The notes below the pieces were generated by a model, which made no database searches, was not told the origin of the DNA, and was given only the letters and a program-made list of their open reading frames with translations. Below, one piece after another: positions 1-64,000 of a stretch of 64,000 bases of DNA (the stretch's first letter is position 1; every line of letters starts with the position of its first letter). This DNA comes from Scheffersomyces stipitis CBS 6054. Taxonomy: Eukaryota; Ascomycota; Pichiomycetes; Serinales; Debaryomycetaceae. Both the position numbers and the translations under genes were made by a program. The DNA lies in the NCBI RefSeq assembly GCF_000209165.1, contig NC_009043.1, positions 1,302,001-1,366,000 on the forward strand, given 5' to 3'.

Positions 1-217
1 AGGAATATGCTACAAAGGCAATGAATGTTATAAAGGAGCGTACGAGCTCAGTTTTTTATTATGTTTTGTTGTTTTTATCACGTCTCTAGTAATCATTTAT
101 GTACAAAGGAAAAAACAATAGGGTCACAATATATAGAAGTTAATTACATGAAATAAATATATATACAAAACCTTGGGAATATCGTTAGCATCATGTTAGT
201 TTCACCTTCTTCATTCA

Positions 218-2908
218 TCAGTCAACAGTGTAGACGCTTTCCAAATCAATGTCATTGATCAATTGACGTTGGTAGCTAATCTTGCCTAGAAGAGCATGGA
301 AGTAGCCTGAACTTAATTCGGCGTTCTTGATCTCTTTTTCCAAGTTCTCCTTCTCAATGGCTCTCTTATCCAAGCTAGTCTGGAAGTTATTCATAACCTG
401 TCTTGAAGGATAACTCAAGACTGACCGGCACTCATTGGCTACTCTGTTTGAGTTGTGGTGGGGATAGTCCAACTCAAATATTTGTTTCTTGATTCTTCTT
501 GCTTGTTTACGCGGGAATGCATTGGGCATGTCGCTGATCAAGTAGTATATGGAAAAACCAGAAATACCTATGACTACAGGGATAGCAATCTTTTTCACAA
601 CGGAGGGTGTAACCAACGATGAAAAGTCATACATCTTTCTGATCAAAGCACCCGTAGTCAAAATCTTACCTGAATTGTAAAGGGTATGTAAGGTTATCTG
701 AGTAGGCAATTGGTCTCTCAATGCAACCACGTTTGTTGGAATGCTGGACAAGGCCGTTACAGGATTGAAGTAATCGATCTGCTGTCTGGTAGCAGACACA
801 TATTCTTTTGGTATTCCTAACCATACCAAACAAGATTCCCATGATGGATCAAAGAAATCGCTAAACTCAATCAGATTGTGCAATTGTCTTTCAACAGAAT
901 CACGCTTTCTGGTGAACATCAAGTCTGACCTGAAGACTTTATCATTTAAGAATTCTTCTCCTAACGTGTTCTGTCCAAACTTGATGATTTCTTCAACCTT
1001 GGCACTAGTAATGTCTTTAGCCTTGTTTTCACAAGTCTGAACACTTGCCAATATCTGGTTGATCATAACTTCTTGAGTGGCCCTGGCATATTCGAACAAA
1101 TATTGTAAGCCCTGATAAGGCACAACCTGCTGATCTCCTAGCTGATTCACAACATTCAAGATCTCTTTCTTGGACAGGTTGTAGATATCATTGCAGGTAA
1201 GTTCAATCAAACTGTTGATCATATCGCCAATCTTAGCTTGCTTAGTCATTATCTCGTTGTATTTAGGGGCTACTTGGTTGTTCAAGTCCTTCACCTTGTC
1301 GTCCATTTCCTGGAGATACACCTTCTCGTTGAGCTTTGATAACGTCTCCAAATCATTCAAAAGATTGAGCAAATAACTTTTAGCAGGTAACAACTTGGAA
1401 ATGGATCTCTTATCCAATATAAACTTTCTTAAAGACGCCTCTAGATGATCAAAGTCAGGATTGTTGAAGTCACGTTCGTCTTCGTTGGGGTCATCATCAT
1501 CACCAGGTCCGTCTCCATCGTTAAATATTTCTGACGAACTTACAAAATGCACAAAATCTTCGGCGCTCTTATATGAATCAGGCGACAAGCTCTTAACCTG
1601 ATCCAATATCTTCTTCTTACACTTTTCCTTGTCCTTGATGTTGTCGAAACGATTCACTACAATGAAGACATATCTCTTCTCAGCAGCAGCAGCAGCAATG
1701 AACTCTTTTGCTGACAAGGTGAAGTGGTTTTCTGAATTGACTACAAAAACCACCAAATCAATCTCCTCTTGTCTCGAAAACACCTGAGTAGTTTGGTACA
1801 GATCCATATTCAAGCCCGGTGCGTCAATCAACTTGATGTCTATAATGCCATTGTGTAGCAAACTCTCCTGAAACGAACGGTTGTCAAGAACATACACCTT
1901 TAACAAGCTGTATCTATCACAATCGTAGACGAGTTCGTCCAAAGCTTTCAAAGGATGAATCTCATAGGTGCTCTCGTCCCTGATGTTATAGTCTTTACCA
2001 ATAGGAACCGCATGTACTTCTTCTACGCTTCTATTTTCTCGCGAGGCATCAATTACTTCGCAGAATACAGATGTACATGGCTGCTGGTCTTCCGGTAAGA
2101 TCTTTCTTCTCAACAAGGCGTTGCAAAAAGTCGACTTTCCAGCATTCAAATCTCCTGTGACAAACACCTTCGAAGAAGTATCATCTATTCTATCCTTCAA
2201 GTTCAACAAGTAGTTTACTTGGTGGGTAATCTTCTTCTCCAATAACTTGGCTATAGACTTCTTGTCTAAGTTGGCAACAATGTTATCAGCGGACAGACTG
2301 TTGTGGCCGATTTTGATATTCAATTTCAAGATCTTGAACTCAGGCAACTTCTCTACATCTACATCGTCGTCGCCTAGAATCTTTTCTTTACTGATCGTCT
2401 TCAACGAGCTGCTATTTCTCACCAAGGCCAAGTGTGCTTTGGTTGAGTTGAGCAAGATGTTGTTTTCGTCCTCGACATCAGTGGGATAGAAAATGGGTCT
2501 TTCTTTGTTCTCATTGGAGAGCTCATACATCAAGTCTATTGTCTGGTTGATAGACCTATCCAACGCGATCTTATTTTCATTGTAACGTAGCTGCTGGATC
2601 GACGAATTTAAAGCTTGCGAGCGCAGCAGCTTTCTAGACTTGTTTAGGAAATTTGCAGCTGAGTTGGAGCCACCCTCTCCAGACTGTCCCTCTATGAGCG
2701 TTGAGGAATCGTGGGCAAATCTTCCTTCGTGTGGAATATACATCAAACTGGCTGGATTGCTGCCCGATAGAGCTGCTGCAAGGTCGTTATCTCCTATAAG
2801 CGTCGAAGTCGTCTCGTCGTCGCTATTCTCAAAAGGACCTGGTTCTCCGTCCTTCTGTGTATTGTCGTCATCTCGTGGTTCGAGATGAATAAATTTTTTT
2901 GGCCCCAT
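218..2908 (-). CDS. FZO1: Mitofusin, outer mitochondrial membrane fusion GTPase
   Basis: This 896-residue protein is a dynamin-like GTPase that tethers and fuses mitochondrial outer membranes. The sequence shows a P-loop GDLNAGKST at about residues 252-260, a switch region with QQPCTS near 276-280, DAPG at 362-365 and NRFD at 419-422, which together form a complete G domain. A hydrophobic segment near residues 772-795 fits the membrane anchor, and a C-terminal helical region follows, as in Fzo1 (855 residues in S. cerevisiae). The N-terminal ~200 residues are polar and low in complexity, as is usual for fungal mitofusins. An acidic insertion (residues about 470-490) lies after the G domain core. 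The ATG at 2908 is the first in frame. It is divergent from DAL3, with about 670 bp between the two starts. Confidence 0.95.
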   Translation of the reverse strand: MGPKKFIHLEPRDDDNTQKDGEPGPFENSDDETTSTLIGDNDLAAALSGSNPASLMYIPHEGRFAHDSSTLIEGQSGEGGSNSAANFLNKSRKLLRSQALNSSIQQLRYNENKIALDRSINQTIDLMYELSNENKERPIFYPTDVEDENNILLNSTKAHLALVRNSSSLKTISKEKILGDDDVDVEKLPEFKILKLNIKIGHNSLSADNIVANLDKKSIAKLLEKKITHQVNYLLNLKDRIDDTSSKVFVTGDLNAGKSTFCNALLRRKILPEDQQPCTSVFCEVIDASRENRSVEEVHAVPIGKDYNIRDESTYEIHPLKALDELVYDCDRYSLLKVYVLDNRSFQESLLHNGIIDIKLIDAPGLNMDLYQTTQVFSRQEEIDLVVFVVNSENHFTLSAKEFIAAAAAEKRYVFIVVNRFDNIKDKEKCKKKILDQVKSLSPDSYKSAEDFVHFVSSSEIFNDGDGPGDDDDPNEDERDFNNPDFDHLEASLRKFILDKRSISKLLPAKSYLLNLLNDLETLSKLNEKVYLQEMDDKVKDLNNQVAPKYNEIMTKQAKIGDMINSLIELTCNDIYNLSKKEILNVVNQLGDQQVVPYQGLQYLFEYARATQEVMINQILASVQTCENKAKDITSAKVEEIIKFGQNTLGEEFLNDKVFRSDLMFTRKRDSVERQLHNLIEFSDFFDPSWESCLVWLGIPKEYVSATRQQIDYFNPVTALSSIPTNVVALRDQLPTQITLHTLYNSGKILTTGALIRKMYDFSSLVTPSVVKKIAIPVVIGISGFSIYYLISDMPNAFPRKQARRIKKQIFELDYPHHNSNRVANECRSVLSYPSRQVMNNFQTSLDKRAIEKENLEKEIKNAELSSGYFHALLGKISYQRQLINDIDLESVYTVD

Positions 2909-3574
2909 AGTTGCAGAAATTCGCTGAACTTTGAATGAGCGAATACTGCTGAACAGACAAGTATTCTTGCCGAGTTTCAGCGCAAAAGAAACAAAACCGG
3001 CGTGGCTAGTTCACACTGATGGGAAAACATGGTGGCACCATTCTAATAAATTTTTGTTTGCTGATCTAGGAAGACAAAACAGGAAAGAGGCGGATCACGT
3101 GAATATATAAAAATCGGGAATACAGATCTATAGTTATAGAGTACGTGAAGTATTACGAATAATGATGGTTTTAAAGGCTTCAATATAAGATGGAGATGAT
3201 TGTATACACCTGTGTTCTTGATAATTTGACTGAGAAAGCTCAAAAAAGTGGTCTACTATGGAAATGACTCTGTTCAACGTTCGCTGCTGCTGTGAACCAA
3301 GAGAAGTCTAAACTGATTAAAAGCATCGGAATATTTGCGATAAAAAGATCTTCGTCGTATCGGTACAAGTCTATGAAAGTACATATGAAAGTACACCGTT
3401 GATATACATTGTGAAATATGGATTACTTTTTAGTTGGCACAATTATATGCTAATTTTACTAGCACAATTCCGCTCACGTGAAGATAACCGTTATCAATTC
3501 GCGCTTCGACGAAGCTGCTATATAAGATAGTAAATCAGATTCTCCAGAAGTGAATTTTCCACTCTCATTCAGCA
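2909..3574. promoter_or_regulatory. Divergent FZO1/DAL3 promoter with a GATA palindrome
   Basis: There is no credible gene here. The DAL3 side carries GATAACCGTTATC at 3483-3495, a perfect 13-bp palindrome that places two GATAA cores head to head about 80 bp before the DAL3 ATG. Fungal nitrogen-catabolite GATA factors (Gln3/Gat1) bind GATAA cores upstream of allantoin-pathway genes, so nitrogen control of DAL3 is likely. A TATATAAG box lies near 3520. CACGTG E-boxes occur near 3096 and 3475. Factor identity is inferred. Confidence 0.6.
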
Positions 3575-4219
3575 ATGCCCTTAAATACTTTTACAGTGGG
3601 TGGTATACCTGCCATAACAGCTGAGCCATTAACGCCAGAAGCGTTCGCTCCATTTGGTGGAGTCATTAGTGCTGACCATCAGATAGAGAACGCAGCCAGC
3701 TCTTCAGCCAACTATGGCACTGCTACCAAGATCCATAAGGTAGCACCCATAGTGAACAACTACGACAAGTGCCCCAGTGGAGTAGTTGCCACTGCCAATT
3801 GGAATATTTTCCGATGTACAGCCCCTAAGCATTTGATACTGGACTACGGAACTTACAAGAGATACACTTCCAAAGTATTGGAAAGACATCCTTTCTCAAC
3901 ACAGACCTTTTTACCTATGGGACAAGATCTTCATAAGGTATCGTACTTGGTCATTGTCGCAGCCAACGATCCTCATTCTGGAGCACAAGTGCTACCTGAT
4001 CCATCTACAGTACGCGCCTTTGTCTGTAAAGGGAACCAATCTGTAACCTACGGTGCTGGCACCTGGCATGCTCCTATGGTGGTGATAGATGAAGAGACAG
4101 CGCATATAGACTTTGCTGTGTTCATCCACGAGAATGGAGTAGCTGACGAAGATTGCCAAGAGTGTTACTTTAAGCCTGGTTTCTCTATCAACTATGAAAA
4201 AGTCAACCATAAGCTATAG
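3575..4219 (+). CDS. DAL3: Ureidoglycolate lyase, allantoin degradation
   Basis: The 214-residue protein belongs to the ureidoglycolate lyase family, which splits ureidoglycolate into glyoxylate and urea in the last step of allantoin catabolism. Family traits seen are the start LTPEAFAPFGGVI (residues 19-31), the central ThrXXFLPMGQ segment, and the C-terminal cupin stretch with VTYGAGTWHAPM and the histidine just before APM. Its length is close to the 195 residues of S. cerevisiae Dal3. The palindromic GATA site upstream fits nitrogen regulation. It converges on IRC6 with only 6 bp between the two stop codons, so their 3' ends must overlap as transcripts. Confidence 0.9.
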   Translation: MPLNTFTVGGIPAITAEPLTPEAFAPFGGVISADHQIENAASSSANYGTATKIHKVAPIVNNYDKCPSGVVATANWNIFRCTAPKHLILDYGTYKRYTSKVLERHPFSTQTFLPMGQDLHKVSYLVIVAANDPHSGAQVLPDPSTVRAFVCKGNQSVTYGAGTWHAPMVVIDEETAHIDFAVFIHENGVADEDCQECYFKPGFSINYEKVNHKL

Positions 4220-4225
4220 ATTAAT

Positions 4226-5101
4226 TCAGATGTAATCGATCATTTCCTCGATAATGTTATTGATGTAAATCTCTCTCTGATCAGAGGTAAGGGTCCGTGC
4301 ATTATCTCGAGCAACTTGTAATTTCAGCATAATTTCAGAGAGATCCATAGTCTTTGTATCATGTTCTTCATTATGTTCTTCTTCATCATTGTCTACCTCT
4401 TCTTCTACGTCTAGAAGTCCTTTAGTCATTTCTTTGGCTCTATTAGTCTTATTCGTTTGATAATTTACTGAGACAAGATCCATATGGGTCCATTCATGGG
4501 TTTCGATCAACTCCACCAATCTATCTGTTCCTATCTTCTCGCGAAACTCGTTTTCACCGTTCTGTTGTAAGTCTATAAACTCAAGTCCGTTGGAAATCAC
4601 TGCATCCTCCACTTGCTCAAGTATCGATTCATGCGTTGGAACTGATGATGTAGTAGTTCCCACTATTGCTAGAAATCCCGACCAGTCGTTTTCGTCGTTA
4701 TTGCTTAGTTTTTGCCGTATTCTTCCTACAAATTCGAGACAGCTTTCGATATGGTCTATAGAATCGTTTTCTATGTCAATGCAGAAGATAAAGCCATCTA
4801 GAACTTCTCTGAGCTCTTGGTACTCTTCGCTAACAAACTCGTCAGTCCATTTATTCAAGGATTGCAAAGCTTTCTCACCTGATATATTGGCCGATCTATG
4901 TTCAGGAAACTCGTCAATCAAGAGATTCAAGTCTACTGAGTAGTATTTTGTTGTCACGGATGCCTTCATGATGATTCCACTATGCGAATCAGATGGTACT
5001 TCTCCCAATTGTGAAGATGGCAGATTTTTGGATAAGATATTGGCCACACGGAGTTTTCCGGACCGGGGTGCTCCAAGGATGAGCACATGGTTTGGAAGCA
5101 T
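4226..5101 (-). CDS. IRC6: IRC6-like clathrin adaptor accessory protein (p34/AAGAB family)
   Basis: The 291-residue protein starts with a P-loop-like segment, VLILGAPRSGK (residues 6-16), followed by a degenerate small-GTPase fold with the strand GFIFCIDIEN. This matches the Irc6 / alpha-gamma-adaptin-binding p34 family, which assists clathrin adaptor complexes on Golgi and endosomal membranes. The C-terminal half is strongly acidic (a run of D and E near residues 232-247) and ends in a helix rich in charged residues, as in p34. The family call rests on the overall pattern rather than one decisive motif. It is divergent from SEC15, and a TTAACTATG element lies about 110 bp upstream of its ATG. 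Confidence 0.65.
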   Translation of the reverse strand: MLPNHVLILGAPRSGKLRVANILSKNLPSSQLGEVPSDSHSGIIMKASVTTKYYSVDLNLLIDEFPEHRSANISGEKALQSLNKWTDEFVSEEYQELREVLDGFIFCIDIENDSIDHIESCLEFVGRIRQKLSNNDENDWSGFLAIVGTTTSSVPTHESILEQVEDAVISNGLEFIDLQQNGENEFREKIGTDRLVELIETHEWTHMDLVSVNYQTNKTNRAKEMTKGLLDVEEEVDNDEEEHNEEHDTKTMDLSEIMLKLQVARDNARTLTSDQREIYINNIIEEMIDYI

Positions 5102-5522
5102 TCTTATTTATAGGTGTTAATAGAAGTCTTGAAATGAATTTTATGGCTGAAAACTAACGTGCAAAGTGAAAAATTTATATATGAGAACTGTGAAACTATT
5201 TATGAGAGCTTAACTATGGGAGCTTAACTGTGAGATCAGATAGCACATCCATAGCATTAGAAACAAGCTCTTTTCTACATCAAAAGCAAATCTTCCCAGT
5301 CACCAGAAGTTTCTACATAATTTGAACTCTAGTCCCGGCTTTCCCAGGCATGGACCTGTTAGATTGGATTGCTACATTCTTAACTATGGAATCAATTGGT
5401 GCGCACAAAAAAACACATACTTCATATTGATACTTCACCTCCAAACATTTCAATAGAATAAAAACATAATCATATTCATTTCCTCTCCCATCTCATTCTC
5501 TCTGTTTCTTCATATCTCAACT
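5102..5522. promoter_or_regulatory. Divergent IRC6/SEC15 promoter with TTAACTATG elements
   Basis: Two exact TTAACTATG copies lie at 5210-5218 and 5381-5389, the latter preceded by C and followed by G. A one-mismatch copy TTAACTGTG sits at 5224-5232, exactly 14 bp after the first. They are about 110 bp from the IRC6 ATG and about 140 bp from the SEC15 ATG. The same word recurs upstream of COX11, KAE1, RPL30/RPL24, RTN1 and MRPL11. The binding factor is unknown to me. Confidence 0.55.
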
Positions 5523-8084
5523 ATGGCACCCTCTGTGGTCAACGGCTCTAGAAATGGCGATGTCTACAAGGAAAACGGCGAATCCAACAACGCCAAAATA
5601 GATACGCTTCATCTTGAGAACCTTTTGTTAAGAGACGAAAACATCTACGAGACGTCACTCAGCTCCGATGACTACTTGGAGAGTTTGGCACCAATCATCC
5701 AGGACGCTATTAAAGCCAATGGCTTGTCTGAATTGATTCAGAAGTTGAGCGGAATAGTCAAGGAAAAAGACGAAGAATTGAATGACTTGTCGTTGAACTC
5801 TACTGACGAGATCAACTCATGTATCGACACTATCGACGAAATCCATCATGGCTCAACTGAATTGAACAAGAGTTTGATGCTGGTGAGTCAGCAACTCAAC
5901 AAGTCGGCGTTTGAGTTGATGTCACGGAAGAAGTCATTGATCAAGAACAAAGAGGTATCCATCCAGATCAACGAAACCATCGTAGTACTCAATGAGTGTA
6001 TTCAAGTATTAGAAAACACCAATAGAATTCACGAATTGATAAAACAGAAAAACTACTTTAGCGGCTTGAAGCTCATCAACGAATTGACTTCGGTACACTT
6101 GCAAAAAGTTGAAGACTTTAGTTTTGCCAAGAAGATACACGATTCCATTCCTCATCTTACGAAGATGATCAAGGACGAGGCGTTTGAAAACTTGTGCAAA
6201 TGGCTTTCGATAAATTCTGAACGTAAGCTCGATGCTATCAGTGATGGAATCCAGGAAAACATCTACTACTTACAGGATACCTGGACCGAAAAGAAAAAGG
6301 GCAATGACTCCCTAACTCCATACAAATTAAATTCACCAGTTGAACTCTCCTTGAGAGACCCCACGGCTTATTACAATATCTTTGAGGACACTTCGTTGCA
6401 GATCAACTTGGACACGATATTCGATGCCATATTGGTGTACCAAACGTTACACGAAGGCGACATACTATCTACTTTGTACCATAAAGAATGGATGAAGAAA
6501 TACAACAGAGTCATTTACCCCATTACCCTGGCTACAGCTGAAGGTGTAGCACGGTTTCAGAGCTTGAAGGTTTTGGACGACTATTTGCGGAAAATCGGCG
6601 CATTCTTTGTAATGGACAAACAGATCAACTTAGTCACTAAGTTCGAATTGCGTTCTAACACCACTTCAGATGACTTATGGGAGTCATATGTAACCAAATT
6701 GATCCCAGTGCTTTTGGAATTTTTGAAATCGCATAAGTTTAAGAAAATGGATGACTTGCATTCCTTCAAAGAAATCACTGGTAATTTCCTACAGATAATG
6801 GAAAACTACAACTACAGAATCACTGAGCTCTACGAAGTCTTAATGGTTCTCTTCAAGGACTACTTTGCTCCAATGTTGATCCAAGAGTTCCGTTCTGATT
6901 TCATCGAATCCATCCAGTCAGACCACTACATGCCTCTCACAGTAGATAGAAAGAGCGACTACGAAAACATAATGAGAATCTGTTGGTACAGAGAAGATGC
7001 ACCTTTTGCACCTAAAAACGTCACGAAGATGCCCATAACCTTCCCATTCAGTGAAGATTATGTTCACTACTGTCTTGGAGTGCGGTCTTTATTAGAGGAT
7101 ATTATATCATTCATTGGCCAACACTACAGTTACGAGTTAAACGAATTGAATCACATTATAGTAAACGATATATTTGAGAGGGTGTTGGGAGACGAAAAAG
7201 GCGTGGGTATTTGCAGAGATATCCAGGACTTTATTGCCAAAAATGAGAACAATAAGGAAGTTACTTCACAAAGTTATACCAACTTGGAGTACTACTTGTT
7301 CAGTCTTTATGAGATCGGTAAGTTGATTAATCGTCGTCTCAGAAGCAACACTGGTATCGGAATTCATAACATCGATGCCAATGACACCTTCACATTAAGA
7401 GCTGTAGACCATTACAACAACTTGAAGAAATATGCTGAAAGCACCATCTTCAAGATGGTGGACGGAAAGATCAGAGAATTGTTGGATATGGTTGAATACG
7501 ACGACTGGTTACCAACGACAAGAAATTCAGAAGCTAACTACTCTGTGAAGGATTTTGCTCTCTTTTTGGAGAACTTGTTCACATCTATTTTCTCCAACTT
7601 GCCTCAATCCATTAGAACGTTGGGTTTGTTCAGAACATATGATTTTGTTTCAGAACATTTCTTAAGTGTTTTGAACAGTGCTACGGGCTACAATAAAATT
7701 GCTATCGAGAACTTTGATTTGGATATTCAATACGTAGAAGAATCCATGAGGAATCTATACAAGATGCATCAAAGTGGAGAGAGTGAAAGCTCTCAAGGAA
7801 ACGTTGCGCTTGAGACGACGTTTACCGAATTGAGACAATGCATCGATTTGTTGAAGTTGGACGACTATGACGAGTTCATCAAGAACTCTGCATTCAGAAT
7901 GAGAAACTTTGACAGAATCAAATACGAAGACGGAGTGGCATTGATCGCTAAAGTACAAGGCTACCAGGAACCCGATACCAGTCTAAATGCCGACGAAGGA
8001 GACTTTGGTGACCAGCAGTCGATCCTTTCCAACGCTGCCGCTTCCAAGTTTGCGCTGTTTGCAACGAAGTTCCGAAGGGAATGA
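5523..8084 (+). CDS. SEC15: Exocyst complex subunit Sec15
   Basis: The 853-residue protein is the exocyst subunit that links the Rab GTPase Sec4 on secretory vesicles to the tethering complex at the plasma membrane. The N-terminal 40-200 region is predicted helical, with the family pattern of heptads (LxxELxxSLxxVSQQL, residues about 113-125). The rest is the long helical-bundle C-terminal domain containing YYNIFEDTSLQINLDTIF and the closing hydrophobic helices. S. cerevisiae Sec15 is 910 residues, so the gene is full length. One in-frame CTG codon at 5880-5882 (residue 120) would be read as Ser in a CTG-clade yeast. It converges on the small mitochondrial gene with 68 bp between stops. Confidence 0.93.
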   Translation: MAPSVVNGSRNGDVYKENGESNNAKIDTLHLENLLLRDENIYETSLSSDDYLESLAPIIQDAIKANGLSELIQKLSGIVKEKDEELNDLSLNSTDEINSCIDTIDEIHHGSTELNKSLMLVSQQLNKSAFELMSRKKSLIKNKEVSIQINETIVVLNECIQVLENTNRIHELIKQKNYFSGLKLINELTSVHLQKVEDFSFAKKIHDSIPHLTKMIKDEAFENLCKWLSINSERKLDAISDGIQENIYYLQDTWTEKKKGNDSLTPYKLNSPVELSLRDPTAYYNIFEDTSLQINLDTIFDAILVYQTLHEGDILSTLYHKEWMKKYNRVIYPITLATAEGVARFQSLKVLDDYLRKIGAFFVMDKQINLVTKFELRSNTTSDDLWESYVTKLIPVLLEFLKSHKFKKMDDLHSFKEITGNFLQIMENYNYRITELYEVLMVLFKDYFAPMLIQEFRSDFIESIQSDHYMPLTVDRKSDYENIMRICWYREDAPFAPKNVTKMPITFPFSEDYVHYCLGVRSLLEDIISFIGQHYSYELNELNHIIVNDIFERVLGDEKGVGICRDIQDFIAKNENNKEVTSQSYTNLEYYLFSLYEIGKLINRRLRSNTGIGIHNIDANDTFTLRAVDHYNNLKKYAESTIFKMVDGKIRELLDMVEYDDWLPTTRNSEANYSVKDFALFLENLFTSIFSNLPQSIRTLGLFRTYDFVSEHFLSVLNSATGYNKIAIENFDLDIQYVEESMRNLYKMHQSGESESSQGNVALETTFTELRQCIDLLKLDDYDEFIKNSAFRMRNFDRIKYEDGVALIAKVQGYQEPDTSLNADEGDFGDQQSILSNAAASKFALFATKFRRE

Positions 8085-8152
8085 TGTTATGTAGGCATTC
8101 CAAATTATTTATGATGAACAGATACAGTGTAGTTGACTATAATTGATATGGG

Positions 8153-8482
8153 TTATTTCCACATCCATAACTTGTACCATTTTCTGCTTGAATCCGCTTG
8201 TAATTCCAACTTCTTATTGTCGAGTAAGTTCTGGATGGTAGATTCCAACTCCTTGGATCTGGTAGTTAATTCTAGTTCTGTTTCCTCACGCTCAAGTCGA
8301 ATCCAGATGGATTGAAGAATAATATAAGTAGTAGAGGCTGCAAGAAAAGTATGAAAGAGTGGATGTGCGAACTGGCGGATCTGGGGTTTTGGTTGTTGAA
8401 CGGCTTTCGGTTGAAAACCTGCTTCTGGGAATTTAACGGTAGAGTAAGACCTCAATGTTCTGAAAACCGAGATAGCTTTCAT
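8153..8482 (-). CDS. INA17: Small mitochondrial inner-membrane protein, INA17-like
   Basis: The 109-residue protein starts with a basic, hydroxylated presequence (MKAISVFRTLRSYSTV), typical of mitochondrial import. It has one membrane segment near residues 42-63 (FHTFLAASTTYIILQSIWI) and then a charged coiled-coil segment (REETELELTTRSKELES). The end WYKLWMWK and the W-x-x-LExEExE pattern after the membrane segment resemble the C-terminus of Ina17, an assembly factor for the F1Fo ATP synthase peripheral stalk, as I recall it. The protein is shorter than S. cerevisiae Ina17 (about 180 residues), mostly by a shorter N-terminal part. It is divergent from COX11, another respiratory assembly factor. 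The identity should be treated as likely, not proven. Confidence 0.5.
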   Translation of the reverse strand: MKAISVFRTLRSYSTVKFPEAGFQPKAVQQPKPQIRQFAHPLFHTFLAASTTYIILQSIWIRLEREETELELTTRSKELESTIQNLLDNKKLELQADSSRKWYKLWMWK

Positions 8483-8840
8483 TGTGTAAAAGTAATAGTG
8501 TACTGAATTAGATGTAGAAATGCAAGAAGCTGAAAGTAAATGAATAGCAAATATAGGAAGTAATTCTCTAGTTGAATCGGACTATGTATATGAATCTATA
8601 TGGAAATGGATTCTAGAACTGAATCTCCGAAAATGAATTGTATGAGAAGAATGGAAATGATTTCGCTAGCAGTTCTGTTAGTCGCACTCCCATAGTTAAG
8701 CTCGCATAGTTAATTTCGCAATAATTTTTCAGTCTCATTTTTCTACACACCATCAACGATATCAAATACAAAAATTTCAGACCCCGAACAACGTACGATT
8801 CTCTAGAAAACTGTTTATTCCGACGCAGAGAGATAGAAGC
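8483..8840. promoter_or_regulatory. Divergent INA17-like/COX11 promoter with two CATAGTTAA elements
   Basis: CATAGTTAA occurs at 8691-8699 and again at 8705-8713, the two copies exactly 14 bp apart and about 130-150 bp before the COX11 ATG. No gene is visible in this 358-bp stretch. Confidence 0.55.
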
Positions 8841-9680
8841 ATGTTGGGAATACGTTCGTTATCTTTAAGAACAGTCAAGGTGCACCTTGTGCCAGCTAGG
8901 GTGTCCCGTTTGCGTAGTTTGCACTCTTTCTCCCGAGTTTTTCAGGAATTAAATGGCCAGAACCAACCCAACAGACCATTGAAAGTTGGCTCTGAAACCT
9001 TGCAATCTCAAGTTGCAAATGCGAGAAGCGCAGAAAGAGCTCATTTAGATAAGTTAAACAAGGAAAGAGAAGAGAGACAGAAGTTCAGAAACAGAACTGC
9101 TGCCTACTACACTGCTTCATTAGGAGTTGTCTTTCTTTCACTTGCCTTTGCAGCTGTTCCCATTTATAGAGCCATTTGTCAAAGAACCGGATGGGGTGGT
9201 ATACCAATTACCGATACTACTAGATTCACGCCCGACAAGTTGATTCCTCTTGACACTAACAAGAGAATCAGAATCCAGTTCACCTGTCAATCTTCTGGTA
9301 TCTTGCCATGGAAGTTCACTCCTTTGCAACGTGAAGTTTATGTAGTTCCGGGAGAAACAGCTTTGGCTTTCTACAGAGCTAAAAACATGTCTAAGGAAGA
9401 CATAATCGGTATGGCCACCTATTCGGTCACCCCAGACCATGTGGCACCTTACTTCAACAAGATCCAGTGTTTCTGCTTTGAAGAACAGAGATTGAGTGCA
9501 GGAGAAGAAGTCGATATGCCTGTGTTCTTCTTTATTGACCCAGAATTTGCAAAGGATCCAGCCATGAGAAACATAGACGATGTTGTTTTGCATTACTCCT
9601 TCTTCAAGGCAGCTTACTCCGAAGGAGAACTTGCCGCAGTTCCCGTTGCTTCCATAGAAATGAAAGCCACTGTTGCTTGA
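8841..9680 (+). CDS. COX11: Cytochrome c oxidase copper chaperone Cox11
   Basis: The 279-residue protein delivers copper to the CuB site of Cox1 in the mitochondrial inner membrane. It has an arginine-rich presequence (residues 1-35), a single membrane segment near 88-108, and a C-terminal intermembrane-space domain. The copper-binding CFCF motif is at residues 210-213, and the conserved cysteine of AICQRTGWGG is at 113. The family stretches FTCQSSGILPWKF and DPAMRNIDDVVLHYSFF are present. Its length agrees with S. cerevisiae Cox11 (300 residues). It shares a short divergent promoter with the INA17-like gene. Confidence 0.96.
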   Translation: MLGIRSLSLRTVKVHLVPARVSRLRSLHSFSRVFQELNGQNQPNRPLKVGSETLQSQVANARSAERAHLDKLNKEREERQKFRNRTAAYYTASLGVVFLSLAFAAVPIYRAICQRTGWGGIPITDTTRFTPDKLIPLDTNKRIRIQFTCQSSGILPWKFTPLQREVYVVPGETALAFYRAKNMSKEDIIGMATYSVTPDHVAPYFNKIQCFCFEEQRLSAGEEVDMPVFFFIDPEFAKDPAMRNIDDVVLHYSFFKAAYSEGELAAVPVASIEMKATVA

Positions 9681-11989
9681 AGCACCAAAAGGTGAACGAC
9701 ACTTATTCTTTAGACTCCCTAAACGAACCTTTATGACCAACACCAGTTTGCCCTTTTGTAAATAGCTTTGTACATATGCCTAGGATTATACGTAAACGAA
9801 TATATGCATAATATTGCAACCGTTGGATACCGAAGTTATGTCAATTTACATTGTCACTCCACCCCCGCGTAACTTATAACAAAAGCCATTGAACAAGTTT
9901 CCCATTACAGCCCCATAGCTTCCGATTGGCCCTCTGTAGAGAAATTACCAAGTTGCAAAAAAGCGAGAAGCGGATCAGCATTGCATAGGAAAAGTACGCC
10001 ATTGGCTCAAAAAAAAAAAAAGATGCACTGCAACTACTAGGTGTGGGAGTACATTGCAAATCAATTACGGTAATGTTATATGTAACTATTTCAATATTGT
10101 GTGTTTTCCATTGTTGATGTTCATGTAAACTTTAACTGATTAATGCAACTTACAAGAGTTAAATTCTACCCAATAAGTGTCCGTCCTATTCCAATTACCA
10201 CACAAATTTTTAAGTTTTTCAAGATCAACCTAAATAAATTTCAGACTTCCTATACCATTCTTTATACACTTACCACTACTGGCTACTTTTAGCGGGCATG
10301 TGTAAAAGGGATTGAGGCTCCAAGCCCCCTCTGTTGCAAACAAAGCCTTAGATTACCCGCCCGTCGAACAATTTAAGTTAGATAAAATAATCATGCAGCC
10401 CGTAATTAAATAATAATACAATATGACAGAACAAATATATTTTCCGCGGATTGCATTTTTGATGAATCAACTGAAAATTTGTTGCAACTGACCTGTTCCT
10501 AACCATAGCTTTGATGGGTGGGATTCTTCTCCCACAAATCTTGGCTCCATCAAGCCACATGTCTCCTGAGTTCAAATTCTTGGCAGAATGAAACTGGCTA
10601 AAAGTCCTCTTCCAAGAGCATTCTTCTACGCATCTAAAATCGTCCAATAGCTCAACGAGGCTGGGTTGACGTATCAGTAAGGATACTTTCCTTAAGTAAA
10701 GATCAATCTGATAACTTTGATCGGTCTAGCCCCCACGTAATTGTTGGTTTGCTCCCCTGCAAGACTTGCACCTGCAGCATACCAGTTTCCTGGGCAGCAA
10801 ATAATATATTGATAATTGAAGTTAAAATACACAAAGACCAAGTTCCCTTGTGATACCGGAAACTGGATTCAATACCGAATACAAGGCAGTAATTATATTT
10901 TTTATTTTTGAACGCAACCAGTTACTCGTAGATATTCGGAACAAACCCATGTTGCAGAGCTTTCCGGCACTTGAAGTTCTTAAACTATTTGCAAAGCGAA
11001 CACCTATTTCTACCCGAAAATAAAACAATGTTAGTAACCTTTTATGGTGTGCGAATTTTTTTTTCAATTGCATGGTAACCATTCTTTCCACCAGTGCACA
11101 AAATATGCAAGATTACCAAAAATTAGTAAAGTAACATCTGCGTCCCAGTGTGTATTGGGTTGAATTTGTGATGTGGAATCCTATTCTCCATTTTGCCGGG
11201 TCCTCTAGATGTTCGTTTTTGTTGCATCGCCTCTTACTTCAGGTGCCGTTTTGTATTTTTATGATTTGTTCACCATACAAACCTGTTACCTTTATGGCTC
11301 GATCAGTGATAGTACCCTATTCCAGTTAAACTACAACTCAATTTGTAGAATATTCCATCTCTGAAAAACCTCTTTCTGCAACGGCTGGGTTCTCAATTTC
11401 TCATTTGTATTTCGTTTCTGTTCTGGGTCTTACCTTACTTGGTATCATCTTATATGTTGTTGACTTGGGCATTTTCGTAACTCTTCTGCTGAATGATAAC
11501 CATGAAAAGTCTCCAAAAAATAAGAATGCAGATGGCCAAGCACAGCAACTTGTTATCCAGCCCAAGCAGTAGAAAATGGTGAGATATTCTTTTCTACATT
11601 TAGCTATTGTATGTCAACTATCCAAGGTTAAGAAAATATATTAGCCCCTTGTCTTTGGATCAATAATCCTTGCTTTTTCGAAGGCTATAATTGGCTGTAG
11701 TGCCAACAAACTATTGGCCGTTGAGATATCAAATCTGCAGATGCTAGTGCGAATCCGTCCAAGCTAACAAAATTCTGTAATCAGATTGGCTGAAATCGAG
11801 CATCGCCGAGATAAAAAAAAATATAATTTCAAATTGACATGCATAATTCTAAATACAGGAAAAATTGCATTTCACATTTCCTAAGTTTGTTCCTGAATTT
11901 GCTGAACATCCGAAGCAATCCTGAAGATCTCAAATATATTGCCCAAACAAATGGCTAGACACAGAGTAGACTTTAATGACGAAAGTAAT

Positions 11990-12018
11990 GGTGCCGGTTA
12001 GGGTGGTGCCTATTAGGG
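11990..12018 (+). repeat. Two 14-bp direct repeats ending in TTAGGG
   Basis: GGTGCCGGTTAGGG (11990-12003) is followed after one base by GGTGCCTATTAGGG (12005-12018). The two units match at 12 of 14 positions. TTAGGG is the core bound by Tbf1 in Candida-clade yeasts, so the pair could be a double Tbf1-type site, but the function is inference. Confidence 0.5.
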
Positions 12019-12513
12019 CAATTCTTTCAGGAGTGCTGCGAGGAGTCTTAACCGAGTTAATTCTTTGATCGTTTTTTAGATTTCAGAAGGTGAATTCGAC
12101 CAATGCCGATCTGGCCCATTCACACAAAAATCATTACACTTAAAACTCCTCTTGGCATGAGAGACAGTTGCGTGCATATATAAGCCTACTCGCAATCTGT
12201 GTCAAAAAGTTAATGCCTTAATCGGAGCACTTCTCATGGAGAGAACTTGGTGGTCTATGTAAGGCGGGAAAGGCTACCCAGGTGTCACTGAAAACATTGC
12301 CAATGTCATTGGCTGCTTGAAGACGAATTCTAGAAAGCTTAAGTACTTGGCATTCCAACCGTTTTCGTCTTGACAATGAGCTTGGAAACTTCATTTCAAA
12401 AAAAAAAGAAAATAATGAAAGGCTTGTAATGTCCTCGGAAATACAGCAGGACGACACATAACGTATGCATAAAAAATATTACAAACAGTTCTGAGAATGT
12501 CTGCATGTATCCC

Positions 12514-12522
12514 ATCTGATAA
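12514..12522 (+). promoter_or_regulatory. ATCTGATAA, iron-responsive GATA-type site
   Basis: This is an exact match to ATCWGATAA, the extended site bound by fungal iron-sensing GATA repressors (Sfu1, Fep1, SreA family). It lies 154 bp before the ATG of a ferric reductase, which is the class of gene such repressors control. A second exact copy is at 10706-10714, far upstream. Occupancy is not shown. Confidence 0.5.
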
Positions 12523-12675
12523 ATTTTTATCTTTCCCATCAATGAATTTTTGATTCGTCCATTGGTATTTAAAGGGTGCTAATTGGCAAGTGAATCGAAA
12601 TGCATCCCTTGTTGTAGGCTCTTGTATCTTGTAGCAGTATCAATTTCAGACTCTCATACTTATACCTCTGCTAAT

Positions 12676-14784
12676 ATGGTGGCTATTAACAAGTTGGCAT
12701 TGGCTGCGGTCTTCATGGGCTTGACACAAGCCGAGGTAGCCTTTCATATTAACCGTAAAAAGGAATTCGCTGTTCAAGCTTGTACTGCTCTTGTGGGTAA
12801 AACAGCTACCTACTTCCTTCCAACTGATAAAGTTGGTTACTGTAACGTCAATAACCAACCAGCCTTGGGTACCTATGCTTACTGTATCGAACAAATTCCT
12901 TACAAGGATGCAAGAAAGAACTTTTTAGATTCTTGTGCACCTTTCCACTTAACCGAAGAACAGTACTTGGACGCATACCACAATGCCTCCAACTACTTGA
13001 CCAACACAACTGCTGATCCTAGCTTCAATATATCAAAGGTCTACAACAAGCCTGCTATTTTGAGTAAGAAGAAGATCATTGGAGCCTGGGATTCTGAAGT
13101 TGGTAGATGGTACAATTATAACTATGCTGCTTGGTTCGGTATTGCCTTAATCTGTTACTGGTACTTCGTTATGTTGGTTGCTGGTCTCTGTAACTTGACG
13201 TACTTCATCGCTCCTAATTTTGTCAAGTCATTGACTGGGGGTATTTCTAACACCTTCAGAAAGACCATTTCTTTGCCAGCAACATTTGGTAAGACTCACG
13301 CTCACCATAAGCAATTTTTGCGTTACATTCTTATTTTAATTCCAACTAGATTGGAATCAATCTTGGTTTTTGTCTGGATAAGTTTGGCAATCATCTTATC
13401 AGCTATTCTCTTCCATCACGATAGTCCCAACGTCATTTGGCCACAGGGTCCTCTGACAGAAATTGGAAGAAAGGTTGCCGATAGATCTGGATTGATTGTC
13501 GGTTGGCTCTCTCCATCCTTGATCTTGTTTGCTGGTAGAAACAATTTCATGCAATGGTTATCGGGCTGGACATATTCCAGATTTATCTTGGTTCACAAGT
13601 GGATGTCTAGAATTGCATTTCTCTTGTGTGTCGTTCACGGTGTTGGTATGACCTTTAATGGTAAAGGTCTTGGTAAGTACGATACACGTAACGCTCAAAT
13701 CTATGTTCGTACTGGTTACGTGGCTCTTATAGCTGCTTCTATCATGGTCTTCCAGTCCCTTTTGGTATTCAGAAGAACAAACTACGAATTGTTCTTACTT
13801 GTTCACATTGCCATGGCCCTCTTGTTCATTGCAGGAGCATGGCATCACACTGCAAATGATGGTTACCACCAATGGTACATCGCCTCTGCCGCTGTTTGGG
13901 CTTTTGATCGTGTTGTAAGAATTGGAAGATTGTTTTCTTTTGGTGTTCGTTCTGCACAAGTTGAGTTGATTGCCAACGAAACCTTGAAGGTCAGTGTCTC
14001 TAGACCAGCTTACTGGAAGCCTTTCCCAGGTTGTCACGCCTTCATTCATTTCCTTAAGCCAACCATGTTCTGGCAATCTCATCCATTCACCATTGTTGAT
14101 TCTGCTATTGATACCAATACCATCACTTTTTACTTAAAGGTTAAGGGAGGTATTACCCATGGTTTATACCAGTACTTGTCCAAGCAACCAGACAACAAAG
14201 CCACCATCAAGGTTTCTGTTGAGGGACCATATGGTGCCCCAATTTCTATTAAGAAGTACGAAAATTCGGTTTTCATTGCCGGTGGTAATGGTGTTCCAGG
14301 TCTCTATTATGAAGCAACTGATATTGCCAAGAAGAACGAAAAGACAAACATTAAGTTCTATTGGGTTATTCGTCACTACAGAAGTGTTGAATGGTTCTAT
14401 GCCGAATTATGCAAGCTTAAGCAAATGGGCATTGAAACAATTATTTATGTCACACAGCCTCATGTTGGATTGACCAACCCAATTGTTTCTAAGAATATCG
14501 ACTCTAGTGAAGATGAAGAAGAGCAGCAAGAAAAGGGTGCTGGATCGGAATCTGATGACTACATCTCAGTCTTGAAGAAGGACTTGTCGCACATCGAATT
14601 CAGAGAAGGAAGACCAGACGTCTACAACATTGTTGACGAAAGCATAAAGGAAGCTAACGGCCCAATTGCATTTGCTACTTGTGCCCATGCTACTATGGTT
14701 GACGATGCCAGAAAGTCTGTCAGAGATAACCTTCAAGCCACTAAGTACAGAGTTGAGTTGTTTGAACAAATTCAAATGTGGTAA
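12676..14784 (+). CDS. Plasma-membrane ferric/cupric reductase (FRE family)
   Basis: The protein reduces Fe3+ (or Cu2+) outside the cell with electrons from cytosolic NADPH, feeding high-affinity iron uptake. Starting at the ATG at 12676 gives 702 residues and a signal peptide (MVAINKLALAAVFMGLTQA); the longer open frame from 12583 begins with TTG and was not used. A lumenal N-terminal domain precedes several membrane segments with two bis-histidine pairs for haem (VHKWMSRIAF...VVHG and VHIAMALLF...AWHH, each spaced 13 residues). The FAD motif HPFTIVD, the NADPH motif GGNGVPG and a C-terminal ATCAHATMVDD follow. An acidic insertion (SSEDEEEQQE) splits the NAD domain. An in-frame CTG at 13453-13455 would be Ser in the CTG clade. 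Confidence 0.93.
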   Translation: MVAINKLALAAVFMGLTQAEVAFHINRKKEFAVQACTALVGKTATYFLPTDKVGYCNVNNQPALGTYAYCIEQIPYKDARKNFLDSCAPFHLTEEQYLDAYHNASNYLTNTTADPSFNISKVYNKPAILSKKKIIGAWDSEVGRWYNYNYAAWFGIALICYWYFVMLVAGLCNLTYFIAPNFVKSLTGGISNTFRKTISLPATFGKTHAHHKQFLRYILILIPTRLESILVFVWISLAIILSAILFHHDSPNVIWPQGPLTEIGRKVADRSGLIVGWLSPSLILFAGRNNFMQWLSGWTYSRFILVHKWMSRIAFLLCVVHGVGMTFNGKGLGKYDTRNAQIYVRTGYVALIAASIMVFQSLLVFRRTNYELFLLVHIAMALLFIAGAWHHTANDGYHQWYIASAAVWAFDRVVRIGRLFSFGVRSAQVELIANETLKVSVSRPAYWKPFPGCHAFIHFLKPTMFWQSHPFTIVDSAIDTNTITFYLKVKGGITHGLYQYLSKQPDNKATIKVSVEGPYGAPISIKKYENSVFIAGGNGVPGLYYEATDIAKKNEKTNIKFYWVIRHYRSVEWFYAELCKLKQMGIETIIYVTQPHVGLTNPIVSKNIDSSEDEEEQQEKGAGSESDDYISVLKKDLSHIEFREGRPDVYNIVDESIKEANGPIAFATCAHATMVDDARKSVRDNLQATKYRVELFEQIQMW

Positions 14785-15418
14785 GCTACTTCATTTCTCA
14801 CCATTCTTGTTACTAGCATTTGCACTCTTTAGAGCATAATTTTACCATATCATATTTAATAGAGGAGTTTTAGAGAATAATACATATAATTGAAATTCTT
14901 AAAGTTCTATTATTCTAAAGTGTCATGGCTTGCGTCGGCTATAGTATGTTTGCGACTGGCAGTGAAATTTGAAGCTAATTGAACGATTTAACTATCAACT
15001 AACTCCGAGAAAGGTTTGAACTTTCTTCCTCGAATAGAATTCCTGGTGAATCGGTTTACTGGCCGGAAAGCTACTACCTCTTCCGTTAGTTAACCGATCC
15101 ATCTACTTCCTGAATAAGTCCGAGTTACACGGAGATGAGAGGCAGTGTATGCAGGTACTTGGCATTTCCTTCTTTTTGCAACCGCCGTAACTCGGTGTTA
15201 AAGTCCCCACAAGAAGGGTTAACCATCTGAAATCTAGACATAGGAGCATATCATTGATTCCTCCGACGATAGCTCCACCCGAGTCGGTTCTAAGGTAGAC
15301 AACAAGGAGACACACTATTTAAGAGGATTATCTGCTGTGATAAAAGTCCAATTTCTTGTCAATTCATCAAATAAACTCAATTGATTGCTCTTGCTCAAAA
15401 CTATTTACCTATTTTATC
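14785..15418. other. Intergenic region, no gene seen
   Basis: Between two genes on the same strand I see only FRE 3' sequence and the promoter of the reductase, including a TATTTAAG box at 15315-15322, about 100 bp before its ATG. No RNA gene or mobile element was recognised. Confidence 0.5.
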
Positions 15419-16417
15419 ATGTCTCAACAACTTGTCCTAGTCACCGGTGGCACTGGCCATGCTGGTAATTTTATCATTGATTTGTTGCTCAAGGAAGGCT
15501 ACAAGGTTAGAACTTCTATTAGAAGCTTGGCTAAAGAGCAACAATTGCGTGGTCTCTACGAAGATGTCTTCGGAAAGGAACTCGTTGACAAGAATTTGGA
15601 AATTTTTGCTGCTGATCTTGGAAATGACGCTAATTGGGAAGAGAATTTACAGGGAGTTGACTACGTTCTTCACGTCGCTTCTCCATTCCCATTACAACAA
15701 CCTGAAAATCCAGACGACCTTATTATTCCTGCCAGAGAAGGTTCATTGAGAATCCTCAGGTTGGCTGCTAATGTAAGCTCAATCAAGCAGGTTATTTTGA
15801 CCTCATCGTTTGCTTCTGTTGGATACGGTCATGATCCAAACCGTACGGAACCATTCACTGAAAAGGACTGGACCAATGTGGAAAAGGATCAACCACCATA
15901 TCTTTTATCGAAAGTTTTGGCCGAGAAAGCAGCTTGGGACTTCGTAGAAGAAAATAAGCCTCACTACCATTTCACAGTTATATGTCCCTGTGGTATTTTT
16001 GGACCAGCTTATGGTAAAACCAAGCAGCTTTCCACATCTTTGGAATTGATTAGGTTGACCCTTAACGGATCTTTCAAGGAAGTCGGCGTTCCAATCTACA
16101 GATTTGGGGTTATTGATGTTAGAGACCTCGCCAAAATCCAAGTCCAGTGCATCAACAACCCCAAAGTATACAACGAGAGATTCTTATTGGCTACAGGTAA
16201 AACCTTCAATTTCTTGGAAGTGGCTCAAATCATCGCAAAGGCTGTTCCAAAAGAACTTGCTGAAAACATTCCAACGAAAGAGATGGATGGTCCACAGGAA
16301 CCATACAAGTCCATCAGTGTACAAAAGGTTAAAACCACATTTAACTGGGAACCAATCAGCTCTCCAGAGGAATCAGTTATTACTTCGGCCAAGTCTGTCA
16401 TTGCCCTTGGGTTGTAG
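15419..16417 (+). CDS. NAD(P)-dependent aldehyde/ketone reductase, GRE2/dihydroflavonol-reductase family
   Basis: The 333-codon gene encodes an extended short-chain dehydrogenase of the GRE2 / dihydroflavonol-4-reductase type, which in yeast reduces methylglyoxal, isovaleraldehyde and diverse ketones. The Rossmann motif VTGGTGHAGNF lies at residues 8-18, the catalytic Ser is in LTSSFASV near 130, and the Tyr/Lys pair is YLLSK at 161-165. The start at 15419 (MSQQLVLVTG) is the first ATG; the longer frame from 15356 starts with TTG. A second family member lies at 56841-57845, but the two are quite diverged, so they are not a recent duplication. The true substrate cannot be read from sequence. 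Confidence 0.85.
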   Translation: MSQQLVLVTGGTGHAGNFIIDLLLKEGYKVRTSIRSLAKEQQLRGLYEDVFGKELVDKNLEIFAADLGNDANWEENLQGVDYVLHVASPFPLQQPENPDDLIIPAREGSLRILRLAANVSSIKQVILTSSFASVGYGHDPNRTEPFTEKDWTNVEKDQPPYLLSKVLAEKAAWDFVEENKPHYHFTVICPCGIFGPAYGKTKQLSTSLELIRLTLNGSFKEVGVPIYRFGVIDVRDLAKIQVQCINNPKVYNERFLLATGKTFNFLEVAQIIAKAVPKELAENIPTKEMDGPQEPYKSISVQKVKTTFNWEPISSPEESVITSAKSVIALGL

Positions 16418-17924
16418 TGAAGTTCAAATATCGCACCCTCACATAACAATATCTACGTCTAAATCTATGTATATTATGTCTATATCTATGTCTATGTCTA
16501 TACCAATATGACAATTTAAAGAACTTGGAATGAACTACACATACAGAGGAATATAAGTAGTCTTGAACGGATTCTCTCTCACGACTTCAAAACGAAGAGG
16601 GTGTCTTCTACATACACTTTCTACTCCATTTTGTATCGCAAAACAGGGTCCCAGTTCAGACGGGCTTTAATCTCACTCGAGTATGAAGCGAGAAATTAGA
16701 AAACAGACCATATTACGAGATCCATTGTAGCGCAGCGTACAGTCATTGGAGTATCAAAGTACTGTCAGCAGCTTGCGGTATACCACTGATTCATCGTCCG
16801 ACCTAACCGCGTTCTGTCCATACTGGCGGCCGCCTGAGAGTGGTTGCTGTAGTTGTGACAGAAGCCTGCAGTGGTTCTGGTTTTGAGCGAATACGCGTCC
16901 AGGATTTTTCTGCTTTAGGGTGAAATTCAGATTTCTGTGGATCGAACACGACACCGAAAGTGTGCTGGAGAATCAACATGAAACCGGAGGATCCAGCATG
17001 AAATGCCTGTATCATGAAAGTCACGTACCTACACGAAACAAAAATACGGTTTCTTCTTTTTCTATTTATAGTGGACCCCGCAAGATTGCTAAGAAATCCT
17101 GGCGATTGCAAGAATAGATAAGCCAAACAAACCTGTCAACAAATAAGAGTACGATGTAGAGTAGCACAAAAGCACAGACCAGTGGATAACACAGAAAAGC
17201 AGGACTCAGTAGCTGAAATGAAAACAGTAGGATTCTCGTCAAAGACTCGTCTGAGGCAATCGTACCTGGCCGACTCTTCTCTGGAGCAGTTCCTCTACAC
17301 AATTACCGTGGCTAGACTCCTTCTGTAGTGTAAGCGACGTCCTGTGTCAAAATCCAACCCGCAGTCCCCTTTGGTAGGCAAATAAACAAAGGGAAAAAGT
17401 TTCGCGTTTTGGGCGCTACACGCAGGCTTCGCGAAAAAGTTTCATAAATAGCGACAAATTTTTGGATCAAGTCAAACAAAAACGTCTAGCGAGGTTTCCT
17501 GCTTGGAAGTTGATTCGTTTGGTTGATTTTGTTGATTTTTTTGTTTTGATTGATTTGGGTGATTTGACTCGATTGCTTTTCTTCGTCTTGAATTGGTTTT
17601 GTTCAATTTGATTTGATTTCCGTTCTTTACTCTGTGGTTGCTCAAGCTTCATAACTCAGAACTTTTCACCTTGGTTGGTATCAGTTGGACAATTTTCCGT
17701 TGATCTCATTGAACTTTCGCCTTGATTTGGACATATTTATTCGTCTCAACTTGATAGCAGCACTGATTTCATTGACATTACCATTGTTATTGTCCTTGAC
17801 TTCATCGTGGTTCACATCATATAAAAAATTAGCTTCATTCTCTGAACACAGTCACTCGCTTATCCTCGTTGTTCCAGTTTGATTTCAAAAACCAAAGCTA
17901 CGTCACACCTTTTAAACGTTCAAA
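16418..17924. other. 1.5-kb intergenic region with a T/G-rich SKG6 leader
   Basis: No gene recognised; the small open frames are unconvincing. A TCTATG/TCTATA microsatellite lies near 16460-16503. From about 17505 to 17635 the + strand is dominated by T and G in GATT/TTTG runs with few A or C, followed by a TC-rich stretch to the SKG6 ATG. This strand bias suggests a structured or protein-bound promoter or 5' leader of SKG6. Confidence 0.45.
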
Positions 17925-20171
17925 ATGGTATATTTCCCACCCACACCTACTGTAGATACACATGATAAGGCCGATCTTGTTGTTTTGGCTGAAAGGGCCC
18001 CATCCTCCTCTGATCCGTGCAAACACAGCAACGCTCACGGATGTACAAAGCCAGTGGCCGAAAATAGCTTGACCATCGCTTTAGCCGTTGTGATTCCCGT
18101 TGTCGTCATTATGGCCATTCTTGGGTTTTTCCTCTACAAAAACTACCGGAAGGACAAAAAGGAAGCCATGGAACACGATCCAGACTTTGACGAAAACGGG
18201 GAAGCTACGGCTTTGCCCGATTTCCCTAAGGGACGGCCATTCCCCATGGAAGATCCTTTCCATAACAGAAACTCCGTCAGATACCCCCAGTCTGGATTTA
18301 ATCGTTCCACTCCTTCGTTGGTGGCTACAACTCATGGAGATCCATATTTGGACAACTTCGTGTTACCTTACCATCATCAAACTGGCTCCAAGGTTTCTTT
18401 GGACGATTACGCTCGCAACTTCGGCAGCAATCCCGGCTACTCGAATAGAGTTTCTGTAGCAAGAACTAGAGACTCCAGCTTGAGTGGATTCCATGTCCCC
18501 AACCTTCTGTCTATTCCCACGAATACTAATACCAACACTTCTCCACAGAAGTCTCACTTACGAAAGGAATTACTGGAAAACTCGATTAGCAAGAGTCCGG
18601 TGAAAAGAGTTGGTGATAGAGAATACACTAACATTCCCAACGTCTCTACTCCTAGCTTCAGACACGATGTCACCACTATCAAGCTCCCAGGGGACGCTGA
18701 ATCTACTAGCTCAGAAGATGATGAAAAAGACCATTCTTCTGAAGGCTTGATCCATCACAACTCCGAGAAGTTTGCCGTGAGCTACGAAAATGAGTCAGAC
18801 AACTTGCGTGAAAGCAGCTCTCAGTCTTTTGAAAGTGTTCACAACGATCACAGAGACAGAAGCATGAACGACCAGTCGCAGTCTGGAAGTAGGTCGCCTT
18901 TCGATGACAATGATCCTCATACCATTGATACCACTGCTCAAACGGCAGATCTTATAGAAGGTGTTAATACTGAAAAGAAGGATGCCAGACCTAACAAAGA
19001 ACTCGAGAAGCAGGTTCCTAGGCCGGTTTCTGATTATGCTGACGATGACGATATTGAAGGCGATTTCGATTTCTCCACCACTAACAACACTTCCCACCAA
19101 ACGGTCTACGAAGTGACTGGAGACGACCTAGGCAATATGGACAATGACTACGAGGACGCCGAAGATGCCGAAGACGAAGGTGAGGACGAAGAGGAGGACG
19201 AAGATGAAGTCGAAGATGAAGATTCTGGTAGATTACATGTTCCATCCGTCAAACCCAGAAGTAGATCACCCAGAATCTCTGCTTTCAACTTATTGAAAAA
19301 CGACAGCGATGACGAGAACGAAGATTTATCGCCAGAGCAGTTGGAGGAAATCAAGAGAATGAAGTCGGTGTACAAAGTCTACTTTGATAAGGACAATGAA
19401 AACAATGGCCAGTTCAAACTGGAAGATCATCCATTGCCTAATATAGATTTAAAGGGTCAGCGTATTAACAAACATTTAAATATGGATACCGACTACTCTA
19501 AAAGATTGACTACAACATCATCCATATATAATGAAAACCCCATCTATCCACACGAAGAGCAGTATTACTATCAGCCAGAGGAAACCCAGTTTCAAGAACA
19601 GTACTACCAAGATCAAGGGTATCCTGAACCAGAGGCTAGACCATTGCCTCCGTTGCAGAAGTTGCGTAATGCCTCGGATATTCGTCATTCTACCTTGCAA
19701 ACATATACTGATTTCCAACCTAGATCTAAAAACGCTGCGCAAGCAAATAGCAAGCTTCCATTTAACCCCATCGAAAACGATGGTGTTTGGTCGCCTCCTA
19801 TGAACTCACCAAGTTTATCGCAATCGTCATTTTCGTTACAACAACAGCAAGGTGGCCCATCCAGTAATTATGCCGCTAGTGTAGACCAAGTTCTTCCATC
19901 CAACGCAATTTCACCCAACGGTGGAATACCGTCTGCCACACAATTGGCCAGATCTTCTGTAGTCATGTTGAACCCGGTAACAGAAATCACACACAAGAAG
20001 GCGTACAAACCTGCTGGCTCCTTGCCTTCTAGTGGCTCGAACAGTAACTTCAACCAGGGCGGTCCTATGGCATACGAAAATAGTCAGTCGATGCTCAACG
20101 GACCTGAAAATGACTTGATACCAGGCAATAGAAAGAGTGATGTTAGACGTATGATGAACACCAACTTCTGA
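17925..20171 (+). CDS. SKG6: SKG6/TOS2-like single-pass membrane protein of polarised growth sites
   Basis: The 748-residue protein has a short extracellular N-terminus without a clear signal peptide, one membrane helix at residues 49-71 and a long disordered cytoplasmic tail. Just after the helix it carries YKNYRKDKKE and DPDFDENGEATALPDFP (residues 85-101), the signature of the fungal Skg6/Tos2 family, which anchors polarity factors at bud tip and neck. The tail is rich in Ser, Asn and Gln, with an acidic run of about 35 residues (near 405-440) and repeated SP/TP sites that suit Cdk control. An in-frame CTG at 19419-19421 (residue 499) would be Ser in the CTG clade. SKG6 and TOS2 cannot be separated from sequence alone. 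Confidence 0.75.
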   Translation: MVYFPPTPTVDTHDKADLVVLAERAPSSSDPCKHSNAHGCTKPVAENSLTIALAVVIPVVVIMAILGFFLYKNYRKDKKEAMEHDPDFDENGEATALPDFPKGRPFPMEDPFHNRNSVRYPQSGFNRSTPSLVATTHGDPYLDNFVLPYHHQTGSKVSLDDYARNFGSNPGYSNRVSVARTRDSSLSGFHVPNLLSIPTNTNTNTSPQKSHLRKELLENSISKSPVKRVGDREYTNIPNVSTPSFRHDVTTIKLPGDAESTSSEDDEKDHSSEGLIHHNSEKFAVSYENESDNLRESSSQSFESVHNDHRDRSMNDQSQSGSRSPFDDNDPHTIDTTAQTADLIEGVNTEKKDARPNKELEKQVPRPVSDYADDDDIEGDFDFSTTNNTSHQTVYEVTGDDLGNMDNDYEDAEDAEDEGEDEEEDEDEVEDEDSGRLHVPSVKPRSRSPRISAFNLLKNDSDDENEDLSPEQLEEIKRMKSVYKVYFDKDNENNGQFKLEDHPLPNIDLKGQRINKHLNMDTDYSKRLTTTSSIYNENPIYPHEEQYYYQPEETQFQEQYYQDQGYPEPEARPLPPLQKLRNASDIRHSTLQTYTDFQPRSKNAAQANSKLPFNPIENDGVWSPPMNSPSLSQSSFSLQQQQGGPSSNYAASVDQVLPSNAISPNGGIPSATQLARSSVVMLNPVTEITHKKAYKPAGSLPSSGSNSNFNQGGPMAYENSQSMLNGPENDLIPGNRKSDVRRMMNTNF

Positions 20172-21256
20172 CTCAAGAGTTACGTTACTATGGGATTTCT
20201 ATATATTTATTCACTTCGAGGGGTCATTATTAGCTTCATTGCGTATACATTCAATAAATATTGTACGAACTAACAGAACTAGCGTAGGAAAAACAGAAGA
20301 AGTTTTAGTACTAAACAGGCACCCGCATAACTCAATTTCGTACCGAATTAAGGGCGGAATCGATTATTAATTTTATTTATTGCAAATTCGAAAAGGAAAA
20401 CTTTGCCGAGCAGTAAAACATCAATATCGTTCAGAAAAAAATCGTAAAAAACAGTAAAAAATATTTAAAAATGAAATAAAGGAATTAATGATTATATTAA
20501 GGCGGGGGGTTTTCTGCCCCCAAATGCCGTTACAAACATAATAAGAATCAAAAAATTTGCACCGCCGTTTCCTTCAGTTGCAGGTAGCTCATCTCGCTTG
20601 TCTTCAACATTCACAATAAAATAATTGAAAAAATAAGCAATAAGGAAAGGTTATGGAAAATCGGAGTTCACCTAAAAGCTGTACATCAAATTTTTTGCAC
20701 CTATTTGGATTGTCGAGATAAGATCTGTGAATCTGTCCATAGCCACCTTACCCCACAAGTCGATAACGCTGAGAAAGGATATGCAAATGGTTAAAACTTA
20801 GAGGGGTTTATCACAATCTAAGCGCTAACAGAAGGTGTGAACGAAGGTTGTGATGGTTTTGGGCTTTGGCAGAATTGGTAAGTTTGCTAACAGCAACCTT
20901 CAACGAAGAGGTCTAAATTTTTGTTCGTGGCATTTTTCTGTGAGCGGCTTTTTTGGAACCAAATGCCTTATGCGCACCGCCCAAATAGGCAACTTAGTCG
21001 CAAAATTGCACAAGGCTTCATGTCTCAGTTGCAGTTGCCTTTCAACGATACTCTATGCTATCTGAAGCTCTTGCATATCATATACTGCAGCTTCTAAAGT
21101 GTAATCACAGATTGCTTAAGACTTTGCTCGGGCTCTTGCGACAGATGGCCCTATATAAAACGCCAATCCCTCATGAATTTAATCAGAAGACATAGCTGTA
21201 GAATCTTAAGAATTGGCTTATCTTTGTAACATAAAGAACACCAGGTCTCGACTACA
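20172..21256. promoter_or_regulatory. Permease upstream region with GATA sites and TATA box
   Basis: No gene seen in 1.1 kb. GATAAG at 20717-20722, GATAA at 20762-20766 and TTATC at 20808-20812 are candidate nitrogen-control GATA sites, which is usual for amino-acid permeases. TATATAAAA at 21152-21160 is a likely TATA box, about 100 bp before the ATG. A G-run/C-run hairpin (20504-20521) lies nearer the SKG6 3' end. Confidence 0.5.
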
Positions 21257-22942
21257 ATGACTGCAACTGAAAAAGAAGTCATACCCATAATCTCCTTTAC
21301 CGAAAACATTTCCACCTCGGAAGGAAAACCCTCTGACATTCTTGAATATGCTGGAAGTGAGTCTTCCTTGGAAGAAGTAATTCCTAAGGATGAAATCAAG
21401 AGAAGCTTGAAGGCTAGACAAATTTCCATGATTGCAATAGGTGGGAGTATTGGTACTGGTTTATTCATCTCTACAGGTTCAACTCTTGCTGATGCGGGTC
21501 CAGTATCAGCCCTTATATCTTTCTTGTTCATGACAACGTTAGCATTTTCAGTTACCCAATCTTTGGGAGAAATGGCAACTTTAATCCCCGTTGCTGGATC
21601 TTTCACCCAATTTGTTACCAGATGGTGCTCCCCTGCTCTAGGTGCTGCCAATGGTTGGAACTATTGGTTCTCGTGGGCCATTACTTTTGCCTTGGAATTG
21701 TCTGTTGTTGGCCAGATTATTCAGAAGTGGACCGATGCTGTTCCACTCGAAGCTTGGATCAGTATCTTCTTCGTTTTGTTGACAGTGTTCAACCTTTTCC
21801 CAGTCAAATACTATGGTGAAGTTGAGTTTTGGATTGCTTTTATCAAAGTGATAGCAGTATTTGGTTGGATAATTTATGCTTTCGTTATGGTCTGCGGAGG
21901 TGGTGAAACGGGTCCAGTTGGTTTCAGATACTGGAGGAATCCCGGCCCTTGGGGACCTGGTATTTTGGTTGAAAACAAAAACACAGGCAGATTTTTGGGT
22001 TGGTTAGCTTCTTTGATCAGTGCTGCATTTACATTCCAAGGTACCGAGTTGGTTGGAATTTCAGCTGGAGAAAGTAGCAACCCTAGGAAAACTGTACCAT
22101 CTGCTATCAGAAAGGTCTTATTCAGAATTTTGGTATTCTACGTTTTGTGTATGCTCTTTATTGGATTATTAGTACCATACGATGATCCAAAGCTTTCTGC
22201 CAACGGAAGCTACACTGCCTCTTCCCCATTCATTGTTGCTATGCAAAATTCAGGAACTAAGGTTTTGCCAGATGTCTTCAATGCTGTAGTATTGATGACA
22301 ATTGTCTCAGCTGGAAATTCTAACGTTTACTGCGGATCACGTATTTTGTATGGTTTAGCACAATCTGGTGTTGCACCCAAAGTTTTTAAGAAGACCACAA
22401 AGCAAGGTGTACCATACGTTTCCGTTATTTTCACTGCCTTGTTTGGTTTATTGGGATTCTTGGCCACTTCCTCTAGAGGCAATGAAGCCTTCAATTGGTT
22501 GTTGAACATCATTGCTACTTCTGGAATGATTGCCTGGGGTTTTATCAGTTACACACACATTAGATTCATGAATGTGTTGAAATCCAGAAACATCAGCCGT
22601 GACTCTTTGCCGTTCAAGGCCAAATTTATGCCTTTCAATGCTTACTATGCTGCAATTGCTATTTTCATTTTGGTATTTGTCCAAGGGTTCCAATGTTTCT
22701 TTGATTTCACTGCTACTGGTTTCTTCACCGCATATGTTTCGCTTATTCTTTTTGTTGTGTGTTTCATAGTGTTCCACTTCGTTTTCAACGGCTTTGGAAG
22801 AAAATCCTTCGAATGGTCATCATTCTTGGTGCCTCTTGATGAATGTGATATTGATACTGGAGTAAGAGAGATAGAAGAAATGGAATGGGAAGAGAACGAG
22901 CCAACAAATATATGGCAGAAATTCTGGAGCTGGGTTTCGTAA
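21257..22942 (+). CDS. CAN1: Basic amino-acid permease, CAN1/LYP1/ALP1 group
   Basis: The 561-residue protein belongs to the yeast amino-acid permease (APC) family and should import arginine, lysine or a related cationic amino acid by proton symport. The hallmark first segment [17 protein letters not shown] follows a short cytoplasmic tail and KRSLKARQ. Twelve hydrophobic segments are visible. The substrate-binding segment [22 protein letters not shown] identifies the subfamily as CAN1/LYP1/ALP1. The C-terminus ends in WQKFWSWVS, as in basic permeases. Which of the three substrates it prefers is not settled by sequence. The N-terminal tail has lysines that could serve for ubiquitin-driven turnover. 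Confidence 0.88.
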
Positions 22943-23746
22943 GGACTACATTTTTGGAACTCACATTTAATGAATTTATAATTTAAATAAGTAATGACTA
23001 ATTCTATTTGACGATCATGTTTATAATTAATTGACAATTGTAGATAATCAAGAACGAAGTCTTTATACACTATTGGGTGCAAAAAGATCAACAGAAAAGA
23101 AATGTACTTTGTTCACAAATTTTACATGTTCCAGAACATTTCTGCATTTCAATAAAAAGCTTCGAAGTTAGAGACAATATGAAAAAGAATTCCGAGTCTG
23201 TAGTATTTATCGTTAAGGTAATTCAGGAATGTACATGCTTTTCCATCCTTTTCTTCAGAAATATGTGGTATATTCACTTAGTCTCTCTCATCAGCAACCA
23301 AAAAAGAGAACTCGCACACAAAATCGAGTCACGTGCTTTTCTGAAAAATCTCTCTCGACCAACCAGATTGCCTCTCTAATTCTGTGAGATTATCAACAAA
23401 ACCGAGAACGCCATAATAAAACAGTGAGAAAACCAATTTTAGCTTTCACAGTATAACCAGCGCCACACACAGAAGTAAGTACCACAGGCATTGTCGTGTC
23501 CATTTCTGAAGTGTTCAAGACCGAATTACCCTCAAGTTATAGTGTTTTCCGCGATTCGAAGTAGTTTCAGACTTCATTTTTCAGTCGTAATGTGCCCAAT
23601 TGAAAAATTCAAAGAATCAGAGAATAGCTAATTGAAGAACATGAAAATCGTTGAAATTGCTATGAATTCATGGTTTTTTTGTATTGAAGAATCAGAATTT
23701 CATTTTTTGACCAAATCCCAAAAACAAATATTAACAATTCTAGAAT
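22943..23746. other. Intergenic region with possible 5' UTR intron of MIC10
   Basis: No protein gene recognised. A GTAAGT at 23475-23480 could pair with ATATTAACAATTCTAG (acceptor AG at 23742-23743), three bases before the MIC10 ATG, giving a 269-nt intron in the leader. The branch site TATTAAC differs from the TACTAAC consensus by one base. TCACGTG near 23330 is an E-box. Confidence 0.35.
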
Positions 23747-24001
23747 ATGTCTACTGAATCTCAAGTTGTTCCATCTGGTACTTCGCAAAACTTATTGAAC
23801 GATAAGTGGGATGTTGTCTTGTCCAACACTTTGATCAAGACCGGTTTAGGTTTCGGTGGAGGTGTATTGGCATCCATATTGTTGTTCAAGAGAAGATCAT
23901 TCCCAGTTTGGTTGGGTATTGGTTTTGGCTTGGGTAGAGGCTACTCTGAAGGAGATGCTATTTTCAGATCCAACCACGGCTTGAGAACTGTGAAAGCATA
24001 A
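23747..24001 (+). CDS. MIC10: MICOS subunit Mic10
   Basis: The 84-residue protein forms the core of MICOS, the complex that shapes crista junctions of the mitochondrial inner membrane. It shows the two family glycine motifs in its two hairpin membrane segments: TGLGFGGGV in the first and [14 protein letters not shown] in the second. A short basic loop (FKRRSFP) separates them, as in all Mic10 proteins. Length and layout are normal for the family (97 residues in S. cerevisiae). A candidate 5' UTR intron ends three bases before the ATG. Confidence 0.93.
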
Positions 24002-24578
24002 AGTAGTATTGTCTACGTTACCATATTTCCTATAGCCACAGCATGTTTCACATTAAGCCAACGTAATCATGCCTCCCATCTGATCCATAATAGATACACC
24101 GTATAATTATTTATTCTTTGAAGTTCGTGATTTCAGAACGAAGCCAGATCTTCAAGAACATGCTATTGTCAAAAACAACCGTTCACTTTCATTCTAGATT
24201 TAGCATAAACATAAGTTATCTTATATATACTAAATTGTTGTGGGAGATCATTTCATGGTTTACCCTTTATCTTAAAATATAAACAGTATACGAAATGTTG
24301 ATGAAAAATCAGACTGTAAAGTGTAGTCTATAAAGAATGGTACCTGTAGTTGATGAAATTCAAGTAATCCCAAACTATTTGAAAGCATAAATATGAAAAT
24401 ATATAAAGGCTTCACTTTCGTTTCAATTCACGGTGGATATAGAATCTCGGATATGAGCCCCAGATTTGAGATGTTCTGCGGAAAGCTTATTAGAGGGCTA
24501 TTTTTTGTCTACTGAAAAATCAAATTTTCGTAATAACCAGAATTATTTACTATCTGCTTGTTTATTTGTATTGCCAGT
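24002..24578. other. Intergenic region, no gene seen
   Basis: This A+T-rich 577-bp stretch separates two genes on the same strand. I see no tRNA, open frame with family traits, or repeat. Confidence 0.5.
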
Positions 24579-25556
24579 ATGAGTGATGAGGGTATAGAGC
24601 AGATATTGAATGGGGATATAGATCTATACGAGTTCCTAGAAGTACAGCCGTCGAACTCAAAGCCCGAGATCAGAAGACAGTACAGACGCAAAGCTTTGAT
24701 ATATCATCCAGATAAAGAAGGGGGAGATGCCCATAAGTTCGACTTGCTTTTGAAAGCGTACGAAATTCTCGTCAACGATGAGCTCAAGAACCAGTATGAC
24801 CAAATTAAGGCAATAAAGAAACGAAAACAGACTAGTAGAGAGCAATTGTTGAATTTGACTAGACAGTTCCAGGAAGAATTAGAGAAAGCAGAGAAACTGG
24901 CACAGGACGAATTGAACTTTGTCAATAGACGAAAGAGGCAGAATGACTTGGAAAAGTTGAAGGAAGAAGGCTTGAAACGAAGAAGAACGCTCGAGGAGAA
25001 ACTTACTGCAAAGAGCACATCTAAAACTGTTACGAGAAAGTATACTTCTTTTGAAGAAATACCGATCAAACGTCGCATCACATTCGATGACCCAACTTCA
25101 AATTCCAGCACAACAAACCAAAGGTTGAAAATTAAATGGAAGTATAAGTCTGAACTAAAAGGTCTCATAACAGAAGATGTGATCAAGCAAATCATGGAGA
25201 TATTCGGCAAAGTGAGCCATGTACAATTATTGAAATCAAAGGATAAACATCCCAGATATAGCTACGCTTTGATCACTTACGAAAATTCCGAAGACAGTGA
25301 AAAAGCTTTACTGTACAACTACAGAGAATCGGCCAGACTATGGGATGGAACCAATGTCAGAAAGCTAGCTAGCTTACTAAGAGACTGTGTTATTGTAGAT
25401 GAATCCAAAGAAAAAGATGATGGAATTATAGACAAAATCAAAGGGAATGTCAATTTGCCAGCAGATTTCAAATTGCTGAGTATTCACAAACCTAAAATAG
25501 ATTCGATTTTGAATAATTTCACGTTAACCCACCTAGAGAATCTACAAAAAATGTAA
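24579..25556 (+). CDS. CWC23: J-protein splicing factor Cwc23 (DNAJC17-like)
   Basis: The 325-residue protein pairs an N-terminal J domain with a C-terminal RNA-recognition fold, as in Cwc23 / DNAJC17, which helps spliceosome disassembly. The J domain covers about residues 14-80, with the Hsp70-activating HPD at 43-45. A basic coiled-coil linker (residues about 80-165, rich in K, R, E) follows. The C-terminal part has an RRM-like pattern (KIKWKYKSELKG, then IFGKVSHVQLL and YALITYE). The start at 24579 is the first ATG; the frame extends upstream only with a TTG. It converges on KAE1. Confidence 0.85.
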   Translation: MSDEGIEQILNGDIDLYEFLEVQPSNSKPEIRRQYRRKALIYHPDKEGGDAHKFDLLLKAYEILVNDELKNQYDQIKAIKKRKQTSREQLLNLTRQFQEELEKAEKLAQDELNFVNRRKRQNDLEKLKEEGLKRRRTLEEKLTAKSTSKTVTRKYTSFEEIPIKRRITFDDPTSNSSTTNQRLKIKWKYKSELKGLITEDVIKQIMEIFGKVSHVQLLKSKDKHPRYSYALITYENSEDSEKALLYNYRESARLWDGTNVRKLASLLRDCVIVDESKEKDDGIIDKIKGNVNLPADFKLLSIHKPKIDSILNNFTLTHLENLQKM

Positions 25557-25778
25557 AATCCGTATCTGACTCCAATATAGTGGGAGTTGATCGTGAAGAT
25601 CATATAAGGAGGCTTTTAAGAATTTAATGAATAATATACGACCTGATAGAAAACTAGATCCAGGATCTAATTCACCACCACCAATACAAAATCGAGTAGG
25701 TATAGCCCGAGTTTGCACTGTAGAGGTCGAAAGCCTACAATACAATGAAATAGTCTATGCAATGTATACGAACGGAAT

Positions 25779-26897
25779 CTAGTCATCTCTCCATTTTACA
25801 AATACTTCGTCAGTTCTGAATCTCTGTGTACAGACAGTGTTCCAGAGGTCGTTTGTCTGACCGGTTCTGTAACTCAACAACCCGGCATGAGCTATCATTA
25901 TGCCGTTATCTATACAGAATCTTTCGTCGGTGGCATAGATCTGGCCGTTTTTCCTATCTTGGATCATCAACTTCATCATCTCTTGTAACCGCTCGTTGGA
26001 CCCTACACCACCTACAATCAACACCTGGTTACTATTCACATGGGCTAAAGCACGTTCTGTGATTTCTACCAACATAGAGTACAAGATCTCCTGAAGAGAG
26101 AAGCAAAGATCCTCCGCAGTAATAAGTTCTCCTGTTTCTTCGTCTACGAGCTTTTTACCCTGTTTGCCAAACATGTCCTTGGCCAAGCCGTCTACATGGG
26201 CCAATATCCCAGACATTGACAAGTCCATTCCTTTTACAGTATAAGGTAAGTTGACCAAATGTTTACCCTTTTTGGCCATTTGTTCGATGTTGTATCCTGG
26301 CGCAGGCTCGTTCGGTATCTTGAGTGTTCTAGCAAATCTGTCCAAACAATTCCCTATGGCGATATCAAGCGTTTCTCCAAAGATTCTGTATCTCTGTTTA
26401 GAATATGCAATCACCTGCGTATTTCCACCACTGACATATAAAACTACGGGGTTGTCGGCTCCGGTGATCTCTCTTCCCATCTCAATGTGGCCCACGCAGT
26501 GATTTACTCCAACTAGAGGCAACTCCCATAACTGGGCCAATGTACGAGCAGCAACAACTACACTCTGTAATGGAGCACCCATTCCAGGGCCCTGGGTGAA
26601 ACAAATACAGTCAAGGTCTGCTCCCGTGACTTTGGCTTCGCTCAATGCTCTTTTAATAATTCTCACTACCCAGTTTCGGTGATGTCTGGCTGTATCCCGA
26701 GGAAGGAAGCCTTCTCCTGGAGGAGTGACATATGTATCTCTAACATTCAGGAGGACTTCTGCTCGGTTAGTCTGCGACAATTGGCCCACTGGTTGTCTGA
26801 TAATTCCCACTCCTAACTTGTTGGCTGAACCTTCTAGTCCAAGTGCAATATAATAGTCTCTACCAGGCTTCACGTATTTATCGAGATCTACTGTCAT
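25779..26897 (-). CDS. KAE1: KEOPS/EKC complex tRNA threonylcarbamoyl transferase Kae1
   Basis: The 372-residue protein is the catalytic subunit of KEOPS/EKC, which adds threonylcarbamoyl to A37 of ANN-decoding tRNAs. The ASKHA fold is complete: metal-binding histidines in [11 protein letters not shown] (H133 and H137), the phosphate-binding loops [11 protein letters not shown] and [11 protein letters not shown], and the closing [12 protein letters not shown]. The start is ATG at 26897; the longer frame to 26981 begins with TTG. Length matches S. cerevisiae Kae1 (386 residues). Upstream is a triple 14-bp array of CATAGTTAAGACTA (27059-27096), shared with the divergent SPC34. Its tRNA-Ile substrate class is encoded twice in the window. 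Confidence 0.95.
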
Positions 26898-27516
26898 AAT
26901 GGATGAAAAATGATGTTGATAAATTGAAAATCCGGATACTCCAAGAAGGTAATGACGAAGGTTATAAGTGCAAAGTATCAAGGTACTTGTAATGGAATAT
27001 GTTGTAGGTTGGTAGAACGAATATTGAGAAGTGATAAATAAATTCTGTGCGAAGAGCTCATAGTTAAGACTACATAGTTAAGACTACATAGTTAAGAAAT
27101 GAGAATCGAAAATTGCGACAGCAGCAGTTGCAGGAATCAGATCCGAGATTCAAACAAACATAAACAAACATCTACAACTTTTAGAAGTCACACTTATATA
27201 TTCTAATATCATTCTATTCGTAGGGACACCAAAAGTGTTTGATAAATTTACATTACAATTTCCACCATAGCAGATATCTATTCAGATTTAATTGGAATTG
27301 TTTCATATTTGATATTGGAAATATTTTAGTACTCGTTTGGAGAGATATACATATATTATCAAATATATCCAAATAACTTCCATACTATCCAAAACATCTG
27401 CTATCTCCTGTTTCCATCAATAGGGTGTATTTTGATATTAAACTATTACGAATTACTGTCTTGATACAAGCACAACAGAACTCATCATACTACATTTCCT
27501 ACATTCAATCTTCATT
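26898..27516. promoter_or_regulatory. KAE1/SPC34 divergent region with triple CATAGTTAAG array
   Basis: CATAGTTAAG occurs at 27059-27068, 27073-27082 and 27087-27096, each spaced exactly 14 bp, about 160-200 bp before the KAE1 ATG. SPC34 starts a further 420 bp away. No gene is visible in the 619 bp. Confidence 0.6.
27059..27096 (+). repeat. Tandem array of three CATAGTTAAG units, 14-bp period
   Basis: Three perfect CATAGTTAAG cores separated by ACTA, period 14 bp, the last followed by AAATG. The same core and the same 14-bp spacing recur upstream of COX11 and SEC15, which argues for a functional multi-site element rather than chance slippage. Confidence 0.6.
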
Positions 27517-28371
27517 ATGGCATCACTCAACTATTTTCTCGACAGAACAGAGCAATCAATCCGTTCAATACAATCACAGACGTTTGCGTCTCCTGGAATC
27601 TTTACCAATGCTGTAGTCAAAAAGCCCAATATCATGGCGCTTCTCAAGGATCCAACTTCAGACGAAAGATCGCTCTACAAGATCAGCAAACCCAGAATGA
27701 AGACAACAAAAGCAAGCACAGAAATTCGCCGCAGGAAAAGAGCAGCACTTGCTGACGAATTTATGGAAATTAAGCCCGAAAGAGTGGATGGCAAATCTAC
27801 ATATGTAGATCGTAGTTTTTATGGAGTGGATAATGCAGCTGAAACCAATGAAGAGAAAGAAGAAGTTGTAAAACGCACCGTTGTTCAACTACCAGAATTG
27901 AGTTACGATTTTCCAGCCATAAATAAGAATGTAACTCATTCCAATGTTCCTTCTTCTCCTACCAAAAGTGGTATTCCTACTTCAAACGCTTATTTTGCGT
28001 TGCTGTCGCCTGAAGAAGCTGATCCTAGTAAATTGATAGACCAGGTTTTGACTTTACTTCAGAAGTACCCTACATTGATTGTCAATCAGGAGGGTATCAT
28101 GGAGAAGTTGAATGCTCATCAAACTGACTATGTGCAATTGCAAGAACAAATCAACCAGTTGGAGAATGAAATTGAAACACAAAAGAAACAATTGAACATC
28201 TTGAATATCAACTATAATGACATCACGAGTCCCATTCGCTCAGAGTCCAGTGGACACATGAGAACACGCGAGAGTTTTGAAGACGAAATCGATATTGATG
28301 AGTATATAGCCAAGGAAGAGCAGGAGATAGAGGAGCTCGAAAACCAGCTAAATGAGAGACAGAAAATATAG
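27517..28371 (+). CDS. SPC34: DASH/Dam1 complex subunit Spc34
   Basis: The 284-residue protein is a subunit of the DASH ring that couples kinetochores to spindle microtubules. The N-terminal SLNYFLDRTEQSIRSI and the PGIFTNAVV segment (residues about 27-35) fit Spc34, whose S. cerevisiae form has PPGIFHNA at the equivalent place and is 295 residues long. A basic linker (SKPRMKTTKASTEIRRRKR) follows and could be a phosphorylation or microtubule-binding region. The C-terminal half is coiled coil (NAHQTDYVQLQEQINQLEN and the closing EELENQLNERQ). Other DASH subunits are not nearby. Confidence 0.8.
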   Translation: MASLNYFLDRTEQSIRSIQSQTFASPGIFTNAVVKKPNIMALLKDPTSDERSLYKISKPRMKTTKASTEIRRRKRAALADEFMEIKPERVDGKSTYVDRSFYGVDNAAETNEEKEEVVKRTVVQLPELSYDFPAINKNVTHSNVPSSPTKSGIPTSNAYFALLSPEEADPSKLIDQVLTLLQKYPTLIVNQEGIMEKLNAHQTDYVQLQEQINQLENEIETQKKQLNILNINYNDITSPIRSESSGHMRTRESFEDEIDIDEYIAKEEQEIEELENQLNERQKI

Positions 28372-28664
28372 AAATCAAGTAATGACTAACGAAGATTAAG
28401 AATAGAAATATATCGCAATTAGAAGCAGTATTAGTGTACAGTCGCTTCATATTAATTTGAATTAATGATAGTAGGTCTAGCTGCACTTGTTAGATAGTTA
28501 CAAACAACGAGAGGCACCGTAATTGGCATTCTCTTCTTCTACATTTAAATTGGTTGAATCCAATATTATTGCTATTATACATTATATATAAGTTAAACTC
28601 ATTTTCCCAACAGAAGCATCATGAAATGGTCGCCCACACACAACACATTAAGTCTTCAAATAAC

Positions 28665-29146
28665 TTAAGCAATAGAAGTAAGGATGTCAGAGTCACCAGC
28701 GTCCAAAACAGACAAGGTACCGACTCTGAACAACTTACCACAGACAGTACCCAATTCGTTGTTACCACCTTGGAAGTAGTAGACTGGGGTCTTGGACAAC
28801 ATGGCGTAGTATTCCAATTCAGACTTTCTCAAAACTGGAGTGTTACCAGCAATGATGACCAACTTGGCCTTACCAGTTCTCAAGGACTTGACAACGGACT
28901 TGTAACCAAGGGTGTACTTACCAGACTTGATAACTAAACCTAACTTGGCGTTAATGTTTTCTTGGTTCTTAGATTTTGGGGCCTGAAGATGTTAGTATGA
29001 AGCCTAAGGGCTGTGTGATGTGCTGAATCGTTATAGTCATTATGGTATTACATTAATGTTTCATAAAGTATAAGTGCCTTTCATTTCTGAAAGTTCACTC
29101 GACTAGTGGTTCGTGGCAGACATCGTTAAAATAGTATACGGACCAT
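28665..29146 (-). CDS. RPL30: 60S ribosomal protein L30 (eL30), one intron
   Basis: Exon 1 is the ATG alone (29144-29146) and exon 2 runs 28982-28665, giving 106 residues. The intron (29143-28983, 161 nt) ends TACTAAC-ATCTTCAG, and its donor is the unusual GTCCGT. Exon 2 reads [20 protein letters not shown] and then the full L30 fold with [21 protein letters not shown] residues, ending [11 protein letters not shown]. cerevisiae RPL30 also has a one-codon first exon and a non-consensus donor (GTCAGT). A kink-turn structure overlaps the start codon (29141-29176). The gene converges on SPC34 and is divergent from RPL24. Confidence 0.93.
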
Positions 29147-29176
29147 CTCTGCGTTTATAATATTTACACTCCGGTC
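29141..29176 (-). promoter_or_regulatory. RPL30 autoregulatory kink-turn around the start codon
   Basis: On the transcribed strand GACCGGAGUGU (29176-29166) and ACGCAGAGAUGGUC (29154-29141) pair as GACC/GGUC and GUGU/ACGC around a purine-rich asymmetric loop with tandem G-A pairs. The second strand includes the AUG and the first bases of the donor site. These strands match, as I recall them, the RNA that S. cerevisiae L30 binds to block splicing and translation of its own message. The pairing is seen in sequence; binding is inferred from the known system. Confidence 0.8.
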
Positions 29177-29684
29177 TTGAGGTGATTGTAGAAGAAGTAG
29201 AAGAGATGGAGATATAAATTATGCAAGCAGTTTAAACGAGTGAAGAGTAGCAAAATTTTTCAGATTTCTGTGTGCAGGTACAGTCTCTATGGTGATTCCT
29301 CTAAAGGTTTCAGTTGACTTAACTATGGCCGTAGCGAGTTTTTCGTAAAGTATGAGAAAGGAAAAATGCGCACTAAAAAATGCAGTCACAGTACCACGTG
29401 ACATACGCCTGACTTATTAACTGTACTTCCTCTCAATGACCTGCATATCATACACGAATTAACTATGAGATTTTCATTTTTCATACTTCGCGGCCTCCAT
29501 AGTTAACGCTGTAGCCCTGGCTGACTTCGCACTAAATGCTGATTCTGCCTAACTTAACTATGTGCCTGCAGATAGTCTTCTCACCTTCAGACTTTGCCCA
29601 CTATGGGCGATTCTGGATTAGAAAAATTTTAGTAGATTTTTTTCTAATATATGTGTAGAACGTCTTCATAGTAACCAATAATAG
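29177..29684. promoter_or_regulatory. Divergent RPL30/RPL24 promoter with four TTAACTATG elements and an E-box
   Basis: TTAACTATG (or its complement CATAGTTAA) occurs at 29319-29327, 29459-29467, 29498-29506 and 29554-29562, the densest cluster in the window. CACGTG at 29395-29400, followed by AC, is a Cbf1-type site, which marks ribosomal-protein promoters in Candida-clade yeasts. Factor identity is inferred. Confidence 0.6.
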
Positions 29685-30088
29685 GTATGTTAACATAGGT
29701 GATAACTCGTTTGAGAAGAGGATACAAAGCATATAAGAGCCCTCCAACAGCAGCAGAACGTAAGTCCAAGTCAGGCATGGCCCGAATGTTCGTTTAAAAC
29801 CACTGAAATATGTTCTTATAGACATGAAATTATTGCTGGAAAAAGTGAAAAATCTGAAAATTCTCTGTAATCAACAGTCACAAATTCGACAGCCAAGTTG
29901 AAGAAGTTATTATTATCATATGCAATTCAGTCGTCAACGTGTAGTTTTGTTGAAGTTCCCAAATTACTAGAAGAAGATTGAAGAAGTAACAGTCAGAAGC
30001 CCATATACATCAATATCCTAGCAATGTATTCTCAACCAACGATGATTTAATTAAAATACACAGCAAGAATACTAACAAATGTTTCTAG
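29685..30088 (+). other. Probable 5' UTR intron of RPL24
   Basis: A consensus branch/acceptor pair TACTAAC (30070-30076) plus AG at 30087-30088 lies nine bases before the RPL24 ATG. GTATGT at 29685-29690 is the best donor (404 nt intron); GTAAGT at 29760-29765 is an alternative. The acceptor end is convincing, the donor less so. I see no box C/D or H/ACA snoRNA inside that I would call. Confidence 0.6.
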
Positions 30089-30097
30089 TTAATAAAA

Positions 30098-30565
30098 ATG
30101 AAGGTTGAAGTTGACTCCTTTTCCGGTTCCAAGATCTACCCAGGTAGAGGTACCTTGTTCGTTAGAGGTGACTCTAAGGTTTTCAGATTTCAATCCTCGA
30201 AGTCTGCTTCCTTGTTCCACCAAAGAAAGAACCCAAGAAGAATCTCTTGGACTGTTTTGTACAGAAGACAACACAAGAAGGGTATTTCTGAAGAAACTTC
30301 TAAGAGAAGAAGCAGAAAGACCATCAAGCACCAAAGAGCCATTGTCGGTGCTTCTTTAGAATTGATCAAGGAAAGAAGAAACTTAAAGGACTCTGACAGA
30401 AAGGCTGCCAGAGACAACAAGTTGGCCAAGGACAAGGAAGCCAAGAAGGTTGCCAAGGCTGCCAGAAAGGCTGAAAAGGCCAAGTTGGCTGCTGCCGGCG
30501 GTAACATCGTCTCCAAGCAACAATCCAAGGGTGCTTTCCAAAAAGTTCACGCCACTTCCCGTTAA
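30098..30565 (+). CDS. RPL24: 60S ribosomal protein L24 (eL24)
   Basis: The 155-residue protein is a large-subunit ribosomal protein at the subunit interface. It starts MKVEVDSFSGSKIYPGRG, typical of eL24, with the FRFQSSKSASLFHQRKNPRR segment, and ends in a long lysine/alanine-rich helix. Length equals S. cerevisiae Rpl24A (155). Codon use is strongly biased (AAG, TTG, GGT, AGA), as expected for a highly expressed gene. It shares a promoter region with RPL30 and appears to have an intron in its leader. Confidence 0.97.
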   Translation: MKVEVDSFSGSKIYPGRGTLFVRGDSKVFRFQSSKSASLFHQRKNPRRISWTVLYRRQHKKGISEETSKRRSRKTIKHQRAIVGASLELIKERRNLKDSDRKAARDNKLAKDKEAKKVAKAARKAEKAKLAAAGGNIVSKQQSKGAFQKVHATSR

Positions 30566-30821
30566 GTAAATTAAACGAATAATTTATCTTCACTCCGTGT
30601 ACATTTATTAATTGGTTTGGTAGCTTTTGTTATATATCAATATAAACTCTTCTAAGAATGCGATGTATTAATGTAACTACTCGGTATTATCATGAACTGA
30701 CAATGTCTGCTTCATGGGTCGCCCGTACTACTAATATCAATTGTATTGTACATGCTTTGGCAAACTGTATTGAGAATACTACGAAATAATTAAATAAGCT
30801 ATGCTATGTACTGTGGTATGA

Positions 30822-31934
30822 CTATACTATGAATTCACCATAAGAATATACTTGACCAATCTTATCAATAGAAGTAAGTCTACTTAGCACAATATTGGGC
30901 TCCCCGTCACTCTTATTAATGAACCCGAAGTAGAAACTTTCTGTAGAATGACAGTAAACAATTCTTGTTCTTGAACTCTGCCGATGTCGTACACTTACAA
31001 TTGCTCCCAAGTACGGCTCAGGTTGCTCTTTGCAAGAGTTAAGTTCGTACTTTCTAGTGTGTTTCTTGATAATGTCCACCAACAAAGCCCCATAGTCTAA
31101 TTCGTCATCCAATTCTTCTTCTTCTTTTGATTCTTTTAATGTCTCTAACTTAGTAAGGATTTGGGTCGAAACATAATTGGCAAGTAGTAACGTAATCACA
31201 TCTTCACCATTTCCACTACACATGCAGCATACTTCATAGCTATCTGAATTCTTTAAGTCTATGGCAGCTCCGACTACGCCAGCACAGCCAATTCTACCAG
31301 GTAGCTTGAAGAAGTTTCCGCCAGATGAAGATGAGATTTTGGTTATTCCATCTTCTGGAGCTATTTCAACTATACCTATTGTATCCGAAATAGCATCAAC
31401 TGAATCTTGTACCAGGATACCACTAGCAAATATGTTGGCTCTATAGAGCTCCCAAGTTCTTCGAGCTCTGTTCAGAACCAAGTTTCTTGTGGATTTGCCA
31501 AGATGAACAATTTCTAAAGGCTTATGTTTATTGATTTCTCTGTCAACAAAATCAATTGACTTTTCAGCACTCTCATAGTGTAAGGATGTCGGACAACTTA
31601 ATCCTGAGCTTGTCCTGCTATAAGTTTCTTCTAGGTTGTCATAAAGTTTCCAGGTTTCGGCTATTGGATTCTCTACGCTAATTCCAACAATTGATCGACT
31701 TCGTATCTTTCCAGATTTATAGTGGATAAAACTGGCATCACATTCTACCTTTCCTTCTAATGTAAGCGATGACCCAAAGCCAGTATTTGTCCATTTGGAA
31801 ATCTCTAGCAATCTTGAAGATTCCAAAAACCCATCACACAATAGTGCCTGTTTGATGAGATGTCTGTGATGGCTTTTGTTTGTGACAGAATGGTTTCCAG
31901 CACCAATATGAACTATCCTAATTACATCGCTCAT
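30822..31934 (-). CDS. Taspase/asparaginase-2 family N-terminal-nucleophile hydrolase
   Basis: The 370-residue protein belongs to the Ntn-hydrolase family of isoaspartyl peptidase / L-asparaginase 2 and taspase, which self-cleave before a catalytic Thr. Family marks are IVHIGAGNHS (residues 7-16), the EISKWTNTGFGSSLTLEG and VECDASF stretch near 44-69, DTIGIV with the likely nucleophile Thr185, and SSSGGNFFKLPGRIGCAGVVGA (202 onwards). SSGG plus PGRIG closely resembles threonine aspartase 1. The start is the ATG at 31934. S. cerevisiae, to my knowledge, lacks this gene. Whether it is an asparaginase or a specific protease cannot be told from sequence. Confidence 0.82.
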   Translation of the reverse strand: MSDVIRIVHIGAGNHSVTNKSHHRHLIKQALLCDGFLESSRLLEISKWTNTGFGSSLTLEGKVECDASFIHYKSGKIRSRSIVGISVENPIAETWKLYDNLEETYSRTSSGLSCPTSLHYESAEKSIDFVDREINKHKPLEIVHLGKSTRNLVLNRARRTWELYRANIFASGILVQDSVDAISDTIGIVEIAPEDGITKISSSSGGNFFKLPGRIGCAGVVGAAIDLKNSDSYEVCCMCSGNGEDVITLLLANYVSTQILTKLETLKESKEEEELDDELDYGALLVDIIKKHTRKYELNSCKEQPEPYLGAIVSVRHRQSSRTRIVYCHSTESFYFGFINKSDGEPNIVLSRLTSIDKIGQVYSYGEFIV

Positions 31935-32128
31935 GTCCGACTTCAACTACTCTCAATTCATGTCAAGTAGTATTTCGCAGGGTACATGGATGAAATGGAA
32001 ATTCGCACTGCACTTTGAATGGAAAGACACGCAATGGAACTTGTACAGATGAACTTCTTTATTGAACACAGCTAGTGTAAAAAAGAAGAACCACTAACAA
32101 CATATGATACTTGACGGAACAAAAAGAA

Positions 32129-32202
32129 TGGTCCCTAGCAGGATCGAACTGCTGATCTTGGCGTTATTAGCACCACGCCTTAACCAACTGGGCCAAGGGA
32201 CC
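32129..32202 (-). tRNA. tRNA-Ile(AAT)
   Basis: The complement folds as a 74-nt tRNA starting GGTCCCTTGGCCCAG and ending in the T-arm GCAGTTCGATCCTGC, acceptor GGGACC and discriminator A. The anticodon AAT sits in the loop TGCTAATAA. It closely matches S. cerevisiae tRNA-Ile(AAU). No intron. An A-run at 32121-32125 gives the Pol III T-run terminator. An identical copy is at 49894-49967. Confidence 0.95.
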
Positions 32203-33032
32203 TCTTCTTGTTGACGAAAAAATGCGAAGTAAATTTTGAACATTTATTTAGTCACGTGATTTTAATCACGTTTATAATATACCGTTGTCAAGTTTTCTAC
32301 AGTTTTCTAAGGATATCACCTAGTTTTTAGGTAATATCATTCGGAGGTTTTTATCCTATGATTTCCTCCACCATTCGGCGTGGATTAGAGGATGATTTAT
32401 ATACTTCACAAAATCATGAAGGAGGAACTCGCTCTCTTTGAACAAGACTCGATCCCCTTGGTGAGCACCTCAATCAAGAACAGCCTACTGGGACCAGCCT
32501 CTACCCGAAGACATTCAACGGATCCCAGGTTTCGAAGGACTAGATCTTCGGACATCGGATCATAAATATCTTGGGGTACCGATCAATGATTTCAATCAGG
32601 AAACTTATAGCAAGTCCCTTTCTATTCAACTTACTATTCATAGCTTTAAAGAATTGCCGATTCACCTCGGATGCAAAGGTTTTAACATGCAAGTATCCGA
32701 TATCTAAAGACACATCAAAATGGTTAAGGGTCACTTACCCTCAATTGGTGAACAGAATCTATACAATTAAAGTCAAGGGGGTTTTGGTCTCCTTGACATG
32801 GAACAGCAACCGTCGTGCCAAACTGTTCTATGAAACTTTGGCCATCCTGACTGATTGGAATTTAATAGTGTATCGCAATAAATTACAATCTTCCATGGAC
32901 CTCAAGTTTCCACCTCGCATGGTCAACCAAACTCGATGGTCATAAGACTAACATACGTACCAATATACGTTTGCTGAATTTTGTATTGCAAATATGTCTA
33001 GTAATAAATATGCTATGGTAGGAATAGATGAC
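32203..33032. other. Upstream flank of tRNA-Ile with a LINE relic
   Basis: The first ~60 bp upstream of the tRNA holds a TCACGTGATTTTAATCACG inverted repeat, similar to the flank of the second tRNA-Ile. The rest is mainly the degenerate LINE fragment listed separately. No intact gene. Confidence 0.55.
32430..32945 (+). mobile_element. Degenerate non-LTR retrotransposon (LINE) reverse-transcriptase fragment
   Basis: In frame, KYLGVPIND at 32561-32587 is the palm/thumb motif of L1-type LINE reverse transcriptases. Further on, the same frame shows GGFGLLDMEQQ at 32777-32809, the other usual C-terminal motif. A stop codon (TAA at 32705-32707) interrupts the frame between them, and the continuation RRAKLFYETL lies in another frame, so there is at least one stop and one frameshift. 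No poly(A) tail, endonuclease or ORF1 is visible. CTG-clade yeasts carry Zorro LINEs of this kind; the assignment to that group is inference. Confidence 0.75.
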
Positions 33033-35756
33033 TTAGTCAATGTAATGGCTATTCAATTTGTGAATCTCACTGCACAAAACCTCCCAATTATATATCCGAC
33101 CCTTCCTATCACCATTGGAATCATGCCTAATTCCCAAGAAGTGTTCAAAGATATATAATTCATAGAATAGTCTTAAGTTTGGTTGAATGATTATGTTGAA
33201 CCTCTGAACTCTAAGGTACATGTAGCAAGAAAGCAAATTCAACCTAAACTTTCTCATCATGGAAGCCAAAACAATAGAGGCGGAACGAGAGACACCAATT
33301 CGACAGTGAATTAATGTTGTACCTGGTGCTGTTTCTTTGCTTTCAGTGAGGAGAAATTTAGACTGTATGTGATCCGGACAATTAGTCAAAAGATCAAGTA
33401 TGGAATCCTTACCATCATCTTTTAGATTGTGAATGAACACTAACGATTTCAAATACTTTGGAAAATTGTGTCCATAATAGGTAAGTTTTCTCTTGTCTAA
33501 ATTAGAAAAATCTACCTCATATATGTGACATTCATTATCGTTGAACAGGTAAATGGGGGACAACACTTGAACTCCACTTCTGTACCTGTTCCTTACTTCA
33601 TAATCAAAGATAACCTGATTTTTGAAATGACTGAACCAGCTAGGACATTCACCAATGGAAATTATATTTGTAATTTTGGTAGAATTTAGAATGGTTGTGG
33701 AATTAGCATGTTGTAGTGAACCAAGATATAGGTTATCAAATATTCTTGATGGGAAGTTGTTATCGACAAGAGGATTGAACCAATCTGTCTTCGATGGTGT
33801 TTGCATAGGATGAATGAGATGATAGGAATTCATCTCATGGAAATCTAAAGAATTGATATAGCCAGGCAAATCTAATAGCTTGTTCTTAAGATAGTCAATT
33901 ATTCTTTCAAAATGTTTGAGGAATGTAAGATCTGACTTGAAGTAATACAATCTCATACTTGTATGCATAGGTTTGCCTTTGTTCTCTAACAATTCTTGAA
34001 TCGAATCCTCTGTATTCTTGGCTCCAAGTAATTGAGCGATGCAAATTGCTAATAGCGAGAGCCCAGTAAAGCCATCGAAAGAGAAAATGAACACCTTGAG
34101 ATCATATTTGAACACAACCATGTAGATCAACTTCAATACATTCAAAAATGCTGTGATATCTGGAACTGTAATAGCGTTTGCATTGAAACACCCTGATGAA
34201 GGGAACTCCAAGTAGTAGACACTTGCAGAATTTGGCTTTGCTAAGTCTGACATGATAGCTGAAAGCATCTTCATCGAAGGTAGACTTGCATTCTCGTGGC
34301 AGCTGATGATCAATTTGAATGGATTGCACCCTGACGCGGAAATTCTGTTGAAATCTGTTATATTCCCTAGACAAATTTTGTGATTGTGCATCCATTTCAT
34401 GGAGTTTAGCTTCCAAATTAAATTCTGCTCAAATTTCAAGAACTTGCAGGCATACGTTTCATCCGTAAATCTCGAAGGAACATCCTCCAATTCAGATGGA
34501 ACTAACTCGTTCAGGTAGATTATTCCGTCAGTCAAGTCATTATCGAAGTACTCTTGACTTATACGGGTCCAATCAATATCCTTATCAACAACGTATATAA
34601 CCTGTCTCTTGTTTTCGTTTCTCAAAGTGTTGAGTAGTATTGCCAAGGTCAATGATTCTTCTCTGTTGTAATTATAGAGAACAAAACTGGACAATGGAGC
34701 CATCAATTTGATTTGCTCCTTGTAGTTACGGTTGTTCAACCCAGTCTGATTCTTCATAATATCTATGCGCCATACATGATCCAAACGATGGAAATCTTCG
34801 TACGCAATTTCGTTGTGGACTAGACTCACGTCTTCAATCTGTTGTACTTCTGTTGACGAATGAACGAAGTGCTCAAACTTTGCTGTAGAAACCTTCGGCA
34901 CCAATATGTCTTCTAATCCGACTGTATTGGCCAAATCAGGAAATGAACATTTTCCCTTTGCAGTATTAATGAACATCAAATTGATCAAGTTGTTATCTTC
35001 TAGTACTTCGGTGATATCATCCACATTCTGATCATTTCCTTCGAGGAAAAACGCTCTTTGGTTGATACCATCAAGACCATGCAAATAGGGAAACAACTTG
35101 AGCGAGCTCTTTAAGTGGTCGTAGTAGTGATCATCTTGAAAGCGTTCGTGGTAATAATAGTGAAGCAACTCATTGAGATCCTCGGCACTGGAGATCCTTT
35201 TGATGGTCGGATAGTTTACGGACTCGAGCTTTGCGTCGAACTCTTCCATCCAAGTCAAGTTCATTTCTTCCCTGGAGCCCGTTCCCTGAGAAGCAAAGTT
35301 GGACAAGTCTTCGGACGACGAAGCTGAAACATTATCACCGTACTCTGGAGAGAGACAGCTACATTTGCGACTAACTGACAGCAAATTGTGTGATGAGTGG
35401 TGGTAGTGAATCGTGGAGGTCAAGTGCAGCTTTTTATTAGCCAGGAGAGAAGGTGCATGGGTGCAATTTGTGTCTCGGCATTCCGCGCTGTTGTGGAAGA
35501 CGCAAAACTGGTCAGTGGTAGCAGTAGAAGTTGTGATGGCAGAAGTAGCACTAGCCGTGGAACATATACACGAACGTGGTACAATTGAGTGTTTGTTTAT
35601 TAGGTATTGGTTGTTCTGGCCCGGTTGGAAAATTTCAAATTCCGAATTGTGGGGCGACTCGTCCTCAGTTCTACGAGTAACAGGACGGGGCAGCGACTTT
35701 CCCGGTGGATTGGCAAGAAGTTTGGTGGTGTTAACGGCATTCTCTATCAAACTCAT
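33033..35756 (-). CDS. PPS1: Dual-specificity protein phosphatase Pps1
   Basis: The 907-residue protein ends in a dual-specificity phosphatase domain (about residues 680-860). It starts PSRIFDNLYLGSLQHANSTT, with the active site HCRIGVSRSAS (Cys818, Arg824), and closes with IIQPNLRLFYEL and NWEVLCSEIHKLN, as in S. cerevisiae Pps1 (807 residues). The N-terminal two thirds also match Pps1: the FKLIISCHENASLPSMKM segment and the SASVYYLEFPSSGCFN segment. Pps1 acts in cell-cycle timing at S phase; its substrate is not established here. The first ~100 residues are Ser/Thr/His-rich and poorly conserved. ATG at 35756 is the first in frame. Confidence 0.9.
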   Translation of the reverse strand: MSLIENAVNTTKLLANPPGKSLPRPVTRRTEDESPHNSEFEIFQPGQNNQYLINKHSIVPRSCICSTASATSAITTSTATTDQFCVFHNSAECRDTNCTHAPSLLANKKLHLTSTIHYHHSSHNLLSVSRKCSCLSPEYGDNVSASSSEDLSNFASQGTGSREEMNLTWMEEFDAKLESVNYPTIKRISSAEDLNELLHYYYHERFQDDHYYDHLKSSLKLFPYLHGLDGINQRAFFLEGNDQNVDDITEVLEDNNLINLMFINTAKGKCSFPDLANTVGLEDILVPKVSTAKFEHFVHSSTEVQQIEDVSLVHNEIAYEDFHRLDHVWRIDIMKNQTGLNNRNYKEQIKLMAPLSSFVLYNYNREESLTLAILLNTLRNENKRQVIYVVDKDIDWTRISQEYFDNDLTDGIIYLNELVPSELEDVPSRFTDETYACKFLKFEQNLIWKLNSMKWMHNHKICLGNITDFNRISASGCNPFKLIISCHENASLPSMKMLSAIMSDLAKPNSASVYYLEFPSSGCFNANAITVPDITAFLNVLKLIYMVVFKYDLKVFIFSFDGFTGLSLLAICIAQLLGAKNTEDSIQELLENKGKPMHTSMRLYYFKSDLTFLKHFERIIDYLKNKLLDLPGYINSLDFHEMNSYHLIHPMQTPSKTDWFNPLVDNNFPSRIFDNLYLGSLQHANSTTILNSTKITNIISIGECPSWFSHFKNQVIFDYEVRNRYRSGVQVLSPIYLFNDNECHIYEVDFSNLDKRKLTYYGHNFPKYLKSLVFIHNLKDDGKDSILDLLTNCPDHIQSKFLLTESKETAPGTTLIHCRIGVSRSASIVLASMMRKFRLNLLSCYMYLRVQRFNIIIQPNLRLFYELYIFEHFLGIRHDSNGDRKGRIYNWEVLCSEIHKLNSHYID

Positions 35757-37452
35757 AACTCTTGTTGGGAGTGAAACGTAAGTATGAAAGACTGGGGCGA
35801 AGTACGTCCGTTATATTTATACTATATTTATTTAAAAGACGTTAAATGGAGGTTGCGGTTCGCTTAAATGGAGGGAGACAATTTTTCAGGACGACTTAAG
35901 TCCAGAATAGCAATGCCGCCTTGTTGTAAGGAAGTATGAGTACGACACAGGCACCCTACAATAGTAGAGGAAAAAATGAGCCAACATGTCGGCACACCCC
36001 AGGTATATATAGTACGTACTCACTCTGTGAACGCCATTTCAAAAACTATTTCATGTTGCAGCGTAAACTTCCGGGAAATGGCCCCGTAGGGGGGGCACGG
36101 TTTCAATTGAATGGCTGCTCTACTGTTCCAAAGCCGAATCTGGTGCGGGTTCTAGCTGGAGTCTTGACTATGGCCAAGTACGGATCAATTATTGTTAGAA
36201 GCCAGACCGCAGATCGAAATACATGCGCTTGCGTCTCCGTATTGTTTCGTGCATGCAGCGAACCCAGATTGCAGGACGTTTAATGTTTCACTTCAGCGTT
36301 TCTGGATCCGTTGGCCGATCACCACTCGAAGGGATACCCGTAACTGATAAGCCATGCGGATACAATGCAAATAATATTGGCAACGGATAACTAAAGCTAG
36401 AAGGCTATCTACCTAAACGTATCTCCGTGTGTTACTTGGGGGCTCTTTTGGTTCCTTCAGCTCGATTCCATTATTGGAGCAAAGTTTCAGGACTAGACTC
36501 AGCGCAAAAAATAAAGGGCAGCCAGTCTAGATTCCAGCCGACAGGTGGCTGAAACCATACAGGCCTCCATGCCCAATCTGCTAGGACCGTTTCTAGTTGT
36601 CGAGTTATTCAATTATACATACAGTTTCCCAGATCCACATATTAAGCATACGAATCTTATGCATTAGACATACGAATCTTTGCACGGCTTGCCCTGGCCC
36701 TTGGCTGTGTATCGAATCTACGGAGACTCCCAAAGTGCACTGGGTTCTATGGTGAAATATTCTCTTGGAATCCATCGGTTTGAAGATCGGCCATCCTGTG
36801 ATACTAGAAACGTCAACTACGCAGATTGTGAAATCACCTCCGGCTGTAAGCCTTGCCTAGGTGGACCGGCTGTTACTTCTACCGACGTGCGCTACTCAGG
36901 TTGACATATTTTTCGTAGTTGTTAGGGCATATGATTTCTGGACAGTCCATTTATAGATTGCGCAACGAAAGTCGACGTTGTAGTTTCAGGCAGTGAGCCT
37001 TCCTCCCAGTTTCTGCCACTGAGGCATTTTTGTCAATTGGAAGTACAAGGGTGCTATTCGTTCTGAGCAAGCGAATGATGTCATTTGCATAGCCTGAAAT
37101 TGCCGCTTTTTGGGCTTTAAAGAAACATTATGAAACTGGCCGGGACGAGCTTGGAAAACTGCACGATTGTACTTTGGCGCTTCCCACAACGTTTCAAACT
37201 GTGTAGAGTGGCATTATCTCTGGAGGAAGTACGAAAACTGCGGTTGCTCACACTTCCCAATTGGGCCGAGTGCGATATTGTCCTGTTGCAGCCAATAATG
37301 TAGTTCTTCAACAGCTTTGCCGCCTAAGTACGATCCACCATAGCAGATGCAGCTCCTTACAGACTGTTTCATATCCCCGATTCATAGATAGTCGCTTAAG
37401 TGTGATAACAACCCTTTTTTGTCAGAGGGGCTGCAAATTCGAAAATACCGCA
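35757..37452. other. 1.7-kb intergenic region, no gene seen
   Basis: It separates PPS1 (leftward) from the surface-protein gene (rightward). Open frames are below 120 codons and carry no family traits. A pair of CATACGAATCTT repeats lies at 36647-36658 and 36669-36680 (22-bp spacing). A one-mismatch copy of the promoter word, CTTGACTATGG, is at 36163-36173. Base composition is more G+C rich than in the flanking promoters. Confidence 0.45.
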
Positions 37453-38898
37453 ATGAAACCTACTACAATATTTTTAGAGTTGGCTCTTATTCATGGAATA
37501 GTAGCGTCTGCTGCTGCTGGGGTCAAGGGATTGTTATCGCTATCTCTCTTCTCAAACTCAACGCAATGTGCCTGGAAAGAAGTAGCCGGAACACAGTCGC
37601 ATGTGTTAATTTGTAACACAACGTACCATGCTTCTGGAACAGCGGCAAATGGTACTTTTCCATGGGCTTCTGCAAAAGACTTCTTGAATATCCCCTCTCA
37701 TTTTGTTTTGGAGGCTCCAGGAAACACAATAGAGGATGCTGAAGAACCAGATTGTGAAACAGAGCTTGAAGATGATGACGTCGATGAAGACGAAGGTAAT
37801 AGCGGCGGTATTGAGAGTAGTGAAGTAGAGGAGGATCTTGAAGATGAAGAAGAGGAAGTTGAGGAAGAGGAAGATGAGAAAATGGAAGACGAAACTGAAA
37901 GTGAATATGAAGAGCTAGATGATACAGATGAAGAGGATAATGGCGAATTTCATCACACATATATCAATGGAACCACTTCGAGATACAATTGGAAAATCTC
38001 TTCTACCAACACTCTCCCAACGGCTACTTACTCACACATAACTTCAAGTCCATCAAACCATTTCACCTTAACATACGACTTCCCAAGCAAGTCATCACGA
38101 AAAAGCAACGAATTTCTCTTTGAAGATGATGGCCACTTCCGTATTGGATTTGGCAGAACAACCACAGGGACAACACTCTTTCCTCGCATAACGCTTGTTG
38201 ATGACGGTACAACCTCATATGTAATTGAGCCTCCAGTAATCTCTACATCCACGAGTGTCGCAAGCGATATACCAAAACAACCAATTACAGAGGATAATTC
38301 AGTAACTAGTTACATGGAAAGGACTTCTCCTGAAAGCACAGAAAGTTTTATTACACTGGAGAATCTGGAGAGTCTTTTTACTACGTTTAAATCCCCTTGG
38401 CAACATTATACAACTACAAGAAATGACCTCCTCACATGGCCGAAAACTACGTCGACACCCACAACTATTGGAATCATTCCCAGTTCCACCCGAACCTCTA
38501 GCAATCCTGCTCTTCTTGAAGGGAGCGTTTTAACTTCTTCTAAAATGCGTACAGTTTCAATAAGCTCTTCGCAAATTGCGAGACCCATTAAGGCAATCTC
38601 TAAACATACTGGACATTCTACAATAACTTCAAAAAGAATCAGAGATACATCAACCACATCTAGTACAACTAGCTCCAAGCCTCACTCCATTAAACAGACT
38701 AAAGCAAATAAGTATATCACTAGTTCACTTCCTTCTACGCTAGTCAGTGCTAACAAGACTGCCCTAAATTTCACCAAGAGCTTTGGGGGTGTAATCTACA
38801 ACAACAGAACCATCAACTACTTTTCAGCTTCTAGGGGAATAGAGATCTCCTGGATGCTTGCACCTATCCTTATATTGTTTTTTATAATGAGTTTATAG
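37453..38898 (+). CDS. Acidic, Ser/Thr-rich GPI-type cell-surface protein
   Basis: The 481-residue protein is not one I recognise. It has a signal peptide (residues 1-22, ending AAAG), several N-glycosylation sites (NST, NTT, NGT and others) and one strongly acidic stretch (residues about 94-163, mostly D and E). A long Ser/Thr-rich part (about 180-440) and a hydrophobic C-terminal tail (SWMLAPILILFFIMSL), with small residues before it, fit a GPI anchor signal. This is the layout of yeast cell-wall mannoproteins. The ATG at 37453 is used because the upstream extension starts with TTG and lacks a signal sequence. Role unknown. Confidence 0.7.
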   Translation: MKPTTIFLELALIHGIVASAAAGVKGLLSLSLFSNSTQCAWKEVAGTQSHVLICNTTYHASGTAANGTFPWASAKDFLNIPSHFVLEAPGNTIEDAEEPDCETELEDDDVDEDEGNSGGIESSEVEEDLEDEEEEVEEEEDEKMEDETESEYEELDDTDEEDNGEFHHTYINGTTSRYNWKISSTNTLPTATYSHITSSPSNHFTLTYDFPSKSSRKSNEFLFEDDGHFRIGFGRTTTGTTLFPRITLVDDGTTSYVIEPPVISTSTSVASDIPKQPITEDNSVTSYMERTSPESTESFITLENLESLFTTFKSPWQHYTTTRNDLLTWPKTTSTPTTIGIIPSSTRTSSNPALLEGSVLTSSKMRTVSISSSQIARPIKAISKHTGHSTITSKRIRDTSTTSSTTSSKPHSIKQTKANKYITSSLPSTLVSANKTALNFTKSFGGVIYNNRTINYFSASRGIEISWMLAPILILFFIMSL

Positions 38899-39085
38899 CG
38901 ATTGCAAATGCCATACTTATAAAGAAATAATGTAGTGCGCACTCTTTATTTCTACTGATAGATTTTGCCTTTAATATTAAACAATCTCAAACTACAAGAA
39001 GTATTGCAAAAATACAAAATTGCTAATTTATTTCCTAACATTTATTCACATCATAGCAAGAATTAGCAATCTACAATCCTCTGCG

Positions 39086-42000
39086 ATGTCTACGTTGCCA
39101 TCGTCATGGACGCAGTTTCAATTGTTTGATTATACTCCAATTCGTGATCCTAATTTCCAAACAAACGATTCCTTATACTCCGACGCCAGTCTTCTGGCCA
39201 TCCATGCTACCAACTCATATTTAGTCATTGCTACCAATAATGCATTTCTAAAGATTATAGCCAGTAAAAATCTCCAACTTCTCAAAACGTTCATTGCGTA
39301 CGATTTGGATTATAGAATTAGTTTCGTACGTAGTTTACCCAACTCGGATTTATTAATCACCTTGGCCGAAAAACAAGGTTCACCATCAATTGTCAAGCTA
39401 TGGGACTTGAACAGAATTATCCATCTCCAAGAAGAGGACCAAGACGTACTAAAATTCAAATTTCAAACTCAGGCTCTCGTAACTAATGCAGACAACTCTT
39501 ACCCTATCAGTTCCTTTGAGTTCAGCAGCGATCTTACTTGTATCGCCATAGGGTACACCAATGGAAAAGTGATATTGATAAGGGGAGACTTGCTAAGAGA
39601 TAGAGGATCCAAACAGCGTTTGATCTACGAGTCAACAGATCCAGTCACAAACATAGCATTCAACAAATATGAGGACTTATTGTATATAACGACTACTTCC
39701 AAGATTCTAACAGTACTGACCTCGGGCAGAAACCAGAGAAAACCACAGAGAATCTTGTCCAACAAAACAGGAATCGATTTGAATTGCTCTGTAATTGATC
39801 CTAAGAGTCAATACTTGATTGTTGGAACAACTGATTCTATCCGCTACTACAGTCACTTGAACAAAATCAGGACAATCAAATTCGAGATTCCCAAATCTAG
39901 AATCTTTCGTTTTGGCAAGAATTACCTTCTTATTGTTTCTCCACACCAGCAGGAACTTTTAGCCCAGGAATCGATTTCGAAGAAAAAGAAGTCGTTTGCC
40001 AGAGTATTGATTCTAGATATCTTTAACAAGCATATTTCATTTAATTTCATGATCCCCGATAATACTATCAACCATGTGTTTGTGATGCAGAATGACGTTC
40101 ACTTACTTTCTAATGATGGTGTTCTTTATAAGTTGCACGAAAAACCAATCAATCAACAAATTGAGTCCATAATACAGAGAGAATTGTTTCCAGTGGCTTA
40201 CAATCTTGCTGTACAGGCAAGCATGCCAAACGATTTATTATTGAGAATCCAAAAGTTGTATGGTGATTTCCTATATGAGAAACAAGAAAATGAGGCATCA
40301 ATTGATATCTATATTAAGTGCTTGGACTTGTTTGAAAAGCTGGTGGATTCTCAGGGTGAATCTGTAGACCAAGAGGACGACTTGGATGACTTCGTTATGA
40401 CCGTTATTACAAAGTTCAAGGACGCTGCTAATATTCCAAACTTAACAAAGTTTCTTTTCAAATTGTACGAATTGAAAGAAGCTAACAATGATCACATCAC
40501 ATTACTTTTGTGTTGCTACTGTAAATTGAAAATGACAGAAGAGTTAGATAAATTTATCAACGACTTGGATTTAGATGAGGACAACAATTTGCAAGATTTG
40601 AACTTCCAGTTGATCATAAACTTGTTCAAAGAATGTGGATACTTCACTCAGGTAATAAGGTTGTTGTTTCGCTTGAATCAACCTAACTTGATAGTAGGTA
40701 TTCAGCTTAACGATCTCAAACAACCTAGAAACTCTTTGAACTATATAAAGTCATTGCCAATTGATGAGCTTTTGCTTATATTGACTGAACATTCAAAGAC
40801 ATTCCTCGACGATTGTCCTATTGAAACAACAGAATTGCTTATTAATGTATTTACAGGAAAGTACATTCCAAATGGAGATCATACAGAACCATTTAGTGCC
40901 GAGATTCTGTCCAAAAAAGAGGAAAAATCCGAAGAAACTGAAGCACCTTCTACTTTGAATAACTATAGAGCTTTTCTCAACTATTTGTCAGGCAACTCAA
41001 CTGATGATATTAAATCAAACAACTCAAATGAATTAAGTGTTGAAATTCAGGAACCTACTTATCTACCACCCAGACCTAGTTTAATTTTTCCAAGCTTCAT
41101 CAATCATCCAAATCAGTTTGTGATCTTCTTGGAGGCATGTATTGAATCTTTTGACAAATATCAAGGTAACATGAATGATAAGAAGGACCTATTGATCACA
41201 CTTTTGGAGATGTATCTTTCATTGTCTAAAGAATCAAAGACCAATTCCGCCGAGGAAGAGTGGAAGAACAAAGCTAGAATCTTACTACAGGAAAATTCAT
41301 CCCTCTTGAACAATTCGTCGCTTCTTCTTCTATCCAACATTTATGATTTCCAAGAAGGAGAAGCATTAGCAAAAGAAAAAGCAGGACATGAAGAAAGTCT
41401 CCTTCATTCGTATCAACTTTCAGGCGATATTTCTGGTTGTTTCGATTTGCTACGAAAGTATGGCGAAAAAAAGCCTGAGATGTATAAGCTCATGTTGAAG
41501 TTTGTTGTTTCCAAGAAAGAGATTTTTGAAAGAATCAATCCATTGGAATTTCGTTTCCTCTTCGATACAATAAGCTCAAGAAAGTTGATGAATCCGCTCG
41601 AAATTTTACAAATATTGACTGAAAATCCAGCTAACGACTTTATCACACTCGGACTTATCAAAGATTATTTGATCGATTATTTCGACAACCAGAATAAAGA
41701 AATCAGTAACAATACGAAGTTGATAGGATTTTATGAAGGAGAATCAACCAAGAGTTCTCACAAGTTGACGGAATTGACTAACAAGCCATTTGTCATTCAG
41801 AACAACAAATGTTCGGCCTGTGATAACAAGCTTGATTTCCCTGTAATTCACTTCAGGTGTAAACACTCTTATCATCAGAAATGTCTTACTGACTACGTTA
41901 TCGCATCGGTACAGGAGGATATGTCTGGAGAAAGAAGATGTCCTAAATGTGTCAATGAAATAGAAGAGATCAAGGCTATTAGAGCTGGACAATTCAAATC

Positions 42001-42124
42001 CAAGGAAAACCTCGAATTGTTTGAAGGAACTTTGAACGAAACTCAAGATAAGTTTAGATATATAAGCGAATACTTGGGGAAGGGTGTTATGGAGAACGAA
42101 TCTGTGGTTCTCTTTAATGAATAA
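39086..42124 (+). CDS. VPS11: Vps11/Pep5, core subunit of HOPS and CORVET tethering complexes
   Basis: The 1012-residue protein is a shared core subunit of HOPS and CORVET, which tether vacuolar and endosomal membranes. It has an N-terminal beta-propeller-like part (about 1-350), a long alpha-solenoid, and a C-terminal RING-H2 zinc domain near residues 908-960 (CSACDNKL, FRCKHSYHQKC, RRCPKC). The start MSTLPSSWTQFQLFDYTPI matches the family start, WRQFQFFD. S. cerevisiae Pep5/Vps11 is 1029 residues. The ATG at 39086 is used; the frame from 39020 starts with TTG. IVY1, whose product binds the HOPS subunit Vps33, also lies in this window. Confidence 0.93.
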   Translation: MSTLPSSWTQFQLFDYTPIRDPNFQTNDSLYSDASLLAIHATNSYLVIATNNAFLKIIASKNLQLLKTFIAYDLDYRISFVRSLPNSDLLITLAEKQGSPSIVKLWDLNRIIHLQEEDQDVLKFKFQTQALVTNADNSYPISSFEFSSDLTCIAIGYTNGKVILIRGDLLRDRGSKQRLIYESTDPVTNIAFNKYEDLLYITTTSKILTVLTSGRNQRKPQRILSNKTGIDLNCSVIDPKSQYLIVGTTDSIRYYSHLNKIRTIKFEIPKSRIFRFGKNYLLIVSPHQQELLAQESISKKKKSFARVLILDIFNKHISFNFMIPDNTINHVFVMQNDVHLLSNDGVLYKLHEKPINQQIESIIQRELFPVAYNLAVQASMPNDLLLRIQKLYGDFLYEKQENEASIDIYIKCLDLFEKLVDSQGESVDQEDDLDDFVMTVITKFKDAANIPNLTKFLFKLYELKEANNDHITLLLCCYCKLKMTEELDKFINDLDLDEDNNLQDLNFQLIINLFKECGYFTQVIRLLFRLNQPNLIVGIQLNDLKQPRNSLNYIKSLPIDELLLILTEHSKTFLDDCPIETTELLINVFTGKYIPNGDHTEPFSAEILSKKEEKSEETEAPSTLNNYRAFLNYLSGNSTDDIKSNNSNELSVEIQEPTYLPPRPSLIFPSFINHPNQFVIFLEACIESFDKYQGNMNDKKDLLITLLEMYLSLSKESKTNSAEEEWKNKARILLQENSSLLNNSSLLLLSNIYDFQEGEALAKEKAGHEESLLHSYQLSGDISGCFDLLRKYGEKKPEMYKLMLKFVVSKKEIFERINPLEFRFLFDTISSRKLMNPLEILQILTENPANDFITLGLIKDYLIDYFDNQNKEISNNTKLIGFYEGESTKSSHKLTELTNKPFVIQNNKCSACDNKLDFPVIHFRCKHSYHQKCLTDYVIASVQEDMSGERRCPKCVNEIEEIKAIRAGQFKSKENLELFEGTLNETQDKFRYISEYLGKGVMENESVVLFNE

Positions 42125-43163
42125 CTACTATTACTATAATATATGGAACAGAAATGGGCATGAAAACTAAGCCGTGATTCAAGAAGAAGCAAATGTAGAT
42201 CAATATGATATGTGAATTACTATATTAACCAAACAGGGTTGTTGGTAATGTAGGTTATGGTAACACAGCGGAAATGGATATGGCTGCAAATGAGATAACT
42301 GCCGTTACCAATTTCTATAATTAGGCGTTCAAGTAATGCAATTTTTCAGACAGACCACTGCGACTGTTCAGAGTATGTGAAATTATGCAAAAAGGAAGAA
42401 GCCACTGTGGCCATTCTACTCAGCTACGTGTTGATGCCAACAATGGCTGATGAGTACGTTTCATCTTTAGAAGTTTTAACAAAATTGAAACACCCAAATG
42501 TGGGTCCATTGATGAGGCTCCACAAAAAAACGAACACCTGTCGTTGGCAGATCTACAGAGTTGAGGTATGTGGCAAGACATGGAAAGAGCGAGAAGCATT
42601 GAGAAAGCTATAGAAACGCGTTGCACTCTACAACTGCGAGTAAGATCCTGTAGATGGCTCCCGCCCCAAAGATCGCAACCATGGAGGATGGCAAAGAGAA
42701 AACCACGCTACAATGCGGTCCACTTGACTCAGTCGATAAATCAGTCTTGTGACAAAATCAAAGTGACGAGGGTTTCTCGCAAAATGGGGAAACGATTCTC
42801 ACACTTATTCGCGTTCGACACAGGAAAGAAAAATTTTATACATATCTAGGAACCGCTGCCTCCTTCAATTATCAGGGAGTCTTTTTTCCTTATCAATTCA
42901 TCTTGAACCGAGTTGAAACCAGACCCATTGATACATCCCTATCGACTCCGACGCCTGTCTCGACCTCTAGCCGAAACAGAATCTGCCGCTTGTTTGAATC
43001 ACTCAACTAAACATCCCATCCCCAACCCTTAACTACTGACAGTCCTAGGTTTCTGACATAGTTAACTCCCACCCGTGAAATAATCTAAATCTTCACTATC
43101 TTTCCCCCCCCTGGATTCGCCCTCCGCTTCTTAATTGCAACACATCAAATTTTTCCTACAACA
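42125..43163. promoter_or_regulatory. VPS11-RTN1 intergenic region with a CATAGTTAA element
   Basis: No gene recognised. CATAGTTAA at 43057-43065 lies 107 bp before the RTN1 ATG, with a related TTAACTACT at 43029-43037. A pyrimidine-rich stretch with a C-run (near 43100-43110) follows. Confidence 0.5.
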
Positions 43164-44378
43164 ATGTCTACTACTACACCTGTTGCCAACGAATGTGCTA
43201 CCTGCTCCTTGTTGACCTGGAAGGATCCTATCTTCACTGGTAAAGTTTTTGGAGGTATTGTTGCCTCTTTGTTCGTATTCAAATACGTCAACTTGATTAA
43301 CCACGTCTTCCACTTTGCCTACATTGCCTTATTGGGTACGTATTTTTTGATATATTTAGAACTTCAGATCCATCCTGAAGTGTTCATTTCGTCGCCTACT
43401 TGCTTTAGTTGCAATTGTCCATTCTGCCATTCCCATTGGTGGCCATTCCATCCTTTTTTTGTAGTCGCACTATCGCATCTTGATCCACACTTTTCAACCT
43501 CTGAAAAGTCTACACAAAATACATCAAATTTCATTTATGTGTTGGACTAAGATTTTCAACCGATTATACGACAATCATTGAGCATCTCCACAATTGTTGC
43601 TGTGGTTAGCGAGTCGTTGATCATCCATAATAGTGCGATAATGAATAATTTACAATGGCTGAAGGCTTGAAATATGAACAAATTTCTATTCTATGCTCTC
43701 TTACTAACATTAATAGTCTCTGCTGCTGCCGAATACGCCGGTAAGTTGGTCACAGGCCAAGGCTTCGTCACCAAGTACAAGCCAGCTGTCAAGTCGTATG
43801 CTAAGAAGGTCAATGACTCCGTCTTACCCCAACTCGCCGAGTTAAACTTGAAGATCGAAGAAGAATTCCAAAAGATTGTTTACTCCCACGACGTGGAAAC
43901 CACCTTGAAGGCTGCTGGTCTTTCTTACATTTTGTATAAGCTTACTTCCTGGTTCTCTTTGTTCACCTTGCTTGCCACTGCTGTTGTCATTGTTTTCACT
44001 GTCCCAGTAATCTACCAAAAGAACAAGAAGGAAATTGACGCCCTTGTAGCCCAATACTCCAAGTTAGCCAAGGACAAGTCGGCTGAATACACTAAGGCTG
44101 CCCATAAGGCTGCTGCTCCACATATCGAGACTCTTGTCAACAAGACCGGTCCAGTTGGTAACTTCATCAAGTCCAAATTCCCTACCAGAACTGCTGGTTC
44201 CACTGTTGGCGAAAACAGAGATGCTTCGTTTGGAACTGCTGCTGACGAAATCTCGTCCGCTACCACTTCTGGTGCCTCCAAATTCCCAGATGTCCCAAGC
44301 ACTTTGTCTGAAGGCAAGAGTCAAGTAGAAGAATTCGTGGATTCAGCCCAAGAAGCCAAGTCAGAATTCAACTTCTAA
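43164..44378 (+). CDS. RTN1: Reticulon-like ER-shaping protein, one intron
   Basis: Exons 43164-43335 and 43717-44378 join to give 277 residues; the split falls after the first base of a Val codon. The intron (381 nt) has donor GTACGT, branch TACTAAC at 43702-43708 and acceptor AG at 43715-43716. Exon 1 carries the reticulon start LLTWKDPIFTGKVFGGIVASL with the first hairpin membrane segment. Exon 2 carries the linker, the second hairpin (YILYKLTSWFSLFTLLATAVVIVF) and the end of the domain (VPVIYQKNKKEID). Reticulons bend the ER membrane into tubules and stabilise nuclear pores. The unspliced first frame runs into the intron, so it should not be annotated as a separate 128-residue gene. Confidence 0.9.
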
Positions 44379-44656
44379 GTTGTTTGCTGACTTTTAAGCT
44401 CTTGTCATACAAGGCTGAGTATGCTAGTCTGGCATATGTAGTTGACATTTGCAACTCATAGCGAAATTGGTCCCTTGTTTTGTACTCCTGTTCGGTAACT
44501 AGGTTCATGTATTGCTATGTACTTCAATTCATCGATGTTTGTTATATTGAAATTGATATTGATCCCTTTTTATAGCACTTGGACTTATCTTATTATATTT
44601 ATTTTAGTTGTACTAATTTAATATTGTAGCTATTTTACATTGACTATAGAAACATT

Positions 44657-45589
<933 letters not shown>

Positions 45590-45914
45590 CTACGAAGAAG
45601 TAAGCTAAGATGAGACTGAGATTTTTCAGAGATGCAAAAACTTTTTTTAAAGTGCAGTTCAGTGTTGCGTAAATCTTTAGTATGGAACAAGATACGAAAC
45701 TGATAATGACTCTTCATAACACAAATCAAGGAGAACATAATGTGGCTGTTTCATGAAGATCAAACCATGATAATTAAAATTAGAAATTACGTGTTAATAC
45801 CCACTTCTTTACCAGCATTTCGCTTTTTGATAGACTGATACATCTATATTATGGTCTATTTACAGAATGTTACTATTCAAGGTATATGCACATTACTTTT
45901 GGGGGACTTATGCC

Positions 45915-46682
45915 CTACAGAGACTCTTCTTCGCTCTTTTCGCTTGGATCGAGGTCCTTAAGACGTTGCTCCATCGTCAAGTATAACACCGAGGAAGCTG
46001 TTTCCAAAGTTCTGACGAGGCCAGCACCTCCCAAGATAGTAAGCAAACCAGCTAATTGGGCCTGTAATTGTTCTTTGTTGGGCAAGTCCTTGAACTTGTT
46101 GATTTCAACTACGTCGAAAACTGAAGACTCGACCCTAGCACCAATCAAGATCAACTTATCCTGGGCATTCTTTATAACTTTCAAAACATCATTGACTACG
46201 GATGGCTCACACTTGGGGATAGTGATCACGGCAGTAGGCCCATTCAACAACGGTGACAACGGATGTTTCACGCCACGGTTCTTGTTGGTAACTCCAGCAG
46301 CTGCTGGATCACTTTCGTGTTCTGATTTCAAGTAGACGTTGTAGATACTGTTTCTAATGACATTCAATTGTGCTCCAGCCTTCTTCAAGTCGGATCTGAC
46401 CTTCTTGTTGTCTGCTTTTGCGACATTATTGTGATGTACAAACAACACAATGTCATTGCTGTCGTTTAAATGCTTGTAGTAGTCCATCAAGAAGGTCTTT
46501 CTGGAGAACAATGCCTTTTCTGTGTTTCTCTGTTCGAACAGATCATATTGCTGTGGTTGACTTGTCGTGCTGTAGAAGGCAGAAACTGGCGAAATTCCAC
46601 GAAAATTCTTACCGAGACTTGGCAGCACCGTTCTATATATGCCTGCTCTTATTCCTCCCAAAATACTCGTCTTCAAGCTCAT
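45915..46682 (-). CDS. MRPL11: Mitochondrial large-subunit ribosomal protein uL10m
   Basis: The 255-residue protein is the mitochondrial version of ribosomal protein L10, at the base of the L7/L12 stalk. The ATG at 46682 gives a presequence (MSLKTSILGGIRAGIYRTV, then SAFYSTT), whereas the longer frame to 46787 starts with GTG. The uL10 fold shows RKTFLMDYYKHLNDSNDIVLFVHHNNV, LKKAGAQLNVIRNSIY, the NGPTAVI strand and the closing LAGLLTILGGAGLVRTLE. A TTAACTATG element lies about 110 bp before the ATG (46794-46802). Confidence 0.85.
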   Translation of the reverse strand: MSLKTSILGGIRAGIYRTVLPSLGKNFRGISPVSAFYSTTSQPQQYDLFEQRNTEKALFSRKTFLMDYYKHLNDSNDIVLFVHHNNVAKADNKKVRSDLKKAGAQLNVIRNSIYNVYLKSEHESDPAAAGVTNKNRGVKHPLSPLLNGPTAVITIPKCEPSVVNDVLKVIKNAQDKLILIGARVESSVFDVVEINKFKDLPNKEQLQAQLAGLLTILGGAGLVRTLETASSVLYLTMEQRLKDLDPSEKSEEESL

Positions 46683-47255
46683 ATTGGTTCTTCTGGTCTC
46701 TGCAGATTCTAGCAGTTCTAGAGCTTTTACCTGGACATCTAAATTTTTCAGACTGGTGAAAATGCGAGCCACACGACTTCTGATCACATGAGCTTAACTA
46801 TGGTCGTTGACGAGATTAAGGCAAAGGGCCAGAGCAATGAAGGTTTTGATAGCTGTAAATGAACCAGTTGGAGCATATATTCAAGCACGTAGCATTCAAA
46901 TATTATGTGTTATCATTTCTAACTATTTTTGAATATGTGGAGATCTCTTATTTATGAGAAGTTTGATTTATCCGCAAATAGGGCCCGAAAAGTCTGAAGT
47001 TGTCGAAGTTTTTAGTTGATAAGTAAAACATATCAACAATTCCAATAACTTAAATGTATATTCAATCATCTCTTCTGCTTTTGAAGTCATACTTTTAGAT
47101 TCTTCCTGGTAGCCCATTCACAAGCTTTAACAATTGCAGTTGCAAATTTCTCCGGTGTATGCGCACGACCTGAAAATAGCGACTTTGAAAAATCTCCATA
47201 ATTTTAAGATTTGTAGAGAAAATAGTAGCGTTTATTCCTTGTTCTTTGGAACTCT
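46683..47255. promoter_or_regulatory. Divergent MRPL11/RNase III promoter
   Basis: CTTAACTATGG at 46793-46803 is about 110 bp upstream of the MRPL11 ATG. No other conspicuous element and no gene is visible in the 573 bp. Confidence 0.45.
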
Positions 47256-48956
47256 ATGTCACAATTCGGGAGTTTAGAAGGATTTCTAAATTCGCTTACC
47301 CAGGTCGACTCCGAACGTACGGACGTGGTTACTGATCACGGTGGGAAAGCGAGTGATGAAGTCAATCATAGCCCAGCAGAAGATGCTTCCAATTCCAAAT
47401 CCAAACGGGAGTATGGGTACACGGGGTCTTTACTTCCGAAACGCCCCAAATTGGACTCGCCTTCAGTGCCCCCTATTGGATTTGTGGATCTTCAGAAACT
47501 TGAGTATGCAACCAAGACACTTCAGAAGAATGTGAGACTTATAGTCACAGAATCTCCAGATATTGACAGCATTGAAAAACTCCTCAACTCTTCGACTCTT
47601 GACTCTGGAGCTAAAGTCGATTTGAAAAATAATAACTACATTAAAGTGGCTTCGAGATTGAAGTCGAAATACAAGATTGGAAAGTTACCCATCTTTGATG
47701 AAATCACAGCTGGTGATATCAAAATTTCAGACGAAGAATTTGACAAAATTGCACAATTAAACGATTGCAGCGATTCCGAAGAGTCTCCTACCTATTTGCC
47801 GGTAGATTCAAGTTCCACTCAAGAAAAGCGAGTCTTCACTACTGGAATAGATAACAAGCATCCACCGTTACCCTTTATCAAGGACCAAACGTTGTATGAG
47901 AGAGTATTTGTTCACAAGTCTGTTGTCAATGGCAAGACATATTTGGATCAAAACGATTTGATCAACAGCCACAACGAGAGACTCGAATTTCTAGGCGATT
48001 CGGTCTTAAATAACTTGGTGACCTTGATCATCTACGACAAGTTCCCAAGTGCCTCAGAAGGAAAGTTGACCAAAATGAGGTCGCAGTTGATAGATAACCA
48101 TACATTGACTCAGTTTTCCTTCGAATACGGATTTGACAAGAGATTAAAAACAAAAACTGACGAGGAGATCCTCAAAACTGGAGACCAGAAAGTGTATGCA
48201 GATATCTTTGAAGCATACATTGGAGCCCTCTCTGTAGAAAGAGGATTGGATCTTCGGGAAATCAAGGACTGGTTGGAAAAGTTGTATGCACCAAAACTTG
48301 AAGCTTTCAAAGTTAATTTCCTTCAAGAATCTGTCAACAAGGAGGCAAAATCCGAATTGTACTCCATCGTTGGAACTGCATCATCTCATCCGCTATATGT
48401 AGTTGTAGAGGAAGGAAATGGCTCCCATGATTTTGTCGTAGAATGTAGAATGGGAAATGACGTTCTAGGCAGAGCAAAGGCTCCTTCTCAAAAGGAGGCT
48501 GGTTTGAGAGCCGCCATGGATGCCTTAAAAAATCGCCAATTGCTAGAAAAGTACTACAAGATCAGATTGGAAATCGATAGAAAAGACTCCGTCAAATCGT
48601 CGAAGTCGAAGAGATCAAGAGAAGAAGATGAAGATTCTGATTATTCAATGAGGACTCCGACTCCTTCTTCTCCTATCAAGACGATTATGTTTCCTCTTGT
48701 AGCGTCAGCTGACGCACCTATTGATAACAATGCTAAAAATAAGTTGTATGCTGAAATTGGTAAAAGATTGGGAGAGGTTCCACAGTACATAGTTTCCAGG
48801 GCCAATAATGATATAGCCGCTGTTTCTTTGAGTATAAGAGGTCTAGTTGTTGCTACAGCTACAGATAAATCGAAGAAGAAGGCTATGGCCAGAGCAGCCA
48901 TGGCAATACTTGAAAACAGCTCTGCATTGAATGAGATTTGTAAGGGAACCATATGA
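47256..48956 (+). CDS. DCR1: RNase III with two dsRBDs, budding-yeast Dicer type (Dcr1)
   Basis: The 566-residue protein has a low-complexity N-terminus (1-75), an RNase III domain (about 205-345) and two double-stranded-RNA-binding domains (about 361-428 and 496-553). The catalytic signature NERLEFLGDSVL (240-251) and DIFEAYIGA (316-324) carries all four acidic residues (Glu245, Asp248, Asp316, Glu319). S. cerevisiae Rnt1 has a single dsRBD, while the budding-yeast Dicer Dcr1 has one RNase III domain and two dsRBDs, so the layout is Dcr1-like. In C. albicans such an enzyme does both Dicer and Rnt1 work (rRNA and snRNA processing). The dsRBDs are joined by a basic, Ser-rich linker (residues about 446-475). 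Confidence 0.82.
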   Translation: MSQFGSLEGFLNSLTQVDSERTDVVTDHGGKASDEVNHSPAEDASNSKSKREYGYTGSLLPKRPKLDSPSVPPIGFVDLQKLEYATKTLQKNVRLIVTESPDIDSIEKLLNSSTLDSGAKVDLKNNNYIKVASRLKSKYKIGKLPIFDEITAGDIKISDEEFDKIAQLNDCSDSEESPTYLPVDSSSTQEKRVFTTGIDNKHPPLPFIKDQTLYERVFVHKSVVNGKTYLDQNDLINSHNERLEFLGDSVLNNLVTLIIYDKFPSASEGKLTKMRSQLIDNHTLTQFSFEYGFDKRLKTKTDEEILKTGDQKVYADIFEAYIGALSVERGLDLREIKDWLEKLYAPKLEAFKVNFLQESVNKEAKSELYSIVGTASSHPLYVVVEEGNGSHDFVVECRMGNDVLGRAKAPSQKEAGLRAAMDALKNRQLLEKYYKIRLEIDRKDSVKSSKSKRSREEDEDSDYSMRTPTPSSPIKTIMFPLVASADAPIDNNAKNKLYAEIGKRLGEVPQYIVSRANNDIAAVSLSIRGLVVATATDKSKKKAMARAAMAILENSSALNEICKGTI

Positions 48957-49801
48957 CACTATGGTATATGTTCTATCTTCAGGTAACTTATTGAATAGGA
49001 ATTTAAATAGTCTAGTATATGATTAAGCTAATTGATGATGTTTGCAGGTGTCTACTATCATATTATTTTATCCGATGTAGTCAACGTTTTTGGTTACCCA
49101 CCAATAATATTTCGCAGCCAGACTAAGAATCACAGTGCAGCCACTATGACTCGCTACTGCCCAAAATTGGAGCGAACTTGTTTATCAAGCACTATACATA
49201 ATACTTTACTTCTAGAAACAATACTGTCGGGTCGTGATGTTCTAAGTTTCTTACACTACGACTTTTGAATCACATTTCCACAGTCTAATTCAATATTTTC
49301 TCACTACATCAACAGTAGAACTGTCCATGCAATTGAAATTCAGTTGAGTCCTATCTGTAGGAAACCAATGGCTGGGTGGAATCTACCAACCCTATTCAGA
49401 ATGTGTCTATACACTCAATGGAAGGAATTAGAAGTATATCACCAGGAAATAGTAAACCCCGGTGATTTCGGAAGCATATATGTACCTCAAATTCTTGACT
49501 ATCCAGAGACTCAAAATTGCTATTATATGCTTGTCGTATTGAATTCAAGAGATAGATACGAGGAAGGAGATGTCTGAACAAACTTCATGGACACCCTAAT
49601 ACTCAGAAAAAAGTGTACAGTTTCTTCCGTTCCAACTATATCTTGCTACTTTCACAGTATCTCAGGATTCAATCAGAATACATTTGTCGTCAAGACAATC
49701 TTCACAGCAGTCTCATGTGTGCAAATCTCTACTCTTAACCGACTTATGGCTATCATAAAAAAAATTGGGTGCAAAATTTCTAATTCCAATACAGAAAAAA
49801 A
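48957..49801. other. Intergenic region, no gene seen
   Basis: No gene with family traits is seen. Two open frames of 77-78 codons (49032-49268, 49344-49577) lack recognisable features. An A-run at 49795-49801 gives the T-run terminator of the neighbouring tRNA-Ala. Confidence 0.45.
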
Positions 49802-49874
49802 TGGACGAGTCCGGAGTCGAACCGGAGACCTTTCGCATGCTAAGCGAACGCGCTACCAACTACGCCACACGCCC
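49802..49874 (-). tRNA. tRNA-Ala(AGC)
   Basis: The complement is a 73-nt tRNA starting GGGCGTGTGGCGTAGTTGG and ending CCGGACTCGTCCA, with anticodon AGC in the loop CTTAGCATG and T-loop GGTTCGACTCC. It closely matches S. cerevisiae tRNA-Ala(AGC). A T-run terminator follows on the transcribed strand (A-run 49795-49801). It lies 19 nt downstream of tRNA-Ile on the same strand. Confidence 0.95.
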
Positions 49875-49893
49875 TAAGAATTTGGAGGAGAAA

Positions 49894-49967
49894 TGGTCCC
49901 TAGCAGGATCGAACTGCTGATCTTGGCGTTATTAGCACCACGCCTTAACCAACTGGGCCAAGGGACC
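49894..49967 (-). tRNA. tRNA-Ile(AAT), second identical copy
   Basis: All 74 bases equal the copy at 32129-32202, with anticodon AAT. The 19-nt spacer to tRNA-Ala (49875-49893) contains no T-run of four on the transcribed strand, unlike the other tRNA-Ile locus, so this gene probably reads through into tRNA-Ala. Confidence 0.95.
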
Positions 49968-52204
49968 TTTTCTTGAACAACAAATATGTTGACATTCACT
50001 GGATGTGTTTAAAATCACGTGATATATATCACGTGAAAATCACATTTCGTCAAAAAAAACCGTGAATTCATCTAAATCATCTATAATATAGCCGTAATCT
50101 CTAAAGGAAGAACCTATATGGTATCTCAGTGGAGAATATGCTCCAAATAAAGCTTTCAAATAGCCAAAACCACAGGATTTTAAAAGAAATTCGCACGATC
50201 ATGTTGCACTCAAAGACTTGATGGACCTGCAAGGCGAGTCCAGAGCTCTAGAGGTGCCAGTGAACAATGTGATCAGAGCTACTTTTCTAGACGTCAATGT
50301 CAACTCATCTTGAAGTACCGGCTTAGCTGCCAGATAATTCGACCAACGGCCTGGATGTTCGGAATCAGACTTGAAACCCACTAAGTTTTAAAATTTCAAA
50401 AACTTCACGTGACATATAAAGTACAGGACATGGAAATGGCTGCAAATGATGATAATGAATTACTTTCTTAAACTCCACTAAAAGCTGAACAAATCTATTA
50501 GAACAAGAAGATTCTCTTTTTATATACAAATTTCGGAGATCGAAGAACATAGAAAACTCACAAAACCTAAAAATTTCTAAAAAATTACAAAACACTAAAA
50601 TATTGGGCTCAAAAAGTGGAGAAACAGATAACTAGATTCTTCCCACTTTTGGGAACTTCCAAAATTCATCAAAATTATGACCGACTACCAACTACATTTC
50701 AATAAGCTTTCCAGCGATAATCTAAAAAAAGGTCCATCAACGAGCCAACTTCAAAACATTGTTCAAAAACTCTTTGGCTATTCAACAAATAGCAACAACT
50801 AGGAATGAACAATACCTATATATGCTCGAAAGCTTATTTCAGGGATTTCCATGGAACCGTTTCATCAGTAGACATTGTCACTAACCCTCCATTAGTGTTC
50901 AGAATATCTACAATTTAAAAGTGAGCGTGGCTACATTGACATGAACATACGAAGCTTTTACCAACCTGACTGATTGGAATCTAGCATTGTTCTGAGATAA
51001 GCTACAATCAGAGAGTTGGAACTACCTATTTACTCAACGAAAGATCAACAAATATAAGCGGGAAGTAGATGGTAAACACTGAACATGCCTCCATATACGT
51101 ATGCACTGATTACCTGAGGTATGCAAAATTTACCTCCGGTATCATACCAATGTCTCTCAACCCTTCACTCAGTATAGAACATGGTTAGAAACCCACCAAA
51201 TAGCGTCAGAATAAAGATTGTTTCAATTCATCTAAGATAACCGACTTGGCATTTCCTTGAGCAAGTCAGGTATGTCTAAACCTTGCAAGTACTTTCATAT
51301 CACCTGGTCATTAATTTAACGTTGGGTTTCCTCCAGACTTATGGTATGCTAGAATGTATTTATTATGTAGTAAGTTTAATAGCAATACATGAGTATAAAC
51401 CAAAAGGTTGTCACCCCTTACATGTGCGCACTGCTTCACTTAGATATAATCTGGTTGATATATACTGAAATTGGAACGTAAATCGAAGAATAATAGGCAG
51501 AGGATAGCTTCAATCTGTTCTAAACCTTCTATTATAGGAGTACATTTTGCTATCATTTGAGACTATATTGAGAGAGAGGAGTTTTGGCAGATAAAGAAAA
51601 CTTCAACCATGAACTCCCAGATTAACGAAACTAAGAAATACAACAGAAGATTTTTATTCAAGTCTTGTATCTTTAGGATAGATGAGAGATTGAACTAAAA
51701 TATTTGAGATCCTTTTGCAGGATCAGAATGTCAAAAGCAGGATTCAATCTACTTCAAAAAAAAAAATACGGCTTCATTACAAACTAAGATTCAATGAACG
51801 TCCTCAGTGGATTAATTTTCTTTTCACTTCATCTCCTATTGAAGCAACAAAAGACCAAACGTTGATTTCCCAAGGGGGTCATATTCTTGAATATGGTTGC
51901 AAGGTTGTGTGCCTTGATAGAAGAAGATCCGCAGTCTCACTTTGCGTGCACCCTAGAAAAACACGAATTGTTCTCTTATCAAGGAGAAGTAACAAACAAC
52001 AAACATTCTATTAATAATACGATTGTCTCTTGAACAAGAACGCCGTAATCAAGTGGATTACAGTGGTAACGAAATCCAACTTCATCTTTGTAAGCAAAAC
52101 GATTTGTCGAATCTAATCTCCATATTCTAGATTCTAATTATTCCAACTTCAATAATCAATCTGTAGGTGATTGAACTCATGTACTCATATTGAAACTCAT
52201 AGCC
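49968..52204. other. 2.2-kb gene-poor flank of tRNA-Ile with repeat relics
   Basis: Immediately upstream of the tRNA lies a TCACGTGATATATATCACGTGA inverted structure (near 50014-50034). A LINE relic is listed separately at 50878-51030. An open frame of 99 codons at 51715-52014 has no family I recognise and might be decayed element sequence. Otherwise A+T-rich non-coding DNA. Confidence 0.45.
50878..51030 (+). mobile_element. Second, more decayed copy of the LINE fragment
   Basis: The stretch aligns by eye with 32737-32895: shared words include CACT(A/T)ACCCT, AGAAT(A/C)T, TTGACATG, and CTGACTGATTGGAAT, with a deletion of about 20 bp in this copy between them. The identity looks about 70 percent. 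Translation is broken by several stops. It lies about 0.9 kb upstream of tRNA-Ile, on the same side as the first copy. Confidence 0.6.
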
Positions 52205-53653
52205 ATGTCCAATAGAAAGGATTCCAACTCTTCCACGAAACAAGGTATACAATTTCCTGAGGTCAGCATGGTGCCAATTATGGATATACAGAAACCGTTA
52301 TCGCCTCGGTTTGGCATTTCCAATTCAACAGGTTCGACCTCTGCAATCAGCAATGATTACAACATCCTGAATAATTCGAAACCTCCAGAGCATCTTTCTG
52401 AATTTTTTTCATTTATGAACACCAGATCGCCCACCCAAGAATCGCCGACACATAGCGATGTATCGAGAGATATCCCGGGGGAAGACAGACAGCCATTCAG
52501 TGACCGAAACGTGAAGAGACAACCTTCGTTGAACACGTTTACATCGTTCTCTCCTTCAGTTTTGGACTTGCCCAATATCGTCACGTCCAAAGATTTCCAT
52601 CATAATGTAGAGGTGTATTCGAATTTGTTGCAGAAGGCAGAAAAGTTGCGAATACAGCTATTGCAGGTGTCCAACGCAGCCAACGATTTTGGCCAGGCTT
52701 TGGAAGATTGCATAGACGATTGCCCCAAGGTGAACAACTCGAAGGTAGTGAGAGATGGCTTAATAAATGCAAGCGGCTTACAGTATATGATCGGCAGCAA
52801 TGAGCAAATACTTAGTAGATTGATAGAGTCCAGTTTTGAAAGACCTTTGCGAAAGGAATTGAATGACTTGAAGACAGACTACGAAGTGAACTACTCGTTC
52901 TACCAACAGGAAATTAAAGCCAAGTCGAAAGTCCTTCGTCAAAAGGAGTTGGAAAACCTAAAGCTTTCGAAACAAAAGACAAGAAATCTCAATGTGTACA
53001 AGAGCAATCTTCTAAACTTGACGTCACAACTTGACGAAATTGACCGTCTCAAGTACGACTACTACCACGAAGTGAACTCAATGATATCTAAATTCAACCA
53101 AGATCATTTGCTCATAAAAACAGGATCCTTGGTGAGAGCACAACTAGAGATTGCAGAGGGTATAGCTAGAAAAGGTTGGTCTGGTGGGGGTTTGGATGAA
53201 CTCTTATCGGTATCACCAGATCTCTTTGAAACTAACGATTCTGACGACACCGCTTTTAAAGGAACCAACGATACCGACAATGAAACGGGTGATGGACTTT
53301 TAGACAAGACGATAGAAAACAATTTCCTTTCTGACCGGGCAATAGCAGAAACAGAAGAGAACAATGTCATCGAAGATGATGATGTAGGCAATGACACTCT
53401 TGAGACAGTTAGGGCTGTAACTCCTGATGCAAAGAAAAATCCTGTTGTAGCCAGAGCAGGATTATCACCAAATATAGTTAGTCAGTTAAAGAAGCCGGCT
53501 GATTCAGCAGAACAAAGCTTTGACGAATCATTTTCTCTACCAATCATCAATAAATCCAATTCATTGTTGCACAAGCTCAATGAACAAGAGAGCTCACCGA
53601 TTCCAGACGAGAGCATACAGAACAATAACATACTTGACGAACTTGATGAGTAG
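52205..53653 (+). CDS. IVY1: Vacuolar I-BAR-like protein Ivy1
   Basis: The 482-residue protein resembles Ivy1, a vacuole-membrane protein that binds phosphoinositides, the Rab Ypt7 and the HOPS subunit Vps33. It has a disordered N-terminus (1-120), then a long helical region (about 135-330) with EVYSNLLQKAEKLRIQLLQV, a coiled coil (QKELENLKLSKQKTRNLNVY) and KYDYYHEV, which fits an inverse-BAR fold. The C-terminal 150 residues are acidic and disordered. S. cerevisiae Ivy1 is 453 residues. ATG at 52205 is used; the frame from 52190 starts with TTG. It converges on BIO2, with 100 bp between stops. Confidence 0.75.
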   Translation: MSNRKDSNSSTKQGIQFPEVSMVPIMDIQKPLSPRFGISNSTGSTSAISNDYNILNNSKPPEHLSEFFSFMNTRSPTQESPTHSDVSRDIPGEDRQPFSDRNVKRQPSLNTFTSFSPSVLDLPNIVTSKDFHHNVEVYSNLLQKAEKLRIQLLQVSNAANDFGQALEDCIDDCPKVNNSKVVRDGLINASGLQYMIGSNEQILSRLIESSFERPLRKELNDLKTDYEVNYSFYQQEIKAKSKVLRQKELENLKLSKQKTRNLNVYKSNLLNLTSQLDEIDRLKYDYYHEVNSMISKFNQDHLLIKTGSLVRAQLEIAEGIARKGWSGGGLDELLSVSPDLFETNDSDDTAFKGTNDTDNETGDGLLDKTIENNFLSDRAIAETEENNVIEDDDVGNDTLETVRAVTPDAKKNPVVARAGLSPNIVSQLKKPADSAEQSFDESFSLPIINKSNSLLHKLNEQESSPIPDESIQNNNILDELDE

Positions 53654-53753
53654 TTTCTAAAACTAGATATACAATTTTATGAATTGGATATATATTTACC
53701 ACTTATTAGTAATGTATTATAATTGAAAGACGTACACACAAATGTGTTATGAT

Positions 53754-54989
53754 TTATGTATGAAACGAGATAGTCGAAGATTTGTCCTCTTCATTTATAA
53801 CAGCATTGTCAAGCTTCTCCTTTCTGAAACTCTTCATTGGTCGCAATCCCCACTTCTTCAACATCTCGATGTCTTCGTCCCATCCATTGCACATGGTTGT
53901 CAACATCTTTTCACCTGTGAAAATGGCATTGCAGCCACTCATAAAGCAAAGGAACTGTTCGTGTTCTTTCATGGTATAACGGCCAGCTGCCAATCTGATG
54001 ATCGAATGAGGCATAATTAATCTCGCAGTAGCAATCGTCTTCAAGATCAGCTCAAACTTCAACTTTCTGATAGAATCTCCAGGCAATTCAGAAATCTCCT
54101 TTTCCATTGGAGTTCCTTTGATGGGCACCAATCTGTTGATAGGTAATGATTCTGGATGGTACTCCATGGTTGCTAGAGTATGTAAGAAAGAAATATGATC
54201 ATCTGGTGTTTCACCTAAACCAAGAATACCTCCAGTACAAGCCTTGATACCAGCTTTTTGTACGTTCTTGATAGTTTGCAATCTGTCATCGAATGTTCTC
54301 GTAGAAATCACACTTGGATAGTGTTCTCTTGAAGTGTCGATATTATGATTATAAGCTGTCAATCCAGAGCGAGCCAATTCTTCAGCTTGTTTTTCATCTA
54401 CCATTCCCAAAGTGACACATGTTTCCATTTCAAGATCATCGTTGATTCTTTTGACCATTTCTCCAATTTTCTTCAAACCAGACTTGCGGCCAGCCATGTC
54501 CCTCCATGCTGCACCCATGCAAAATCTGGTAGAGCCATTCATTTTAGCAATGCGAGCTTTTTCCATGACTTCTTCTATCTTGATAAGCTTTTCAGCCTTT
54601 GTTCCAGTGTCGTAACGTGAAGACTGGGCACAATACTTACAATCTTCGGTACACCCCCCAGTTTTAATAGACAACAAAGTACACAATTGAACTTCAGCAG
54701 GGTTATGGTGCTTTCTATGTTGTAACTGTGACTGAAATACTAACTCCATCAACGGAGTATCGTAGATCTCTTTGATTTGCTCTTTGGACCAATTATTGAT
54801 AGGAACTTTTGTAGAAAGAGCCAATTCGATTGGTTTCATCTTGGTGGGCGTAGCTAAATTCTCAGTCTGGACATTGAAGTAAATAGATGAATCTACTGGT
54901 GTGGAAGACTTCGCTAGAATAGTACTACTTACTTTTGGCTGGAGTCTCTTAGCAGTAGTGGAGAACAAACTTTGAGAGACTTTAAACAT
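53754..54989 (-). CDS. BIO2: Biotin synthase, mitochondrial radical-SAM enzyme
   Basis: The 411-residue protein inserts sulfur into dethiobiotin to make biotin, in mitochondria. The radical-SAM cluster motif is CTEDCKYC (Cys113, Cys117, Cys120), followed by AQSSRYDTG. The N-terminal MFKVSQSLFSTTAKRLQP is a mitochondrial presequence. The family segments GMVDEKQAEELARSGLTAYN, YNHNIDTS and GGILGLGET are present. It is slightly longer than S. cerevisiae Bio2 (375 residues), mainly at the N-terminus. Presence implies the last step of biotin synthesis works in this yeast; other BIO genes are not in the window. Confidence 0.97.
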   Translation of the reverse strand: MFKVSQSLFSTTAKRLQPKVSSTILAKSSTPVDSSIYFNVQTENLATPTKMKPIELALSTKVPINNWSKEQIKEIYDTPLMELVFQSQLQHRKHHNPAEVQLCTLLSIKTGGCTEDCKYCAQSSRYDTGTKAEKLIKIEEVMEKARIAKMNGSTRFCMGAAWRDMAGRKSGLKKIGEMVKRINDDLEMETCVTLGMVDEKQAEELARSGLTAYNHNIDTSREHYPSVISTRTFDDRLQTIKNVQKAGIKACTGGILGLGETPDDHISFLHTLATMEYHPESLPINRLVPIKGTPMEKEISELPGDSIRKLKFELILKTIATARLIMPHSIIRLAAGRYTMKEHEQFLCFMSGCNAIFTGEKMLTTMCNGWDEDIEMLKKWGLRPMKSFRKEKLDNAVINEEDKSSTISFHT

Positions 54990-55421
54990 GACGACTAGGA
55001 AGCGAGAGAGAATCGAAATTGCAGCTGAAAAGAAGCTGGAAGCTAGCCTAATCTATGTAAGAAGGTCTGACATTTTAACAATAAATAATTGGTCGATTTG
55101 GAGCTGGGCTCAGGGGATGGGTTGCATGCGGAAATGATTGCAAAATCCGGGTTGCAATCGACAAAAATGAATCATCTGAGTCATGGCTGAGTCAAAGTGG
55201 GAGTGTAATCATCGCACAAGGATGATTCAACTGATCACGTGAAAATACAACTTACAGGGCTCCAGACCTAAGACTCGATTTTAAAGAGATTTGAAAAGTC
55301 GTGCGCGAAACTACAAATTTCATACACAGTCCGCTTCTCTTCGCATGTACCATATAGCAGAATAATTTTTCAATTTACTACAGTTTTCTCTACTCACAAT
55401 CATTCAACAAATATAATCAAA
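54990..55421. promoter_or_regulatory. Divergent BIO2/RPL22 promoter
   Basis: TCACGTG at 55235-55241 is a Cbf1-type E-box, as at the other ribosomal-protein promoter in the window. No TTAACTATG copy was found here. No gene is visible. Confidence 0.45.
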
Positions 55422-56109
55422 ATGGCTCCAATTGTATGTATGACATAGTCTAAGAAATCACACTGAGATAAAACGAATCTGCAAACCCGCTTGGATTGCT
55501 GTATTCCAGATATAGGAACTATAGTTTTTTGGACCTCTTATGGCATCATAGGATATTGAAATTGTGTATTCGTAATACGTTATTCATTATCTACACTATG
55601 ATTCTGTTCAAGACGGTCTTTTTTTTTAAAAGAAGCAACAAGATACTTGTAATGAGACCTTTTAGATATACTCTGGGAGGGCTATGCTGTCTTTTTATCT
55701 TCTACACCTTTAAGTGTGTATCGTGATAAATATGTGCGGTAGGCTAACATTAATATAGACCACTAAGAAGTCCAAGGCTGCTAAGAAGTTCGTCGTTGAC
55801 GTTTCCGCTCCAGTTGAAAACGGTGTTTTCGACCAAGAAGGTTACGTTAAGTACTTGATTGAACACATCAAGGTCGAAGGTATTGTCGGTAACTTGGGTG
55901 ACGAAATCTCTGTCTCTGCTGAAGGTACCAAGGTCGTTGTTGTTTCCAACACCAAGTTCTCCGGTAAGTACTTGAAGTACTTGACCAAGAGATACTTGAA
56001 GAAGAACCAAATCAGAGACTGGATTAGATTCGTTGCTGTCAAGCAAAACCAATACACCTTGCAATTCTACTCTGTCGCTGAAGACGAAGAAGAAGAAGAC
56101 GAAGAATAA
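55422..56109 (+). CDS. RPL22: 60S ribosomal protein L22 (eL22), one intron
   Basis: Exon 1 (55422-55433, ATG GCT CCA ATT) and exon 2 (55759-56109) give 120 residues. The intron (325 nt) has donor GTATGT, a GGCTAAC branch region at 55742-55748 and acceptor AG at 55757-55758. The protein reads [20 protein letters not shown], with [20 protein letters not shown] and an acidic tail. S. cerevisiae Rpl22A has 121 residues and an intron at the equivalent place; there L22 represses splicing of its own message. Whether the same holds here is not shown. Open frames inside the intron are not genes. Confidence 0.94.
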
Positions 56110-56840
56110 GCGCATCACCCATTTGACTTATAGACACAGTCTAACTGTGGTTTTCAAAATTGTTTATCGTTCACTTTTCCTCTTTTTTGGCATTCATTTC
56201 AATCATATTTTTGTTTCCTGGGGTTTATAATGTTTAATAGGTTCTTATCTATGTATCTATCAAAATAATAAGTTTTCTTTGATAAGCAGAATAAACACAA
56301 TTCAAAATCGATATGTAGCTGTAGAATAACGAACGATTAGGTATCAAGAAGTTGAAGTATTGACAATTGTAAGTTTGACTATTTGTCAGCCCGAAACGTT
56401 TTAGTTAACTCTTGCATGGCACAAAACCTTAAAATGCTATTATGCCCAACTAGTGAAACAGGTGTTTACGGCCGAATACTAGCAAGATAAACCACCGAAG
56501 AAGCAAATCCGTCCACAGTTAGCTATTGTTGTCACTTCATCCACAATTACTTAGAACTATCCACAGTCCTTAGACGGAAAACTCATCTGCCAATTTTGTG
56601 TCCCACTGGCGTAATACCCGTGCTGATTATAAATGCGAATCTTATCTGGATATCTTGAGAGTTTGCCTTCTATACATAAATAGGTGTAAATATCTAGTGG
56701 CCTCACTCATTTTTATTGTGGTCATCAGCTCAATAGCAATTGTCATTCAATTTGAAATAGTTTCATTGAGTTAAAACATTTAGAGAGAACCTTTTAGTCG
56801 GGTATAATTTACTTACTATCCTTTCGCAACCATTTTGAGA
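56110..56840. other. Intergenic region, no gene seen
   Basis: This stretch holds the RPL22 3' region and the promoter of the second reductase, with a TTATAAAT box near 56628. No RNA gene or element was recognised. Confidence 0.45.
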
Positions 56841-57845
56841 ATGTCTACCAAAGTTTTTGTTAGTGGAGCCACTGGTTTCATCGCAAGACAGACCATCAAA
56901 TTACTTTTGTCTAGAGGTTATAAAGTTGTTGGTTCAGTCAGATCTTCTGAAAAGGGAGAAATCTTGAAGAAGTCGTATGGAGCCTCCTTCTCCTACGAAA
57001 TTGTAGAAGTTCTTGAACGAGATGGTGCTTTTGATGAAGCCTTGAAGAAGCACCCAGATGTAACCATCTTTTTGCATACAGCTTCTCCCGTGACTCCCTT
57101 TTCGACAGAATTAGAGAAGAATGTTCTAATTCCTGCCATCAGCGGAACCAAGTATGTGTTGAAGTCAATTTATGAATATGCCCCTCAGATAACCAGAGTG
57201 GTGGTGACCAGTTCGTGGGCTGCCATCATTCCTGTCCCAGATCGTTTCAACCCTAAGTTTGTCGGCAGCGAAGATATTTGGAATCCAATTACTTACGAGG
57301 AAGCCAAACAGGATAGCATTCATGCTTACTTCGGATCAAAAACATTTGCTGAAAAAGCCGCCTGGGAGTTTGTCGAAAAGAACAAACCTAACTTCGATCT
57401 CTCAACTGTCAATCCAGTGTTTGTCCTTGGTCCTCAGTCAAAGGATGAAGAAGTGAAGGATACATTAAATGTCACTGCTGAATTGGTAAACTCTATTTTA
57501 AAATTGAACCCCAAGGACGAAGTTCCAACTCTTGAAGGAAATTTTGTAGATGTGAGAGATGTAGCTTTAGCCCACGTCTTAGCTTTTGAAAAAGAGGAGG
57601 CCAAGGGTCAGAGACTTGTTCTTGTTACTGAAAGATACAGTGGTCAACTTGTATTAGATATTATCAGAAAGAACTTCCCGGAACTTGGAGACAAGTTACC
57701 AGTTGGAGTGCCAGGAAGTAAAGATGGTTCCAACTTTGCGGCACCAAACGATAAGAAGACCAGAAGTATACTTGGTTTCGATCGTATTAACTTAGAGAAG
57801 TCGGTAGTAGATGCAGTTGAGCAGATTCAGAGAGTGAAGGCATAA
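56841..57845 (+). CDS. NADPH-dependent methylglyoxal/carbonyl reductase, GRE2-like
   Basis: The 334-residue protein is an extended short-chain dehydrogenase of the GRE2 group. The Rossmann motif is VSGATGFIARQ (residues 7-17), the catalytic Ser lies in VVVTSSWAA near 123, and Tyr163/Lys167 form YFGSK. The segment NPVFVLGPQ and VDVRDVALAHVLAFE agree with S. cerevisiae Gre2, which reduces methylglyoxal and other aldehydes and ketones. The first ATG is at 56841. It is clearly diverged from the relative at 15419-16417, so the two probably have different substrates. Confidence 0.87.
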   Translation: MSTKVFVSGATGFIARQTIKLLLSRGYKVVGSVRSSEKGEILKKSYGASFSYEIVEVLERDGAFDEALKKHPDVTIFLHTASPVTPFSTELEKNVLIPAISGTKYVLKSIYEYAPQITRVVVTSSWAAIIPVPDRFNPKFVGSEDIWNPITYEEAKQDSIHAYFGSKTFAEKAAWEFVEKNKPNFDLSTVNPVFVLGPQSKDEEVKDTLNVTAELVNSILKLNPKDEVPTLEGNFVDVRDVALAHVLAFEKEEAKGQRLVLVTERYSGQLVLDIIRKNFPELGDKLPVGVPGSKDGSNFAAPNDKKTRSILGFDRINLEKSVVDAVEQIQRVKA

Positions 57846-59164
57846 GAAATATAAGCTTCTATATAGATTTTTCTAGGCAGACACGGATGAGAATAGTCAA
57901 AACAATAGAAGTTAGAATGCATGAATATTGTAGAATACCAATGCCAATTGTTTAGGATATAAAGGAATCCGTGCCCAACAAATAAATCAAGAAACACCAA
58001 CTAAGTTTTAATTTTCCATATATTCTCAGGTTATCAAGTTTCAAAAAGATACACCGTAGAAAATTCTAACTACCAATAGCAAATCACCCTATGTTGTTTC
58101 CTTATCTAATTTAATTTATTCTATGATATTTATCAAAACCGGATTGAAAAACAACAATTTCGGAAACCTTGACGGAAAAGTTGACAGTCCATGCATATAC
58201 CCCCTATGCATTGACCAATTTAGAGAATTTGTGAGATTGATTTTGATTGATTTGGTGAAAGACTTCCTTTGTTTAACAGCCAATATAAGTTCTCATTGAT
58301 ATTCATTCCATACTCTGAGCATTCTTTTGGACGTTGGAGATTATCCAGCTTACTAACATTTTATTACCGATTCACAACTACCATTGTACGTTTGCACTAA
58401 GTTATTTGAACATAGATATATTCAACTATGTTTAGGAGACCACACAAAATTTTCCGTATTTGTATGTTTGCAACCAATACTGCATATATGTATTTAATGA
58501 TCCGGTTGACACTATCGTGTCCACTCTACCAAGTCTAATTATACTCTTGCAAAAAGAAGACAATATGTCATAGTTGTAGAAGTAAACGTTATATTTTAAT
58601 TTAAGCTTACTTAAATACATATACCTTTTTCCTAAACTCAACCACTGAAACAAAATAGTCACACTCTCCATGTGTCTGTTTTAATCGCCTGGAGAGACAA
58701 CTTTCGTCCTTCTGAGCAATTATTCATTCTACAGTTTTTCAATTATAATGCACTTTGTGTCTACCATTTAGAGAATTATGGAAATTCAAGAATGCGAGCG
58801 TGAGTACTACTCTACAAAGGGCATAACCTCATTACAAAACTAATTGGTGAAGGTGTTACGGAAATGCTGCTGGATTTCGCCATCTCTTGGATGAGAGCAG
58901 CTCTTTACCTCTTTGAAAATTCTTGCAAAAAATACTTCAGTATTTTGAAGTAGATATCGCTTGGGAGGAGATACCACGTACTTGTTTCAATACTGAAGGG
59001 CATGAAAGCCTATTGAAACCTTGTGGCCAGTAAAGACAGACAACTCTGACCTGTACTAGTAGGAAATCAATATTAATCCTTATTGATCGACAAATCTCTA
59101 AATCAGTTCTCCACTTCTGTTCGTATCTCCGTTATACACTATGCAAAGATATCATGATCGGCGC
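57846..59164. other. 1.3-kb intergenic region, no gene seen
   Basis: A+T-rich DNA between two convergent genes, with no tRNA, LTR or open frame with family traits. A TACTAAC at 58351-58357 is not followed by a convincing acceptor and exon. Confidence 0.4.
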
Positions 59165-61249
59165 CTAGTAGATTCGTAACCCAAACATGAGTTTTCCCTT
59201 GAAGCGAAGAGCATGTTCCTCTAACCTTGAAAGGCTAAAGCTCCAACTCGAATGTGGATGTCGATGCTTCAAGGAGTGAAAACCGTACAGGCACCGGAAA
59301 AACGACTGATTGGGAGAAGTAGGAGTAGTAGTACAGAGACCAGAATAAGGTTTTTTGTAGAATTTGATACCATCACATTGGTAGTCAATCCATTTGCCAA
59401 GATATGCACCACGATCTTCAAGAACTGTTTCTTGAATCACTTGCAAATGTTGAACAAACTCACCAAGGTCGGAAACCTCCTTAATATTCAGAGAGTAGAC
59501 AGGACAGGCTCTGAAGTAGATATCCTTTACCTCCTCTAGAGAAATGGCACCATATTCGATTAACTTTCCAAGCATTAATGGAACCTGATCAACAGTGATA
59601 GGCGCAGTTGATATTCTTATCGGATACTTTGAATCAAGTTCCAGAATATAAGGCTGAAAAGATTGATGACTTCCAAGACCCACTTCAATTAGCAGGTAGC
59701 ACATTTGTTCCATGTTACATGGAGAATGAACTACGTGTTTTTTGGAACGATACTGGAAGTCAGTAGTGCTATTCCAATTGATTGGAGCAGTGACAAAACA
59801 TATTTTCTGCACCTTCTGAATACTCTCTTCCACAGTGGGAACTGCTGGAAGGCTTCTTTTATGGCCACTGCACCAGATGCTGACCTGTGATTCTGACGGA
59901 TATTTTTGAAATTTTGGTGGAACCTGGAGAAATTCTCTTCCTTGAAATGGAGTCTTGAGACGCTCACCACAACATGGAAGGGTTGGAGGATCAATAATAA
60001 CTTCAGGAACCATCAATGGAGGATCCCCAAATTCAAAAGTATCAACAGAAGTCGTAACATTAGGGAAAATAGGATCTTCAACATTTGCATGTTTTGACTT
60101 AGAAACAATCTCGGATAGAGAGCCAAGTGACTGAAGAGGAACTGAATATGCAGTGATAGACTGTTCACATACTTTAAGCTGATCTTTGTCAACACTAGTA
60201 ACATTGTCCACTAACTTCTTAGATCTTCTGAATTTCAATCTTGAATCCACCTTTATATGCTGAACCCTTGTGTTGGACTCAGATTCAGACAATTGAGGGT
60301 CAGCCCAACCTCGATTCACAAATCTATTGATGTATTCAATTTCATTCAATTCATCATAGTTCAAGTAGTCGTCAATGGAATCTTCTCGGCCAATATCAAT
60401 ATGATCCTCTTCTCCGGCACTTACAAACTTGGGGTTGTCTGATGATTGATGGTTGGTTGCAGTAGTTGCAGCAGTTTCAAGTCGGTGACATATTTCCTTC
60501 TCTTCTTCACAGGAATAAATACCAGCTAAAACTTCACTAAATGAACAAGGCTCACTACTTTCAGTAGTTCCAAGAGGACCAACAGGTTTGGCTTCAGATA
60601 GTTGGTCTATCGGAATGGGTTCAAGAACCTGCGTGTAGAGTGCTGGAGCATAGTGATCGATAGTGTCCAAAGAGTTCGGACCAGTGACTTCACCGATGGT
60701 GTACCTCAGAATCGATTCTCTACTACTGAAGTATAAATGTCTGGCATTCTTGTAGAATGAAGCTAAATCTCCACAGGCACAATTGTCGATACTCATGGTA
60801 TTCGTGGTGGTAGTGTTATCAGATGCTGCGATTGGAGGTGTATTGCAGGTCGAAGCAAAGGTGTCATTGATGTTGCCGTATTGTTCCTGGAGCTCCTTGT
60901 TCTCAGGAGTATGATCAAAACCACATAAAGTAGGTGATTTCAGCTTTCCGATGTTTTTGAAGAGCCAAGGGACTTGATTCTTGAGATTGCTGGCCTGAAG
61001 CCGCCATCTCCGACTCCTGCTTGCTGCCATACTGTCGGGGAGTGGAGTAGCGAACTTCTTACTCCTCCCATGTTCAAAGACAGATATCAGAGCTTTGCGA
61101 AGGAGTGTTAGGTTGTGTGACTTTTCCCCTGCTCTACATCTCTCATTCTCCTTCTGTTCTTCGACGAACAAGCTAACGAAGACATTGGCAGCACTGCGGA
61201 GTTTGGCGCTGACGGGGGTTTCGTCCCTTCCGAAGATAGAGTAAAACAT
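59165..61249 (-). CDS. Unrecognised 694-residue protein
   Basis: I do not recognise this protein. It has no signal peptide or membrane segment. The N-terminus (MFYSIFGRDETPVSAKLRSA) is moderately hydrophobic, followed by a basic stretch (SMAASRSRRWRLQ). The middle (about 130-440) is Ser/Thr/Glu-rich and probably disordered, with a few Cys (DNCACGDLASFYKN). The C-terminal ~150 residues look folded (MEQMCYLLIEVGLGSHQSFQP, IRISTAPITVDQVPLMLGKLIEYGAISLEEVKDIYF). The length, codon use and single intact frame argue for a real gene. It may be lineage-specific. Confidence 0.7.
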   Translation of the reverse strand: MFYSIFGRDETPVSAKLRSAANVFVSLFVEEQKENERCRAGEKSHNLTLLRKALISVFEHGRSKKFATPLPDSMAASRSRRWRLQASNLKNQVPWLFKNIGKLKSPTLCGFDHTPENKELQEQYGNINDTFASTCNTPPIAASDNTTTTNTMSIDNCACGDLASFYKNARHLYFSSRESILRYTIGEVTGPNSLDTIDHYAPALYTQVLEPIPIDQLSEAKPVGPLGTTESSEPCSFSEVLAGIYSCEEEKEICHRLETAATTATNHQSSDNPKFVSAGEEDHIDIGREDSIDDYLNYDELNEIEYINRFVNRGWADPQLSESESNTRVQHIKVDSRLKFRRSKKLVDNVTSVDKDQLKVCEQSITAYSVPLQSLGSLSEIVSKSKHANVEDPIFPNVTTSVDTFEFGDPPLMVPEVIIDPPTLPCCGERLKTPFQGREFLQVPPKFQKYPSESQVSIWCSGHKRSLPAVPTVEESIQKVQKICFVTAPINWNSTTDFQYRSKKHVVHSPCNMEQMCYLLIEVGLGSHQSFQPYILELDSKYPIRISTAPITVDQVPLMLGKLIEYGAISLEEVKDIYFRACPVYSLNIKEVSDLGEFVQHLQVIQETVLEDRGAYLGKWIDYQCDGIKFYKKPYSGLCTTTPTSPNQSFFRCLYGFHSLKHRHPHSSWSFSLSRLEEHALRFKGKLMFGLRIY

Positions 61250-64000
61250 ATTTGAAAGTACACAAGTATGGAAATATAAGAAGCGGTTTCAAAGTAGGGA
61301 TACTTGGGTGTCGACCGAACAAACCGTTGAAATCCAGATATTGATTAATTGTGTTTGTGGATTCTGGCGCACTAGACCCACTACGATTTTTCGCAGCCAA
61401 ATCTGAGTTTGATACAATCGGAGATTTTGCACCTATTCAAGGTTTGATCTCGTTTACTTTATTCACGAGAGTTGAAACTTTTGACTAGAATATTCTCTGC
61501 TTCCTCTCGTACATCAATGTGGGCCTGTGCTATTTTAGGTGAATAAACTTGTTTGATTAAACCAATATATATTTGAGTGTTGATAGCCTCTATTGGAGTG
61601 TATAAAAGATATAATATCCCAAAGAATATTGTTGCTGCCAGGTCAAAGCGTCTTAGCGGGAAAATAGACAATTGGTTTCAAAAATTTTAGTTTGCAGAAT
61701 TTGAGCTGTATAAAGAACTGGCCCTAGAAGTCCACTATTGGTTTTGTCTTCAACCTGGGAAGAAGACAAATATTCAATGGTCGATAACAAATTCATGCTG
61801 AAAGTTGTATCTAGGTTGTATACTAAAACGAAATCAAGAATATTCACATTCTAATCTAACGACGATCAAAAGTTCTGAACTGTTTAGAACACTCACAACA
61901 ATGAAACAACAAGAATCCTTTAACTACCTGTGTTGCTATAAACTCCAGTATGAAGAGGAAATCACAGTCAGGAGAAAGACGCTACACTTGACCGTACAGA
62001 TCTAGAGGTTCCCGAAAATCAACCTAGTTGCAAAATAGCCTTAGTTGCAACCTCTGGTACGTGCAGTCAAGACAACTTATACTACAAAGGAAAAGCTACT
62101 GAAGACAAACCACTCTCTACAATTTAAGTGCAACATGAAACAAAAATGTCTACCCTTGGCTCGAATGATGAATCAGCTATCTGCAACCGATTTCCAGCGC
62201 CATATTCCCCTATATGGCTCCAATTTTTCATATTTCCAAAGCCAATCACGCCATATGGTGGGTATTCACCACGAGGGTGCATATTGCGATCAGCATACAT
62301 GATTGGTCCGTGAAGCCGGCGATATTGGCTCTTTAGATTCTTTCAGGGCAAACCGATTAATCCTTATTATTTTGCTCCAGCAATTTAGAATATTTTCTAC
62401 CCGCGACAAGCGGAGAAGTACAGTAGTCATGAAGTTGAAAAAGGTGGGGAATCCGGCGCCGTACAGGAAATCACGAGGTGAAGAAGGCATCGAGTTTGGA
62501 ACTTAACAATGGAAGTAGCCAGCAGGAGTCACATAGTCATATTTGTTGTTACAAACTGGAAGTTGAAATATGGGCATCTCTTGATAATTTGGATTTTTGT
62601 TGCAGATCAATTTCTTCGGATGAGTTCCGTCAAACTTTGAGAGTTTCTTAAAGCTACTTTCGCAGTCTTTCATATGGAACTTAGCACGGATTAACAGAGT
62701 CTACCCTGGCTTATATACTGTGCTACATATTGTGCTACTACTTTCTGAGCCAAACCACAGACTCTACACTATTCCGCCGGGGTGTCATTATCCTGTCTAT
62801 ATTATTCGGGACTGTATTATTTGGGATTCAATACGACTACGCGGTGCCATACTTTATACTTATATTTGCTATACCATGCAAGGTGAATATATATTACTTT
62901 TCAATAAAATATCACTTGTTGTTTTAATAATCTTTACCAGAAAATGCAAACCAAACCACCTGGGGTGTTTTTTTCCTCCTGTAATTGGCCAGATGTTGTT
63001 TCGTGGTAACTTCATCTTGGCTCTCTAATAATGCTCATAACTCATAACTCATCGGCTCGAAGCCTCGTAACCTCTCGGATTTCTCACTTAGAATCAGTTG
63101 ATGTTGTTGTACATCTTATGTTTCAACGAACACATGACGATGTTGTAGTTGTAGATGAAGCTGTTGGTGAAGTCGATGATGAGATCGGTGAATAGAAGCG
63201 TCACCATTACTATGTTCATGGCGTAGTATAGTACCGAGTCTAGAAGCGAGTAGAATTTCTCGGTGGTCTCTGAGACGAGTTTGCTGACAGAATTCATGGC
63301 GGAGGTTGTTTTAGAAAGTGGCCTCTGTCGAAAACTTTTCAGTTTTGATGTAGAAACGTATACAGCGTGTGGAGAAGACTTGGTGAAACGAGTACTAGCT
63401 GCAAAGATTCTCTTCTATATGGCAATTGCGCAAGGTCCAGTGGAGTGCAACAAGAAATACAAAAAAGAAAAAGGATGAAGATACTTCAGAATGTCCAAGA
63501 CGAACTTGAATCTCAATTTTTTCCTAAGCTTCGATTGCAAATAGTTGTATATTTATATTTTGGCTCCGACGAAATCGACTTGTGGTAGCGCAGCGTACAT
63601 ATGCAATCGGTCAGAGCATGCTGCCTACGGATGCAGCGTGCAGGTATGGAACACCAACCTAGTTGAAAAAAGAATGGAAATCTCACCGTGATGCCTGCAG
63701 GATACAAACAAACAGTCCATAAACGCCGGATTTGTGATCTTCATATCCATATGCAGTTAGATTTCAATATAGATTGCCTATTTCAGACGAGCCAGACTAG
63801 ACCAGTCATCCGCCGTCGGTCAGTGTCATCCAGATGGCTGAATAGCCACGCCAATAACGACAAGGTCGGGCCGGGAACAGCGTAGCCGTTTTTTTTTGGG
63901 GTTCGTATGTTTTCTGTACACTCACCGCTTACGAGATTTTTTTTGTCGGCATTTCTGCTTACAATTGATGAATTTTCACATTTAGTCTTGACTTCTCAAT
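61250..64000. other. 2.75-kb gene-poor window end
   Basis: No gene is convincing here apart from one small membrane protein candidate (63094-63297). A minus-strand frame at 61459-61671 encodes a hydrophobic segment (RRFDLAATIFFGILYLLY) without an ATG, possibly a decayed membrane gene. No tRNA, LTR or satellite was recognised. Confidence 0.4.
63094..63297 (-). CDS. Candidate small membrane protein, 67 residues
   Basis: This frame starts with an ATG at 63297 and reads MNSVSKLVSETTEKFYSLLD, then a membrane segment (VLYYAMNIVMVTLLFTDLII) and a second partly hydrophobic stretch. It is short and I know no family for it. It could be a real small gene or chance; the A+T-rich flanks give no help. Confidence 0.25.
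   Translation of the reverse strand: MNSVSKLVSETTEKFYSLLDSVLYYAMNIVMVTLLFTDLIIDFTNSFIYNYNIVMCSLKHKMYNNIN

Follow-up and report, generated by a model that had tools for sequence, protein, structure and literature searches.

A strict, tandemly arranged promoter word in Scheffersomyces stipitis, predicted to be the site of a general-regulatory-type factor

Introduction

Reb1, Rap1 and Tbf1 are Myb-type proteins. Reb1 sites have the core TTACCCG, Rap1 of Saccharomyces cerevisiae recognises CCCATACA and has tandem sites at highly expressed genes, and c-Myb sites follow the pattern YAACNG. The words read by general regulatory factors can change between yeast clades, and CACGAC is named as specific to Candida albicans in the sections of the Hemiascomycota study used here (PMC2897762). 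Yeast clades are known to exchange the factors by which housekeeping promoters are held open (PMC2897762, same sections). Few lineage-limited words have a known reader, and a strict word arranged in tandem, in a transformable yeast, is a tractable case for finding one.

Here we describe such a word, the 9-mer TTAACTATG, in S. stipitis. Like the sites of Reb1, Abf1, Rap1 and Cbf1, it is a short, strict word in growth-gene promoters, but those sites have other sequences and S. stipitis lies outside the strain list of that paper, as far as the sections used go (PMC2897762); the likeness is one of sequence features alone. Ribosomal protein genes of C. albicans are controlled by Tbf1 and Cbf1, according to the part of the study used here (PMC2834713), and TTAACTATG likewise occurs at some ribosomal-protein promoters, but it is neither TTAGGG nor CACGTG and is not restricted to these genes. 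None of the Reb1, Abf1, Rap1, Tbf1 and Cbf1 words matches it. It differs from the TTACCCG core of Reb1 sites. Its reverse complement, CCATAGTTAAG, has CCATA in common with the Rap1 site, but the second half differs, with G rather than C after CCATA, and there were 0 copies of CCCATACA in our intergenic sample. With c-Myb and R2R3 Myb elements it has the TAAC core in common, and an R2R3 Myb gene is present in this genome, but TTAACTATG needs nine strict bases and its AAC is followed by TA, which puts A where a G is expected.

Results

The word in the 64-kb window

The window, by which we mean the whole 64-kb stretch of DNA analysed, contains 13 exact copies of TTAACTATG on both strands, the number given in the original prediction. 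Twelve of the 13 starts were also correct, the second copy starting at 5380 rather than 5381. Across 100 dinucleotide shuffles we counted 0.72 copies on average and at most 3, so the earlier estimate of about one copy by chance was right. All 13 copies lie outside open reading frames (ORFs) of at least 100 amino acids, in six promoter regions, which bears out the predicted upstream-only location. The copies and associated elements are:

5210..5218, + strand: TTAACTATG copy, exact match, IRC6/SEC15 divergent promoter
14 bp after the 5210 copy: TTAACTGTG, one substitution from TTAACTATG, IRC6/SEC15 promoter
5380..5388, + strand: TTAACTATG copy preceded by C and followed by G, 143 bp upstream of the SEC15 ATG
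8683..8688, + strand: CGCACT companion adjoining the INA17-like/COX11 pair, on the strand opposite to the pair
8691-8699 and 8705-8713, - strand: head-to-tail TTAACTATG pair, 14-bp period, INA17-like/COX11 divergent promoter
27059, 27073 and 27087 (27059..27095), - strand: head-to-tail TTAACTATG triplet, 14-bp period, KAE1/SPC34 divergent promoter
29319..29327, + strand: TTAACTATG copy in the RPL30/RPL24 divergent promoter, about 180 bp away from the inferred ATG of RPL30
29369..29374, + strand: CGCACT companion, RPL30/RPL24 promoter
29459..29467, + strand: TTAACTATG copy, RPL30/RPL24 promoter
29498..29506, - strand: TTAACTATG copy in opposite orientation, RPL30/RPL24 promoter
29528..29533, + strand: CGCACT companion inside TTCGCACT, RPL30/RPL24 promoter
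29554..29562, + strand: TTAACTATG copy, RPL30/RPL24 promoter
43057..43065, - strand: TTAACTATG copy, 107 bp upstream of the RTN1 ATG, upstream neighbour in the same direction
46794..46802, + strand: TTAACTATG copy, divergent promoter, 120 bp upstream of the MRPL11 ATG

Most distances to an ATG had been put at about 105-200 bp. We found 107-198 bp, with the KAE1/SPC34 triplet 170-198 bp upstream of the KAE1 ATG; the four RPL30/RPL24 copies are the exception, at 544-779 bp from the RPL24 ATG. The distance of the copy nearest RPL30 depends on an ATG inferred from the RPL30 intron, RPL30 itself having been recognised by eye in the translation of its second exon. The copies at 29459 and 29498 form one of the genome's two convergent pairs no more than 30 bp apart. 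The gene names SEC15, COX11, KAE1, SPC34, RPL24, RTN1 and MRPL11 agree with the Pfam families found, and the IRC6 product matches the adaptin-binding p34 family; the Pfam search gave no match for the INA17-like protein.

Genome-wide abundance and avoidance of coding DNA

Genome counts near expectation, or a word as dense in coding as in intergenic DNA, had been named in advance as evidence against a promoter element. The 15.44 Mb genome has 607 copies of TTAACTATG and 279 of the reversed control word, and the 11-mer CTTAACTATGG shows a tenfold excess (163 vs 16). Among sampled copies, 27/30 of TTAACTATG and 16/30 of the reversed word fall outside ORFs (p 0.003); counted as places, 18/21 for TTAACTATG do so (p 0.02). 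Genome-wide excess, rarity in coding DNA and concentration before start codons (see below) all agree with the promoter-element reading. The genome mean is 2.5 copies per 64 kb, about one per 25 kb, and the density in the window is about five times higher, so the window overstates the abundance of the word. Some copies lie in subtelomeric DNA, next to repeated ORFs.

Beyond the window, 29 non-overlapping control loci with 32.1 kb of intergenic DNA hold 3 copies of TTAACTATG (0.49 expected) and 21 of the Cbf1-type word TCACGTG, in which the palindromic occurrences are counted twice; TTAACTATG is far rarer there and therefore not the leading promoter word. After de-duplication it ranks 3rd of 3354 intergenic 9-mers when the window is included; if only the 29 control loci are considered, it ranks 421st of 978. 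A first ranking, 2nd of 1137, was discarded as partly an artefact of window dominance and of overlapping control loci (L058 and L059), which led to two copies being counted double. This slight overcount also affects the control figures for substitutions, ATG and A-tract profiles, companion and known-factor word densities, and ORF overlap.

Position and orientation relative to genes

Sites are concentrated shortly before start codons. An ATG is no more than 1200 bp away from 80 sites; for 45 of these the distance is 50-200 bp, an interval that makes up 26.5% of the intergenic background, and the median is 166 bp. Our crude gene calls place no ATG within 1200 bp of 29 of the 112 pooled sites. 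Orientation is nearly equal, with 43 sites in the direction of the gene and 37 against it, which argues against an RNA-level or upstream-ORF element. In the window and the 29 control loci together, there are 10 copies in 7.6 kb of divergent intergenic DNA (8 of them the window's own), 5 in 20.5 kb of same-direction DNA and 0 in 5.0 kb of convergent DNA, and the reversed word gives 3, 6 and 4, respectively. One copy in a convergent setting was seen on contig C1. No RNA genes were found beside the sites at 20 chosen loci using Rfam gathering thresholds.

Tandem arrangement, strictness and companion words

Adjacent copies up to 30 bp apart are arranged head to tail in 48 cases genome-wide, with 2 convergent and 1 divergent. 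Two head-to-tail pair patterns occur 22 and 35 times, against 1 and 1 for their reversed-pattern controls, and further control searches gave 1 place and 0. Clusters hold 2-5 copies, most often 11-15 bp apart, and the sites within them are not independent of each other.

TTAACTATG is a strict, high-information word. Internal substitutions showed no detectable excess, either in the sampled loci or in a genome count with estimated expectation. Degenerate copies at the +14 register gave no looser consensus: of the 19 rows (control 0), 11 have an exact second copy, and three of the other 8 belong to a single subtelomeric repeat. CGCACT follows the word on the same strand, no more than 30 bp downstream, in 12 rows, representing 11 distinct places, vs 0 for the control across the genome. 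A-tracts on the site strand are about twofold enriched from -50 to +100 in a profile made without a control word. GCATCAGAA was dropped as a companion word, having only 2 copies near sites.

Discussion

Proposed role

TTAACTATG is most likely a promoter site at which a protein binds double-stranded DNA, because of its excess, avoidance of ORFs, peak at 50-200 bp, use in either orientation, head-to-tail repeats, strictness and companions. We think it fairly probable that the word, with CTTAACTATGG as its best form, is the site of one general-regulatory-type factor that holds broadly expressed promoters open. In the CTG-clade yeast S. stipitis, one sequence-specific double-stranded DNA-binding protein would read one to several copies, nearly always head to tail when clustered, 50-200 bp upstream of the start codons of broadly expressed genes and often between divergent genes. 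Bound next to A-tracts, it would hold a nucleosome-free gap open, support transcription both ways and raise expression. Proteins encoded at site loci include members of the RPB2, RPB3, TIP49/RVB, MED12, P-type ATPase, Band 7, Sec15, Kae1 and CGI-121 families and of several ribosomal families, in line with such targets. Literature matches listed for the letters of TTAACTATG, judged by title and the start of the abstract, included no assignment to a factor.

Alternative explanations

A possible but unlikely alternative is an ordinary activator marking a growth regulon (translation, mitochondrial biogenesis) without general chromatin opening. TGAAAAAT, which we take to be an RRPE-like word, occurs at 0.98 per kb near sites vs 0.43 in control intergenic DNA, and 5/54 site-locus proteins but 0/25 distinct control proteins are ribosomal or mitoribosomal, a contrast that does not go beyond p 0.17 (Fisher). 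Site proteins were scanned at an E-value of 0.001 and control proteins first at 1e-8 and 1e-6; the six control proteins that had matched no family were scanned again at 0.001, and none proved to be ribosomal (26 scans, RRP6 being present twice, through L058 and L059). The exact word occurs in 3/14 located ribosomal-protein upstream stretches (RPS23, RPL19 and RPS15), with RPL30/RPL24 in the window additional, but is missing from 11/14; an element specific to ribosomal protein genes was therefore rejected, the word being present there but not defining. CACGTG and TTAGGG are each found in 7/14 of these stretches, and CACGTG is not co-enriched near sites (0.47 vs 0.46 per kb). The neighbours are also diverse for a regulon, with P-type ATPase, Rad4, exocyst, acyltransferase and choline transporter-like families among them. 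The housekeeping bias originally predicted is suggested by the many neighbours that belong to core cell machinery, but the skew in gene class is small and not statistically significant.

Two further explanations concern the identity of the reader. That it is an R2R3 Myb recognising the TAAC core is rather unlikely, though compatible with a general factor. The genome encodes a c-Myb-like protein (L120) whose repeats align to c-Myb and preserve the KQCRER and DNAIKN stretches, and TTAACTATG contains the Myb core AAC; however, the expected G is replaced, and YAACKG has no intergenic excess (95 vs 89.7 scaled coding). A diverged site of Reb1, Rap1 or Tbf1 is less likely again. In its favour, TTAACTATG is similar to the final part of the 24-bp telomere repeat, whose G-strand ends CTTGCGGTATGG, with CTT and TATGG common to CTTAACTATGG; TTACCCG also shows no clear excess (4 intergenic copies against 1.8 scaled coding and 5 reversed), so that Reb1 may play another role in this yeast. 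However, Reb1 (L122) retains the RMPxDCRDRWR stretch of fission-yeast Reb1, and therefore its specificity should be kept, while TTAGGG is rarer near sites (0.21 per kb) than in control intergenic DNA (0.46). A telomere-derived site was rejected: GGTATGGA stood at 4 vs 0.38 near sites, but the telomere-like words there come almost entirely from two subtelomeric loci, with C1:6857 and C2:7070 contributing 16/19 CGGTATGG copies. We regard a replication-origin element as highly improbable: one copy per 25 kb and intergenic location may resemble origin spacing, but the peak before ATGs, the clusters and the lack of copies in the sampled convergent DNA, despite the single case on C1, speak for a promoter element. 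Chance or composition, inflated by a rich window, has a negligible probability given the tenfold 11-mer excess and the pair counts, even though the window is unusually dense.

Possible reader and use

Returning to a general-regulatory-type factor, a more specific and decidedly speculative version is that an undescribed factor, possibly an R2R3 Myb of the c-Myb/FlbD type, took over part of promoter opening in Scheffersomyces, reading head-to-tail CTTAACTATGG arrays with a second factor at CGCACT. The S. stipitis R2R3 Myb protein is presumably FlbD-like, and baker's yeast is not known to have an R2R3 Myb protein of this type. If the proposed role is true, TTAACTATG would be a ready part for strong promoters in this xylose-fermenting yeast. 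The TEF1 promoter was the strongest among seven tested in S. stipitis, and in the part of that toolset paper used here the primer Ptef1 begins at GTTAACTATGAA (PMC10449509).

Abundance of the promoter word

The 9-mer TTAACTATG is a genuine and strict promoter element. It is most likely the putative site of a factor of the general-regulatory type, a known kind of site among which it would be a new one. The original prediction of 13 exact copies in the window holds in number and in every coordinate except one (5380, off by one), and shuffles of the window (mean 0.72, maximum 3) agree with its figure of about one copy by chance. The genome-wide count (15.44 Mb, eight contigs), which had been set as a test, came out in its favour, with 607 copies (300 and 307 on the two strands) vs 279 for the control, the same letters read backwards. 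The 11-mer form CTTAACTATGG, with C before and G after, occurs 163 times vs 16 for its own reversed control. The genome average is 2.5 copies per 64 kb, so the window, positions 1302001-1366000 of contig C3, is a rich spot. Across 29 non-overlapping control loci there are three copies in 32.1 kb of intergenic DNA, where 0.49 would be expected, and ORFs totalling 55.2 kb have no copy; the Cbf1-type word TCACGTG gives 21 counts in the same intergenic DNA (palindromic copies count twice). TTAACTATG is a real and common element, yet it does not rank first among the promoter words of the genome. In a toolset paper for S. stipitis, a primer named Ptef1 includes it (PMC10449509).

Strictness and tandem arrangement

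C precedes the word in 32/52 copies and G follows it in 29/52. Allowing one mismatch in CTTAACTATGG adds 599 places vs 433 for the control, an excess of 166, of which about 136 are estimated from the flank proportions of sampled loci to be intact 9-mers with one flank base changed; genome-wide, the remaining excess of about 30 over a background of about 340 is within counting error. Single-substitution variants show no excess (44 intergenic vs 50 for reversed words, in a sample partly picked for exact copies).

Same-strand pairs number 57 in the genome, 22 with gaps of 0-5 bp and 35 with gaps of 6-36 bp (control 1 in each class). Once five pairs spanning a middle copy are removed, 48 are adjacent head-to-tail pairs with gaps of at most 30 bp. 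Convergent pairs occur at two places (control 1) and divergent pairs at one (control 0). The prevailing periods are 14 (11 pairs), 15 (7), 13 (5) and 11 (5). A few arrays, e.g. those at C2:513966 and C3:1329059 (contig:position), have identical spacers and may have arisen by local duplication. Three 11-bp pairs in subtelomeric DNA are likewise identical to each other. In many other arrays the spacers differ.

Position relative to genes

Among the first 30 copies listed, all on contig C1, 27 lie outside ORFs of at least 100 aa, vs 16/30 reversed-word copies. Counted as separate places, these 30 come down to about 21, and 18 of those lie outside ORFs (p 0.02). Start codons were analysed for 112 pooled sites (those of the window, of 22 stretches on C1 and of 25 loci picked for tandem copies): three fall within ORFs, 29 lack an ATG within 1200 bp by our own gene calls, and 80 have one. 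The anticipated enrichment near start codons is seen in 45 of these 80, which lie 50-200 bp upstream of the ATG (background 26.5%); the median distance is 166 bp. The word runs with the gene in 43 cases and against it in 37, and this indifference to orientation argues against an RNA signal or an upstream start codon.

In the window and the control loci, 10 copies are in divergent (7.6 kb), five in same-direction (20.5 kb) and none in convergent intergenic DNA (5.0 kb), with one at a locus edge; 13 of these 16 come from the window, and the four copies at RPL30/RPL24 are in the same-direction class since the ORF calls missed RPL30. The reversed word gives 3, 6 and 4, with four at edges and 14 in ORFs. 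Outside the window, clusters with both neighbours called (22 at edges and three in ORFs being left out) are divergent in 14 cases, same-direction in nine and convergent in one, a divergent share with p 0.03 vs the 8, 14 and 7 such intergenic regions of the window. Control locus L059, chosen for a different word, has two copies in opposite orientation (C1:1191166 and 1191275), flanked by the gene of an RRP6-like exonuclease on one side and that of a C2H2 zinc-finger protein on the other.

Genes beside the sites

Pfam scans covered 54 proteins of site loci, two of them exons of one gene. Families include Rpb2, Rpb3, TIP49, Med12, Rad4, prefoldin, NatB, P-type ATPase, Romo1, RRG7, EMC10, ubiquitin, Sec15, Cox11, TsaD/Kae1, CGI-121, Spc34, DIM1, PIG-S and sybindin; we take some of the genes to be, e.g., PMA1, RVB1 and MGR2. 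Five of the 54 proteins are ribosomal or mitoribosomal (S10, L24e, L10, L23, DAP3), vs none of 25 distinct control-locus proteins, two of which have Zn2Cys6 domains; this contrast is suggestive only (p 0.17). Of the 14 stretches analysed upstream of ribosomal protein genes that could be located, three (RPS23, RPL19, RPS15) have the exact word. CACGTG and TTAGGG are each present in 7/14, which suggests that the Cbf1/Tbf1 arrangement of C. albicans may persist at these genes in S. stipitis.

A tandem pair at C2:2462187-2462218 (L104) lies about 0.95 kb upstream of the SANT match of a gene (L123) that is presumably ADA2. At three loci (L098, L113, L115) at least two copies lie in a stretch of about 1.6-1.8 kb that lacks any ORF above 90 aa, and Rfam found no known RNA there. 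In RPL30 (window 28668-29146, minus strand) the second exon is preceded by a TACTAAC branch point; the candidate first exon has its ATG at 29146, then GTCCGT, a non-standard 5′ splice site that calls to mind the RPL30 intron of S. cerevisiae, which is autoregulated. For MRPL11 of the window, Scheffersomyces xylosifermentans is the closest named relative (74%), ranking after a 99% match.

Companion sequences and candidate binding proteins

Within 150 bp of the sites, CGCACT (0.93 per kb vs 0.15 in control intergenic DNA) and TGAAAAAT (0.98 vs 0.43) are enriched, CACGTG is unchanged (0.47 vs 0.46) and TTAGGG is scarcer (0.21 vs 0.46). CGCACT follows the word within 30 bp in 12 rows genome-wide (11 distinct CGCACT copies, control 0); alone, it shows no excess in the window (13 vs 13.6). 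AAAAA on the strand of the word is about twice as dense at -50 to +100 as farther away, in a profile without a control word. Further intergenic words in the window and L039-L068, as yet unassigned, are TTTGCACC (13 intergenic vs 3 coding; 8 vs 2 outside the window) and GTGCGCA (11 vs 2; 2 vs 2 outside the window), beside the Cbf1-type TCACGTG.

In the intergenic sample there is no clear excess of TTACCCG, the Abf1 pattern, CCCATACA or YAACKG. Myb domains give 19 matches in the genome, and four Myb loci were read. L122 is Reb1-like and retains the stretch RMPxDCRDRWR of fission-yeast Reb1; L121 and L123 we take to be Cef1 and Ada2. L120 encodes an R2R3 Myb protein with c-Myb closest among solved structures, and presumably resembles FlbD. 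It is the most attractive candidate reader among the four, as a lead, because of the AAC core shared with TTAACTATG. c-Myb would also require a G two bases on from AAC, which TTAACTATG does not match.

Telomeres and subtelomeres

An identical tandem pair, TTAACTATGCCTTAACTATG, lies close to several contig ends (C2:8570, C4:8441, C4:16450). The C2 copy (L008) is about 0.2 kb past the stop of an ORF resembling those at C1:6857 and C1:15459, so the copies are probably one duplicated stretch. In the same locus, a tract of telomere-like units (C2:8629-8859, minus strand) can be translated without a stop into an AVWIFSRL repeat. All ten contig ends read (starts L069-L076, ends L077-L078) have tandem copies of a 24-bp telomere repeat whose G-strand is ATCTTTTCACGTCTTGCGGTATGG. 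When we aligned its part CTTGCGGTATGGATC ourselves, it resembled the telomere junction and the Rap1 motif of C. albicans given in PMC2834713.
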